DNA of 64,000 nucleotides. Origin: Phlyctochytrium arcticum. Lineage: Eukaryota; Chytridiomycota; Chytridiomycetes; Chytridiales; Chytridiaceae. The position numbers and the translations under genes are program-made. The notes below the pieces were generated by a model. The model was given only the letters and a program-made list of their open reading frames with translations. It was not told where the DNA came from and did no database searches. Location of the stretch: assembly GCA_025602905.1 (NCBI GenBank), contig JAHLKI010000004.1:1116001-1180000 (forward strand), given 5' to 3'. Shown here piece after piece: positions 1 through 64,000 of the stretch. Within the stretch, counting starts at the first letter, position 1; each line of letters starts with the position of its first letter.

Positions 1-2
1 CA

Positions 3-671
3 TATGAGCCCAACACCTTCAAAGCAAGCGCGTTCAGCGGCAGCAAGATTTGTATGGATGACTACGACAGCGGCATATTAGATGCCGTGGCAGCAACCTT
101 CAACCTCACAGGGAAAGTGTCCGGAGTACAGGGGGACACAGTTGTTGTCCAGTACAACGTATGGCATGACGTGGATCGGCGGGAGATAGAGCGGCGCTGC
201 ACCATCAGCATGTCGGGAAAGTACTGGGAAAAAAGGAAGAACAAAGTGAAGGCAGGGCTGATCGTGAACGTGATTGGAACCTTGGGGGACGGAGGGGTGT
301 TGAAATCGGAGCTGTTCTGGATCCCCACTGGGCAGTCAGATGTGGACCGGCTGATCGTGGCACCGGCGACACCAACCTCGACGGCGGGAGAAGCGGTGGC
401 ATCTTACTTTGGAAAAAGGCTCAGTCCCAAAAGATTGAGGACGGAAGAGGAGGCCAACACGGGCATGGTGCAGGTGGAGGACAACATGTTCGCGACAGCA
501 ACCAGCAGCCAAGCCGGCCCCAGTGCTGTCGGCGAGGACTTGGAGGAACCGGTGACACCACCTCGAAGGAAATGCGGCCGCCCTAAGGGATCGAAGAACC
601 GGCCGAAGGGAACCGGGAAAGGCAAAGGGAAAGCCGTAGCGGAGACAGATGACGAAGACAGTGATATGTAA
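3..671 (+). CDS. AT-hook protein of an edge Helitron (5' partial)
   Basis: The reading frame is open from the window edge, so the start lies upstream; the first internal ATG is at 54. The N-terminal 100 residues look like a compact beta-rich domain. The C-terminus is acidic and basic in turn, with an AT-hook (GRPKGSKNRPKG) followed by Gly-Lys repeats. It resembles in layout the AT-hook proteins at 22078-23043 and 39524-40483, which sit next to Helitron RepHel genes and read towards the Helitron 5' end. By analogy a further Helitron probably lies to the left with its 5' end between 672 and 951. Function is unknown; single-stranded or AT-rich DNA binding is only a guess. Confidence 0.5.
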   Translation, partial: YEPNTFKASAFSGSKICMDDYDSGILDAVAATFNLTGKVSGVQGDTVVVQYNVWHDVDRREIERRCTISMSGKYWEKRKNKVKAGLIVNVIGTLGDGGVLKSELFWIPTGQSDVDRLIVAPATPTSTAGEAVASYFGKRLSPKRLRTEEEANTGMVQVEDNMFATATSSQAGPSAVGEDLEEPVTPPRRKCGRPKGSKNRPKGTGKGKGKAVAETDDEDSDM

Positions 672-951
672 ATAGTTCTGAAATATTTGAAATACATGTT
701 CATAAGAATGAGATAATTACAATTTCGTAGCAAAGCTTTTACAAAGTCGATACAGGTCCATGTATACAGGCAAAGGGCAGCGGGGATGGGAATGACAGGA
801 GCAAAGGTGCAGGTTAAGGAGCTGTGTACGGTGAAATGCAGTGTCGAAACGGGCCAAGTCCGATAGGCCAAGTCCGATGCAGATGAAGCAAGAGGGGAAG
901 GAAAAAGCAGAACCGAGGACACGGAATACGGGGTGAAGGTAGGGTTCCCAG
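672..951. other. Helitron-virus junction spacer
   Basis: No gene is supported here. A 13-15-bp unit containing GGCCAAGTCCGAT is repeated in tandem near 849-878. The end signature of Helitrons A and B (GGGGATTAGCTCTGGTAT) is absent, so the edge element belongs to another family or its end is lost. The boundary to the viral helicase must lie close to 950. Confidence 0.4.
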
Positions 952-3348
952 TCACGGGGGTTCATTCTGAAACATTTTGAAGTTTAAATCTGGTTTTCTG
1001 ATAACAGTTCTTTCAATTCTGTCCTCGGGGTTGTTTGTCAATTGGTAAGTCATTTTGAACCATTTCGCAACTGTTAAAGAATTCACCAGATTCTTCTTCG
1101 TGTACTCATTGACCTCCTCTGGAACTTTTATCGAGAGATCCAAACTTCCATCTTTCTTTACAAACTTTAATTTAAAGAATCTCATTAGTATGAGAATAAA
1201 TGTGTCTCGATATTCTGGAGAGGAGAAAAGTCTTTTAAGGTTTGGATCAACTTGACGAACAATTTGTTCATCTTCACCATCATCCATTTGGACGGCCTCT
1301 TCTTCATCCTCTTCTTCATCATTACATTCTGCAAATGTAACGGTGTAAGGGATCATTTTCGCCGAAAGAGCAATAGCAGTATCAATACGGTCGAATTTTG
1401 GATCTTAGTTTGTTTGAATATGGAGAGCGCCAGTCATAGGGAACGTAAGAGGTTTGCCGTGAAGTGTCCGAACCGGATAAGGGTCATTTCCTCGAATGAT
1501 TTTAATTTCATCAGAAGCAAAGGATTGACCAACTTGAGGTTCAGAAGTAGCGAGGTATCTCTTACCAAAACAGTTAAACATTTGGGCATTTGGGGCATCA
1601 CGTTGACCTTTGCTGCGAGTAGTAATACAGTATTTTCAGGTTTGATAAAGTTGAAATAAGTCCCAAAAGTAGATGTAATTAGCGTGGTTTCAGCACCCTT
1701 CCCCATTACGACCGCCTCCTTTTTGTACGTAAAAGGACTCTTCGACAACCTTTCCAAATAAACATCGTACAAGTTGAGCGATACGATAGTCTCGTATTTT
1801 ATCGCATGGAAAGATGCTTGCAAAGAATGACGAGATTGCCTCTCGAATCTCTGTAACTTCTCCCCCGCTAGGGAAAGGATAGCCGCAAGTGTGCAAAATG
1901 TAATCTTTGGCTTCAAAAGGACGAAACGCTCCTTTGACAAGGTCGTAAACGCCATCGGTGAATGCGAACAGATGAGGATTTGAAAGAAAGAGTTCGATAC
2001 AATTGTTGTTTTTAACAGAGAGTCTATCGACATTTTTAGCCACATTTCCAGAGAAATCATTCATTTCGATCGTACGTTGGAACACTTTAAACACATCTTT
2101 AAGGTCGTTGACATTTTGCATATCGTCCTCTGCTTCCTGGATAAGAGATTTAAAGGAGGACACAAGAGTTTTGGCAACTTGAATATTTAAGTCACTTGCT
2201 CCAATAGTGTCATACTCGCGCCAGATATTGTCTTTCCCGAGGATATAGAGAAAACCGCTCGTATGTTTCATGATACTATCGGCACTTTGCTCTTCAATAA
2301 ACCATTTTGCGGCGTTGAGAGGTGTTGGAGCATAAAGTCGCTTGAAATCAAAATATTTCCATTTGCCAGATGGTAAATCCCGCAGTGCTTCGAAATCAAT
2401 ATCTTCTTTTTGCTTTTTCTTGGGTGGCTCCTCTTCATCATCCTCCTCTTCATCATCTTCTTCCTCCAAAGGGTCATACTTCAAACGGAATTTCTCCAAA
2501 ATCGCATCAGATACAACAAGTGGTTTTTCCGCCAGTTTAGTATGAATACCACATTTGTCAATGACGAATTGTGAACATTCATCAAGTAACTCTTGAGTCA
2601 TATCGTGACCCTCTCTTTTCCTAATCATTCCACCATCAAAGATTAGAGCATCAACCGACCACCCCCTATCGGTGAAGAATCGATCCATTAAAAGTGTCAC
2701 TTTGTTTTCGAGGGTTTGGGTAACTTGTGCGATAAAACTGCCTTCGCGATTGCCCTTAATAGTAGCATCTCGGGATGTTCTCACTTTTTCCCAAATGTTG
2801 TGATACTCGTTTTTTAGAATGGGGCAAAGTGTGGTGTAAATAACTGAGTGTATCACAGAAAAGAAAGGGTCACTGATTTTACGCCCAGTGAATAACATCA
2901 TGGAAACGACCTCTTGTTTGTCAATTTTCTTTTCTGTTAAGATAGTAGAGCGATTTTCGACATAGTGAGTTAGAGCATCACAAGTGATAGAATTCCTTTT
3001 AAAGAGATGAGCAATTAAAGTAAATATAGAGTTTACTTGGTCTATATCATGATACCGTCCTGCTGCTAGATACTGTCTAAAGTGATTTTCTCTTGCCTCG
3101 AGATTCTGAAGAGACATTCCTCTAGCCCACAATCTGCCAATTTGCTCATGGGCGCTTTTCTCTGAATAAGCATATTCAGTGCGATAAAGATTTTTTCCAA
3201 CTTTGCAATGCTTAAGAGCACGCAAACGGGTCTTCAGTTTGTGTAAAACGAATGGACTCTGAAGACAATATTTGATATGAATGTCATTGATATACTCGAA
3301 CTTTTCAATGGCGGTATCACTTGATAATTTTGGACAAAAGTCAGACAT
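952..3348 (-). pseudogene. TVpol-like polymerase fused to D5/SF3 helicase, broken
   Basis: About 800 codons. The N-terminal half holds a TVpol-like region (transposon-viral polymerase, family-A related): a GSFIAQVTQTLEN stretch and LIFDGGMIRK, matching the motif-C type aspartate. An acidic linker (DDEEEDDEEEPPKKKQK) follows at residue 300. The second half has a D5_N region (LFAFTDGVYDL, AFRPFEAKDYI) and the SF3 helicase. The frame breaks inside the Walker A loop near 1700, where a G run has one base too many, again near 1600 within the helicase, and a TAA lies near 1400 before the C-terminal part. The remaining motifs (e.g. ATSEPQVGQSFASDEIK) are readable in the other frames. It would be the replication protein; this copy cannot work as sequenced. 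It ends close to the viral left boundary, so the C-terminus may also be clipped. Confidence 0.8.
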
Positions 3349-3584
3349 AATTGTTGTTATTGAATGTTTAGTTTCTTTCCTTCTTTAAACAAGAGTTTTA
3401 TTTCTTTAAATAACAATTAAACGCAACATCGACATCCGAAACGGTATTTGTCATAATCCATCACATACATCGAAATTTCTCGAATTTGATGTAGACGATG
3501 ACTCTTTCAAACGCAACGAATGAAATATTGATTCACATTTAAAAAGATAGTAAAATAGTATAACATTATTTTAATATTCTTGCA

Positions 3585-3728
3585 ATGACTGGGTCAAAAA
3601 GCATTTATACAGCAGTTGTAACTTTCCTGGGAGAAGAACGATCGGTTGAAGCACGGAGCATTCGACAATTGGCACGGAAACTCGGCGTATCTCATCCGAC
3701 AATTCATAAAATGCTCAACAATCGCTAA
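3585..3728 (+). CDS. 47-aa helix-turn-helix protein
   Basis: A short ORF of 47 codons, intact. Residues 24-46 (RSIRQLARKLGVSHPTIHKM) form a textbook helix-turn-helix: a basic helix, a Gly turn and a recognition helix with SHPTI. It resembles the N-terminal HTH of transposases and of small phage repressors. It is transcribed divergently from the polymerase-helicase gene (start 3348) across a 236-bp AT-rich gap that contains AAACGCAAC twice (3419 and 3509), so it may regulate that gene or be a leftover DNA-binding head of a larger protein. Function is inferred only. Confidence 0.55.
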   Translation: MTGSKSIYTAVVTFLGEERSVEARSIRQLARKLGVSHPTIHKMLNNR

Positions 3729-3810
3729 ACTACTAGGATGAAGGCTGTAATCACAGAAAAACCAAAGAATAAAGAAAAGTGATATATGACCTGGGAGATT
3801 CTATTCTTCA

Positions 3811-4050
3811 TCAATCATCTAATTCAAGTTTGGAATCTTTAAAAGTATCGTAACATGGATAACAACACACACGATTTCTCATGTATGGAATTATAATTTG
3901 ACACGTTACATTATCCCGAGAATAATCTTTACAAACACGACATCCGTCAGGGACAATAGGAGAGCCATTTTCAGCAAACTTGACTTGATATGGTGTTGAA
4001 TACTGTAGATAGGCATTTTGTACGGTATACTTAAAACAGTATAAAAATGT
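3811..4050 (-). pseudogene. Cys-rich zinc-binding fragment without start codon
   Basis: An open frame ending at 3811 encodes a polypeptide with the pattern CRVCKDYSRDNVTC followed by CCYPC, typical of a small zinc ribbon. No in-frame ATG exists between the upstream stop at 4051 and the cysteine cluster, so the start is lost or lies in an unseen exon. It resembles in style, not obviously in sequence, the other Cys-rich small genes of this virus (21326, 21718, 41009). The conserved cysteines favour a formerly real gene over a chance ORF. Confidence 0.45.
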
Positions 4051-4082
4051 TTAAATATAGCACCAACCGCAAATCCCGTAAA

Positions 4083-4175
4083 GACCCTCACTTTACCGCT
4101 GCAGTTGCTTTACAGATATCGTGTACCTTAAACAAACCGCAGCGGTAAAATGAGGGTCGACCGCTGCGGTTTGTT
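4083..4175. repeat. Nested inverted repeats around a GC-rich core
   Basis: A perfect 16-bp inverted repeat (AACAAACCGCAGCGGT at 4131-4146; complement at 4160-4175) has a 13-base loop. Its left arm and loop also pair with 4083-4102 with one mismatch. Two mutually exclusive hairpins can therefore form. The structure lies at the border between AT-rich viral DNA and the GC-richer spliced island that starts at 4292. Confidence 0.7.
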
Positions 4176-4291
4176 GAAGATGGGGAATCTCTCTCTAATT
4201 CGGAAATCATCTCTCAAAGTATAAAAAGAATGTGTGTGATTTGTTCAGACATTGCAAACATTCCAATCCAACACAACATCCTCATTTCAAA

Positions 4292-5490
4292 ATGTCTACT
4301 CTGTCGCAATCATCATCAAGCAAGCACAAGGGCAAGAAACGAGCGGTCGACGCTAGCCAGCCAAAAATTACGGAGTTCCTCCGCGCCTTATTCCCTCCAC
4401 CCTACAAAACACTTATTCCTGCCGCTAAACTCGATGAAATCTGGCAACAATTCGAAAACGATGAGGACTGCCGCGAACTGGAGGCCATGAAGAAGCCAAT
4501 TTATCAGTTCTTGCAGGAAAATCAACAACTGCGCGACCAGATTCACCGGCTAGAGGCGACTATAGCCGATTCCAAGCAAAGAATGACCGAAGTTGTTGAA
4601 CTAGGTCGGGAGTATATCGACAATGCTGCTACTCTCTCTTCCAAACGCCGCGCAATTATTGCGAGCAAATTTGGAACTTCTATTCCTTCTCTGCTTTCTC
4701 GTGATAACGAAACGCCCAATGACACCGTTACAAAGGAAGCGCCCAATGACACCGTTCCAAAGGAAACCACCCACGATACAAACGAAACCAATCATCCTGG
4801 TGGTAAGTAATCTTCTCTCTACCTATGTGACATTGCGCTAGTACTCTCATAGATAATGACGATACTGTCAGCATTGCCTCAGAGACCCAGCCTTCACTCA
4901 AGCGTACTCGCCAAGACCAGGTCGATTTGGGAATGTTCAAGAAAAAGGCCCGAATCGGCAAACGTGCCGACAAGAATGAACCCATTGAAGAGTACATTGC
5001 CAATTTCAGGAACCACACAGGTCACATCGATATTCAACCAGAGATGGTGATCAGTATCATGAAAAGTTCCGGATCCGGGACGCAACAACGCTCGAGGAAC
5101 AAGGGAAACTGGAAACCGACGCAAAGAGGAACGTCAACCTGTTTCGGGTCATTCGATACTACATCTACTACGAACAGTGCAACTTGAAGAACGAGCGGGC
5201 GCGACAGTGGCAAAAAATTGTCGCCAAGATCGGAGCGATAGCGATCCTTGCTATGTTCAGTATGGGCGCGTCTGTTCTCGAGATGACCGACCACAATACG
5301 CAACTTCTTGCGGAGTGGGTACAAGACTGACGAAAACGACCGTCTTCCCATCTTTACGCTGGAAGATCCCTTTGAAGAGTTACTTGCTGGGATGTATACT
5401 GGTTGTTCCGAAGTAATAGGCGCGTCTCTCGATAAATTACGCAAGCATCCCCTTCCTTTGGCTAAATTTCCGTCTGGGGCGGAAATTTAG
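4292..5490 (+). pseudogene. Spliced gene of unknown function, frameshifted
   Basis: Exon 1 (4292-4802) starts at ATG 4292; the in-frame ATG at 4232 is less likely. A 50-nt intron runs 4803-4852 (GTAAGT...ATAG) and splices in phase. Exon 2 continues in one frame to about 5045, then coding shifts frame near 5043 (the next segment reads DGDQYHEKFRIRDATTLEEQ) and again near 5325 (TDENDRLPIFTLEDPFEELL). The protein has a basic N-terminus, a coiled coil at about residues 80-120, an Asn-Asp-Thr repeat (ETPNDTV), a basic stretch, and a hydrophobic segment (IGAIAILAMFSMGASVL). I do not recognise the family. The intron and higher GC contrast with the intronless viral genes, so it may be captured host DNA or another insertion. 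Confidence 0.5.
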
Positions 5491-5492
5491 CC
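5460..5492. terminator. 13-bp hairpin at the gene end
   Basis: GGCTAAATTTCCG (5460-5472) pairs perfectly with CGGAAATTTAGCC (5480-5492) around a 7-base loop. It overlaps the last codons of the spliced gene. A transcript-end or element-boundary role is possible; nothing else supports either. Confidence 0.4.
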
Positions 5493-5597
5493 GAAACATT
5501 CCTTTGACATCTCTTGTATCTTATCAGTAGTTCCATATCTCTATCTTGTTCATATTATTCACCACACTTCAGTATTTTTTCAATACAGCATCATTTT

Positions 5598-5658
5598 CTT
5601 CATCGGGTTCTTCATCGGTTTTCTACATCGGTTTCTTCTCTTCATCGGTTTCTTACAT
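5598..5658 (+). repeat. Short CATCGGTTT repeats before the recombinase
   Basis: Four to five imperfect copies of a TTCTTCATCGGTTT-like unit lie in an AT-rich, T-rich leader just upstream of the tyrosine recombinase. A palindromic TATCGATA follows at 5680-5687. They could be promoter elements or recombinase accessory sites; no function is shown. Confidence 0.4.
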
Positions 5659-5745
5659 CATCTTACATCAATAACATTTTATCGATAAAGATTTAAATTG
5701 TTATATAAACGATAGTATACTATAATGGTTATCTTAGTTGGCAAC

Positions 5746-6783
5746 ATGGCTCTCACACAATTTCTTAACAAAGAAGCAAAGTCTTTCAAATCTGACTCCA
5801 AGAGAGTCTCACAGTACGAAGAAAAAGGAATCTTCAACAAAGATTTATTTTGTGACATTGATGTAGTCAAAAGTCGCATACAAGAAGTGCATGGTGGAAA
5901 ACTAGCCCAGAAATCCGTAGCCGATTACGTCGGCTTAGTTCGGCGTGTATTGAATAAAGCCGGTTTCCAGCACTGGGATATACCGGAAGCCGAATTCGAT
6001 ACTCTCATTAAACGATACGATGTTTCCATCCACGAACTTCGCAACTCGACTCCTCGATATAATGGGGTTCCGCAACCCACGGACACCATAAATTATGAAG
6101 AGGTTGTTAAGAAGATGTTGGAAAAGTATGAATCTGTCGAATACGTTTACGATAAATATGAACCAAGCCTTGAACAAATCGACGAACTACAAACGGCGAT
6201 AATTGGTCTGGTGCCCGTTGTATTTTTCAATGTTCAAGCCAATTACATGACTTTGAAAAACTTTTCTCATAAGAATGTTTCTCATTTAAAGGATAATGTC
6301 CTCATAGTGGATAATTGCTTTAATGCAACTATTCTGTGGAATGAACGGAAGCAAGTTAGAATAAATGTTACTAAAAGAACGCGAGACGAATCGGTAGTTG
6401 AAGACTTGGCTCTGCCAAGAGGCTCGCTGTGCGAGCCAGTTGTTGATACAAAATCATTCATTCAAGCCATGGTCAAAGTCCCGTATGATTCAGTTAAAGG
6501 AGTAAACCCTGTCCAAATGGTGAGAATTCTGTCAAAGTTCTTTTGGCGATTTCGAAAGAATTCTTAATATATTTTTGTTGATAAAGAGGGCAATTCGTTT
6601 AAGGAAGACTCATTCCGTAAGCGAATAGTTTCTGCTACGGGACATGGGATTGCAGAACTTCGAAGAGGTCAAATCACCAATATTCACAAGGAACCGTTGA
6701 AAAATGAAACGCGTGAATACCTTGCTGCTCAATGTCACCACTCAAAAGCCGAAAATGAACTGTATAATAGACCCCCTTTGTAA
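5746..6783 (+). pseudogene. Tyrosine recombinase (integrase), one in-frame stop
   Basis: 346 codons with a TAA at 6565-6567. The N-terminal ~110 residues resemble a SAM-like core-binding domain. After the stop the same frame encodes the C-terminal catalytic part: ATGHGIAELRRGQITN (the LRR Arg) and AAQCHHSKAENELYNR (the second His and the nucleophile Tyr). The box-I Arg is not identifiable in the expected segment (VVFFNVQANYMTLKNF), so either the family is divergent or a key residue is lost. ATG 5725 is seven codons upstream and is an alternative start. It faces the DDE integrase tail-to-tail with 14 bp between them. It would integrate or excise a circular viral genome. A 36-bp double hairpin is embedded in frame at 6403-6438. 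Confidence 0.65.
6403..6438 (+). repeat. In-frame double-hairpin element, copy 1
   Basis: Two adjacent hairpins: TTGGC/GCCAA with loop TCT, then GGCTCGC/GCGAGCC with loop TGT. The 36 bp encode DLALPRGSLCEP inside the tyrosine recombinase. Copy 2 at 13899-13934 has identical stems in the same order and the same reading frame, with both loops replaced by their reverse complements. Confidence 0.85.
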
Positions 6784-6797
6784 TAGAAAAATATATA

Positions 6798-8140
6798 TCA
6801 TCTCGCTCCATTCTCATATTCCTCTACCAGATCCATTACTTCTCTTAAATTCGACAACGGTTCCCAGGTATCGGCACTTTGATCATATCCTAACCATCTT
6901 ACACGATACTCGACTCGACGGTTCTTTCTTCTTTTACCAAGAATGAAATCGACCTCATAGAAACCCTCTCGATTTTGTCGTAGAGATTGTCGAGTTGGTT
7001 GAACATCCTCCTCTTCAGGTTCTTCCGTTGCTATATTCTGCTATATAATATCATTCGGAATTTCTTCTTCCTCATCCTCATCGTCGTCGAATTGATCCAC
7101 AATTCGTTTCGCCTTTTGAACAGCAAGACTAGTTATATTATCGCTAATTTGGATAGGGGGAATTGGTAAGAGTGATGTTTTTGGATATCGGCCATACATA
7201 ATGTCTCCATTCTGTTTTGCTATTCTGTAAGATGGTAAAAAGTTGGGATGTGCCGTTTCGATTCTTTGAACAATAGTGTATATCTCCTGATCCCAAAAGC
7301 CTTTTAAGGCTGGTTTCTTCAAATCTCCCTTAATAATACGCTTTTTCCGGACTTTTTGCCCTAAAAACAACGGTTTTCCAATTTGATGAACTTTGTATCT
7401 AGATGCAATTGTTTTTTCGATACGGTTTTTTGCAGATTCAAGTGTTGTCGCATCCCCTCTTTCCATTTCATTCGGAGAGAATCCTGTCGCGGTTGACTTT
7501 ACCGAAGATTATTGACCCATTTTTTGTCTCCATTGGCTTCCATAATCTGATAAAGTTGCTTTTTGATATCGCCCCCTCTCCGTTCTATGAAGGCATTCGA
7601 TTGCGGGCGATATGCTTGTGAATAAAAATGTTTGATTCCATTGTCTTCGAGTTCTTTTGTAAAAAGTTTTTGAAAATGTCCACCATTATCTGTTTGAAAT
7701 ATTGAAATTTTCTTTCCTTCTCTTCGAGCCTTGTCAAGGCACTTCTTTAATGCGGCGGTGACCTGCTCTTCCGATTCCCCCCGTTTCGGTTGGGCATAAC
7801 CCTTTTTTGTGAACCCGTCGATCATATGAAAAAATGCTGTAAAACCACGATCTGCATAGGTCCGCATGATTACAAGATCAGCCTGTACATATCCAGGTTT
7901 GGTAATCTTTAATGGAGCAATACTTGATGGCTTATCGGGCCTTCTTTGTGTTTGCCATTTAGGTTTGTATTTGAGAAACGAATTGAGAACTGACCTCTGG
8001 CTTCCCTTGAAGTCGGGGTAAACTTGTCGCGTCTTTTCCCAGAGCGAATCGCGGCCAGTCTTGAACGTTTTGTAAACACTTTCCAGTTGTTGCTTTTCTA
8101 TATCGGTAAGTTCTCGCCACGACATCTCTTTATTATACAC
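6798..8140 (-). pseudogene. Polinton-type DDE integrase with chromodomain, broken
   Basis: About 448 codons. Residues 80-190 form the rve core: Asp in YVQADLVIM, Asp in FQTDNGGHF, and Glu about 35 residues later in SNAFIERRG. An SH3-like C-terminal region follows (LKKPALKGFWDQEIYTIVQR). The end is a chromodomain at about 6801-6965 (YEVDFILGKRRKNRRVEYRV, then RWLGYDQSADTWEPLSNL). The frame shifts once near 7500 and a TAG interrupts near 7042, between the SH3-like part and the chromodomain. Core plus chromodomain is the known arrangement of Polinton/Maverick integrases and chromoviruses. The chromodomain would steer integration to marked chromatin. Start ATG 8140 follows 28 bp after the stop of the next upstream gene. 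Confidence 0.85.
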
Positions 8141-8168
8141 TATACATCATAAAGTTTAAGTATTACTC

Positions 8169-8432
8169 TTAACCTTTTTCTGGGTTTACAGTATCTATAC
8201 TTTCCTCAAAATATGCCACTACCTCTTCCAATCGCTCAATTAATTCACGATCGTAATTGCAATTAGGATTATTTGGATCTGCCTTTATCCTTTTTTGAGC
8301 GAGTTGAATAGCACTTCAAAATTCGTCAAGGATCGCCTGTTTTTCAGGTATTGACTCCTTTCTGTCAAAATCGGACATACGTAGCCTTAAATGGACTTCC
8401 AACAAATCAATTCCCTCGCTGTCCGACATCAT
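8169..8432 (-). pseudogene. Small acidic viral protein, one in-frame stop
   Basis: 88 codons, with tandem ATGs at 8432/8429 and a TGA near codon 39 (after AILDEF). The frame continues convincingly on the other side (AIQLAQKRIKADPNN, LIERLEEVVAYFEES) to a TAA at 8169. It is alpha-helical and acidic. It lies between the capsid and integrase genes on the same strand. No family is recognised. Confidence 0.5.
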
Positions 8433-8603
8433 CTTTCTTCAAGGTTGATATGGTAAATGTTTTTAATCTAACCTGTGTTTAAATCTTCAAAACCATTCAG
8501 TATAATATATACAAAACACTGGGAGTATACTTTTTACAGATTATTCTATCGATAAAAAGAATTCTTTTTTTTTAAATGTCCTGCAAACTTTGTCTACATA
8601 ACA

Positions 8604-9857
8604 TCACACCACACTTACTAACCCGCCTATACTTAATGACACATTCTCAGCGTACGAAACAAGTAATCTAACTTTTTGAGACGGAGGAGGTGATGCATGG
8701 ACGGTATGTAGTCTCATGAGTGCATCTGTTCCTGAAAAATTTAATGCTGCTGAACTCGCTTCGTCTTTCGACATGAAACTCCAGCCAAGCGAGAATTGTT
8801 TCTGATCATAGTCCTTAAACGAGATATCCATATCGCCAAGAGCATCGAAGGTATTATTGCTCAATTGTGAAACTAATAGCGTTTGATTATCATTTGGACC
8901 GTGTGTAAAACCTTGAACCCCTTGAGGGATGTGGAGTGAGCCAAGTTGAATCTTCCATTCTCGCAGATTTTGAGAGTTGTACATAAGGGCCTTGTCAATG
9001 GCCTGATTACTTAAAACATCATTATCAACGAAAACCGCTTCGAATCCTACTAGAGACCTTACTCCAGACATGTGGAGAATAACAGTATTTCTCAAACCTC
9101 CGGAACAAGCATTTTCTGTTTGCGTTGTTTTAGTATAATCGCAAAATATTTGGCGACCGCTCGATAGTGCTCGAGTGACATCGACAACCAATGGTGGTGG
9201 TGGGGTAATATATGGTAAAATGCAGCGAATATTAGTGACCCGAATTTCCTGCACTTGATTAGATGTGAAAACTGTGCTAGGATCAGCGAGAGTTAGGGTG
9301 ATCTCGATAGCCTGATTCGGCAAGGCCCATGGGTGGAAAAACTGGTCATTACTTGAAGGATGGAAGAATCCTATCCAAGGGTGAGTGTTCATAGTCACAG
9401 TAGCCGAATCTTTGAAGACATTCGTGTTTCCATATCCGGAAAGTTGGTTCATCAACTTTTTCTGACCAACAGGGACGTTTTTATATACGGTATTTATATA
9501 GGCTGGATAATTATCAATTTTTTGGACAGCTTCTCCACCTGCTTTAACCGTCATACTTTGGATAATACTATCAAGTCCAAGATAGGTATTTGTTACTGCT
9601 GTTCCAGGTGTAATTAGAGCACCGCCTGCTCCGTAACATGAAACATCCATCGATAGAACAAGTTTCTGAAAAATGAAACTTACAGAGTTTGAATCCATTG
9701 TAATTTTGATTGGAGTCAAGTTTCGAGATTTGGTTGAATATTCGCTTTCACCAACTGGAGAGAAGATTTGCACCCCCTCGCCACGAGGGTCAGAATAGGG
9801 CCTTGCGAAAGTATTTGTATTAACTAACCAATTTCTCGGGACTTGTGTTTCAGTCAT
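8604..9857 (-). CDS. Putative major capsid protein (double jelly roll)
   Basis: 417 aa, intact. The sequence is almost all predicted beta strands, with two similar halves joined by a Pro-rich hinge near residue 215 (ILPYITPPPPLVVDV). The segment just before the hinge (AIEITLTLADPS, VQEIRVTNIR) resembles the end of the first jelly roll in PLV capsid proteins, and the second half has an aromatic stretch, LREWKIQLGSLHIPQG. Length, strand content and position beside penton-like and packaging genes support the call; there is no short diagnostic motif. It is one of few long viral genes without a lesion. It would form the hexon-like capsomers. A minor capsid or other beta-rich virion protein is the alternative. 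Confidence 0.6.
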   Translation of the reverse strand: MTETQVPRNWLVNTNTFARPYSDPRGEGVQIFSPVGESEYSTKSRNLTPIKITMDSNSVSFIFQKLVLSMDVSCYGAGGALITPGTAVTNTYLGLDSIIQSMTVKAGGEAVQKIDNYPAYINTVYKNVPVGQKKLMNQLSGYGNTNVFKDSATVTMNTHPWIGFFHPSSNDQFFHPWALPNQAIEITLTLADPSTVFTSNQVQEIRVTNIRCILPYITPPPPLVVDVTRALSSGRQIFCDYTKTTQTENACSGGLRNTVILHMSGVRSLVGFEAVFVDNDVLSNQAIDKALMYNSQNLREWKIQLGSLHIPQGVQGFTHGPNDNQTLLVSQLSNNTFDALGDMDISFKDYDQKQFSLGWSFMSKDEASSAALNFSGTDALMRLHTVHASPPPSQKVRLLVSYAENVSLSIGGLVSVV

Positions 9858-9896
9858 ATATATTCTATGATTTGATATGTGTCTAGAAAAACAAAT

Positions 9897-10445
9897 CTAC
9901 CCGAAAATACCACCAAAATCATCATCATCTTGTCCCACATTTCCATATCGTTCTTCTATGAAATCGTCATAATCACTTTCCTCTTCACCAAAAGTTACAA
10001 AATTATTTTTGGTTGTTTTTGCAACTGGTCGCTCGCTGCGCTGCGCTTTTTTTGGTACAAATTTCTTGGTTTTTTCTGCCTTTTCTGCTTTTTCAGCCTT
10101 TTTCCGTTCCCGTTCCTTGTGTTTTCTTTCCTTTTCCAATTCTAATATTTTTTTTGCTTGTTCTATTCGATCCTTTTCTTCATATTCTCTCCGTTCTTTG
10201 TCTCTCTTGGCCTGCATTGATCTCAACTCTCGCGAACGAGCGTTCCGTGCTTTTTCAAGAGCGGCTTTTTGTTTCTCAGACATGACCTGTTTCGGTTTTG
10301 CTTCTTGCTCTGTTGCCAGAACAACGGGTTTCTTCTCTTGCACAACTTCCTGTACAGTCTCTTCATCAGGAGCATTTTCTTCAGACACTTCCCTATCGGC
10401 AATCAATTCTTCGAAATTTTCTGAGTTTTCTGAAACAGAAGTCAT
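9897..10445 (-). CDS. Charged coiled-coil protein
   Basis: 182 aa, intact, 39 bp upstream of the capsid gene on the same strand. Residues 1-50 are acidic. Residues 65-140 are a long Lys/Arg/Glu coiled coil (e.g. RDKERREYEEKDRIEQAKK) with AEKAEKAEK repeats. The C-terminus is acidic (EEESDYDDFIEER) and ends in GGIFG. It may be a scaffold or DNA-packing virion protein because it lies between capsid and penton genes; this is inference from position. Confidence 0.6.
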   Translation of the reverse strand: MTSVSENSENFEELIADREVSEENAPDEETVQEVVQEKKPVVLATEQEAKPKQVMSEKQKAALEKARNARSRELRSMQAKRDKERREYEEKDRIEQAKKILELEKERKHKERERKKAEKAEKAEKTKKFVPKKAQRSERPVAKTTKNNFVTFGEEESDYDDFIEERYGNVGQDDDDFGGIFG

Positions 10446-10487
10446 GAATAATTCGTATGTTTTACTTGTAAGTTTACAAAAAAAAAA

Positions 10488-11218
10488 TCATGTATGAATA
10501 TCGCTAATATCGTCTGATAAAAGGAAGCGAACAGTCAAAGGTGAATTGAGCGATATCTCGTTTCCGGTCATCGAGTCAATTAAATGACACTCGATTTTGG
10601 AAATGGTATCGTCTACGGGAAGCCATTCACCTGAATCGTTTGAAAACGTTACCACATCTCCGAAAGAGTCGGGCTGAACTGTACATACAACCATTTGCTC
10701 ATTTTCCTTAAAGTCCGATAAGAAACGTACACCTTTTACAGAGATAGTGTATTCCTTGTTAAAAGAATAGGATAACTCCCTGAAAGGTTGACTGGATTTT
10801 TGAGAGTAAAGGATTTACCATAACCCGTTTCACTCCATCGCGACATTCCAGTAAGAATGTAAGAAGTTGTTCCACGATTGCCTTCAAGTATTTTGAAATC
10901 TGTGGCAGCATTTGTTGATATTTTGAGTTTTCTGGTAACGGAGTCATAACTTGTAAAAAAATTTTGTGTACCAGCGCTCGATAAAGCCGTTCCAATCACA
11001 GTTCCAATATTTCCAATTGTATAATTTCCGGTAGGAATCCTTGCTGTTCTCGGCAGAGAATCACCGTCTTCAACAAATGCGATAGAGTTATTACTTTCTT
11101 GAACGAGATCATAATCTTGAATGAATGATACCGACAAGATTTTCATAAACTCGACACGTCGAGGCTGGATAGAAAAAGTCCGTTTCTTGAGGGAACAATA
11201 AGTAAATTCATTAAGCAT
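10488..11218 (-). pseudogene. Putative penton (minor capsid) protein, frameshifted
   Basis: About 244 codons in two frames. The first 160 residues include a GNYTIGNIGTVIG segment, repeated beta strands and RKLKISTNAATDFKIL, the style of PLV/Polinton pentons (IP-GNY-I followed by a K-h-I strand). The frame changes near 10765. The rest reads KEYTISVKGVRFLSDF and ends ISKIECHLIDSMTGNEISL, NSPLTVRFLLSD, matching the penton C-terminal strand pattern (L-D-x-x-G-x-x-I-x-L). It would close the fivefold vertices and hold the fibre. The call depends on pattern and position only. Confidence 0.6.
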
Positions 11219-11258
11219 CTTATCTTCTTGTCATATACCCAAGGAAAAAGAAATATTC

Positions 11259-11969
11259 ATGAAATTCAAACTGACCCCAATTTTTCCAAAGTCGTCGGGG
11301 AAAACCGATTCTCGAGTGCTGCAACCGCTTAGTTCACATCCTTTAAGTACGATTCTTGTAGCGCCGAGGAAATCTGGTAAAAGCGCGCTCATTTGTGGTC
11401 TTATCGAAGATGTCTATGCTCCAATTTTCGACAAAGTTATTATCATGTCGGATACAGCCCAATTTGACAAAAGCATTCAGGAGTTATCAAAGATCACCAA
11501 ACATAAAAACATTTATTTTACAGATGAGGTTTCAAACACTTCTATCGCAGATATCATCGAGAAGCAAAAGTCGGAAAAGGGAAAGGAAACAATTCTCCTT
11601 TTTATTGATGATGCGGCCGATTCTGCTCGCTCGAGAAAATTATTGAGAGAACTCGATAAACGTTTTACAAAAGGGCGACATTTTAATCTGTCAATTATAG
11701 TATGTTGTCAAGCCATTCGATCGCAGTTATCTAGCAAACAGAAAAATTGCTCTACAGAATGGATCGTTTTTAAAAATAACACCGAAGACTTGAAGATATT
11801 AGCAAAAGTTCTTACGACAGCATTCGCCGAAGAAAAGCAAGTTCTTCAATTTTTAACAGAATGCACAAAAGAAAATTACTCATTTTGTTATGTGAATTTG
11901 ATGGGAGCAAGTGCTAACGAGATATATAAATATTGCGATTCAACGGGTTTTCATGATTATGTATTCTAG
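11259..11969 (+). CDS. A32/FtsK-HerA-like genome-packaging ATPase
   Basis: 236 aa, intact, typical length for PLV and Polinton packaging ATPases. Walker A is VAPRKSGKSAL (residues 34-44). Walker B is ILLFIDDAAD (about 114-123). A downstream FNLSIIVCCQAIRSQL strand ends in the conserved sensor Gln. It would pump viral DNA into the capsid. It diverges from the penton gene (40 bp between start codons) and overlaps the end of the next minus-strand gene by 4 bp. Confidence 0.85.
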   Translation: MKFKLTPIFPKSSGKTDSRVLQPLSSHPLSTILVAPRKSGKSALICGLIEDVYAPIFDKVIIMSDTAQFDKSIQELSKITKHKNIYFTDEVSNTSIADIIEKQKSEKGKETILLFIDDAADSARSRKLLRELDKRFTKGRHFNLSIIVCCQAIRSQLSSKQKNCSTEWIVFKNNTEDLKILAKVLTTAFAEEKQVLQFLTECTKENYSFCYVNLMGASANEIYKYCDSTGFHDYVF

Positions 11970-12277
11970 GAAACATTCCGACCGACCCTATCGATAAACT
12001 CATCGCCTTCTTTGTGCAATTCATTTAATATTTTAACAGCAGATCCAGATTTTTCAACTCGTCTCTCCGCACGCCCTCGAACGTTTTCATTGAATAATTT
12101 GGGTGATTCCTGCACGGCTTTGTTAACGCCTTCTATCGTACGTTGTCCCTTTTGAACTGCTCCAATGGCTGAGGTTGCAAACGAACGACCCTTTGCTAGA
12201 TAACTCGGAGCATTTGTCCATAAAGTCTTTGCATGGCTTTTTGCCCTATTAAAAAAATTTCCAAACTTGTTGGCCAT
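11966..12277 (-). CDS. Small basic virion-type protein
   Basis: 103 aa from ATG 12277 (MANKFGNFFNRAKSHAK); an in-frame ATG at 12334 would overlap the neighbouring gene. It is basic and amphipathic, with an Ala/Lys-rich middle (SYLAKGRSFATSAIGAVQKG). Its size and place next to the ATPase fit the small membrane-active or core proteins of adenovirus-like viruses, but sequence alone does not show it. It is intact. Confidence 0.5.
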   Translation of the reverse strand: MANKFGNFFNRAKSHAKTLWTNAPSYLAKGRSFATSAIGAVQKGQRTIEGVNKAVQESPKLFNENVRGRAERRVEKSGSAVKILNELHKEGDEFIDRVGRNVS

Positions 12278-12327
12278 CTCTTCTTTTCTAGTAAGAGGAG
12301 ATAATATTTTTCTGATCATATATACAA

Positions 12328-13976
12328 ATGGCATTATATCGTGCGAATAATCTCGAATTTGCGGGAGTTAATAATCAAGCCCCGATTGCAGATCTACAAA
12401 CTCGACAAAGAGGTGTTGCGCTTGACTATGATCATCTTGACGAGTTTGGAAAGCCAAAAGTTGTTTTTTCATGGAATAGAAATATCCATGCTCAGGATTT
12501 CGGAACAAAAGGTAATACAGTCGCTCCGGTATATCAAGAAAGTGTATCAAGTACCGATTCGTTAAGGATATCTGCAGCGCAGCATATGACAAAAGCATAT
12601 AAAGATGGTATGGAGTATATCCGGGCCGAAGAGGATCATCGAAAGAAACAAAAATATGTAGACTTGATAACTCCCGGCAGAAGCGCTAAGGTACACTGGG
12701 AAATTATAGTGGTGTTAATGAAACATCTGGAATGCGTGATTATCTAAATGGAATAACACCCAATTTTGCAGGAACACGATCATCAACATCTGGAATGCCC
12801 ATTCCTGATTCACGAGGAAATGTTTATAATTATTCCGCAGAAACGACAGCAATGACAGGTTGAATGTTTCAAGCCCCATCTGGGGGAACGGAGGCATCAA
12901 ATGAACCGAGTAATGGAAATTCTCGAAGTGGGGATAGGAGAATTGTTACAAAGGAAACTGAAATTCGACAAGACCCCGAAACGGGGTTATCAAGTCTTCA
13001 TTATGCAAGCGGCTCAACGACCCCACTCGATCCTGCGGTAAAACTGGAGAAAGATATCCCAATGCCAGGACTATTTCCGACAAGTCAAAGAGATGAGGAT
13101 GTTATCGAACGAGACAATCTACCGGAAGAAATACGCGTTCCATTTTCATATCTACCAACGCCTCCTCCATTTGTTGTAGCCAATAGCAGAGAAGATCCAG
13201 GTAAAGTTGCCGATATTCTTGAAGCAAATTCTTTTAATACTTCGAATTCTTCCATGCCAGCCAAAACTCCATTTAGAGATAGAGGAATACGAAGAACGCC
13301 TATTATCAAGAAACGTCAACCTCCTGTGAAAAGTGATAAAAAGAATCGCGAAGGTGTGATATTAGAAAATCAACTTTATAGCGATGAAGTTGTTCCAACA
13401 GATCCACAATTTTATCCGAGTGAGCCCGGTGTTCAGCGTACAGATTTACATGGGCGTTCCTCCAGGTATCAACCATATAGTAAATCTGTGATCTCGCAAC
13501 GTCCCAAGGTTGACATACCCCCCCAACTACCCCCGCCTCGAAATCTACGGAGGGGACGAGATCTTGAGGACGACGAAGATGAAAGGACACGTCCTTTAAG
13601 AAGACCGCGTATCGATGAAGGTATTCAATATTTGCAGCCTGGACGCTCATTAAGAAATGTCGAAAGAGATATTAGTCAAAGAAGGGCGCAGCGTGTAACT
13701 CGAGATATCAACTATGATCCATCTCAGATACCTCCTCCACAAGTTGAACTAACAAATGCCGATTTCGCAACAAGTAGTGGTTTAGAATTAAGGCCGCTCG
13801 CTTCGCTAAGGGGCAGAAGGGTCGCAGATTATGTTCTTCCAACTTCAACCCCGATATTCGGGGAAGAAGTCACTGTTTCCCTGAGGAGACCTAGAGATGA
13901 CTTGGCAGAGCCAAGAGGCTCGCACAGCGAGCCAAATGTAGTCGGGAGACCTAGAAAAAGAGCAAGATTTGCTTAA
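12328..13976 (+). pseudogene. Arg/Pro-rich virion-type protein, frameshift and stop
   Basis: About 550 codons. The first 120 residues are in one frame (ATG 12328); coding shifts near 12690 to a frame reading GNYSGVNETSGMRDYLNGI. An in-frame TGA at 12861 is followed by a long open stretch to 13976. The second half is Pro- and Arg-rich with many acidic-basic alternations, and ends in a nuclear-localisation-like RPRKRARFA. It is followed within 51 bp by the fibre gene. It looks like a structural or DNA-binding virion protein; no family was recognised. A 36-bp double hairpin lies near its 3' end at 13899-13934. Confidence 0.55.
13899..13934 (+). repeat. In-frame double-hairpin element, copy 2
   Basis: TTGGC/GCCAA with loop AGA, then GGCTCGC/GCGAGCC with loop ACA. 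It encodes DLAEPRGSHSEP. It differs from copy 1 (6403-6438) at six positions only, all in the two loops, each loop being the reverse complement of its counterpart. Confidence 0.85.
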
Positions 13977-14027
13977 TTTGCAAACTTGCAAAAATTTACC
14001 TGGTATTATGATAAAGAAGATATCATA

Positions 14028-17000
14028 ATGAGCGGTATCAACACCAGATCAAGTTCTGGATTAAGACTTTTATCAGATACAAATCTAGAGAATCATTTCG
14101 TTACGGGGAATATAACAGGGTTTTCTAGTGACTCAGAAATCACTGGTTTTCGTAAAGCAACAATTGACAAGATCTATAATGAGAATGGTGAGTTAGAAAC
14201 GAATAAAGTTATCTCCGTCGCACAGCTCGAAACCACCGTCTTAGACGGTACAGTAAACGTTTCATTAGAGATAGATGATAATCGTCTTCGAGTGAATGAT
14301 TTGAATCAACTGACCACAACCAATTTGGATGTGATTGTCCTGCTCCATTTCTCAAATGAGCAAAATTGGATGTCTCTGAAATATGACGATTCATCTTTAT
14401 ATGTAAATGAAGAAGAAAAACTAGCAGTTATTGAACGACCGATAAATGTTGATAGTCCCTTGTTTATATATGACGATGACAAAATCGAGTTGCGATATGC
14501 TTCACATTTTAATGATGATGAAGGTCTGTTTGACATCGATGGAAGCATTTTTAAAAAAGGTTTATCGCTCAAGATAAGTGACCCCTTGTATTTCGACGGA
14601 TTCAATTCACACAAGTTATCTTTATCGATAGATAGCAGTCTGGAAATAGATGATGGTGAACTTAAGGTCAAAGAAAAGGATTATGAATTTCCGCTTTATA
14701 GAGACGATGGAACGGTCGGTATTGCATATAAAACACCGCTGTATGTGTCAGAGGATGGTTTGACTTTGAATGCGGCATCTCCTCTGGGAACGAATGATGT
14801 AGGTGCTCTTGATTTGAAAATTGGCGATAACTTGGAGTTGAAAGATGGAAAGTTGAAGGCTAAAAAGCAGGAAGCATCAGATACGTTAAAGGGTGCCGGA
14901 GCGATAAGTGTCTATAAAGACATTACCGAATTCACAGATGGTTCTCTGGTAAAGCTATCAGTTGATCATTCAGTGTTTCAACAAACTAATAATGTCTTGA
15001 GTATTCGAAGTGTTGGATTGGGACAAGTTCCTTTCGATAATGGTCTTTCAGGGTTGAATCGAAATGGGGATTTCACGTATAGTGAAACATTGAATGAACT
15101 CCATGTCCCACACGTTGTCTTATCGCATAATCTCTCACCAGATAATGATGAAGCAGTCACGAGTTCATACGTAGACCAATTGTATCAATCGGGGTCTGGA
15201 GTGGACATATTAGCAAAGGTAAATTCTCGTCGCGAGATATCGATTCGAACAGATGCTTCTTTATCGAGAGATGTGAATCAAAATCTATCTGTTAATCCTT
15301 CGGCCTTTGTGAATAATCAAAGTGTCCGTGTTGATTCAAATGGAAAACTTACCTCTGGATTACTGTTTCAAAGTATGAACAATCTTGGTATCAGAAACGG
15401 TAACGAAGTGTACCTTGACTTGAAAACACAGGGAAACTTAGAATTTGATGGATCTGTGCTTATCGATAGTAGAACATTCGGAAATGGTTTGCACGAAAAT
15501 AGTAGTCACGAAGTCTCTTTGGATCTAACTGTAGAAGGTGCTCTCTCCATGAACTCTACAAAAACTCATATAACAGAAAATCTCACAGCATCAAATGGAG
15601 TGGCAAGGGTTGGAAATGACATTCGCGGTGCTTACATTGCAGGAAATAACATTAGCATTTAAGGATCAACTATTTCATGCACACTCGAACTTCCCGAGCA
15701 AGAAGTTGAACAACCATATGTTGGTGGCAATGGTATTACTGTAGCAGGAAAAACCATTTCAAATAATATGACCTTGACCGCAGGAAATGGGGTAATTTTA
15801 GTCGGCTCTCCAGGTATCGGGTATACGATCTCAACAATTGAAACTTTCCAGCAGAAAAAAGCAGCAGAAGATCCAGCAGAAAATAAAACATCGGACACTC
15901 CACAAGAGACCTTGAAGGGTGGCTCTGGCTCTACAATTGCATCGAGCGGGGGACTTGCAGGAGGGCTTGCAGGAGGAATTGCTGGAGTAATATCTATTTT
16001 TGGTGGAGGGGCTGGACTCTCAGGGGTTGCATCAAGTGCGATAGGAGCCGTAGGTGGTTTATCGGGTGCTGTTACAGGAGGGGGTCTTGCTGGTGGTTTC
16101 ATTTCTATATTTGGGTACGAAAGAAAGCAAAAGAAAGATGAGAATGATAACAGTTTATATAACGAAGATGGAACCGCTTCCCTTGAAGAAGGCTCAAATG
16201 TAATTATCGCAACATTGCCTGATGCTCTTGGATGCAACACCACCCGGCTGTTGTTCGATAAACCACCTTTATGTTCTTGGCTTGGAATCGAAAACGAGTA
16301 TGGTCAACAAGCCGTCAACCTTCAGATACTAAGAGAATATGATAATGAGGTGATTCTACCGAAAATTGTTGATACAACTTCTTCATTAGTCCTACCTTTG
16401 CAGGATTCAATTGACCTCAATACCGCTTTGATAACTGGTCTTGAAGAGGACATTTTCAGCAGTTACCAAGCAAAAATAACGTCGGAAAACAAATTATCAT
16501 ACGATTTACTTCAAAATAGCCCCAATTTAAGCGGTTTTGCAACGATTTCGAACATTGCTTCAACGTATGTAAGTAATTCTTCGCTTTCTACAACGTTATC
16601 GGGCTATGTCAACAATTCAGCACTCGTTACAGTTTTAGCAACCAAACAACCACTTATTACAAGTTCTTCAAAATTGGATTATGCTTTGCTATCGAATGTA
16701 CCAAATCTTGCTTTGAAACAAGATGTCATTAATTCGAGCGCTAAACTACCGTATAGTTTGATAAATGGGACTCCAGACTTGTCTCCATACCTTACAAGAA
16801 CTACTGATCTATCGAGCATCAATTCTTTGATTGCGACAAAGGTTTCCCAGAGCATTTACGATACGCGACAAACTGCTATTGATACTTCGATTGGATTACA
16901 GCAAAATCTCATTCAAGATTATCTCTCTCTCTCTGCTGTTGATACCGTCTCCACTCCATTGTTAACCGATACATTTACAATAACTCCTACTGGTACATTA

Positions 17001-19648
17001 TCGGGAACTGCTACTTACGATAATACAAATACTGTAACTACACTCGTCTTTATACCCCGGACGGAACTTACAAAGAGGTCGCTGCATCATTGCCCCGAGA
17101 CGTTTTTGCAATGGTAAGGATGAAAGTTGTCTACAACACGATTCAATTGTATGTTAATAATACTCTTATTACAACTTGGACAAACGCTTCTACAAACGTC
17201 CCTCCATCCACCAATGTAACTATTATGATTAATGGTCAAAGTGGAGGCTTTGCTGCCGCAAAATATTTAGACAATTTGTCTCTTGTTCAAGACAGTGACG
17301 CTACGCAAAGTATTCGATTCACTCCACCTAATGGAAAAGTCACTAGTCAAATTTCCACACTAGATGATGGAAATTACGGGTCATCAATGATTCTTTCTTC
17401 TTCCACGACATCTAGCGGAAGTTTGCAAGAATTGATGCGATTGGGGACAAATGCGGTCACGGTAAGTAAAAAGTTCTATGCAGTAGATGACATTTTTACC
17501 AAAACACTCAAAGTTGCTACAGAATCATATGTTTCGACATCAATCAGTGCGATCCCTTTGTCCAATTATACACTTCTCTCTACATTCAACACTCGATCAA
17601 CGACTTTGGATAATCGCTTTACACCGATCGAGTCGAGACAGGCTTTGTTTAAAGCATTGTCAAACAAAGATACAATCGACCTATCGAGTGGGGATGTTGT
17701 TAATATTCTCCCTATTTCAAAACTTGACACTACTACGTTGCAACCTCTTATCACAAGTGCAAGCGCCGCTTCAATCAAAACGATACTGGGATTGTCTTCA
17801 ACTGCTTCGAGTGGGACTATTGAATACGCTAATATTCTCAACAAACCCTCATTTGGATCATTGGCTTTGAAGAATACTGTAGATCTGTCTACATCTGATA
17901 TATGTGGTATTCTACCAATTGGCAATGTCAATGTTTCGACGCTGCAACCATTGAATATTACGCTAACGACATTATCTAGTTCCAATATGTTGATATTCGG
18001 AACAAATATTGCTCCTCCAACATTAACACCGCGATCTATTGGAACAAAGATAGTCCGTTATCCTAATTCTGGAGGTTTGCAAGATTCTGCTATAGGTATT
18101 CAAAATGCTGCAATGTGGTTTACCTTTCCTGATAACACTGTTTCTCAAACGTTTAAGTTCTACGGAGGAACAACTCCAGCCGTTGATATTTATGGGAATG
18201 GTAGAATTGTCTCTTACGGGACTGAAGACGCATCATCGCTTATTACTGGAGCATTACAAGTTAAAGGCGGTGCTTCAATTACAAAGAAACTTTATGTTGG
18301 TTCTGATCTTTTCGTAGGAGGTAATTCACCATATATTAACATTACAGGTAATGGTGAGAATGGAAATGCGGTCGGTATCAATTTGAATACATGGGCTACC
18401 AGGCCTGGTGGTATTCAGGCAAAGATTATGGCTATCGACAATGGAACGGGCGGCGCTAAATTATCTTTTCAGACTACCTTGTTAGATACAGGTTCTCCTA
18501 TCGAAATCCTTAGCGGTAGCACAAATTCAGTTACAATACCTATCACAACGAATTCAACCAGTGCTACGTCCTGTGCTTTGAATGTTGCTGGTGGAGTCGG
18601 TATTGGAAAATTTCTCACAATTGGTGGCGGTGGAGCAGGTGATGGTCCGAATACTTCTGGCGGAATCACATTGGCTTACTTTGGAGGTGGTTATCATCAT
18701 TTTATTCGATCACGACATAATGGTGCAGGCTCGTTTTTAAATGCCATAGATTTCTACCTAAACATCTCTTGGACTTCTAATGGTTCTTCGGCACCAACAA
18801 TCGGAAACATTAACGCATTTACGATAGATAGCACAACAACCTTCTGTCTTCAAACAACAGATGCAGCAGGTGTCGATAGCGGTGCTCTCCGAGTATCGGG
18901 AGGTGCATCAATTGCAAAAAAATTGTATGTAGGGACGGAAATATACTTCTCAGGAAATTCGATAACTACATCTTTGGCTGGAAAACAACCTATTCATGCA
19001 AATCTTACAAATCTATCCACTACTACACCAACACTTCCAAAATTGGTCGTCAATGAAAGTATCGATGTAGGTTCGACATCCACTTCTCAACATATGATTC
19101 AGAACTCTTCAACATCTGATGTTCTCAAAATCAAGAACCGTGCTAATAACGGGTATGCTTCCATTATGTTCGAATCGGGTACAAATGTGCAGGCCTCTAC
19201 CGGTGTTAGAGGAAGCACAGTTCCTAACGCGACTACAGATAGACTGTATTTAAAATCCCCATCGATATATCTCGATGCTCAGGATATATCCTACCCGGGT
19301 GGTTTTCTTACTACAACACTTGGAAAAACGGTATTCGATAATCTAACTGTATCTGCCTCGAATAGTGTGACCTTTACAACACAAATAAGTTTTGAAATGT
19401 TTACAGGATGTGTGTCAGCATTCGCTACTACAACCCAACAAGGAAAAACGTTTCTATGTAAGATCGATGGAGTAACGGTGAAATCGCTCTATTTTTTCTT
19501 TAATCAAGCAAATATTCACACTAGACTTCCATTTAGTTTTGTTTGTACTACTCTAAACCCTGGAATTCATGGTTTTCAGATAATAGCATCTGGGAATGTC
19601 TTCATAGATGAAAATAGTCGAACCGATCTATGCTTCATCGAATGGTAA
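14028..19648 (+). pseudogene. Giant adenovirus-fibre-like spike protein, one stop and one frameshift
   Basis: About 1870 codons from ATG 14028. An in-frame TAA lies at 15660-15662 and a frameshift near 17080. The first 560 residues carry repeats of alternating strands and turns very like the adenovirus fibre shaft (triple beta-spiral), e.g. PLYVSEDGLTLNAASPLG and IGDNLELKDGKLKAKK. A Gly/Ala-rich hydrophobic stretch follows (about 15950-16110, SGGLAGGLAGGIAGVISIFG). The middle has Leu/Ser repeats (KLDYALLSNVPNL, KLPYSLINGTPDL). A lectin-like sandwich (IQLYVNNTLITTWTN) lies near 17130. The last part has repeats GALQVKGGASITKKLYVG and GALRVSGGASIAKKLYVG, known from tail fibres of phages and giant viruses. 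It would be the attachment spike. The neighbouring ORFs at 15768 and 17090 are pieces of this gene. Confidence 0.7.
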
Positions 19649-19649
19649 T

Positions 19650-19976
19650 TTATTCTGTTCCGATTTGAAGAACCTCCAGTCTATGATTGGAATCTGTTGC
19701 GATAATCAAAATGTTTTTGCGAATCGCTATATAGCCACTTGAATATAGAAATTCTCTGTAATTTTGACGATATTGTGGCAACTTCAATTTTGAACAAATT
19801 CTGGCGATCTCTTGAAAAATAAATCGGTTATCATTATTGACTTTCACATAGATAAGAACTTTCTCTTTATCGCTAAATTGCATCTGCTCACACAACTGCG
19901 TGAATGTTTTCCAATTAGTACACGATTTTGTAAAATTAATAACAGTGTGGCCCTCTATTATTTGTTTAATAGGCAT
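19650..19976 (-). CDS. 108-aa conserved-looking hypothetical protein
   Basis: Intact ORF starting MPIKQIIEGHTVINF, converging on the fibre gene with one base between stops. Mixed alpha/beta composition with a central VLIYVKVNNDNRFIFQEI segment. No recognised domain, no membrane segment. Compact spacing and viral base composition support it. Confidence 0.5.
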   Translation of the reverse strand: MPIKQIIEGHTVINFTKSCTNWKTFTQLCEQMQFSDKEKVLIYVKVNNDNRFIFQEIARICSKLKLPQYRQNYREFLYSSGYIAIRKNILIIATDSNHRLEVLQIGTE

Positions 19977-20000
19977 ATTTTATTTCGTTGATATATACTG

Positions 20001-20225
20001 TCCTAAACAAGACTTAAAACTGTTTTCTGCAACTGTGGCACCTGGACGAGCCATTTTATAAAGGTTGTTACACATATAGGGCGCCTTGAAACGCATCTAA
20101 CCATAAAGAAATATTTCAAGAGGAGACGGTCTACACTCCTACTAAGAATGCGATAGACAATAAAAATCAAAAAGAACAATATATTTCCTTGCTGTTTTTG
20201 AAATGCGTTTATCACTAACTTATAA
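20001..20225. repeat. Diverged duplicate segment, copy A
   Basis: Shares with 20727-20993 two blocks: TTAAAACTGTTTTC preceded by a TGTCCT box (20008-20035), and an AAAAAGAACAATAT block near 20170. Copy A lacks the middle part of copy B. A 70-codon minus-strand ORF here (20003-20215) is probably not a gene but a decayed remnant of the copy B gene or its leader. Confidence 0.45.
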
Positions 20226-20246
20226 AAATCCTCAAAGTAGATAAAA

Positions 20247-20687
20247 ATGGTACTCTCTCAAATTGAGCGTATCCGTTTCTCACCAGAGAGAAACGGAGTT
20301 TTTCTAATTGAGTCATATAGCCGCGTTGCTAATCTCAAAACACTATCATTACCGGATTATGAAACTGACGGTTTGGATGTGACATTTTCGATGACTCTTC
20401 CGGAAAATAAGGTACAATCGGTGACTGTTCCACTCAAAGATCTTCTAGCAAAAGAGAGTTCATAAATAACTGATTTGGTACCAATTTTTGCTAATCCATA
20501 TTGTACACTGAGAATTTCTTTCAAAAAGGGCGATGAAATTATCCACCCGAAAGAATTATATATTGAACTCATTGTTCTACGCGCTTATGAAACGATCTCG
20601 ATTATTCGACTCCATAATTCAGGAGAGCCCCTCGAAATCTCAATATGTGATAAAAATTCCGTATTTGCTAATCTTCCTCGTCCCTGA
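20247..20687 (+). pseudogene. 147-codon viral protein, one in-frame stop
   Basis: ATG 20247; TAA at 20463-20465; the same frame continues to 20687. Predicted beta-rich: GVFLIESYSRVANLKTLSL, VTFSMTLPENKVQSVTVPL, then FANPYCTLRISFKKGDEI. The ending (LIVLRAYETISIIRLHNS) overlaps the tail of a minus-strand ORF. No family recognised. Strand content would suit a small virion or beta-sandwich protein. Confidence 0.5.
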
Positions 20688-20917
20688 AGAAATGCGTTAG
20701 AAAGACATATTTTAATTACATGTGTTAAAATTGTCCTGAACATTGACTTAAAACTGTTTTCAAACCTTTTCAACTTTTTCAAATTATCTCTAGAAAGATT
20801 TTCTCGTTCTTCTCTAGTCAGAAATTTGAAATAGTTGGTACAAGGTATGTGGAATTCTGGCATCTTTATTTCAAGGAGCCATTTGACAGGCGACTTACAA
20901 AACAGAAAAAATGTCAA
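20585..20917 (-). CDS. Hypothetical helical protein, overlapping tail
   Basis: 110 codons from ATG 20917, or 92 from ATG 20863 (MPEFHIPCTNYFKFL). The segment FLTREERENLSRDNLKKLKR reads as genuine helical coding. The last ~35 codons overlap the end of the plus-strand gene at 20247-20687, and one of the two tails is probably fortuitous. The upstream region is duplicated at 20001-20225. Confidence 0.35.
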   Translation of the reverse strand: MTFFLFCKSPVKWLLEIKMPEFHIPCTNYFKFLTREERENLSRDNLKKLKRFENSFKSMFRTILTHVIKICLSNAFLQGRGRLANTEFLSHIEISRGSPELWSRIIEIVS

Positions 20918-20993
20918 AAGGAAACGGTCCTCTTCCTATTAAGAATGTGACGGATCAAACGAAAAAGAACAATATGAAAATTGCTGTTTTTGA
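20727..20993. repeat. Diverged duplicate segment, copy B
   Basis: Counterpart of copy A at 20001-20225, with the shared TTAAAACTGTTTTC and AAAAAGAACAATAT blocks further apart. It contains the N-terminal coding part of the minus-strand ORF at 20917. Confidence 0.45.
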
Positions 20994-21039
20994 ATTCTGT
21001 TTTCTAATCTTCCTCCTCAACCATAACTCTTTTGTACTT

Positions 21040-21261
21040 TTATTTAAACAATTGTTTGTACTTTTCTTCGATTTCTGATATGATCATCGAGTTTTCTAGA
21101 TATTTTATCGTCTCCTCTTCTAAATCCGGAATCTTCTTTTTTAGGTCATTCAGAAACTCTTTCTTCTTATCAAGTGAAACAATCCTATCGAATATTTCAA
21201 CAATCCGCTGATGGATTTCATCTGTTGGGTTCTCACTGCTGTATCGATCAAATAATACCAT
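21040..21261 (-). CDS. 73-aa helical protein
   Basis: Intact. Almost wholly charged helix (KKEFLNDLKKKIPDLEEETI), likely a coiled coil. The upstream region shares AAACGCAGTTTCAAGAATAA, 42 bp before the ATG, with the neighbouring zinc-finger gene (start 21589), which points to common regulation. Function unknown. Confidence 0.5.
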   Translation of the reverse strand: MVLFDRYSSENPTDEIHQRIVEIFDRIVSLDKKKEFLNDLKKKIPDLEEETIKYLENSMIISEIEEKYKQLFK

Positions 21262-21325
21262 CTTCTTTACTGTATTCTCAAGAAAGTCTTTATTCTTGAA
21301 ACTGCGTTTAAATCACTTAAGAGGT

Positions 21326-21589
21326 TCAATTTGTTTTTTCACGTCTCATTCTCATACCCTTGGTATCGTAGTACTTGTTATCCAAGTCGAAACATGGAAG
21401 TTCACCCCGACATACTTTGCAACCAGGTAGTTGGTCACGTTGAAAAATATCAGGTGTTTGGAATTCCCTTGGTTGAAACACTTTTTCACAGTGTTCTATA
21501 CAGAAGATTCTGTCACATCTAAAACAGTATTCAAATTTGTCTTCATGGAAAATCTCGCAATGTCCATGACAAGTATAATAGTCTGGCAT
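21326..21589 (-). CDS. Small RING/zinc-ribbon-like protein
   Basis: 87 aa, intact. Cysteine pairs CHGHC, CFRCDRIFCIEHC and CKVCRGELPC would bind two or three zinc ions in a RING- or FYVE-like fold. Homologous in layout to the split gene 21718-21898/31912-32137 and to 41009-41395: all begin with an aromatic M-x-x-Y/W start, then C-x2-3-C, C-x2-C, C-x2-3-C, a spacer, and a GC-x-x-C pair. Function unknown; ubiquitin-ligase-like host modulation is a guess. The AAACGCA box sits 39 bp upstream of the ATG. Confidence 0.65.
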   Translation of the reverse strand: MPDYYTCHGHCEIFHEDKFEYCFRCDRIFCIEHCEKVFQPREFQTPDIFQRDQLPGCKVCRGELPCFDLDNKYYDTKGMRMRREKTN

Positions 21590-21616
21590 CTTTACTTATA
21601 TTCAAGAATAAAGAGT

Positions 21617-21660
21617 TTTCTTGAAAATGCGTTTGAATTACAATTATAGGAAAATTCTCC
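21617..21660. promoter_or_regulatory. Repeated 40-bp upstream motif, copy 1
   Basis: CTTGAAAATGCGTTTGAATT plus the following ~20 bases recur nearly unchanged at 32138-32178. This copy lies between two divergent zinc-finger genes (starts 21589 and 21718). Its complement, AAACGCATTTTCAAGAA, matches the region 42 bp upstream of the 21261 start. A shared viral promoter element is likely. Confidence 0.5.
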
Positions 21661-21717
21661 AGTTTCCAACAATCACATGTTTTTTTTTGCGGCCCACAAC
21701 TAATAAGAAACAAACAA

Positions 21718-21898
21718 TGGGAGTTGATTATTACATTTGTAGTGGGTGTGCAGAGATAATGGCGGTCGATTCCGACACATATTGCACTTCATGCGGTAGG
21801 TGTTATTGCGAAGAATGTAGTCCCAAATATCGAGCGAATAATTTTGTGGACATTGATATTTTTCCCAACGAAGGGCATGACCTGGAATTCCTATATGT
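21718..21898 (+). pseudogene. Zinc-finger gene, 5' part, split by Helitron A
   Basis: ATG 21718 starts MGVDYYICSGCAEIM, with later CTSCGRCYCEECSPKY. The reading frame runs into the Helitron A end at 21899. The missing C-terminal part, with its own GCKAC pair, is found beyond the Helitron at 31912-32137. It is a paralogue of 21326-21589 and 41009-41395. Confidence 0.7.
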
Positions 21899-22077
21899 GC
21901 CCCGGACGCTGTTGCGGGGATTAGCTCTGGTATGTAATGGAATATGTAAAGGAACTGGAGCGGATTAGCAAACTTTTGCAGGGATTTGAAATAAAAACAA
22001 AAAATGGATTGTTCCAAAAACAAGGAGTTGCAGAATATGGTTATTTACTGAGAAAGACAACCACAAAAAAAGGAAAC

Positions 22078-23043
22078 CTAATCAATATAACGGCGCATGG
22101 CCAAGCGACGCGTAACGACAGGAACGTCCTCGTCCTTGGAGCAAGTTTGCTCGTCAGCAATTTCGGCAACATGCTGATTGACCTTGTCGGGCGTGTTGCG
22201 CTTAGTTGTCTTGCGAGCAGGAGGAGGGGCTAGGTCGGCCCTTGCCTTTGGTGGGCGGCCTCGGCGTTTCCCAGTGGTTGTAGTAGGCGTGGCGGCAGCT
22301 CTCTCGGGGATCACTGCTGAGCAGTCGTCGTCGGACAGCGGGTCGCTTTCAATTATTGCAGGGAAACGATTGCGAGAGGGCGGGGAGGAGTTGGACGATG
22401 AAGGGGCGGAGGAGAGTTGGTCCTCGTCATCTCCGTGAGAATGAGTGGAGGGTGACTTGGAGGTAGGAGCGGTGGTGGACTTTGGGCGGCGACCCCACAC
22501 TTGGGCTCGGCGAGCGGTGGCAGGTGTAGCGGTGGAGGGCAGCTTTGTGGTAGCACCCATCAGATAAAAGTTGGAGGCGAGCATGCTGTTAAGGTTTTCG
22601 AGTTCCCCTACAACTTGTATGGCGGCACCAGTTGTCAAAACCTGACGGCGAGTTTTCCACCCACCAGGGCGGTTGGCAGTGATGGACCGGTAGCTTTCGG
22701 TATTATCACGGTATACGCGATCGATGACTTTGAAAAAATCGTCTTGTCCGGGCGAGATGAGGCCCGAAACCGTGACTTGTGCAGGGCATGGCTCAACGAC
22801 CTCCGGTAAGGGATGAAGCGTGTAGACGTGCAATTCGTCAGAGGCAGGATCTAGAATGGCAGCGACACACAGGTAGTCGCCGTCAACTTCGGGTTCAACA
22901 ATCCTGCCTGCCTTGACCCAAACACTTGCAGGCACTTGAATGAAATTGCCATCAGCGGTGGGAATAGCGATGAGGATGTCAAATTTATTGTTCTCCTGAC
23001 TGGTGATGGAAAGAACTTTGATTGCGGAGGTGATCATAAGCAT
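22078..23043 (-). CDS. AT-hook protein of Helitron A
   Basis: 321 aa from ATG 23043 (MLMITSAIKVLSITS); the frame is open further upstream, but the start matches the homologue in Helitron B (319 aa, MLIITSIVKVVELT). The first ~190 residues are a conserved beta-rich domain, possibly an OB fold (VPASVWVKAGRIVEPE, YLCVAAILDPASDELHVYTL). Then come a Ser/Pro-rich acidic linker and an AT-hook, GKRRGRPPKA. The C-terminus RLAMRRYID corresponds to RLRNYYD in B. Both are transcribed away from RepHel. It may bind single-stranded DNA during rolling-circle transposition; this is inferred. No lesion is seen although RepHel A is ruined. Confidence 0.6.
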   Translation of the reverse strand: MLMITSAIKVLSITSQENNKFDILIAIPTADGNFIQVPASVWVKAGRIVEPEVDGDYLCVAAILDPASDELHVYTLHPLPEVVEPCPAQVTVSGLISPGQDDFFKVIDRVYRDNTESYRSITANRPGGWKTRRQVLTTGAAIQVVGELENLNSMLASNFYLMGATTKLPSTATPATARRAQVWGRRPKSTTAPTSKSPSTHSHGDDEDQLSSAPSSSNSSPPSRNRFPAIIESDPLSDDDCSAVIPERAAATPTTTTGKRRGRPPKARADLAPPPARKTTKRNTPDKVNQHVAEIADEQTCSKDEDVPVVTRRLAMRRYID

Positions 23044-24306
23044 GATGTCGAGGAATTTGGTGTTAGGGGAGAAGTAGAGGGAGGGCAAAGAAGTAGGGGA
23101 GGACGAGGAAGAATTGGGATGGAACAGTGGCAGAATGGCAGGCTGAAGGAGAAGAGAATGACAAGAGTGCAAGTAGTGATATTGAGAGGAGTCCGTTTTC
23201 ATATGGGTTTCTGGCGGGTGGGTGGGTACGGCGGTTTCCGGGGTTGTAACAACTCGCCAGAATAACGGAGGGGGGGAAAAGATGCCGCATCCCAAAGTGT
23301 TTGCATCAAAGGGCAAATATTGGCGTGTGAAGGGAAGTTGAGGCGCAGTGATGTGCCCCACTGCTGTTTGATGGATATGTGTTTCATCGGGTAACGGAAC
23401 ACGGAAATGATAGCTTCAATGGGGATTTACTGCGGAGGAGAAGTATTGCTTCCAGAAAGCAACGGGGTGGGAAAGGAAGATATTGCGGAACATGTGCTTT
23501 AAGCGGTTAACGGCAACGGCATGCGGCCGGATAATGAAGGTTAAGTTAATCCTTCACTGTAGTCTGTAGGCTGCAGAAACGGGTTCACAATAGGAAAGCA
23601 ACTTGCCAGATTTGAGAAAGCAGTTGTCATGAAAGTATGTGAGAGAGTCCCAAGTCGCAAGCAATTGAGAAAAGCAAAGTGTGCACAACACACATGAAAT
23701 CAGATGTACAACTGGCCAATGTTTTGACGCAATATGATGAGTAGTGAGTGAGGTTAAATAAGGTTATGTGTAAAACGGCAGTTGTGTTGGATGTAAAACC
23801 AAAATAGACCTAAGTGTAAACCGGCAGTAGTGGCAAAATATTAAAGTTCAGCATAAGACGGCGGACGGCGGACGGCAATGAGGAGAAAGATGAAAGAAGT
23901 AGTGAAGCACAGCTAAAGCGAAAGATAAATGGTGTGAATACCCACGGACACATCTCACTGCGAGGATTGAGGTACATTACAAGCACAGAACTCTCGCAAC
24001 ACCCGCATATGACCATAGTCCACACTCCATCAGCAACATCTCAAGTGCATATCACCCAGCATCATCATCTCCCTGACACCGTAGCATCGGAACACCGAGA
24101 ATGCCATCCATGACGGCCGGAGCTCAAAGAATGAGAAGACTACGGGCAGAGCGTCATAATCCATTGTAAGTACGTACGGACATGACGAAGAATGAGGTAC
24201 TAATAAAATTGTATTTGAACAGAGCGGCGAGAACATCAGAGAACACGCTACAGTACCAACAAGAACCGAAGATACAGGTCGCGAGCGCAACACGGCAGCC
24301 AGAAGA
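23044..24306. other. Divergent intergenic region of Helitron A
   Basis: Separates the AT-hook gene from RepHel. Near 24159-24222 a GTAAGT...AACAG pair could be an intron in an upstream RepHel exon (ATG at 24101), but the phases do not join cleanly. No other gene is supported. Confidence 0.4.
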
Positions 24307-27300
24307 ATGCAACGTCAGGAGCCATTGATCATCGAAAGAGAGGCTGCTGTACGCGAGCATCTGCGGCAAAGGCAGTGCAACGAAACGTTCTACACCGCAC
24401 AAGAGATATCCGCTATGGAACAACAGCCCATCCTAGGTCGTATTTCTGAAGATACGCTGAAAAGCGTCTACGACAACACACGCCGAGCTCTCGCGGATGA
24501 CAACATGCAAGAAGAACTTTGCGCTGTCTGTGGTACTTTATGCATCAAAAATTGCATTGAGAAATTTCCGCTGTTGTCATCTCACTTGCCATTAATGGCC
24601 TTGCGTACGCGACTTCAGGAACCAACTGACGGTTTCCCAATGCGGCTGGCACTCGAATACGATGTTAGCGACTTGGATGAAAGGCTTTCTGGGCTCTTGC
24701 TGTCCCGCAGCGGATTCTCTATGGCCACAGGAACAGGAACCTCGGACACCCTGATGCATTTCTGCAAGCCTTGTTTGGATTCTCTTCATCGCAAAGCTGA
24801 AACTCCGCCCCGATATGCTATCGCGAACGGCTTGTTTGTCGGCAACCTCCCGAGCAGTTTGTTCCAAGATTCCACCACCATAGACTTCAGCATGGCCGCC
24901 CCAAGTCAAGCAGCCCACTACATCAGCGTTGTTCATGGAGGGGAGTTCAATCGCCTGAAGGGACACTCATACGCCATGTTGGCAGACCCAGCTCCTCCCG
25001 CAATGTTGTTGCCCCGAGACGTGTCAAGCAGTGGCGACATTTTTGTAACGATAGTGGGAGCTTTCACCACAGAAGCCCGGCGGTGGGTAGCCAAAGAGTT
25101 TCGGGGGAATCGCGAGAACATCAACAAGGTGCTCAAGTTCTACAAGGAAAACAACCGAGTATACGAACAAATCGAGATCAACACCAACCTCCCGCACTCA
25201 GCTGACATGTCATCAGTCATAGCCCATATCAACAAAGACGATCCTGAGTACGAGGAGATAGCGAAAACTCTACAAGCATCCAGGAGTACCCACCGCGCCC
25301 CCGAACCTACAAATGATAGTGAGAAAAGCAACCAAGTTCACATAGAGAGTGATACTTCCTTTATTCTCGACATGCGCAATGATGAGAGCAACGCGGAGCA
25401 AGTTAACAGAGCGATACATATGATGCTTTACGGATCGGAAAGAAACCGGCTGTTATTGCAAAGGTCATCTTCATTTGTTTCCGATGCCAACCCGGACAAC
25501 ATGTACTTTCGAGTGCCAGAACTATTGCCGTACGGTCGTGGGGGCCCAACGGAGAGGAGGAGAAACCCGGTTTCCTTAGAAGAGTGGATTGGTTACGTCT
25601 TGAGATTGCCCGAACAGAAATTTGCCAAACACAGCTCTTTTGTCTTGATGGCTTTTGACGTAGTCGCGCGCAAGCGGGCTTCCTCATCGTTGTACCTCCG
25701 CTGTCGATTAGCGCCCAAAACCGCCGAACTTGCAGCAACAGTAACTCTCGCGGAAATCCAACAATACGCAGAGCAAGAGGCAGCCAGGAACGCAGCAGCT
25801 ACTCGATCTCTCCCGATACCCGAACGGAGGGGTGTTGCGGGTGGTGTTCTATCGCATCAGAACCGAGTAAGGGCAGGGATGGAGTCATACAGTACTGGGG
25901 CTCAAACGAGGAGCGAGCAGCAGCACTGAACCGAGTCAATGCCTACTCCAATGCTCTTGGTCTACCCAACATATTCTTCACCGTGACACCCGATTCAATG
26001 AACTCTTTTCGCGTCGTGCAATACACCCGGTTCAAGGGCGCGGAAGACTCGATCGAAGCCATCAATAAACAGATCCAGGTCATGTCAAAGGAGGAACGGA
26101 GGGAAACAGTTGGCAACAGTCCTGTAGCGGTCGCACGGCATTTCGACAGAGTCATTGAGGTGATATTGAGTTCTTTTTTGGGATGGGATTCAGCAAAATG
26201 TCAATCACGTCGTGGTGGGGGAGTGTTGGGGGTGTTGAAAGCATATTCCGGATCGGTAGAGACGCAAGGATCGGGCAATCTACATGCGCATTTCCTCCTG
26301 TGGGTTTACAACCTCCCTTCCACCACTGGGCAATATCGCAAGATGGCTTCAGGTCCCCAGCAACGGAACTTCCTCGAACAAGTGGCGGAATATGTCGCAT
26401 CCATCGCAACAGCAACGTCCCCAATACCGCTACACCCATTTTGTGCAGCTTGCCACGCCCCACTCGAATTCCAGCCTATCCCTCTACGTGCATATCAACG
26501 CGCCCGACCAAATTAGACAGCACCAACATCAGCAATATGCACAGGTTGCGGGCAAGGCATGTCAGATTCCGATGTTGCAACCAATTCGTACGAGCATTTT
26601 GCGACAAGGTCCGGGATTCTCAGCATTGACCTATGGACGCAACAGGATGCGTCGTATCACAACTGTTCATGGGAGCCACTTCCTTTTGAGTCGGTGCTTA
26701 GCGATGGGTCTCCGGAGGCGAAGTTGAACCTGGAAACGAGTTTATTCGGCTATCAAGTGCATTCGTGGCAACATGCAAGGTCATGTTACAAAAAAAGCGT
26801 CCGAACGCCTAGTGGTTGCTATTGCCGTTTTCTGAAGCCCGAGGTAGCTGTAGCCGCCACGCAAGTCACCGAAATGTCTGTTTTCCTCGAGCGCCAGAAC
26901 GGTTCACTTATCTGAACACTTTCAATCCATTATTTGCAACTTTGTTCAAATTCAACCACGATATACGTCCCATGCTTGGTGGGAAGGTGGCGGATGTGAA
27001 ACTTTATGTCATGAAGTACTCGTTCAAACCACAAGTCCAATTCGAGAAACTGCACACAATATAAGCTTCGGCTTTACGAAAGAGCATTGAACGGGAGACA
27101 CAGGTGGAGGAAGTTGATGAGAGCTCGCAGTGGACCCGGGGGTTCAGGAGGATGAAGCGACAGGTGACGGATTTGAGCGGGAAGATGGAAGTTGTTTCCA
27201 CAATGGCTGCACTGTACTTGCTCCGGAAATCGGCATTCTACAAGTCACACGAGGTTGTGCAACTGTATATCAAGTCCATCATAAATGCCATTACGCTGGA

Positions 27301-29958
27301 GGGGGATGTCGACATCAAATTTGTCAGTACCACAAGCCAAGAGGAAACTCCCAACGCAACCGGCGAAAGGACAATGAAGGCGATCAACAATGGCACCAAT
27401 TATCTTGCAAGGCCGGAAACTGCGGATTTCGATGACATGTGCCTTTTCCAGTTCACCTCCAAGTTCATCAAACGCAAATCGTCCAAGACGGCGACCACAC
27501 ACCAGCTGGCCGAAGGACACCCCCAACGAAACACGCACCGTTTGGAAAGCCGAAAAAACCCCGTTTTCGTCAATGTTGTTTCGAAACAAATAGCCGACCT
27601 TTCCAAAGACGACGTTTTGAACGACAAACTTGAAAGATCTTTCCGGATGATCCTTTTCTTGTTTAAACCGTACCGGTCGCTTGCTTGCCTTTGCACGGCC
27701 CCCACGTGGGAGCAATCTTTTTACGACTACGCTGACGCCGATGATGGAACGGAGAACTACATTGCCATGCGAACGTTTCTGCGCAACACGGAAGATCACT
27801 ATATGGGGAAAAGGCGGGCGACGGAACGTTGAGGCGGAGCTTCGGGAGAACCACCCCGATGTCCCGGTGGTGCTCACGTCGGGGGATGCGGGAGATGATG
27901 GTTGGGAGGATGACAGTGGGTCAGAAGCATCATCTACAGCAACCGGCAACGAAGACGAGACGGAGAGTCCGCCGGATTGTGAAAGCGAGGGACCCCCAAT
28001 TTTGCAAGCTATACCTTGTGCAAGGGAAGCCATTGCGTTGGCCACGGATCTCGGACAGGTGCCGTCGTGGCAGCAGCAAATCCCGCATGTAGACAGATTG
28101 GGCGAATTTGAGGCAGCGGCTCAGGCATTTATACCCCAGTACGGTCAAGTACAGCATTGCAACGGCACCGACCGACGGGCTCGATTTACAGCGTTGTTCC
28201 CCACCATTGAAACCCAGTTGCAACACTACGAGTCGTGCCTCGGTTCTTTGGAATGGCAACCGAACCCGTCTGGTGTCAGTAGCGAGCAAATCGGCGAGTT
28301 CGCTTCCATAGCATCCATGTCCCAACATTTCGGACTCAACCGAGAGCAACACGCCGTATTTGTGTTGATGTCAGCCAGTCTCATATACCAGTTCGCGGCA
28401 GAGGACGATATTATACCCAGCACACAAGCGGGACAGCAAGGTGGCAGCGAGTTCCAAATCATGGCATCGATGTGGGGCCAGGCCGGTACCGGAAAAAGCT
28501 TCGTGCTCAAGGCGCTGTTGCAACTTGCAGTTTCTTGGGGCCGCCCACAGGCAGTGATGACGACGGCGATGACGGGAATAGCGGCGGCGAATGCAGGCGG
28601 GACGCATCTTCACAAACTATTCAATTGGACGACAACATGCAGTCGACGTTCCAAAAAGGCCACAGCAGCGGAGTTAGAACGATTTGCGCCATTGAAACTT
28701 CTGATTGTCGACGAAGCCAGCCTATTGAGCAAGCAGTATTTAGCACTGCTGAGGTCCACTTTGAAGATTGTGAAAGATCGGCCATATGCGGAGATGGGGG
28801 GTGTGTGTGTATTGTTCTGCGGTGATTGGCTTCAGTTGTCGGCATGGGCAGGATCGAAACTGTATACCCCCTCGAGCTCGGGCGATTCAGAGAAAGCAGC
28901 GTCGGGACATCGAATATACCACAGTATGGAGAATGTTTTCTTCCTAACAGAAAACATGCGACAAGGAGCGAGAACACCGTATGCGGACTTGATGAACAGA
29001 ATGCGCACCGGCCAGCTAAGGAAAGAAGATATAGCCATCTGCAACCGACAAGTCTTGATACCCGGCGAAAATACCCCACCACAAGAAGCAATACTTTTCC
29101 GCCCTATTCTCACGACAGCTAATCTACACAGTGCCTGGAGGAATTTGCGCGAAAGCAGCCCTGCCGCACTTACCGTTTCAGAGCAGTGCTAAAGGCGACA
29201 AGGAGAGGTCACCTCAGCTCCAACGACCGCCAATCCCTTTGGAAATTGCCGGACAGCGCGACGGGGCAGTTTCCGATGAAGCTCGACTTGTGCATCGGTT
29301 GCCCAGTACAGATCACCAAGAATGTCGATCCAAAGCGGCGAATGCTGAATGGCTCTCTCGGAACAATAGTCAAAATTCAAATGCACCCAACGGCAATCTC
29401 GACAGAAGCGACACTTACCAATGGCCATCCAATACTGATTAGCGACAAACTCCCTGACATCGTATTCGTTGCCCTCCATGGGTACGAAACCGTACAACTG
29501 CAGCCGGACCTGCCATTAGGTGTTGTCGGAGTCCGTCCATACCAGACCACGAGTGCCGTAGAGATCAAACTGCCTCACCGGAGGTTTCGAGTGAATTTGC
29601 AACAGCTACCATTTGTTCTGGCTTTCAGTTTGACTGTGGACAAGTGTCAGGGCCTTACCTTACCTGGGGTACTTCTTGCGCCGATGCTTACTCAATACCG
29701 CAAAAGTCCGCAACGAACATTAATGTATGTCGGGTGGTCGCGGGGGACGTCTTTGGAAGGCCACACAGCAACACGACTTCTGCAGCCGATAACAGCAGAG
29801 GACATCGCATACTGTATTTCAAGCCGAGCAAGGAATTGTCACAAGAGATCACCCGTCTTGAGAAGCTAGCGGAAATCATGGCTCAAAAGATCAGAAAGTT
29901 CATTGTCAACGGATGCAAGAAGGAAACCTACAAGCAATTGTTCACAAATCACTGGTGA
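24307..29958 (+). pseudogene. Helitron A RepHel (HUH Rep plus PIF1-like helicase), heavily broken
   Basis: About 1880 codons matching RepHel B throughout. N-terminal zinc finger (CAVCGTLCIKNC, MHFCKPCLDSL) with a DUF6570-like region (PPRYAIANGLFVG). Rep motifs: TVTPDSMNSFRV, then the HUH motif GSGNLHAHFLLWVY, and a Tyr region, VADVKLYVMKYSFKPQ. Helicase: Walker A MWGQAGTGKSFVLK, Walker B LLIVDEASLLSKQ, CGDWLQLSAW, and a final YVGWSRGTSLEG. Lesions: frameshifts near 25890, 26913, 27815, 29150 and 29815, and in-frame stops at 26514-26516 (TAG) and 27062-27064 (TAA). It cannot encode a working transposase. The true 5' end may include an upstream exon. Confidence 0.8.
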
Positions 29959-31445
29959 GATATGTTTTCCCATAGAGTCCAAATTTCGATTTGTACATAG
30001 TGTAGATACAGTAGTTCGCTTTGTATAGATAGCTTCTGTAAATTTGTGGATGGATTAAAAAAGAGTTGCAACGTCGGAAAAAAAAGCACTCAGTTGATGG
30101 CGAGTGGATCATACCTGGCAAAGTGTAGCAATGTTGTAAACGGAAGTTGGTGAGCCCGGTGGTGAGCAGTTCTAGGGATAGCGGAGCAAAGTATATTTCC
30201 ATTCTGTGGAGACGGATTCTGAAGGTTCCGCCTCAGTGGCAACTCAGGCGGAACTGGGGGTGCTTACGGTATTGTGCCTATCAGATTCATGAGTGGAGAA
30301 GAATTGCCATCTCGCCGGTCTCGCCGTGTTCATCCACACGCACGGCAGCCCCGCACAATGGTTTCCTACTGCTGAGAGATGGTCGTCTTTCTGTATGGGA
30401 TACCATAACGAGTGCCATCCACTTCCGCCCCGTTTTTGACGAGACCTGGCCCTTGCTCAAAATGTTTGACGTCTCCTTCAGATTTTTCCAACTTCCTTCT
30501 CTCTGACTTCTCCCAGTTCCTTACCTGTATTTTAGCCGCAATGGTTGACACCGATCAAGATTGATGCTGGCTGCATGCTGTGATCAGCCTCATTCTCTCC
30601 CTATTATCTTCCGACTACATTCTGGCGAACGCCTTGGGACCATGCCCGCAATTAGTGACGAGAAAGAGACGGGAAGGAATGTGAAGGATGATGACACCGT
30701 CGAACAACTCATCACTCGTCACCCAACCATTGTGCGGTGAACCGTTGGATCACAAGCTGATCAACTTGAATCTGTTGTTAATCGAAAGGTACTCACCATT
30801 GTGTGCAGATATGTTACTCCAGCTAAGGAAAAATGAAACATACTGTAGATTCACAGTGTGGATGGCAGGCGCCATCTATACCACCAATGAAGCTTCATTC
30901 TTGGACCCCACATTCAAGACGTGATAAACCTTACAGATAAACCTTATTTTGATTCCACTCGGTCTTCATCATCAGAATCATCACCACAGTCCGAGAGAGG
31001 CAAGGCCATTCCTTTGGGAAGAAAACGGCTATAATTGCGTTCAGATGCTCGAAGGATTCGACAAGATCACCCTTTTGGCCAAGACGCTTTGCAAATGGCT
31101 ACCTGTGCAGCGTCTGGGTGTGAGGGAAGCTTTGTAAAGAGCAGTGGCCTACGTAGTAAACCGGTCATTATCCTCGCATCCGAGTCACCCACTGTCAGAC
31201 ACCCCGGGGATCTATTCGGTACTTGTCTATGACCAGTATCTGAGTTACATCAAAACGTACCAAGATCCACAAAACCGGAAATTATTTCCGCACCATTCAC
31301 GAAAGGGACCCACCGGGAACCGTTGATTGTACGAGCATGACGACTGTCCGATTTAACCAAATCATGCGCGGGGGAAGTTAGCCGACATTCTCCCAGTGCA
31401 ATTAGAGTATCCGTGGAACTCGTCATTTTGGAAGAAAAGAAGAAG
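29959..31445. other. Non-coding 3' part of Helitron A
   Basis: No gene is supported. It contains a small hairpin (GTTCCGCCT/AGGCGGAAC at 30225-30254). The many short ORFs here have no homologue in Helitron B and look random. Confidence 0.5.
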
Positions 31446-31793
31446 GCCAAATGGAACCAAACGCTGAAGGTACACGAAAAGAAAAGATGAAGACAATTTT
31501 TTGGAGGGGTTTACAGATGTATTCAAGTATGCAGGGAGGAACATGTACTATGGACGGTATGAAGGTAAACAATAAATCCCGATAAACGCGCTGTGGACAG
31601 TGGCCAAAATCCGAAAAACACAAAAAAATTTAATGGACAGACAAGAACGCCAAATGGAACCTAACGCTGAAGTTACACGAAAAGAAAGGATGAAGACGAT
31701 TTTTTGGAGGGGTTCACAGATGCATTCGAGTATGCAGCGACGAAGAACATGTACTATGGACGATATGAATGTAAACAATGAAATCCGAATAAA
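31446..31793 (+). repeat. Two direct repeats of ~145 bp, period 203
   Basis: The segment starting GCCAAATGGAACC at 31446 recurs at 31649 with roughly 90% identity over ~145 bp (both include GGAGGGGTT and ACATGTACTATGGACG). It is just inside the Helitron A 3' end. A subterminal duplication or captured tandem repeat. Confidence 0.7.
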
Positions 31794-31911
31794 AACAAAG
31801 AAATGCAGAGAAAAACAAACGGATAGGGTGACTATGCCAGGCAAAGCGAACACCTGAAACTCGGACAACATGGACGGCCCCCAGACCCCCTAACACTCTG
31901 GTATATACCAG

Positions 31912-32137
31912 CGAACAAGATCTGGAACCTTATCAACTTGAATCACCAGGATGCAAAGCGTGCCGGAAGGAAATACCTTTTATAGACCTCAAGTACAAGC
32001 ATATGGATAAAGATGACTATCCGTTCCATGCGAACTGGAAAGAGAAGGTGCAAAAATGGAAAGAAGAGTGTCAAAATGGACAAAGACCCGCTTGGAGGGA
32101 GATTTTGAGTAAGAAAAAGGGCAAAACGGAGATTTAA
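31912..32137 (+). pseudogene. Zinc-finger gene, 3' part, beyond Helitron A
   Basis: The frame reads LEPYQLESPGCKACRKEI and ends ILSKKKGKTEI before TAA 32135-32137. It aligns with the C-terminal half of the 21326-21589 protein (QLPGCKVCRGELP). It has no start of its own and completes the gene begun at 21718. A copy of the 40-bp viral motif (32138-32178) follows directly. Confidence 0.7.
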
Positions 32138-32178
32138 TCTTGAAAATGCGTTTGAATTACAATTATAAGAAATTCTCT
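32138..32178. promoter_or_regulatory. Repeated 40-bp motif, copy 2
   Basis: CTTGAAAATGCGTTTGAATT and flanking bases match 21617-21660. Here it lies between two convergent gene ends, overlapping the stop of the receiver gene, so a promoter role is less obvious than for copy 1. Once both Helitrons are removed the copies are only ~0.5 kb apart. Confidence 0.45.
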
Positions 32179-32337
32179 TGTTCTTGAAGCCGCCCATCTA
32201 GAAATCCGAAAATACTTTTAATATTATCCATCGACAGGGGTTTTGCATAAAATTCAGTCGCACCAGGGTCTAGCGCTGCTTTTTCGAGTTCATGACTCGA
32301 AGAGAAAGCAATAATTTTTATTGGATTTTCGTTTATT
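32163..32337 (-). pseudogene. Receiver-domain gene, 3' part
   Basis: The minus-strand frame reads NPIKIIAFSSSHELEKAALD, then GATEFYAKPLSMDNIKSIF. This is the second half of a response-regulator receiver domain: the Ser of the AFSSS strand and the invariant Lys in AKPLS. The first half is at 40702-40966. TAA is at 32163-32165. Helitron B separates the halves. Confidence 0.75.
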
Positions 32338-32812
32338 CTCTGGTATATACCAGAGTCTTAGAGGGGTCTGAGGCACCACCAAGTGTCGCCTTTGAAACGC
32401 CCCTGGCCCAGTCACCCCAGACCCTTGTTTCCATGGAGAATGGGGGTATTTCTTTTGTTTTTTTGTAGATCAAATTGCATTTTCTCCAGATCCCACGCTT
32501 TTTCCTACGAGCTGAAATTTTTTAAGACATTCGGAAAATCGGACATTTTTTTCTCTTGCATCCCATATGATTTTCCTTGGGTGGTCAGCATCATAGTGTG
32601 CTCAAATAATTTTCAAACGCACGTGGGATTTTCTCAGCTGAGTCCGGAGCAGAGTTCCTCAAATTTTGCTTACGTAAGCACGGTCCACCTCACTGCCACC
32701 GTTTTTGCTCGTGCCTTTTGCGATGAATCTTCACGGTGCCGGTCCCGTTCAATGTTGGTGCGTTGTGAGCGATCCTTGATATCATACCTCACTTTCCTTT
32801 CCCGCTGGTCGT

Positions 32813-32946
32813 TGTCTGTTATCCTGTAAGGATTCCATCGCGTCCTTTAATATCCACTTGGGCGATAATACAACTTGTCTGTTATCCTGTAAGTATTCCA
32901 TCGCGTCCTTCAATATCCACTTGCGCGAAGGTCTGACCAATACAAC
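32813..32946. repeat. 63-bp tandem duplication in Helitron B
   Basis: TGTCTGTTATCCTGTAAG and the following ~45 bp, including CCATCGCGTCCTT, occur at 32813 and again at 32876. Located between the end of RepHel and the Helitron 3' terminus. Confidence 0.75.
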
Positions 32947-33043
32947 TTTTTAGGTACTTTACCATAGAGTGACCCACAGTGCTACTTGTACCTTCCAAGA
33001 ATAAAAATCTGATTGAAACTACTTCTATATTACATGAGTTCTA

Positions 33044-36000
33044 CTAGTCATCCCCGAACAGTTCGATGAAACTCTCTTTTGTGCTGGCAGTGCGTACAAA
33101 CTCTTCCATCCTAACGTCCGTCTGACCTGCTAGTTGTTTTAATCGCTCTAGCTCTTTGACAATTTCGGGACTTGGTTTGAAGTATTCTATGTCGGCAGCA
33201 GTCAGCGGCTGTAATATTCGAGTCGCCATGGGTCCTTCCAGTGTCGTTCCCCGTGACCAACCAACGTACATAGAGGCGCGCTGCGGACTTTTCCGAAGTG
33301 GTGTCAGTGGCGGTGCTAATAATAGTACGGTAAGTCCTTGGATTTTGTCGACAGTCAAAGAAAACGCTAACACAAAAGGCAGCTGGGTGATGCGAATCTT
33401 GAAACTGCGGTGGGGTAGCTTCACTTGCACTGCACTGGTTGCTTGAAACGGACGGATCCCCACTACGCCGCGCGGTAGACCTGGTTGTAGTTGAACATTT
33501 TCGTGATTTTTCAGCGCCACGAAAACTATGTCCGGCAATTTGTCGGAGATCAAAAGGCGTGTTCCGTTACCAAGTGTCGACTCTGTCAATGTGCCCGCAT
33601 CGTTTAACTGAATTTTTACTACCGTACCGAGCGCTCCATTCAGCAATTTTCTTCTGTGATCCACGTTCTTAGTGATTTGCACCGGAGCTCCAACACACAG
33701 ATCCAGCGTCATGGCCAATGAACCTGTTGATGTATCTGGCAACTTTCGCAAACTCCACCTCTCTTCTGCCGTCACATTTCCTTTTCGCGTTGCTTTTACG
33801 ACAGCGCCGAATCGATACACGACCTCCTGCCGTCCGAGCGCGAATTTCTCTATGCAACCCCTGTTAAATGCAACGCGATGGAAGTTGGCTGTTGTAAGAA
33901 TTGGTCGAAAAAGCTCCGTATCATTCACAATTGGTCGTTCTCCTGGCGTCAACACTTGTCCGTTAAGCAGTGCTATGTCGTCCTTGCTTAAGTGACCGGT
34001 TCGCATGTTGGTCATCAGTTTCGCATACGGAGTTTGTGCGCCTTGTCGCATGTTCCGGGTCAAAAAGAAGACATTACGAATTCCGTGATATATCCGATGG
34101 CCCGTTGCTATTCTGGCTGCATCCGAAGCCTTCAATCGGGTGTATAGTTTAGTTCCTGACCATGCTGATAACTGGTACCAATCCCCACAGATAAGTATCG
34201 ACACTCCACCCATCTCCAAGTGCGGTTTATCCATCACCATCTTCAGGGTTTCTTCTAGCAACGCGACATACTGCTTACTGAGAAGTGTTGTCTCATCAAC
34301 AATCAGTAATTTCAAAGGTGCAAATCGGAGTATTTCGGTAGGAGTGACTCGTGTGCGACGTGTACATATGGTAGTCCAGTTAAACATTTTGTGTAGATGT
34401 ACTCCCCCCGCGTTTGCGCCTGCCATCCCTGTCGGTGCAGTTGTCATCACTGCATCAGGCCGCCCCCAGCTTCTTGCCAAGTGAAGAAGTGCTTTGAGAA
34501 TAAAGCTTTTGCCGGTACCTGCCTGCCCCCACATAGATGCTGTCACACGACATGAACTGCCGTTGGTCCCTCTCGATTTGCTTAGAGACACATCATCTTC
34601 TGCTGCAAATGCGAATATCAAGCCTGCCGCAAACAGAACGAAGATACAGTGCTGCTCTTTGGTCAATCCGAAATGTTGCGATACTTGTGCAATGGTTGGG
34701 AATTCGTCCACCTGTGCGTTAGGCGAGTTTGCATGCGCCTCTCTCCATTCCGAATCTCCCAAGCAGCATTCATAGTGTTCAATTTGAGTCGCCATCGTTG
34801 GAAACAGTGCATAAATTTGTGCCCGTCGGTCAGGCATGGCGTTCTCCGTAGTGACGAGATGTTCCACCTCGTTGGCCGCTGCATCAAATTCGTGAAGATT
34901 GCTGACATGCCCGATCTCTGTTTGCCACGTCGGTACCGATCCCAATGTTGTAGCGAACGCCATGGCTTCTTGAGTGCAAGGCACGTCCCTCAAATCCGTC
35001 ATGGGTTCCTCGTCGTCCTCTGGGTCAAAATCTTCGTAACTCGCCTCACTGGACGTGTCCGATGTCTCCGAGACGCTGTCATCCCCATCCATGCATTCCG
35101 TTTCGTCTGATGTCCTCAATATCACGGGAAGTTCGGGATGGTTTTCGCGCAATTCGGCCTCTCTGTTGCGACGCCCCTGCTCCGCTGCACGTCTTTTACC
35201 GAGGTAGTGGTCCTCCGTGTTGCGCAGGAATCGTCCTAGCGCTAAAAAGTTGGCAGAACCGTCGTCAAGTGCCGTATAGTCGTAAAATGATTGTTCCCAG
35301 CTGCTGGAAGTCTTCAAACACGCTAGCGTCCGATACGGTTTGAAGAGAAACAGAAGTATTTGGAACGTGCGCTCACGTTCGGTCTCGGTCACATCATCCC
35401 TTGTCAAATCAGCTATTCGCTTCGTAACTACATTGACAAACACCGTCTTCTTGCGCTTCTCCAATCGGTGCGATCTCCGTTGTGGGTGCCCTTGTATGAA
35501 CTCGTGCGTTCCTGCCACGTTCTTGGTCTTACGTTTCATGTACTCGGCAGTGAAGGAGTATAGACACATACTCTCAAAGTCGTTGGATGCAGGTCGGCCC
35601 AAGTAGTCGCTCCCTTTGTTGACGGCTATCAATTTCTTCGCGGGGCCTATACTGTTATCTCCCATGCTTTCTTCTTCACCGATGCCCGCATCTTCATCGT
35701 CCGCGCCATCAGCTCCCCGCCCAAAGACCACATCTACTTCTCCCTCAAGTGTCATTGCGTTAATGATCGATTTTATGTACAGGTTTTCAACATCGTGCGA
35801 CTCGTAGAATGCCGACTTCCGGAGAAGATAGAGCGCTGCCATCGTGGACGTCACTTCCATCTTGCCGGTCAATTCCGTGACCTGCCGTTTCATTCGACGA
35901 AAACCCTTTGGTCCATGCAGGAGTCTCTTCACCATCCACGGAGTTGTTCTCCCGTTGCTGACTTTTGCGATGCGCAGATAAGTAGATTGTGTGAATCTTT

Positions 36001-38633
36001 TCGAATTGAACTTGTGGTTTATACGTGTATTTAAGGACATACTGCTTGATATCGGCCGCTTCCCCTCCCAGCAACAGGCGTATGTCGTGGTTAAAACGAA
36101 ACGTGCCGGCAAACAATGGATTGTAGTTGTTCAAATACAGCGACCCATTCTGGCGTTGAAATGAGACTGTCATGGCTGAAACTTGCGTGCTGGCAACTGG
36201 GTACTCTGGTTTCAAGAACCGACAATAGGTACCACTGGGGGTGCGGACACTCTTTTTGTAGCAACTCCGAGCGTGTTTCCACGAATGCTCTTGATACGCG
36301 AACAGACTCTTCTCAAAGTTGAGTACATCTTTTGCACATCGTGGTTCAATAATAGACTCTAATGGAACAGGATCCCAAGTGCAGTTTGCATAATCAACAT
36401 CCGTCTGTGTCCACAGATCCACGCTCAAAATGCCGCTCCGTGTCGCAAAATATTCAGCAGAGTTGCTTGCTACATCGCTATCCGACATACTTTCCCCGCA
36501 CCCGACACATACTATTGCTGATACCGGTGCCGACCAGTTCGCACGCGCCCGACGATATGCTCGTAGTGGAATTGGTTGGAACTCGAGCGGTGACGTGCAT
36601 GAAGGACAGAAAGGATGTAGTGGAATCGGTGATGTGCTGCTGACCACAGATGCGGCATAATCCGCTATTTGCTGAAGGCTTATTGATGCTGTTGGGCCGC
36701 TGGCTAGTGCCATGTATCGCTGCGTCGTTGAGGGAAGATTATATACCCATAGTAAGAAATGGGCATGAAGATTTCCAGACCCTTGCGTCTCCACTGCTCC
36801 CGAAAACGCCTTTATCACCCCTAAAGCCCCTCCGCCTCGTTTCGGCTGTTGCTTCGCAGTATCCCATCCCAGGAATTCAGAAATAATGACATCAATGACG
36901 CGTTCGAAGTGCCTTGCGACCGCCATTGGGTTCTTGCCAACCTCCGCCTTCCGTTCCTCTCGTGACATTGCTTTAATGCGCTTATTGATTCCCGACACCG
37001 CCCTGTCTGCACCTTCGTACTGGCTATACTGCACAACCCGAAAAGAATTCATTGAGTCAGGTGTGACGGTGAAGAAAATGTTCGGTAGACCCAGCGTATT
37101 CGTGTACGCGTTCAAACGATTCATGGCGGCGACTCGCTCTTCATTAGAACCCCAGTACGAACTCATGCCAGCCTGAACACCATTCTGCAACGCCAAAACT
37201 CCTGCGCCCACGGGTGCTACATTTGCCACCGGCAAGGAGCGCCTGGCAGCTTCCGTCCTCGCTGCTTCCCGTTCGGCGTAGCGTTGGATTTCCTCCACCG
37301 TAACTGTAGCTGCTAATTCGGCCGTTTTGGGCGACAAACGACATCGGAGATATACTGACGATCGAGCTCGCGTCCTTGCCGCAATGTTGAATGCCATCAA
37401 TATGAATGCTGGATGCTTGGCAAATCGCTGCTTGGGAAGCCTGAGTACATAGGCTATCCATTCTTCGAGGGATATCGGATTCTTTCGTCTTTCACTTGGT
37501 CCTCCTCGACCGTATGACAGAAGTTCCGGGATCCGCAAGTACCAGGATTCGGGGTCGTCGTCTGATACAAACGTTGTTGACCTTTTCATGAGTACACGGT
37601 TGGGGTCCTGATGATCCACAAGGAGCTGAATTACTCGTTTTACTTGGGTTCCATTGCTTTCGTCCGTTCGACTTTGGATGATAAGTGATGTTTCGCTTTC
37701 CATTTGGACTTCCGCGCTCACGTAGTTTTCACTTTCAGGTGTTGAAGGCACGCGATGAGTACTGGTAGACGCTTGTAGAGTTGCTGATATCTCAGCGTAC
37801 TCCGGGTCGTCTTTCGAAATATTGGTGATGATGGTGGCTTCCTCAAAGACCTTATCCGGTAAGGAGCTGTCGACCGTGATGTGCTCGTATATTCTGTTGT
37901 GCTCTTTATAGAATGATAGGAGAGAGTATATGGTCTCCCGATCACCGCGATACTCCTTTGCGACACGGATCGACTCTTCCTTGGTGAACGCACCAACAGT
38001 CGTAACGAATATGTCTCCGGTCGGTGCCATATCTCTGGGAAGAAGAAGTGCTGGGGGTGCAGGATCGGCCAACATTGCATACGAGTGTCCTTTCAATCTA
38101 TTAAAACTTCCTCCGTAAACGACTGCAATGTAATGCGCGCACTGCGCAGGGGCCGCCATGCTGAAATCAACCATTGTCGCTCGCTCGAAGAGTTCCTCCG
38201 GCAGGGATCCCACAAAGTTCCCATTCGCAATGGCAAAGCGTGGTGGTGTTTCCGCTGGACGCTGTAAAGATTCCAGGCACGGGTGGCAGAAGTGCATCTT
38301 CATATCGGACGTTCCTGCGGATCCATTGGAGGAGAAACCGCTGCGTGATAGCATAATTCCTGTGAACCGCGTGTCTAAATCGCTGACATCATATTCATCT
38401 GCGAGTCGTTGTGGGACATCTTCCGGGCAGCGTAGTCGAGAACGCATCGCACTGATTGGAACATGTGGTGACTGCAGTGATATCTTCGTGATATGCGACT
38501 GAGTGGCCAGTGCCCCGCAAACTGCGCATACTTCTTCATACATATTGGCATCCGACATCGCCGCCTTTGTGTCTTTGTACACCCTCTTCAAGGTTTCTGA
38601 TGTTATTGGGCCGAGGATGGGGTTATCCTCCAT
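33044..38633 (-). pseudogene. Helitron B RepHel, intact except a one-base frameshift
   Basis: About 1860 codons. Reads from the zinc finger (CAVCGALATQ, MKMHFCHPCLESL) through TVTPDSMNSFRV, HUH motif GSGNLHAHFLLWVY, a His/Cys cluster (HSWKHARSCYKK) and the Tyr region DIKQYVLKYTYKPQ. The helicase follows: Walker A MWGQAGTGKSFILK, Walker B LLIVDETTLLSKQ, CGDWYQLSAW, FSLTVDKIQGLT, and YVGWSRGTTLEG. The only lesion seen is one extra base in a short T run near 35900 (A run on the plus strand). The open frame extends upstream of ATG 38633 (RQRKNHAPQFYTPDELA), so a 5' exon may exist. If the indel is a sequencing error the element could be active. Confidence 0.8.
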
Positions 38634-39523
38634 TGTCGCCAGTTCATCGGGGGTGTAAAATTGGGGTGCATGGTTCTTACGTTGCCTTTGTCGCGCCTGA
38701 TTTCGATGCAGACGATGCCGCGCACATTCCTCTTCTGAAGGACGCGAACTAACATCATACTCATTTAGCTGCTATGATGTGGATCTTGCTTACATGTACT
38801 ACACTCACATTGGATTGTTCCTTTGCGCGCGTGCCTTGGGCTTCCGCGGCATTCTGCTTAACCGATTTACTTATTGTTTATTACGTTGTCTTCACTGTAT
38901 CGTCCTTGCAATAACAGCTACTTATGTCAATTGTATCAATTATGGGGCCTTTCTGTACCTCTTCCAATCTTACAGTACTCCACAAGGGCATTCATATTTA
39001 TATTCCTCTTATATATTCGATCTTATTCATGTTCTCTGGTGTTCCAGCTCGTACCTGCCATTTTTTTAAGGTTTATCTTACCATATTTTGCTGCTTGTTA
39101 CTTGTTTGCTTCATTATTTGTGACGAAAAACAACCTTAATTTGCATCCGTGGCTCTTGCCGTAAATAGTCACTTTCGTTTCAATTAAGATCAGTCGACAA
39201 TGTAACCTTTGCAAAACTTGCATTTCCCCTCCTGCCTACAATGGGACCATTGGCCGAAGGCTGTAATGGCCTCTATCTTATGAGGATCCGCTCCATTCCA
39301 GACCGTTCTGTGCTGTTTGTTCATGTTTGTGCTCACATGTCCTCCCCAATAATAGATTGGACATAGCGACCTTGGCCAAACATTGCATTTCCCTTCTTAC
39401 CCATTGGGCTTTGTAGGTCGTTCAAACCGATTCTGCTATCTCCGCCCCTCTCCCTCTCTCACTACATAAAGAGCGCCATTCCAAACTCCCTTCTCCCTCT
39501 TCCATACCGTCAACGCCATCATA
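38634..39523. other. Divergent intergenic region of Helitron B
   Basis: Carries the promoters of RepHel (-) and the AT-hook gene (+). AACTTGCATTTCCCCTCCTG near 39217 recurs as a diverged copy near 39382. No independent gene is supported. Confidence 0.4.
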
Positions 39524-40483
39524 ATGCTCATCATCACTTCAATCGTCAAAGTCGTCGAGCTTACTCCGTTGGACAAGTACAAGTTCGATGTCCAACTCGT
39601 GGTCCCCATCGTAGGTGGCGACATACTCCATCTCCCCGCATCCGTGTGGGTTAAGCAAAACCGTATCGAAGAACCTGTCCTCGATGCCTGCTACTTCTGT
39701 GTTGCCGCGGTCCTCGATCCCACAACTGACGAATTACAAATCTATACTCTCCACCGCCTCCACGACGATGCTGAACCTTTCCCTGCACAAGTTTGTTGCA
39801 CCGGACTCGTACACTCCACGCAGAAGGAGTCCGCTAAGGTGTTATTCCGCGTCTATCGAAACAACGTTGAGTCCTTCAGGCCCGTCACAGTTACCCATCC
39901 CGGAGGTTGGGGACCAAGAGCCAATGTTCTCCGCCAAAATACCGTTGTCGAGGTGGTCGGTGAGCTGATTTCTCTCGGGGAAATCGCCTTCACCAACTTT
40001 TACACTAACGGCGGCACCGGAAAGCTGCCCTCAACCTCAACCACCGCTGTTTCCTCTAAAGCTGCGAACATTTGGGGCCGGAAGCCTACCGGGCCGGTTG
40101 CAACCGCAACCTCTTCCACCTCTCTCTCTTCGCCAAGTTCGTCGTCCTCTGGAGTTGCCACCCCCCCATCGCGCACCATCTTCTTGGTTCAATCGGAGCC
40201 CCAACCAGTCATACACCCCTTACCCCCAGCCCCGAAGTCAACCCTAACTGCCAGCGGCAAACGGCGTGGTCGGCCTCCCAAGTCCAAAGTTGCTGCTGTT
40301 GCCGACGTTTACGATACCCCGGATACCCCGCCTGCCAAGGCTCGAAAGCTTTACGACAGTTTCTCCATGGCTAGGAGCTCCAATAACCCGTCGCCTGTCG
40401 TGCAGCTCGATCATGAATCAGACGACGACGACGACGACGCCCCTCTCTCAACCCACAACCGCCTGCGCAATTATTATGATTAG
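39524..40483 (+). CDS. AT-hook protein of Helitron B
   Basis: 319 aa, intact. Homologous over its whole length to 22078-23043: conserved LPASVWVKQNRIEEPV, YFCVAAVLDPTTDELQIYTL and HPGGWGPR segments, Ser/Pro linker, AT-hook GKRRGRPPKSK, acidic run and final RLRNYYD. It reads away from RepHel towards the Helitron 5' end, 215 bp short of it. Retention in both Helitrons argues that it matters for transposition. Biochemical role is not shown; single-stranded or AT-rich DNA binding is plausible. Confidence 0.65.
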   Translation: MLIITSIVKVVELTPLDKYKFDVQLVVPIVGGDILHLPASVWVKQNRIEEPVLDACYFCVAAVLDPTTDELQIYTLHRLHDDAEPFPAQVCCTGLVHSTQKESAKVLFRVYRNNVESFRPVTVTHPGGWGPRANVLRQNTVVEVVGELISLGEIAFTNFYTNGGTGKLPSTSTTAVSSKAANIWGRKPTGPVATATSSTSLSSPSSSSSGVATPPSRTIFLVQSEPQPVIHPLPPAPKSTLTASGKRRGRPPKSKVAAVADVYDTPDTPPAKARKLYDSFSMARSSNNPSPVVQLDHESDDDDDDAPLSTHNRLRNYYD

Positions 40484-40701
40484 CCTCCTTACTTTGACAG
40501 TGCCATTCTTCATCGTTTTATAACTTTCCTTGCTTCAAGTTTGTATTACTTGTTATGACGTTTTTCTGGACAATTTGTTCGTTCATGTCTGTTCGTTTAT
40601 TTTCGCTAATATGATAACTTCCTCGTACACTCCATTCCCCCGTTAGCATTTCATTAACCATCATATACCAGAGCTAATCCCCGCAGCGCAGCCCGGGGCC
40701 C

Positions 40702-40966
40702 TTATATCCTTTTCAAATTTTCGAATAAATGATATTAATCGAACTCCATCAGGAGTGCTATTTTTCTTTCCTCTCTCATCCTGGTTTATGAAACTCAGAT
40801 CTGTCAAAATCATCTGAATATCTTCGAAGTTGGCATATACAAGATCCATTGCAGTATCGGTATTAAGACATATTACAATTGACAGTTGCTTATAGAGTTT
40901 TGTTATCATTCTTTTAACGATACGCGCCCCTAGGTCGTTATTGTCTACTATAATAACAAACCGCAT
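40702..40966 (-). pseudogene. Receiver-domain (REC) gene, 5' part, split by Helitron B
   Basis: ATG 40966 starts MRFVIIVDNNDLGARIVKRM. VDNN matches the acidic pocket and MILTDLSF carries the phospho-acceptor Asp, followed by GVRLISFIRKFEKDI. The frame then enters Helitron B. With the 3' part at 32163-32337 it makes a stand-alone receiver domain of about 145 residues with Asp, Ser and Lys of the active site all present. No output domain is seen. It could interfere with a fungal phosphorelay, which is inference. Confidence 0.75.
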
Positions 40967-41008
40967 TAACTTTTATATATTGCAACAAAAGAAACAGTAT
41001 TTCGCTTT

Positions 41009-41395
41009 TCAAGATTCCAACTTCTCTAATACATCATTCACTCTTTTCTCCCATTCTGGATCGAACGAATATTTGTCTTTTTGTTTTTGGCACTCCATAC
41101 AACCTTGTTCAATACTAAGATGCTGTTTGAGTATTTTCAAATATTCTAAGTCTTTCAGTTTTTGTAAATCGGTGATTTTTGAAAATGGAAAGCCGATCGC
41201 GTCTACCAACATATCCAGGGAACATGTAACCTCTCTATTGATAATATCTTCTTTGTCCGCAAAAAGACATACATATTGCGAACATTCCGGACAATACCAT
41301 TTATCACACTTCGAACACTTATACAGGGTATCCAAATCTATATCATATACCATATCGCAACTGGCACATTCCCAATGATTTGTCCAATAGCCCAT
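41009..41395 (-). CDS. Zinc-finger protein, third paralogue
   Basis: 128 aa, intact: MGYWTNHWECASCDMVYDID, then CSKCDKWYCPECSQYVC, and a later CMEC. Same cysteine order as the proteins at 21326 and 21718, but with a longer helical C-terminus (DPEWEKRVNDVLEKLES) and a spacer of ~50 residues before the last pair. Lies 42 bp upstream of the receiver gene on the same strand. Confidence 0.6.
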   Translation of the reverse strand: MGYWTNHWECASCDMVYDIDLDTLYKCSKCDKWYCPECSQYVCLFADKEDIINREVTCSLDMLVDAIGFPFSKITDLQKLKDLEYLKILKQHLSIEQGCMECQKQKDKYSFDPEWEKRVNDVLEKLES

Positions 41396-41408
41396 CTCTT
41401 ATTAGATA

Positions 41409-41585
41409 CTAATCTATTTTTTCATATTTTTGTTGTTGCTGTTGTCGCTTCTTCGGAGTCTTACTTACATAGGTGTTCATAGATTTCACAAGATCACTAC
41501 CTACTTTAGTACCATCTACTTTGTCCAGAAATTTCCTCAGTTCTTCCGTGGACATATTGTCTAACTTTTTTAGCAACTTATCCAT
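41409..41585 (-). CDS. 58-aa charged protein
   Basis: Intact short ORF starting MDKLLKKLDNMSTEELRKFL and ending in a Lys-Gln stretch (TPKKRQQQQQKYEKID). Helical. It lies 13 bp upstream of the zinc-finger gene, in the same direction, so probably co-expressed. No family recognised. Confidence 0.5.
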   Translation of the reverse strand: MDKLLKKLDNMSTEELRKFLDKVDGTKVGSDLVKSMNTYVSKTPKKRQQQQQKYEKID

Positions 41586-41756
41586 GTTTTGTTATTATAA
41601 GATCAATTTTTATCTCAACAATACAACGCGAAACACATTTTACAAAGAACTGAGAGCGGTAGTATGGGAGAAACGAACAAAGACGACTCGATACTTTGTA
41701 GGGATAGAATGGAAGAATGAGTGAATCGGGGATCGATGAAGAGGGGTGACTAGGTT

Positions 41757-42133
41757 AGGAAAAAGGTGACAGTTTGGTGACAGGTAAAAAAAAAACCTTC
41801 ACCACTCGATACATGTAGGAAAATAAAAATTTATTAATAAAGTTGTGTAGTGTTTCTATGAAGGGAAAAAAAAGGTGACAGAAATGACAGTTTTTTTGTA
41901 AGTTAATTTTTTGTATAGAATTTTTATGAGTGAGCAGAAGTTCACAGAACGTGTGAACTACTAATCACTAGTCTAAAAACTGTATCCTCAGGGACTTTAC
42001 CTCAAAAAAACTGTCATCTCTGTCACCTACATGTAAAATGGAGGGAAATATCTAATGAAAAGTGTCTCTCACTCGAGACGTGGAGTAAAAAAAACTGTCA
42101 CCAAAAGTGTCACCAAAAGTTTCACCTTTTTTT
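41757..42133. repeat. 375-bp quasi-palindrome with GGTGACAG arms
   Basis: Outer arms (41757-41800 and about 42086-42133) both read AAAGGTGA...GGTGACA when viewed from outside. Inner arms (41870-41898 and 42002-42031) read AGGTGACAGAAATGACAG versus AGGTGACAGAGATGACAG. The centre is a hairpin, AGTTCACA/TGTGAACT with loop GAACG (41939-41959). All three pairs share a midpoint near 41947. Candidate replication origin or joined terminal inverted repeats of the virus. Confidence 0.75.
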
Positions 42134-42264
42134 GGGATGATATCGATATCGATATCAATAACAGAAAATGTTATAAAGGATTGAAAGTCCCGTAATAAGG
42201 CCGCTCCATAATCCGAATCATCATCATCACCATTCGACAGCCACTCGAAAAGAAAAGGGAAAAA

Positions 42265-42657
42265 ATGGATTTATTGAAAGACTGCGTGCTGGAGTTCATA
42301 AACTTGAATGAATCAGAGGAGTTCAAGAAAGCCGATCGTGTAGTGAAAAAACATGCTTCGGCTCTGGAATACATCAAGCGGGAATTCAAGCGATTGGAGT
42401 TGAAAGAGATGAGTGTGGATGACGGAGAGGAAACAAAGACTTTGTCGTTTATACTACGGACTTGTATGCGAGTGGATATGTCAGCACTGCCCATGGACAT
42501 TTGAGATATGTATTTGAAGGAAAGCGAAGTATGGTGGAAGAATGTAGAAGTGAAGAAGAAAGTGCATGTAGAACCGGCTGTTGTTGATGACACGATATTG
42601 ACAGATGAAGAGGAGGATGGAGAGCCCGATGCAAAAAGACGTAGGATTAGTGTTTAG
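42265..42657 (+). pseudogene. Small viral protein with nuclear signal, one in-frame stop
   Basis: 131 codons with TGA at 42502-42504. Before the stop: MDLLKDCVLEFINLNESEEF, a helical domain. After it: YLKESEVWWKNVEVKKK and an acidic segment ending in DAKRRRISV, a nuclear-localisation-like tail. Divergent from the genes left of the quasi-palindrome. No family recognised. Confidence 0.5.
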
Positions 42658-42835
42658 TATTTGTATTTTGTATTTAGCACGTAGTATTTGTATTTGCTGT
42701 TTTTGATTAGATGGAAGGGATAAATTGATGTGTTTAAATGACGGAAGTGCCTTGCCGTGACAAGCGGCACCACTCGATGAAATATGGAGAGGGATGATTC
42801 ATGATGTGTAAGATGACTCGATGTTTGATGGAGGC

Positions 42836-42950
42836 GACCTTATCATAAGGTCACATAGTGGAGAAGCGGCCTTATAATAAGGTCAAATAGCGGGCTTCAC
42901 AGTTGCCGCGTAGTTGGGCATAGTTGGCCCATAGTTGGCCCATAGTTGGA
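42836..42950 (+). repeat. Two short repeat families near the viral right edge
   Basis: CGACCTTATCATAAGGTCA and CGGCCTTATAATAAGGTCA are palindromic repeats ~34 bp apart. ATAGTTGGCCC then recurs about three times in tandem (42909-42950), followed by a C run. They mark the transition from viral to transposon DNA. Confidence 0.6.
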
Positions 42951-42960
42951 ACCCCCCCCC

Positions 42961-43050
42961 TGTGATAGTGCATAGCATAGATATTATAACCGAATTTTAG
43001 TATATACTAAAATTCGGTATAATAACTACTGTATGCTATGCACTATCACA
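42961..43050. repeat. Perfect two-tier 90-bp palindrome
   Basis: Outer 19-bp arms (TGTGATAGTGCATAGCATA at 42961-42979, complement at 43032-43050) enclose a perfect 30-bp palindrome at 42989-43018 centred on TATATA. It directly abuts the truncated hAT copy. Could be a tiny MITE; no target duplication is seen. Confidence 0.8.
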
Positions 43051-44950
43051 CAGAACACTCGAGCGATCACAGCATCATAGTTCCCATCACCCATTACCAA
43101 GCCTGCGCACATATGTCTTCACGAACCTATTCAGAGCTGGACGACAATTACGACAGTCAAGAAGGCCCATCCAATGCTGCACAAAGTCGTCGCCTGGACC
43201 TTGATGAGCAGAGCGAGCGCAACTCCGAAATTGCACCCGAAGACAGCATGAGCGAGATCTCCGCCGTCACTGTTACTAGCCAGAAAAGACAACGGAGCTG
43301 GGTATGGAGCCACTTCAAATCCACCGAGGAAAAGTATATGGCAAGATGCTATATCCAAGTCAAGAAGTGGGATCCCACCACCAAAGAGTATCGGATGCAA
43401 GATTGCGGCTATACTGCCACCCACCATCCAAGACACGGACTGAGCAACTTGTCCCGGCACATGGAGGACAAACACAACATTGACAAAAATGGGCCCATCC
43501 AAACAGCCAATGGTCAGAGACAACTGAATTTTGGCTTGGGCGGTGCGGTCAAACTAAAGGTAATTTTTCCCAAAGCAAAACGTTCATCCACCAACAAATA
43601 CTTATATTGTATTTCTCATTAGGAAAACGTCAACCTTGAAGGGCTGCGCAAAAGCATTATCCTATTTGTTGCCAACTGCGATCTGGCATTCCCTCTCCCC
43701 AACCGCCAATCTTTCCGCCAAATACTCGAATTCTACAATGAAGAAACCAGAAATGTGGGACTGGGAAGAACCTCAATCAGCGACTCTCTCAACAAGATTC
43801 ATATCAAGTACTGTATCAGCGCCATGTCGCCACCATCCTGAACAGCGCCGATACCCAAGTCCTACACATTTCAACTGATTGTTGGGCATCCAAGTCAAAA
43901 GACAATTACATGGGCTTGGCCGCTCAATATGTTGACAAGAACTTCAAGATGCAGACAGTCTTTTTGGGACTCAAAACCATCGACAAAATTGGTAGGTATC
44001 TGCTCTCTCAAACAATCAGAAAAGATATTCAACTAATATTGACAAAAGGCAGGCACACAGGAGAAAACCTCGCTCCCATTTACTTTTCTGTCATGCAGGA
44101 GTATGGCATCCTTGGCAAACATGGCACCATCACCACCGACAACGGCTCTAACAACCCAACCATGGTGCGCAACGTGGCAACTCAGCACCTCCCAGACTTT
44201 GACGACATGCAGCACCATATCCGCTGCTTCGCCCACGTTCTCAACCTGGCAGCAAAGGATGCCATCAAGCAGTTCGGGGGTGACTTCGATACAGAAGAAG
44301 TTGCAGGTGATGAGGCACCACGCGAGAACCCAATGGACTTGGGAACAATCCTACAACCACGAGACATCGGGCAAGGACGAACCGGGGCCAAGACCATCAA
44401 CAAGCGCATCCACAGTCTCGTCATCGCAGTCCGGGGTCCAACCAAAGAGTATTGGGACCAGTTCCGTAAATTCATCGAATGTTATCAGCCGGAAGCTCAC
44501 ACCCACAATCTGGTGCTGGATGTTCAGACCCAATGGAACCCCACATTCTTGATGTTCGAAAGAGTGCTTTTCTTTAAGTAAGTTATGACTCTTCTCCAAT
44601 GATTGGCGGTGCAGGGGCTGATTCTTCTTGTTCCTACTCTAGAAAAACCCTCAAGAAATTGGCCACCGACGACGATACCAAAGAGCTCTTCTCTGCGTTC
44701 GAGCTTACCGAACCTGAGCCTAGCCAAATTTCTCAAGCCTCTCCACGCGCTGACCGAGGAGGTTTATGTTGCGAAAGGGGCCACGTCCAATCTGGTAATC
44801 ACCATTTTCCTACAACTTGTGAAGCATCTAAATGAGGTGAGTTTGAGTGTGTTTGAGAGTCCGGGGCTCCTACGGTTGGTACTAACTCCATCAATGCCCC
44901 AGCTACAATTGAACATCGACTACCAAGACCTCCAGCCATCCACCATACAG
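43051..44950 (+). mobile_element. hAT transposon copy 1, truncated at both ends
   Basis: Nearly identical to the inverted hAT copy 2 (45889-49772), from the BED finger to the middle of the transposase. The left end begins at CAGAACACTCGAGCG against the 90-bp palindrome; the right end stops at CCATCCACCATA against a truncated copia LTR. Neither TIR is present. Confidence 0.75.
43113..44950 (+). pseudogene. hAT transposase, copy 1, truncated
   Basis: Exons: 43113-43559, 43623-43991, 44049-44577, 44643 onward; introns of 63, 57 and 65 nt with GT-AG borders, deduced by comparison with copy 2. BED-type zinc finger (CYIQVKKW...DCGY...LSRHMEDKH), then TDCWASKSKD and TTDNGSNNPTMV (catalytic Asp region). 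A 5-bp insertion near 43813 shifts exon 2 relative to copy 2. The C-terminal dimerisation domain is lost to the copia junction. Confidence 0.7.
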
Positions 44951-45056
44951 TATGTGTGCAGCTAGCTGAGGGCGTTTGCCTGTTTCAGACATATTACGGA
45001 GTGACGGTCAATCTAACCGGAGGAGGATTCAATGTGGTTGCAGTGTTTCCTTAACA
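44951..45056 (-). repeat. Copia 3' LTR, truncated
   Basis: Matches 53407-53513 closely (shared GACGGTCAATCTAACCGGAG and TGGTTGCAGTGTTTCC). Sense start TGTTAAGG. Preceded in sense by the polypurine tract GTGAGGGGGTG (45057-45067). Confidence 0.8.
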
Positions 45057-45127
45057 CACCCCCTCACTGCGATCATCGGGATCATCGTCAGTGGGAGAAG
45101 ATGGAGTTTCATCTTGGTCGACAATTG

Positions 45128-45345
45128 GTCAGGGACGTTTGGCGCTTGGAGCATTGATGTTTGCTGAGTTTCGATTGTGGATATAGCTATGCTCTTCGAC
45201 AGTCAGTCAGGGACGTTTGGCGCTTGTAGCGTTGACGTTTGCTGTAGCCGGGTATGCTCCATTGATCAGTCAGGGACGTTTTATTGCCTTAGCTCAACGT
45301 TTGCTGTCTCAGGATATGTTCAAGTCAAGCTGTCAGGGACGGGAC
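45128..45345. repeat. Degenerate minisatellite in copia 3' region
   Basis: A unit like GTCAGGGACGTTTGGCGCTT followed by AGC.TTGACGTTTGCTG is repeated three to four times with decay, between the pol stop (45520) and the LTR. Confidence 0.6.
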
Positions 45346-45519
45346 AATGTTACTGTTTGCAGTCGACAGGTTTGAAGAACGCAGGAACGTTTGAGCCTAT
45401 GGCCAGGAACGTTTACTCCTCGGGGAGATGTGAAAGACTTGTTTTGATGTGAAGAATGATAATTGATAATTGATGAATGTAGGATACAGAATTTGAAGTT
45501 TGCAAACTGTTACCCTTTG

Positions 45520-45888
45520 CTAATTGTTAATGTCTTCATCTCTAATGTACAGCCCGAGTTTTTCTCTTAGTTTTTGGAACTGAGGTCTCGGAAGTGCTTT
45601 GGTCAACAGGTCAGCGATATTTTCTTTTGTTGGAATATGCTCAATTGATAACCGCTTCCTTTCTAGAGCTTCTTGGATGAAATGGTGTCGAACATCGATG
45701 TGCTTGGTCCGATCGTGGCTGACAGGATTCCGAGCAAGTTTCTCTGCGGGTTCGTTGTTAATCCAGATTTTGAAAGATTTTTCATTCGCATCTGTTAGCA
45801 AGCCAAGTTCGTTGAGCAGATTTCGGTACCAGATCACTTCCTTTGTAGCCTGAGCAACAGCCATATGTTCAGCTTTGGTTGAGGATAG
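45520..45888 (-). pseudogene. Copia pol, C-terminal RNase H part
   Basis: Reads SSTKAEHMAVAQATKEVIWY, then NEPAEKLARNPVSHDRTKHI and a final ADLLTKALPRPQFQKLREKL, the standard end of copia RNase H. It continues the frame that ends at 49782 on the far side of hAT copy 2. Confidence 0.85.
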
Positions 45889-46156
45889 TAGACCTGCCAC
45901 CTGTTCTATGACCCGTCCATAAATTACCCATTACCCATTGATATGGACGGGTAATGGACTGGTAATGGACAGCCGGCGCTGACCCATGGGTTGTCCATAT
46001 TTTACCCGTTAGGGTTGCTAAGCCTCACCCGGGGCTTTCCGCATTGATCCGGGATGCTCCGGGACTGATTTCTCTGAACAACTTTGATGTGTTAAAACTA
46101 GAACAAGAAGTAGGGATATATGGCTGCAAACTAAACAATGCTAAGCTAATGCTGAA

Positions 46157-48564
46157 CTACAGACTATAGTACATGTTGCCGAAAACCCGATACCATTCTT
46201 TCACCAAGAGGAGTATGTCGACAGTGTCCACACCCAAAGATTGCCAGTCCCAGCGCAAGATACGCCGGCCCTTCGAAAACGCCCGCTCTGTTTCAACGCT
46301 AGTTGCGGGAATCCCCAGATAGTATTGTGCCATTGCTGCCAGGGAAGGATATGTTGACTGGTTGGCGGCCCAGAAAGTCAATGGGTCTTGCTTTGTGTTG
46401 CTCCTGGGGGCGGCCAAGTAGCTCGTGATCTCTTCTCGTAGACCGGTTAAGGAGGGATTGTCATGGTCGTCAAACAGGGTAAAGCCCATGGCATCTGGGT
46501 TGGAGGGGGCGGTGGGAGTGGTATGCTTGTGCTTGTCAAACTTGGAAGCCAGGTTCTCAAAATCATATCGCATTGTTGCAACCGTCAGGTGATGGTCCAT
46601 CAATTGCTGCTCATGTTTCTCGAAGAAGAAGAGCTTACGGCGGGGGTCGAGGATGGTAGCTGCTATCAAGGGACGTTGCTTGATGGATATGGCCAAGTAT
46701 TTTCGGAGCTTGTTGATCATTGCTATGGTGGATGGCTGGAGGTCTTGGTAGTCGATGTTCAATTGTAGCTGGGGCATTGATGGAGTTAGTACCAACCGTA
46801 TGATCCCAGGACTCTCAAACACACTCAAACTCACCTCATTTAGTCACAAGTTGTAGGAAAATGGTGATTACCAGATTGGACGTGGCCCCTTTTGCAACAC
46901 AAACCTCCTCGGTCAGCGCGTGGAGAGGCTTGAGAAATTTGGCTAGCTGCTCCGGTTGGGCCCACTCAGGTTTGGTAAGCTCGAACTCAGAGAAGAGCTC
47001 TTTGGTATCGTCGTTGGTGGCCAATTTCTTGAGGGTTTTTCTAGATTACAAACAAGAAGAATCAGCCCCTGCACCGCCAATCATTGGAGAAGAGTCATAA
47101 CTTACTTACAGAAAAGCACTCTTTCGAACATCAAGAATGTGGGGTTCCATTGGGTCCCAACATCCAGCACCAGATTGTGTGTGTGAGCTTCCGGCTGATA
47201 ACATTCGATGAATTTACGGAACTGGTCCCAATACTCTTTGGTTGGACCCCGGACTGCGATGACGAGACTGTGGATGCGCTTGTTGATGGTCTTGGCCCCG
47301 GTTCGTCCTTGCCCGATGTCTCGTGGTTGTAGGATCGTTCCCAAGTCCATTGGGTTCTCGCGTGGTGCCTCATCACCTGCAACTTCTTCTGGATCGAAGT
47401 CACCCCCGAACTGCTTGATGGCATCCTTTGCTGCCAGGTTGAGAACGTGGGCGAAGCAGCGGATATGGTGCTGCATGTCGTCAAAGTCTGGGAGGTGCTG
47501 AGTTGCCACGTTGCGCACCATGGTTGGGTTGTTAGAGCCGTTGTCGGTGGTGATGGTGCCATGTTTGCCAAGGATGCCATACTCCTGCATGACAGAAAAG
47601 TAAATGGGAGCAAGGTTTTCTCCTGTGTGCCTGCCTTTTGTCAATATTAGTTGAATATCTTTTCTGATTGTTTGAGAGAGCAGATACCTACCAATTTTGT
47701 GATGGTTTTGAGTCCCAATAACACTGTCTGCATCTTGAAGTTCTTGTCAACATATTGAGCGGCCAAGCCCATATAATGGTCTTTCGACTTGGATGCCCAA
47801 CAATCAGTTGAAATGTGTAGGACTTGGGTATCGGCGCTGTTGAGGATGGTGGCGACATGGCGCTGATACTTGATATGAATCTTGTTGAAAGAGTCGCTGA
47901 TTGAGGTTCTTCCCAGTACCACATTTCTGGTTTCTTCATTGTAGAATTCGAGTATTTGGCGGAAAGATTGGCGGTTGGGGAGAGAGAATGCCAGATCGCA
48001 GTCGGCAACAAATAGGATAATGCGTTTGCGCAGCCCTTCAAGGTTGACGTTTTCCTAATGAGAAATGCAATATAAGTATTTATTGGTGGATGAATGCTTT
48101 GCTTTGAGAAAAATTACCTTTAGTTTGACCGCACCGCCCGAGCCGAAATTCAGTTGTCTCTGACCATTGGCTGTTTGGATGGGCCCATTTTTGTCAATGT
48201 TGTGTTTGTCCTCTATGTGCCGGGACAAGTTGCTCAGTCCGTGTCTTGGATGGTGGGTGGCAGTATAGCCGCAATCTTGCATCCGATACTCTTTGGTGGT
48301 GGGATCCCACTTCTTGACTTGGATATAGCATCTTGCCATATACTTTTCCTCGGTAGATTTGAAGTGGCTCCATACCCAGCTCCGTTGTCTTTTCTGGCTA
48401 GTAACAGTGACGGCGGAGATCTCGCTCATGCTGTCTTCGGGTGCAATTTCGGAGTTGCGCTCGCTCTGCTCATCAAGGTCCAGGCGACGACGTTGTGCAG
48501 CATTGGATGGGCCTTCTTGACTGTCGTAATTGTCGTCCATCTCTGAATAGGTTCGTGAAGACAT
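46157..48564 (-). pseudogene. hAT transposase, copy 2, one 5-bp deletion
   Basis: Exon 1 48564-48118 (start MSSRTYSEMDDNY), intron to about 48056, further exons with the same GT-AG introns as copy 1. BED finger, TDCWASKSKDHY, TTDNGSNNP, and the C-terminal dimerisation domain (MAQYYLGIPATSVETERAFS). Relative to copy 1, five bases are missing near 46842, giving a premature stop after FLQLVTK. Otherwise complete. It may be mobilised in trans. Confidence 0.75.
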
Positions 48565-49180
48565 ATGTGCGCAGGCTTGGTAATGGGTGATGGGAACTAT
48601 GATGCTGTGATCGCTCGAGTGTTCTGGGGGATCCCAAGGACCTCTCCTTTTATATTTTAGATCTTCGACTCTCTGTTCAGCCAATTTTTTCTCAGGCTGT
48701 GATGTATTTTTAATGGCTGGATCTGCTGAGAAAACACCCCAGCCAGGATTTAGCCTGCCTCGTTTTTATTTTTATTGTTAGCATATTGTACGATTTTTCA
48801 ATTGCAAATTTGGATCAAGTCGAGGTTTTGGGGAAAATTCCCACAGAATGCAACAGCATGACTGGTGTTGTTTCAACAGTTGTGACTGCTGTCAGCCCTG
48901 TCCGCTTGTCATTGTCAGCCAGCCAGAGTGTCAGCCGCGTCAGCCTGAACTTTCAAGTCGATCTCAAGTTCTCAACACAAGATCAGGTTTGCATTCAGTT
49001 TTGCCACCTAACCAATAGTCACTACAGACCGTCAAGCGTCAAAAATTTCATAATTCTAATGGCAAATATCGATGCATTCAATCATATTTTGGAAAGGTGT
49101 ATCATGGGGGATTTGTCGCCGTTTCTGTGTTAAATTCAGCAGGTGCAAAAAATATACGGCTCGTAGTTGTTGCATCCCGC

Positions 49181-49243
49181 AGGTCGAACTCAGAGGTGCG
49201 GGCATGCCAATGGCCGGCCTCCGTCGTCAAGACCACTAGACTA
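49181..49243 (-). ncRNA. tRNA-like Pol III promoter (A and B box)
   Basis: The minus strand has TAGTCTAGTGG (49243-49233), a perfect A-box consensus, and GTTCGACCT (49188-49180), a near B-box, 43 bases apart. No full cloverleaf could be folded by eye. Possibly the head of a tRNA-derived SINE or a tRNA relic carried inside hAT copy 2. Confidence 0.3.
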
Positions 49244-49781
49244 AAAGACTCATTGACTTTCTTATAACAATTATCTCATACTTCACATATTTTGTGCCCC
49301 TGACATACATGCCCTTGAGCTATATCTGGCATCAAATCCCCATAGTCTTACCTCGAGGTTTTCTCAACCATTTTGATCCCAGCTTCACCGTTCACGAGAA
49401 TCCATTACTTGTAACTTATCATTCCTCCAATGGATTTTGACTCGAAATTCCTCTGCCTTTCATCTTATGACCAAGTGCTTTTGCACGTTTTCCAGCGCAT
49501 TGTTCCGGACTCCAAGTTTTATAAAAGAAGGACCTTCTTGCGTGGCTCTTTTCAACAAGAAACACACTCACTCCAAAGGCACTTCTCACTCACTTGCAGT
49601 GAGATTGGTACTAAAGGCAGACATGCTTTGTTAATCCCAATTTGGTCCAATAAAACCCTTTTTTGGATTAAGACCAAGCCACCTGCATAGCCACATGGGT
49701 AAAAGGACAGGTAACGGGTATGGACTGGGTCAGGCCCCTCAACGCGTCCATTACCCGCGGGTGGCAGGTCTATGAGGATAG

Positions 49782-52397
49782 TGCGATCATAGGTTGTCGT
49801 TGGCTGGACCAAGAAAGACAATTTGCTGATGCTGTTCCATCACCAAAGAAGAACACATATGCTGTCCGAGATCGTCTGGTTGTCGGATCACATGCCCAAT
49901 CGGAATCCGAGTATCTGGTAATGAGTTGCTTGCTGAAATTGCACTTGGAGATTCGCATGACCATTTTGCTTGTTCGTTGCAGATATTGGAAAATTTGTCC
50001 GACTGCTTGCCAGTCTTGTTTAGATGGATTCGCCATCTTTTGAGCAACTATCGATACGGCAAAGGAAATGGCGGGCCTGCTGTTGGTCATCAAGTACATC
50101 AGGGCACCGACTGCTTGTCGGTATGGTTTTTTGGCTGATAGTGGAACCTCTGGTACTTTTGGAATTGTCAATGCCACTGGCTTGTCATGAATTTGTCGAT
50201 GTCTAATCTCTCCAGCGTATTTCTTTATTATCGAGGCCGTGTAACCTTCCTGATCCAAAATGAAGCAGCCATCGCCTTTTGTAACTCGCACTCCGAGCAA
50301 GAATTACACCGGGCCGCTATCCGTCATTTTGAACTCGTTGCATAGTGGTACTTTCACCCCCTCGAGGGCATTGGGGCCCGCGGCAAGCACGATGTCATCG
50401 ACGTACACCGCAATTAGAACAGTAATACGGCCATTCTCGATCAGGTAATATAGGGAAGCATTGGCGTAGGTGACACAGTAACCCAGCGACAAGAGGTGCT
50501 TGTGGAGGCGACGATTCCATTCACGGGGAGCCTGCTTGAGGCCATACAAACACCGAAGCAAATGGCAAAGAGAGTTGGGAGGACCGTGGACACCAGCTGG
50601 GATGGTCATATAGATTTCCTCCTTGAGAAGGCAATTGAGAAACGCGGTGATAACATCCATTTGATGGACTTCAAGACCGAAAGCTAGAGCCAAAGCAAGG
50701 AAGAGAGGGAGATTTTGGCTTTTGATGACAGGCGAAAAGGTGTCATTTTAGTCGATTCCAGCTTCTTGAGTGAAACCGCGTACTACTAACCGAGCTTTCC
50801 AGCAGACCACACGACGATTGGCATCTCGCTATCGTTTGAATACCCAGCGGCAAGAGATAGGCTTCTGATTGACGGAAGAGGCGGGGACATAGTCCCAAGT
50901 GTTGTTTTTGGCGAGGGAGGCCAGCTCCGAGTCAATAGCAGCTTGCCAGAAGGGAGCCTCGGGATTACGGGAATCAATGGCTTCCTCATACGTTCGTGGT
51001 TCAGGAATATCCTCAGGTATGTCGGGAAGATCTTCCAGCACGGAGTGATTATTAACGGTGTTCAACAACCGCGCGGATGCAATTTCGGGATAGGGAAACC
51101 GCACATTGCGAGTGGTCGGACTCACAATCCAGGATGAGAAAACCATCAGAGCCGTGAGGGAAACCCAGAAACCGACCGCGACGGGAACGAGTGGAAAACT
51201 TGTTGGTGCCCTTCACGTCCCCCGTCCAGATATTGACGAAGCAGCCGAAGGTGTGGAAGCAGGAAACATCCGGTTTCTTTCCGGTAAGCGCTTTGTACGG
51301 TGTCATCCTGTTACGCAGAGCTGAGTGGGGCCGAGCATTGTAGAGAACAGTGGCGTAGTGGAGGGCGTAGGACCAATACTTGTGCGGCAGATTGTCGGCA
51401 TGGAACAGGAGACCGCGGACAATCGTGAGAATCGTTCGATTGAATCGCTCGTTCAGACCATTTTGGGAGGATTTGTTGAGATGGGTGGTTTCGTGGCGAA
51501 TGTACAGTTTGAGAAGGGTGTCGGTCAGATCCTTATTGAGAAATTTCTGGTCAGAACGGACCAATTTGATAACACCATTATAGACACCGGACACATTCGC
51601 AATATACCAAAGGAACACCGCGTTGATAATTTCCTTATGACGGCTGGTTTGAGGTTCGGTGTGCGCAAAACGGGTGTGTCGATCAACAATGCTGATTCCA
51701 CAAGTGTAGGGCCCAGGTGTATTTTTCGGTGGGAAAAAGTGATCCATTTGGATGACCTCAAAAGGAGCCGTGGTAATTCGCTCGGCAACACCCAGAGGTA
51801 ATTGCGTCATCTTTGCCTGGGCGCATGTGAAACATGAGGCGGGATCAGCGGGGATTGTGGAAGGATCAATTTTGGGAAAGTTGAGAACGCGGCTGTCCAT
51901 ATCGTGGAAAAGGCGCATACCAGGGTGGCCGAACCGTGAGTGCCATTCATCATAGGAGCGGTGGATAGTCGAAAATGCAACGAGGTTGAACGACGTCGCG
52001 TGGTGGAAAGTTGGAGGGGATAGGTGAAGTTTTGGGCGATAGGAAATCGTCCAAGTATACTGTGAGAGAGGGTTTGCAGTACATCCGTGAAAGCCGGGGA
52101 CTGTTGAAACATGATGGCTTCTTTGTTGGTGAAGAGCGTAACAACACCGTGAGAAGCTAGCTGTCCAACAGAGATACGTCGAGTGGGGATACCAGGCGCC
52201 GCGAGAGCAGGCAAATTGACAACCGAATTCGGCAAAGGAAGGCGCACTATTCCTTGCTGATGGGCGCGAACCCGTTGTCCGTTACTAAGAATGCTTGACT
52301 TAGAAGAAGAATCTGAAACATTGGCCAGATCCTTTCAATTGGGTGTAACGGACGTGGAACCTCCGGTGTCAAGAAGCCATTGGGACTGACTCGAGAG
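49782..52397 (-). pseudogene. Copia pol: protease, integrase, RT, RNase H N-part
   Basis: In order: protease with LLDTGGSTSV (about 52365) and a TGA soon after; GAG-pre-integrase finger (CFTCAQAKM) and integrase core, with Asp in QMDHFF, Asp in LVRSDQKF, Glu in NGLNERFNRT; RT with YGLKQAPREWNRRL and AVYVDDIVLAAG; then ALMYLMTNSRPAISFAVSIV and YSDSDWACDPTTRRS of RNase H. Frame breaks near 51950, 50830 and 50302, and a TAA near 50750. hAT copy 2 interrupts RNase H at 49782. Confidence 0.85.
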
Positions 52398-53286
52398 TCA
52401 GTCAGAGTCCTCATACGAGGTAGCCGCAGCAAGAGGCTCCTGTGCTTCCATCTCGACATGATTGGCAGTGTCAGTGAGACGTCGTTTGATGGATTCAGTC
52501 TCGAAGTGATGAGCAGAAGCACTGGGATATCGGCGTTTTTTGTCGTCTGGCCGAGTGGAGAAACGGGGTGAGGAGGACTGTAAGGCTTGAGCATTTCGTT
52601 GACCTTGTTCTTCGTAGGATTTTTTGGCTTGTTGAAGGATGAAGCATTGGGCGGTACGATGATTGTCCCTATGGCAAATTTCACAGGATTGCTGATTGTG
52701 CAAACGAGATGCTTGTTGAGTGTAAAGGACCTGAAGGTCTTCGGATACAACCTTGGTGGTGGTGCTTCGATTGATTTGGTAAGAGTCCACCCACGTATAC
52801 TTGAGTCGCGCGTAACGTAGTGAGTCGTCCTAACTTTACTTCGTTTACAACAGGAACATGGATGTCGTGCTTTAAACCATTGATGAACAGAACAATCGTG
52901 GTTGAATCAGGGATTGCTTCTTCTTGTTGACGCAGAATTTCATTGAATTCATGCTTGTACTGGGTGATGCTACCGGTTTGCTTCAAACGGAGGATCTTCA
53001 GAAGGGTAGAAGTGTCGGTTCCTTCGGCCGCATACGCTTCTTTCAGGAGGGAAATCAAGTGAGGTGTGGTAGTGGCATCCTCGACCACCTTTGCTGCATG
53101 ACGGTCTAGCTTGTTTTTGAGGAGTTCGATTCTTCCTTCCAGGGGAGCGCCTTTCAACCAGTTCTTGACGCTAACTAACCAGTCTTGTAGGTTTTCGTTG
53201 ACTCCTTCGGCGGTACCCTTCGTATTGAGTCTGTCGATGCCTTTGTATAGTGTGGTAGCAGTAAAATCGGTCATGCTTGAAGACAT
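52398..53286 (-). pseudogene. Copia gag, frameshifted
   Basis: Starts at ATG 53286 or 53274 (MSSSMTDFTATTLYKGID). The retroviral gag-like core includes VSVKNWLKGAPLEGRIELL and LKQTGSITQYKHEFNEIL. Coding shifts frame near 52790, then shows the zinc knuckle CEICHRDNHRTAQC. The end overlaps the start of the protease region. Confidence 0.8.
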
Positions 53287-53328
53287 TGTTCTGATTGTTG
53301 GGTTGGTTGGATGGATGGAAGTTCAATT

Positions 53329-53348
53329 GCTATCAGAGCTTCATAACC
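53329..53348 (-). other. Probable primer-binding site of copia
   Basis: In the sense direction GGTTATGAAGCTCTGATAGC follows the LTR end TTTGACA directly. GGTTATGA-GC resembles the complement of the initiator tRNA-Met anticodon region, which copia elements use as a half-tRNA primer. Confidence 0.45.
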
Positions 53349-53513
53349 TGTCAAAGATTATGGGTGGTTGATTGTATATTGAACAAGTGTAGTGTAAGAG
53401 TACATTTATGTGTGCCGCATAGCTGAGGGCTTTTGCCTGTTTCAGACATATTACGTAGTGACGGTCAATCTAACCGGAGGAGGATCCAATGTGGTTGCAG
53501 TGTTTCCTTAACA
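53349..53513 (-). repeat. Copia 5' LTR
   Basis: 165 bp, sense TGTTAAGG...TTTGACA, so TG...CA ends. Bordered inside by the primer-binding site. 3' LTR fragment at 44951-45056. Confidence 0.75.
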
Positions 53514-53535
53514 GAAATGGCTCTACCGTATAACT

Positions 53536-54738
53536 ATGGCAAGCATCTCAAAGACGCGTGAACCCGATCTTTCCCTCAAGATTACATCCTTGGCTCATCC
53601 GGGACTGGACAAAAGATTCTCTGGAAAGGAGTTTGTTCAATACCATGGATCATTAGTCGGCAAAGATTTCCGTGCCTTTGCTCAAGTTGCCATCTTTGCC
53701 TTCGACGGATTCGTTGATCAGAAGTGGATGGAGGCATGGCGAGCCGCGGCCGTACTAGTGCAGATGTGCTGGGTCGGCACCATCGACTCACTTGAGCATT
53801 ACGAAGAGGATTTGAGGACCGCCATCGACACCATGCTTGTCAAGGCATAGGCGGCCAATAGCGACGTGTTTGCAAAAAAGAAGTTCCACATTCTTGTACA
53901 CTTGCTGGATGATATTCGACGGTTTGGACCTGGGCTGTTGAACATTGTGGAAAAGTTTGATGCTTCCAACAAGATCATGCGAATGCCGGTCATCTATACC
54001 AACCGTGCGGCTCCAGGACGCAATGCCGCAGAGAGGTTTGCCAAATTCCAAGCACTTCGACATGTTTTCAGTGGTGGATTCTGGAAGAACAAACAAGATA
54101 CCTATGAGCGTGCGAGTAGAAAACTTGAGGACCTGATGAGGGATGATACCGTACGTGAGATTTTGGGTATGTCGGACTATGCTGAATTCTGGTATTTGCA
54201 TGATTGCACACCATCGCCAGGTTTGAAGAAGGATGACACGAACGAAGAAGAACGTGTACTGAAAGTGTCTAGTCAAGATGGCAAACGACCAATCCCGTAC
54301 AGTAGCACTCTTTCGGCAGCTTATCAATCAACATCCATATCAATGTGCACGCGCTGGCGTTGGATGAAGTTTTCCAACGAAAAGCGATTTGGACCTGGTG
54401 ATCTTGTTGGACTGACAGCGGGGCGCGTCGGACAATTGAAGGAGATTTTGAGCAGCGAGTCTGGACGCGTCTTTTGCCTCATCAATCTTTTTGAGCATTG
54501 GGATGAAAGGTTCCATGGATGTCCCATCATTATCAGGACCCATCGCCATGAATTGATCTCGGCCCAAGACCTTGAGAGTGCAGTAAACGTGCAACACCAT
54601 TGCGTCTTTGCAGGGTGCGGTCCCCAACATCATTTGCGCATTATCCAAGAATGGCAGGTCACTGAGCAAGACCATACGGTCTGCGGACAATTGATGGGAC
54701 AATTGATGTTGAGTTTTCTTAGCATTGCATCTGTCTAG
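53536..54738 (+). pseudogene. KDZ-transposon-type protein, C-terminal part, one stop
   Basis: The frame after TAG 53848-53850 reads KKKFHILVHLLDDIRRFGPG and later NRAAPGRNAAERFAKFQALR, HVFSGGFWKN. This matches the C-terminal region of proteins linked to Kyakuja-Dileera-Zisupton transposons that abound in basidiomycetes. It ends with a short Cys/His patch (VQHHCVFAGC). The N-terminal catalytic part is absent; the copia 5' LTR lies 22 bp upstream and may have cut it off. It is the best host clue in the window. Confidence 0.6.
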
Positions 54739-55095
54739 AAATTCCGCGTGCCCAGAATAGGAACACGAACTTTTGGAAGTTTGTAACGGATCAGTTGATG
54801 AAGATGGAGCGGAAATCTGTGGAAAAGCGCGTAAGGTGGGCCGAAAATGCAACTTCCAAACGACTTGTGAAAGAGTGCTTCTGGAGTGCTTAATGTCTTT
54901 CATCAGGATTTTGGAGCGGATTATCGCGAAGGATCGACAGCTGTACGCGGCCAACAACAAAAACGAGGTGGAACCCCTCCAAGGTCTGCAAGGGACTCAG
55001 CAAGCGACTCAATTGAATGGTACTCCCTGGGGGACTCCTCCCGCTACGCCCGGCCGGGCCGGCCCCTCCGGCCTCAAGATTTTAGCTTTGTTTTA
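54739..55095. other. Flank between KDZ relic and Helitron C
   Basis: A weak ORF (54773-55099) has no recognisable domain. GC-rich CGGCCGGGCCGGCCCCTCCG lies at about 55051-55072. No gene is supported. Confidence 0.3.
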
Positions 55096-55105
55096 CTAGC
55101 GGTTG

Positions 55106-55128
55106 GCGCGCCTCGCTTCGCAGCGCGC
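55106..55128 (-). other. Subterminal hairpin of Helitron C
   Basis: 6-bp GCGCGC stem with an 11-base loop (TGCGAAGCGAG), just upstream of the CTAG terminus; it would act as the rolling-circle stop signal. Confidence 0.65.
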
Positions 55129-55443
55129 ATCGACTTTATGTGTGAGAACGATGGCGAACGCGCATAATACATGTTCCACATATATGCATCACAATTTTCA
55201 TCCTTTATGGTGTTTTGCGAGTAGATCTCTTTGATATGGTCATCGCATTTCCCTCAACTTTAAGATGGAAGTTATTATCATCTTAGCCATACCCACACAT
55301 TGTGTTGTATAGTAACAGGGGGACGTTGAATGCATGAACCCCAAACATGCAGGATATTAACTTTTGGAACTATACAGCGTCATGTGCTGAGAATTGCCAA
55401 CATGGTAACTTCAAGTAAGAATCGCCAACATTTAAGGAAGAAT

Positions 55444-58400
55444 TCAGATGATTTCGGAAAAGACCACATTCTGAACTCCATCGCCCGCATTTTCCGATCC
55501 AGTCACAACTTTAATTTGGTCTGGGTGACGACCTCGCGAAAGAGCCACATACAGCTGACCATGGGTGAAGACCTGAGTGCCCAAATATACGCCAACACGG
55601 TTGAAAGACTGTCCCTGGGACTTTTTGATGGTCATGGCAAATGCGCCAGTGACCGGGAACTGTCGCCGATTCAAAGTAAACGGCATCCGTGAATCACTGC
55701 ACCGATGTGTGATTCGCGGGATAAGAACCACATTGCCAGTGAAGGGCCCTTCAATGATTTGGCAGCGTAGAAGCCGTTGCGATACCACCTCAAGTAGTCG
55801 CAAGCGAGTTCCGTTTGACAAACCACGCGAAGGGTTGAGGTTCCTGAGGAGCATGACAAACTTGCCAGGTTTGAGCTCAAGCTTGTGGGGAGGAAGTCCC
55901 GAAAGCTGCAGAGTATTGTGGAACTCTACAGGATAAGTAGAGGCGTCCTCTTGATCAACGTAGTCAGCGCTCAAGCACTCGCGGAAGTCACCAGGCAGAC
56001 GTTCTACCACACTACGATTGATCATCTGAGCGTCGTCATTCTTGACAGCAAGGATCACACGATGTTCAAAGTCAGCGCCGTCCGCAAAGATGTCATCGAT
56101 CAAACCATCCAGGTTGTTCCCTGTAGCAACCATGGATTCCTCAATGTTCACACGCGCACCGTTTCTGCCCTCACCAACATCAAGGAGAAACTGCTGGAAG
56201 TCTGGCCGTGACTGCAGACGCATATTGATGGTCAAATTCATCGTTGTAACGTGACGCCAAAGGGGTGAATTTTTGGAACAGCGCCCAACTGTTGCCGACC
56301 GACTACCTTGAAGAATAACTGCTCCAAAGAGCATCACTTTGCCACCAAATGGCTTGTTGACATCAAGTGCATCCCGAATAGTACGGTCAACCGCTTCAAT
56401 CGCATATCGAGAAGCCATGGGTGCCTCGTCCCAGATGATCAAGTCAACCTCCCGAAGGGTGTTGGCAATTGCAGATCGAGGGCCGAAGTGACATGTACTT
56501 GTCTCGTTAAGCTCCAACGGAATAGCGAGAGTTGAATGTGCCGTTCTTCCATCATGAAGAAGACACGCAGCAATACCACTGCTGGCCATTGCCAAACACC
56601 GGAAGCCCTCTGAACGCATCGCGCGCAATAGCGTATTGTAGACGTATGTCTTGCCGGTCCCGCCGGGCCCATCCAAGAAGAAGACTCGCTCCTGAGAGGT
56701 TGCACCTTGACGGACAGAGTCCGCCACCCTCTCGAATACCGATCTCTGATCGACATTCAAAGTGTCAATGAGCTGAGCAATATCAGTGTCTTGGTCATTT
56801 TGGTTTAAATCTTCTTGAGCCCCATCGTCGTTCGGATCGAACCCTTCGGAGTAGAACTCTTCTAGGTTAATCCAAGTCGACATGCGCATATTGAACGGCT
56901 CCAAAAGCCGGTCCAAGTCTGCAATGACGCGGAATTGCCGTTGACCTTCCGACATGTCCCTCTGATCCTCGGCCATTGCTTCATAATGCTTATGAAACAG
57001 CCTTGCAACGTCTGCTGGTTCACTGAAGGCCACCATAGTGGCAAACAGCTTGCGGATCTGTGATGGCATGGAGGACACAGTTGCTTCCTCCAGACACGTA
57101 TCATACTCAGTGTCATCCTCAAGGAGCCCTCGTGCAATCGCTGCCTCTTTGAACGTTTCATACAAAACGCCGTCGTGCGTTCGAAGATCCTCATAAGAGG
57201 TCGGCCCCCGTACATGACTCAACAGCATACGCAAGTGAAAACGGTCGCTCCCAGGAGGAGCCATGGTCATGAGAGCCACGACCTTCCATGCCCTCTTCCA
57301 ACGTGTCCAAGTTTTTGGACCTTGGTTCCACCGATAGTGCTCGGGGAACTCACAATAAGTAAGACCTTCACCCGCTTGCTGCTGGAGCTCTTGGTTTGTA
57401 CGGAAGAATTCGGTGAGCATAGTGCGCTCATTGTTCTCTACGGCAGCCTCAGGGGCAGCCGCATCAAACGTGACATACTGCTGACCAGGCAGATGCACTG
57501 GAAGCCGAACGATATTGTGGCTAATACTGTTTGTTTCAAAGCTGAGCATGCGCCAGCTGGCTTCCTGGGCGGAAATGTATCGCCCTTCTAGATATTGACT
57601 GATTTCGTCAATATCTTCACCCGCCTCGAGGACAGCTTGGTCCTGTCCTTTGTAAATGTACTTGTGTAAGTACTTTACTGAGCTCACCGAGTTGCAGATT
57701 TCAACGTTGATATGGCAGTCATACTTCCCGGTTAAGTATGGGTTGTATGGAACGATCCACTCATTGCCAAGCTCCACGACTGTACCTCGCACACGTTTTT
57801 GGATTCAAGGACCACCACCTCGTCGCCGGTACGTAATCAAGCCATTGTCAGAGACAGTCGTACTTTCAGCGAGAGCCTTTGGGAACTTTTTGGTGCATGC
57901 ACCGTCGGCCATGCAGACATTTTGCGGATTGTCGCGTCCGCATGGACCGTGCACCATGTGTGACTTAACGGAGGCGTACAGTCGGGGCTGAGTTTCGGGA
58001 TCTTGGATCTCTGCACATTCCATGCTGTCATACTGCTCCTCGGTCGGCTTTGATTCCAACCAAACCAAAAGGTGTGTGTGAGGAAGGCCACGCTTTTGGA
58101 ACTCAACGGTGTAACAATAAGCCTGCACCTTGCCAAAGACACTCTTTTTCACAATGTCGTCCAACATGTTTTGGAACTTCATGTGAAAGACGCGAACAAC
58201 AATGTCGGGACGGTCCTGTGCCTTCTGGTGAGGAAGCAACAGGCGGGTGATTTCGGGCCACTTCGGGTTACAGGTCATCGTAATGAACAGATCCGGCTTG
58301 CCAAACTTGCGAACCAAAGCCATAGAATCTTGGAACCTTTGCTGCATGTACCGAGGTGACCCGATTGTTGTTGCAGGAAGAACAATGCGTCGTCCAATGG

Positions 58401-59525
58401 TACGGGTATCACCATTGTCAAGAGCGTCAACAATCCCTTGGTAACATTCGGCTCGAAGTTGCTTCTGGTTGTGACGAATGAACTGCAAGTTTTGGGCTTC
58501 AACTCGCAGGTACTGATCAACAATGTATTGCTGAAACAGCTTGCCCCCCATGTGCAGGACATTGGGTGAAGAACGGCACTGCATGCGGTAATGTACAAAT
58601 GCATTCAAAGTTACACCGGTAGCCTCTTTGAATGGGATGCACCAACCCTGGATACCTACAACCGTGCCAAGAACGCCGTATCAGAAAATCCGCACTTTTC
58701 AAGCTCAGCAACATGAAAGCAAATTTAAATCATACCTTGCCGAAAGAACAATGGATATGATAGGGCATCGTACATGGGATGACATTCATTGATCCGCTTC
58801 GAGCCACCACCACGCTTGCAAAGTACAATGTCCCGGTTTGTAACATGCTCGTCATTGAGCCATACAGCAGCGACCTCCGGAGCAGCAGCTGCATTATAAC
58901 GACGGGGATGTTCACCAGCTGGTACAGCGGACCCGTTGATACTAAGAACAATGTTAGTAGTACTCTGAGCCATTTCTCGTACTGCAACAAACTGTTGAAC
59001 CAAGGCGTTCTCAGTCTGCATCGCGTCATGGATAGCTGCCACCGCCATAGGCCGGAGGTCGGAGAAAATCTCTAAACGTCGAGAGCTTTGAGCCTCCGTG
59101 TCCAAAAAGTAAATTTGAGAAAACTTGGGCAGTTCCCCGTCTTCGGCCTCCAATCCATCCCCAATCCGGTGATACAGCTCACCGTTGACCCGGAAAGTGT
59201 AGATGCCATCCCGGTCGCTTGCCAAGTTCAAGTCAAGATTGCTGGACATGCTGGTAAACGCAAAGGCTTGGTTGTATTTTCGGATGTGCGCAAGGAACTC
59301 TTTAGAGTCGTTCGTGGCCCCTGAAAACAACGGATGTAAAGCTGCATGTGGAGAAACATGGCCTACATCATCACCTTTGGTTTTGCCGTCATGGCAGCAG
59401 ATTGAAGCCTTCTTGGCCTTCCACCTGAATGCGCCGCAGCTTCTGCACTCGCAATTCATATCGCCCGCATCAAACAGAGTTGCACTGTCCCGAAACTGCT
59501 CAATAGAGCAAATCGCCACAGCCAT
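55444..59525 (-). pseudogene. Helitron C RepHel, one in-frame stop
   Basis: Exon 1 59525-58736, intron 58656-58735 (80 nt, GTATG...TGTAG), exon 2 58655-55444. N-terminal zinc finger (CECRSCGAFRW). Rep: FITMTCNPKWPEI and HUH motif QKRGLPHTHLLVWL, then KYLHKYIYKG with the Tyr region. PIF1 helicase: Walker A LDGPGGTGKTYVYN, Walker B IIWDEAPMA, final LYVALSRGRHPDQIKVV. A TGA near 57804 interrupts just before WIVPYNPYL. The usual GGD-F-RQ helicase motif is altered to LFGAVILQG. Otherwise a full-length canonical Helitron transposase. Confidence 0.85.
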
Positions 59526-60660
59526 AGTTAAAGGTCTTTGTGTGTGTGTATTTATTGTGGTGTGATAAAGAGAGTGGGGGAGCGGAGGGAGATCTGCCTT
59601 ATATACCGCGTGTCCGAAGGCTGGCCCTGTCCGTACATTAATTGATTATGGCAGCCAGCCAAGCGACCTGATGAGCCATGTCGCGACCAACATTTTTTAG
59701 TAGTAGGATCATATCCATAATTCAATTCAGTTTTTACTGCCCAAATGCATTGCTTCAAATCAAATGCATATGCTCAGAATATAGAAATTTCATGTTTTGC
59801 ACCTGTCCTGCATATGCTATGCATATGTTTGGGGCCAGATGTATATTCAAAAACTAATCCTCTGCTGCAGAGCACATGCGGCGGCAGAGAGCCACGCTCA
59901 CATGTGCCACACATGATTTGCAGGTGCTGGGCAGATGCAGATGTTTGGGAGTGTAGTAGTAGTGATTTTAGTCCCAAATTTAGGGTCAAGAAGTTACGTG
60001 TCACGTAAAATTTGCTATAGATTGCACAGCCTCCCGAAGGCACTTGTTTCAACTTTCAAGTTGTTTGGGCGTTGCGCGTGCATTTAACGGCACAATCTTA
60101 TCCATTCTCAAAAGCTGCATTGCATCTGTTCTTAGGTTTCTTTGCTCTACAACTTTCAAGGCCGCTGTATAGTTACTGTCTCCTAGTACTTCACAAATGC
60201 CGATCGATCAACAAACACTGAAAACTGTTGCGCTTCTTGCCGCCGAGTTGACTGCCATGTTGGTAGCCCTCGATCATGAACAAGAAGTGCTTGAGGACTC
60301 TAGGAAGAGACTTTTCTTGGAGCTTGCACTCAAGGAAACGAGCGAGCGACAGGAAGACCTTGGCATTCGGCCCGTCACAGAGAGTATCAACCTTGCCACA
60401 AATGCAGACGCGCAATTCAGAGAAATGTGTCGCTTCACGTGCCCTGACTTTCACATCCTCCAATAAGAGCTGAGAATGCCAAAAACCATCACTGACGGTG
60501 CTGGAAATGTCGTTCCGGGGCATATTGCGCTTGCTATGTTATTGCGTTGGTTTGCCTACCCCAACCGTCTATGGGAATTATGGGATATTGTCGGATTCCC
60601 GAAATCAGTACTTTCAAGCACCATCAACCTTGTAGTTGACTACATTCACGAAAATTTTAA

Positions 60661-62920
60661 GAGGTATTTCACAGAATACCCCCCTTTTAGACTGTACAGT
60701 ATTTCACAAAATACCCCTCTTTTGTTTTATTTCACAGAATACCCTCTGGTCATGGTTTATAAGAATAGTGGCTGTGAAATTCGTTCTGTGTCCAGAGACT
60801 CGGACTAATCACGCGAGATATTTGCGAGCCAAGTTTCAAAAAACATACAAGCAAGCTTTCAGCACAACAACTGCCAACCAATCATGACGAGTCTTTCATT
60901 GTCCCAAATCCCTGACCTAGTCATTGAACAGACGTATGCCAGCTTGGACGAAGGGGTTCTAGCCGCTTGTGTGCATGCCATGAAGAACAAAGTCAACTAT
61001 GAAGTTTGCAGACGGGACAAGACAAAGGTGGTCTTGACTTGCATGGGGGAAGATTGCCCTGCCTGTATCCGGATCATCGTATCGAAGAAGTCACTCTTGC
61101 CGACCGTTACCCAGATTCATGATGAGCACAGCTGCCAAGGATCGCTTCAGGGGGCCCGAGGAATTCTTCGACACCACAACTTCCTGGTTGCCTTGGTCCT
61201 AGAGAACTTTCCGGTGGATAAAAAGACAATTCCGAAGAACATTGAGGGCTACCTCAAAATGCAGTTGGGAGTAATTGTCCCATACTCCACATGCCACAAA
61301 GTGAAAGAAGCTATTCTCAATGAAAGTGCAGAAGATCAAAGGCTCCAATTCCAGAAGATCCAGCCATACATTCAGTTGCTGGTGGATGCTGATTCCAACA
61401 CCATTGTAAAGATCAAAACTCAGGCGGTCATAGACTCCGAGGCGAGGCGGTTCCATTCCGTGTTCGTTGCTCCTGGGGCAGCTCGAAATGCCTTCCGGCA
61501 TACGAGGAAGTTTGTAGCGGTGGACGGTACATTCACCAAAAACCGCTTCATTCAAGTTTTGCTTTTGGCAGTGGGCAGAGATGCCAAGGATCAGATTGTT
61601 TTGTTGGCGTGGGCAATCGTTCCCAATGAAGGTACCGAGACTTGGACGTGGTTCCTACGTGCCTTGCTCACTGCTTATCCGTGTATTGATGAACAAGAAG
61701 CTGTCATCATTAATGACCGAGAGAAGGGGCTAATCAATGCAATTGACGAAGTCTTACCCAATGCATGCAACCTTTTCTGTTGCTATCATATTGCTCACAA
61801 TGTCCAAAGCGGCTATGGGTTGCCTGCAAAGAGGTTTGTGCAATTGTCCCATGCCATACGTTTGCTATTACTCAGTGTCCTGTAGTCCGTTCTGGAAATG
61901 CGCGTATGCAGAATCAAAAGGCAAATTTGATGAAGCAGTAGCGGAATTGAGGAACATTAAGAACTCAGCAGCCGACTATATATTAGAGATCCCATTGGAA
62001 CAGTGGGCAACACACAAAATTACAGGACGGCGGTTCGGACATTGCACCTCCAACCTAGCGGAAATAGCCAATTCCTTTCTCAGTGGCATCCGTCAACTGC
62101 CTTGTCTGGAAATGCTGGACGCCATCTATAGACATCAAATGGGCAAGTTTCATGACAGGCGGGAGGCTGCTGCCGCATTGATATGTCCTTTGGCGCTCAC
62201 TCCACAGGCAAAGTTTGACAAGGAGCTGAGGGACACCTGCAAGTACAATGTGGATGTGTCGAGTTCCCTGCAAGGAGTGGTGATCAACAGTACCAGTCGA
62301 ACCAAGCAGTTTGTTGTGAAATTGCCAGGCAACAATAACCCAGTTGGCACTTGCTCATGTGAGTCGTATCAGAAACACCTCATGCCATGCAGCCACGTCG
62401 GTGCCTTTGCCCACCGCATCCACCTAGCTCCGATCAGCCTTGTCGACAAATCGTATACAAGTGACGCTTACCAAGCAACCTACAAAGTGGCAAACGAGCC
62501 CGTTACTTTGGCCACCTTAGTGGGAGATGAACTTCACCCTCCAGCACTGAAGCGTCCTTGGGGCCGCCCAGTCAACCGTCGTCGAGAAAAGGGCACGCAA
62601 GCCAGCCGTGCAGCGAGGGGTTTGACGGGAACTAGTCGACACTGCCAAACTTGTGGAGCCGCTGGTCATGACCGCCGTACTTGTCGCGATCCACATGCTT
62701 GAGAATCGCCGTTCCCTTCAACTGCTTGGCGGTTCTGGTTTGGTCCGGTTTGGTTGCTTGGAAGAGTCAATCTTCCATCGAAACTTTGTTTGTCATTATT
62801 GCTTATTACCCTGACATTATTTTATCACCCCGTTGCTGTGAGGGTATTCTGTGAAATAAAACAAAAGAGGGGTATTTTATGAAATACAGTCTAAAAGGGG
62901 GGTATTCTGTGAAATATCTC
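60661..62920 (+). mobile_element. MULE (Mutator-like) transposon inside Harbinger
   Basis: TIRs of ~90 bp start GAGGTATTTCACAGAATACC (left) and GAGATATTTCACAGAATACC (right, complement). Target duplication AAATTTTAA at 60652-60660 and 62921-62929, the 9 bp typical of MULEs. Internal repeats of TATTTCACAGAATACCC within the TIR occur three times. Confidence 0.9.
60884..62702 (+). pseudogene. MULE transposase, frameshifted
   Basis: About 606 codons from ATG 60884. A FAR1/WRKY-GCM1-like zinc region (VLTCMGEDCPACIRIIV...HDEHSC), MULE catalytic core with FVAVDGTFTKN and AVIINDREKGLINAI, CCYHIAHNV, then a frameshift between 61800 and 61885. The second frame has the SWIM finger (CSCESYQKHLMPCSHVGAFA) and a C-terminal zinc knuckle (CQTCGAAGHDRRTC). 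One lesion only, so recently active. Confidence 0.85.
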
Positions 62921-63505
62921 AAATTTTAAACATCTTTTAGTCTGGGATCATGCCCGTTTGACTCCGGAATATTTGGGAATGCTGGCAGCTGCAATTACCA
63001 GAAAAGGCTCGCCATATGAGACGTGCTTTGGATTTACAGATGGCACATTTGCCGACCTTCCCGTCACCAACGCCTAGTCTACAATGGTCATCAACGGGTG
63101 CACTCCATCAAATTTCAGTCAGTCACTACTGCAGATGGAATGATTGTGCATCTCAATGGCCCTTATGCGGGGAGACGTCATGACTGTTGAATCTTGGGGG
63201 AGAGCGGCCTAATCGGTCAGATGGAGCGCACAGGGTTTCTGTATTTATGGGGAACCAACTTATCAGCGAACCACGTTCCTTCAAGCAACCATTGTCAGAT
63301 CGCAGCTCACTGCTGAAGAACAGGAGCTCAACAGGGCTATGAGCTCTGTGCGTGAATCTGTGGTGTGGTCATTCGGGGACATCATCCGGCACTGGGCATT
63401 TCTGGACTTCAAAAAGAACCTCAAAATCTTGTTGCAGCCCGTGGGAAAGTACTATCTAGTAGGTGCCATCCTGACCAACGCATTTACTTGTTTGTACGGC
63501 AATAC

Positions 63506-63800
63506 TGTAACGGGATGGTAGTATAGGATGATGAAAGGACAATGGACAGTAAGATGCAACTTCCCAGGTTGCGGATTGTGGGTGGTTTATTCAGATGGTC
63601 GCAGGGCGAGTGCAAGAATAAAAGTAAGCTCGAGTTTACAACGGCATACCGCTGGCCTTTTATATGGAAGAATAACTAAACTATATCACGCGTGTGGCGC
63701 GACACTCCCGGTTGCTACCGGACTCCGGTGGTAGACACCGGATGGTACGAGTGTGAAAGATCACTGCGCTACTGCGCCGCAAGGGCCCAGATCCGCTACA
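63506..63800 (-). repeat. LTR of a retroelement extending beyond the right edge
   Basis: In minus-strand sense it begins TGTAGCGGATCTGGG and ends CCCGTTACA, TG...CA borders, 295 bp, with a TATA box (CCATATAAAAGG near 63660). CCCCCCTC at 63801-63808 is the complement of a polypurine tract, so this is the 3' LTR of a minus-strand element. It truncates the Harbinger gene. Confidence 0.65.
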
Positions 63801-64000
63801 CCCCCCTCAGACTCGTTCAGAATCGGTCGGAGGCATGATGGCGAGTCTCAAGTTCGGGGTCCTTGTTAAGCGAGGAAACTACAGGTGGCCAAGACACCAA
63901 CAACCTACTTGATGATCCCGCGTACCGAATGTCGCCAGACGTACGCCGAAAAGTCAAGCCAGAGCACAAGCCGAACATCGCCAGACGCTTGCCCTCTGAA
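63801..64000 (-). mobile_element. Internal 3' end of the edge LTR retroelement
   Basis: Polypurine tract then 190 bp without a recognisable domain; too short to classify as Ty3/gypsy or copia, though the LTR style resembles fungal gypsy elements. Confidence 0.45.

Follow-up and report, generated by a model that had tools for sequence, protein, structure and literature searches.

The window analysed here, a stretch of 64,000 nt (G000:C4:1116001-1180000), carries an integrated Polinton-like virus (PLV) provirus, an identification that we regard as close to certain. The provirus extends from C4:1108570, 7.4 kb left of the window, to window position 43050. Its length of 50.5 kb is due to three inserts, two of which are Helitrons. 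The features are as follows, in window positions unless marked C4.

C4:~1110023 to window 1006: left insert, about 7 kb, of putative type; splits the helicase gene
1000..3339, minus strand: D5/SF3 helicase, N-terminal half TVpol-like by architecture; broken
5725..6567, plus strand: protein that we take to be tyrosine-recombinase-like by its motif; stop after 280 residues, relatives about 342
6801..8140, minus strand: rve (DDE) integrase with chromodomain; frameshift after about residue 213
8604..9857, minus strand: major capsid protein, predicted double jelly-roll (DJR); open
9897..10445, minus strand: 182-aa charged protein; open, kept in relatives
10491..11218, minus strand: penton candidate; a frameshift divides it into parts matching 156 and 85 residues of a 241-aa relative
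11259..11969, plus strand: A32-type packaging ATPase; open
11966..12334, minus strand: 122-aa conserved protein; open
12328..13967, plus strand: 534-aa conserved protein; frameshifted
14028..19645, plus strand: adenovirus-type fibre gene; spread over more than one frame
21654..32137, plus strand: insert holding a Helitron; 35-bp direct repeat on both flanks
24307-29869: Helitron DUF6570 and PIF1 ORFs, inside the preceding insert; Helitron edges approximate
32337..40701, minus strand: Helitron insert (Helitron_like_N, PIF1); splits a 167-aa gene
41628..43050: right terminal inverted repeat (TIR)
42961..43050: right terminal palindrome; decayed by indels, DNA fold z -13.2
43051..43055: 5-bp target-site duplication (TSD) CAGAA; partner directly left of C4:1108570, outside the window

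The gene set, the TIRs and the TSD bear out the claim of the sequence-only reading that a Polinton-like virus is integrated in a fungal genome. The capsid, A32-like ATPase, SF3 helicase and fibre that it named were all recognized, as was an rve integrase; the TVpol half was recognized by architecture only. The helicase stretch covers residues 9-785 of an 832-aa relative, its C-terminus lies beyond the left insert at C4:1109885-1110028, and its SF3 part matched the poxvirus D5 and ASFV C962R primases in PDB. The rve domain was matched in the window, and rve plus Chromo in a relative. The recombinase-like protein had 14 matches in the genome, 2 of them distant, and its candidacy as a universal telomere resolvase is unsupported. 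A structural check of 8604-9857 had been suggested, and the product is predicted to be a double jelly-roll capsid, a verdict that rests on a second look with VIA-align. PDB searches with the capsid, penton and fibre returned no significant match for any of them, including a profile search with the penton candidate, which is homologous to deposited 'penton' proteins. The ATPase matched Pox_A32 above the cut-off (E 3.3e-9), and the fibre is a single ORF of 1945 aa in relative E4. Riddled with transposons and with most of its core genes broken, the provirus is a defunct PLV of chytrids, of the Spizellomyces punctatus PLV group.

The host had been read as probably basidiomycete, which is wrong: the source is the chytrid Phlyctochytrium arcticum (Chytridiomycota, Chytridiales; NCBI taxonomy), and the capsid protein is 100% identical to DFS34DRAFT_590943 of this species. 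Protists are the best-known PLV hosts, but a scaffold contaminating from a protist or alga is very unlikely, practically negligible, as the element is embedded in a 1.46-Mb contig and flanked by a target-site duplication, and all 18 name-bearing capsid relatives are from chytrids. In a capsid tree of 21 rows, whose deep forks were not settled, two P. arcticum kin were nearest, followed by three S. punctatus proteins. Five further capsid relatives (48-65% identity) came from contigs with sources ena and lgn, which we take to be metagenomic. An integrated PLV in S. punctatus and an 'S. punctatus group' were described by Bellas and Sommaruga 2021 (PMC7805220). Like the window element, this group is integrated in a chytrid host, and capsid SPPG_02195 is 67% identical to that of the window. 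Chitinase is present in 52% of the group according to the accessible text of PMC7805220, whereas the window ORFs scanned had no Pfam match for it. Among the deposited Powellomyces chytrid fungus MELD viruses 2 and 5 (GenBank TPA), a hexon is 63% identical to the window's, and the penton of MELD virus 5 is 64% identical to that of element E5. The expectation that a fibre-bearing PLV in fungi would widen the host range therefore fails, since chytrid PLVs were already known from PMC7805220 and Powellomyces; neither membership in a known virus group nor the chytrid host range is new.

Positions 952 and 42960, given by the sequence-only reading as the virus ends, do not bound the virus; the left one is the edge of an insert. 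Junctions of the left insert and the gene were set by comparison with relative E2. An ORF in this insert, at 54-671 (plus strand), looks similar to ORFs in the two Helitron inserts as judged by eye only, and C3:264019-264977, which adjoins another PLV, matches window 1-1002 with 94.7% identity. The insert was considered as a third Helitron and dropped, with no Helitron-helicase match inside and no match to the other two inserts. The Helitron insert at 32337..40701 has a copy of about 99% identity inside another PLV (C3:251707-260074). The provirus would have been inserted by its own rve integrase and later invaded by the Helitrons and one further insert.

Integrase, TIR and the TSD CAGAA are all present in the window element; 41628-42603 is an inverted match of the left repeat C4:1109001-1109975 (97.1% over 976 bp). 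Terminal repeats that end in a palindrome of 60-102 bp with TG...CA tips were seen in two PLV lineages of the P. arcticum genome, all ends being read from integrated DNA of this one genome. We delimited 16 proviruses: five via ATPase matches (E2-E5, B1), ten via palindromes, and the window's own. Because the other ten were found by their palindromes, only E2-E5, B1 and the window's element give unbiased evidence that both ends are palindromic. An exact 5-bp flank duplication (5/5) was present in 15 of the 16 and a 4/5 match in the remaining one; the flanks of cross-element pairs, used as control, matched 5/5 in 5 of 240. A pattern scan of the genome found motif A at 32 places and motif B at 31, and the reversed-pattern control gave 0 for both. 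E6, a sixth ATPase-found element, had at the one end covered a decayed palindrome with 1 arm mismatch and an altered tip. B1 and the C3 element occupy one common insertion site; the right end of the latter was placed by its duplication, and the sequence beside its palindrome differs from the usual interior. Ten of the 25 lineage-B MCP loci had no exact-motif palindrome within 6 kb, and within 3 kb of the capsid gene at 6 loci of lineages C and D no palindrome of terminal type was seen, where one farther out is possible. In IMG/VR, motif A was not found and motif B gave 114 stretches (122 readings), none near-perfect, the best being mismatched at 3 of its 16 variable arm positions.

The palindrome cores diverge strongly between elements and their symmetry is kept. 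Among 12 unique type-A palindromes, 7 of 180 arm cells were mismatched (2000 shuffles: mean 107, minimum 50); among 15 unique type-B palindromes, 1 of 240 (shuffles: mean 129, minimum 54). These counts leave out one type-B palindrome that was too short and, by choice, E6's palindrome and two 82-bp type-A ones. In E5, C18, C2 and C42 the left and right palindromes differ, and each is symmetric save for a short central loop in one, which indicates that symmetry does not merely reflect copying of the other end. In nine of the 16 elements the two ends share one palindrome, a pattern that could also stem from copying between the repeats. Asymmetric centres occurred in both orientations, read from outside to inside, at 12 ends of elements other than the window's: TGGAG 3 and CTCCA 2, CTTAG 4 and CTAAG 3, a 7:5 split tallied by hand. 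B1, C1:1324344, C2 right, C14, C16, C20 and asymmetric type-A centres were left out of this tally; the centre of the window element's palindrome is symmetric and uninformative on orientation. Cruciform formation or recombination within the host could likewise invert the centres.

Most PLVs lack the protein-primed polymerase of Polintons (PMC12747079). A TVpol-type or Prim-Pol SF3 protein was present in 11 of the 16 delimited elements, and the searches made found no replication gene in the other 5. None of 14 matches to PF03175 (pPolB, the protein-primed polymerase) lay inside any of the 16, the window element included. A PLV at C54 that does carry pPolB has 715-bp repeats and no palindrome; this control is a single element, its C25 counterpart looking like a near copy. 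No HUH Rep nickase was found among the PLV proteins scanned. As candidate nickases we note the integrase and the HNH+AP2 protein of E5.

These observations suggest that the viruses of two PLV lineages probably had hairpin-templated telomeres. The last 60-102 bp at either end of the linear genome would be self-complementary. As the genome replicates, one strand would be nicked at the inner palindrome edge, and the hairpin would unfold and be copied. Such copying would restore symmetry at each end independently and invert an asymmetric centre (flip/flop). The opened full-length end, ...CA-3', would then be joined to host DNA by the rve integrase, giving the 5-bp duplications. Adeno-associated virus (AAV) copies its terminal hairpins with flip/flop centres. 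AAV and other parvoviruses resemble the present elements in terminal palindromes, flip/flop centres and extended ends in duplex form; they are unrelated, as the elements are of dsDNA virus type with DJR capsid, rve integrase and no HUH Rep seen. It is possible, though doubtful, that PLVs without a protein-primed polymerase use AAV-like rolling hairpins in which the integrase both nicks the inner edge and joins the outer edge to the host; this double duty would rest on the ...CA-3' edge that the palindrome has on its inner as well as its outer side. If true, this would be, as far as we found, the first case of hairpin telomeres in DJR viruses that carry an integrase.

The symmetry of the palindromes would also suit closed-end telomeres of the poxvirus/ASFV type, with head-to-head junctions cut by a resolvase or integrase. 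The match of the SF3 part to D5 and C962R is in line with this, as are the terminal hairpins of some giant viruses (PMC12747079). However, delimited proviruses have full palindromes at both ends, including the six that were not found by palindromes, which argues against closed ends because a cut at a single edge of the junction should leave half of the ends bare. No resolvase common to both lineages was found, and we consider closed ends unlikely. Less likely still is a reading in which the palindromes never form hairpins and serve only to bind integrase or replication proteins, with selection and gene conversion maintaining their symmetry. Outer bases are common within a type, partly because the search patterns fixed them, and the palindromes end in TG/CA, as rve substrates do. 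The inner cores nevertheless differ in sequence and length and remain symmetric, whereas selection on binding is expected to preserve sequence as well as symmetry. Elements with unlike palindromes at their two ends also speak against binding sites.

Alternatively, the elements might be capsid-bearing transposons that have ceased to be viruses and now move only within the nucleus of the chytrid. Many copies lie in one genome, and IMG/VR scans by ATPase, capsid, capsid alignment and motif A revealed no free relative. Against this, other copies have open genes for capsid, ATPase, penton and the 1945-aa fibre, and the five capsid relatives at 48-65% identity are taken as metagenomic. We infer the existence of virions and give the transposon alternative only a small chance.

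Among known systems, the elements share with Maverick/Polinton the rve integrase, DJR capsid, A32 ATPase and long inverted repeats. They differ in palindromic tips, in the lack of protein-primed PolB from the delimited elements and in duplications of 5 bp versus 6 bp (PMC12747079). Inverted repeats and 5-7 bp duplications are reported for some elements in PMC7805220, in the accessible text of which the words hairpin, palindrom and fibre are absent. Giant viruses such as Tyrannovirus have a hairpin at each end, the two resembling each other with minor differences, but belong to another virus group with genomes of 667-671 kb and TIRs of about 100 kb (PMC12747079). Endogenous mavirus-like elements are likewise small endogenous DNA viruses with TIRs and transposon (Ngaro) insertions (PMC8547959), unlike the Helitrons and fungal host here. 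Word searches of the available text of PMC7805220, PMC12220804, PMC11071308, PMC8547959, PMC12721341, PMC4642659, PMC10328495, PMC9952930 and PMC12747079 found no hairpin or palindromic ends for PLVs. We found no earlier description of PLV ends as terminal palindromes, subscription journals being mostly outside the search.

Palindromic, templated-looking ends in two lineages offer a concrete and testable answer to how the tips are finished, and may tie tip copying to polymerase type. The palindromes are an exact means to delimit such proviruses, and their arms could gauge provirus age if identical at insertion. The P. arcticum genome, in which searches gave 64 matches for the capsid, 49 for the ATPase and 73 for the integrase, is a rich natural record of fungal DNA viruses.

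The integrated Polinton-like virus (PLV) extends beyond the window, which corresponds to G000:C4:1116001-1180000 (G000, the P. arcticum assembly; C4 and the like, its contigs). Its right inverted repeat (41628-42603) matched C4:1109001-1109975 in inverse orientation at 97.1%, a partner 6-7 kb beyond the window's left edge. The tips were located at C4:1108570 and window position 43050, with CAGAA adjoining both, and the total length was 50,481 bp. Searches of the 31.5-Mb genome returned 64 capsid, 49 ATPase and 73 integrase rows, which are not element counts because one broken gene yields several rows. Capsid rows were grouped by identity into lineages A (window-like), B (40-56%), C (26-31%) and D (weaker).

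Five further lineage-A elements (E2-E6) were fetched on ATPase matches alone. Four of the five (E2-E5) carried palindromes at both tips, starting TGTGATAGTGCA and free of arm mismatches; E6, whose other end lay outside the stretch read, had a single palindrome, its tip altered and its arms mismatched at 1 position. B1 of lineage B, likewise ATPase-selected, carried palindromes of TGTCACGGTGCA. A pattern search of the genome found the A-type motif in 32 places and the B-type in 31, and neither reversed pattern in any. Short flanks of these matches were examined and 16 elements were delimited, 10 of which were found via their palindromes and are therefore uninformative on palindrome frequency. 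Identical 5-bp flanks were present in 15 of the 16, with 4 of 5 bases matching in E2, and 5/5 matches occurred in 5 of 240 cross-element pairings. B1 and the element on C3 share their flanks and therefore represent a single site, duplicated. The C32 element (G000:C32:295777-304336; 8.6 kb, short for a full PLV) had palindromes at both tips and a CTGAC duplication, and is possibly a non-autonomous or deleted derivative. Palindromic tips were also seen less than 5 kb from contig ends (G000:C9:924359, C32:304275, C24:422712, C17:1346 and C17:708245), which may reflect either assembly-breaking repeats or a subtelomeric preference.

As a statistic that is only descriptive, because the unique set includes related sequences, 7 of 180 arm cells were mismatched in the 12 unique A palindromes (positions 13-27), where re-dealt arms gave a mean of 107 and never fewer than 50 in 2000 shuffles, and 1 of 240 in the 15 unique B palindromes (positions 9-24; shuffled mean 129, minimum 54). 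As background, the B pattern occurred in 114 stretches of IMG/VR, and the best of 122 readings was mismatched at 3 of 16 variable arm positions. Single-strand DNA fold z was -13.2 and -16.6 for the provirus tips and -21.2 for the left tip of E5. Left and right palindromes were the same in 9 of the 16 elements, in reverse-complement form in 1 and different in 6, the difference being decay in the window copy, one extra mismatch in C3 and truly unlike palindromes in E5, C18, C2 and C42. Since single elements can carry two unlike palindromes, end-to-end copying explains the symmetry incompletely. Asymmetric centres with a clear interior side were tallied by hand, read from outside to inside, leaving out B1, C1:1324344, C2 right, C14, C16, C20 and asymmetric type-A centres. 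TGGAG/CTCCA centres read TGGAG and CTCCA in C3, TGGAG twice in C23 and CTCCA in C45; CTTAG/CTAAG centres read CTTAG in C17, CTAAG and CTTAG in C18, and CTTAG and CTAAG in both C26 and C41. Orientations were 7:5 overall, or 8:4 if the right end of C3, which is set by its duplication, is reversed. Mixed centre orientation is a prediction of rolling-hairpin copying; other inversions are also possible.

Integrated copies have full palindromes at both tips, TG/CA edges flanking each palindrome and 5-bp duplications, and an rve+chromo integrase is present in lineages A and B. We propose that a linear genome with hairpin ends would be nicked at the inner palindrome edge, that the hairpin would unfold and be copied, and that the opened end would then be integrated into host DNA. 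The integrase is a candidate nickase, because the inner palindrome edge presents the same CA end; the HNH+AP2 protein of E5 is another candidate. Among the accessory genes of E5 (G000:C23:264889-289396) are ones for SET-domain and HNH proteins, the HNH protein also matching AP2 less strongly; a further match, weak, was F-box-like.

A search for protein-primed polymerase (pPolB, PF03175) returned 14 rows in the genome and none within the 16 delimited elements. TVpol-type or Prim-Pol SF3 proteins lay within 11 of these, and at the sensitivity used no such row appeared in the remaining 5. The pPolB-bearing lineage-C PLV at C54, a single clean control element, had 715-bp repeats (85%), and the sequence read there contained no palindrome. 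Of 25 lineage-B loci, 15 had an exact-motif palindrome no further than 6 kb from the capsid end; of 10 lineage-C loci, 1 did, and there the palindrome was the tip of an adjacent B element. The replication gene varies among close lineage-A elements: it encodes Prim-Pol together with D5 in E3, E4 and E5 and, in E2 and the window, a D5/SF3 protein that is unassigned in its N-terminal half and appears TVpol-like by architecture (as described in excerpts of PMC4642659). The rest of these elements, across this swap of TVpol-type for Prim-Pol SF3, was largely ~75-90% alike. A pair of complete PLVs from the same lineage, with genes running in opposite orientations, occupied G000:C4:875379-925880, separated by 584 bp; their flanks were TTGTG and TGGTG/TTGTG.

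The capsid protein of the window aligned at 100% identity with the Phlyctochytrium arcticum protein DFS34DRAFT_590943 (99% query coverage), and NCBI taxonomy places this species in Chytridiomycota, Chytridiales. Of 23 capsid relatives, the 18 named ones came from Phlyctochytrium, Spizellomyces, Powellomyces and Gaertneriomyces, all four of them chytrids. The sequence-only reading, which took the host for a probable basidiomycete, was therefore wrong. Chytrid PLVs have already been described (PMC7805220, in excerpt) and deposited, the MELD virus deposits being a further precedent, so the provirus adds a member to an established group; the survey of Bellas et al. 2023, by its excerpts, excluded fungi (PMC10120064). 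The PLV tips are a new form, though such genome ends are known as a kind; in the literature searched, PLV ends were nowhere described as palindromes or hairpins.

Comparison with the insert-free relative E2 (C4:900741-925880) located three inserts in the provirus:

About C4:1110023 to window 1006, insert 1, interrupting the helicase gene
About 21654-32137, insert 2, with Helitron proteins by Pfam
32337-40701, insert 3, with Helitron proteins by Pfam

Insert 1 was similar to a segment adjoining another PLV, and the Helitron helicase search gave no rows within it. A 35-bp direct repeat (97%; 21619-21653 and 32138-32172) lay on both sides of insert 2; Helitrons normally leave no duplication. The gene state of the window copy, judged by tblastn with proteins of relatives, was:

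Helicase, split and broken
Integrase, frameshifted
Recombinase-like gene, early stop
Penton, 534-aa protein and fibre, each in at least two frames
167-aa gene, interrupted by a Helitron
Capsid, ATPase, 182-aa protein and 122-aa protein, open

Other genomic copies had many of the listed genes open.

Helitrons cluster in or near PLVs, as at window 21654-32137 and 32337-40701 and at C3:251707-260074. With five radii tried and only part of the candidates scored, of the 12 Helitron helicase copies of at least 97% identity, 10 had a PLV marker no more than 25 kb away (such surroundings make up 14% of the genome; p 1.5e-7) and 4 had one no more than 5 kb away (4.2%, p 0.001); for copies at 60-66% identity the count within 25 kb was 2 of 6. 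An AT-rich insertion preference could explain the clustering. Adjoining the virus end, part of a hAT transposase was enclosed by a very long inverted repeat (window 43045-48632), whose arms comprised pieces of 766, 736, 169, 120 and 103 bp at 96-98%. Other transposons were an integrase with an SH3_retrovirus part and a gag-like ORF (51052-53286), another Helitron (55444-58608) and a MULE (60884-62702).
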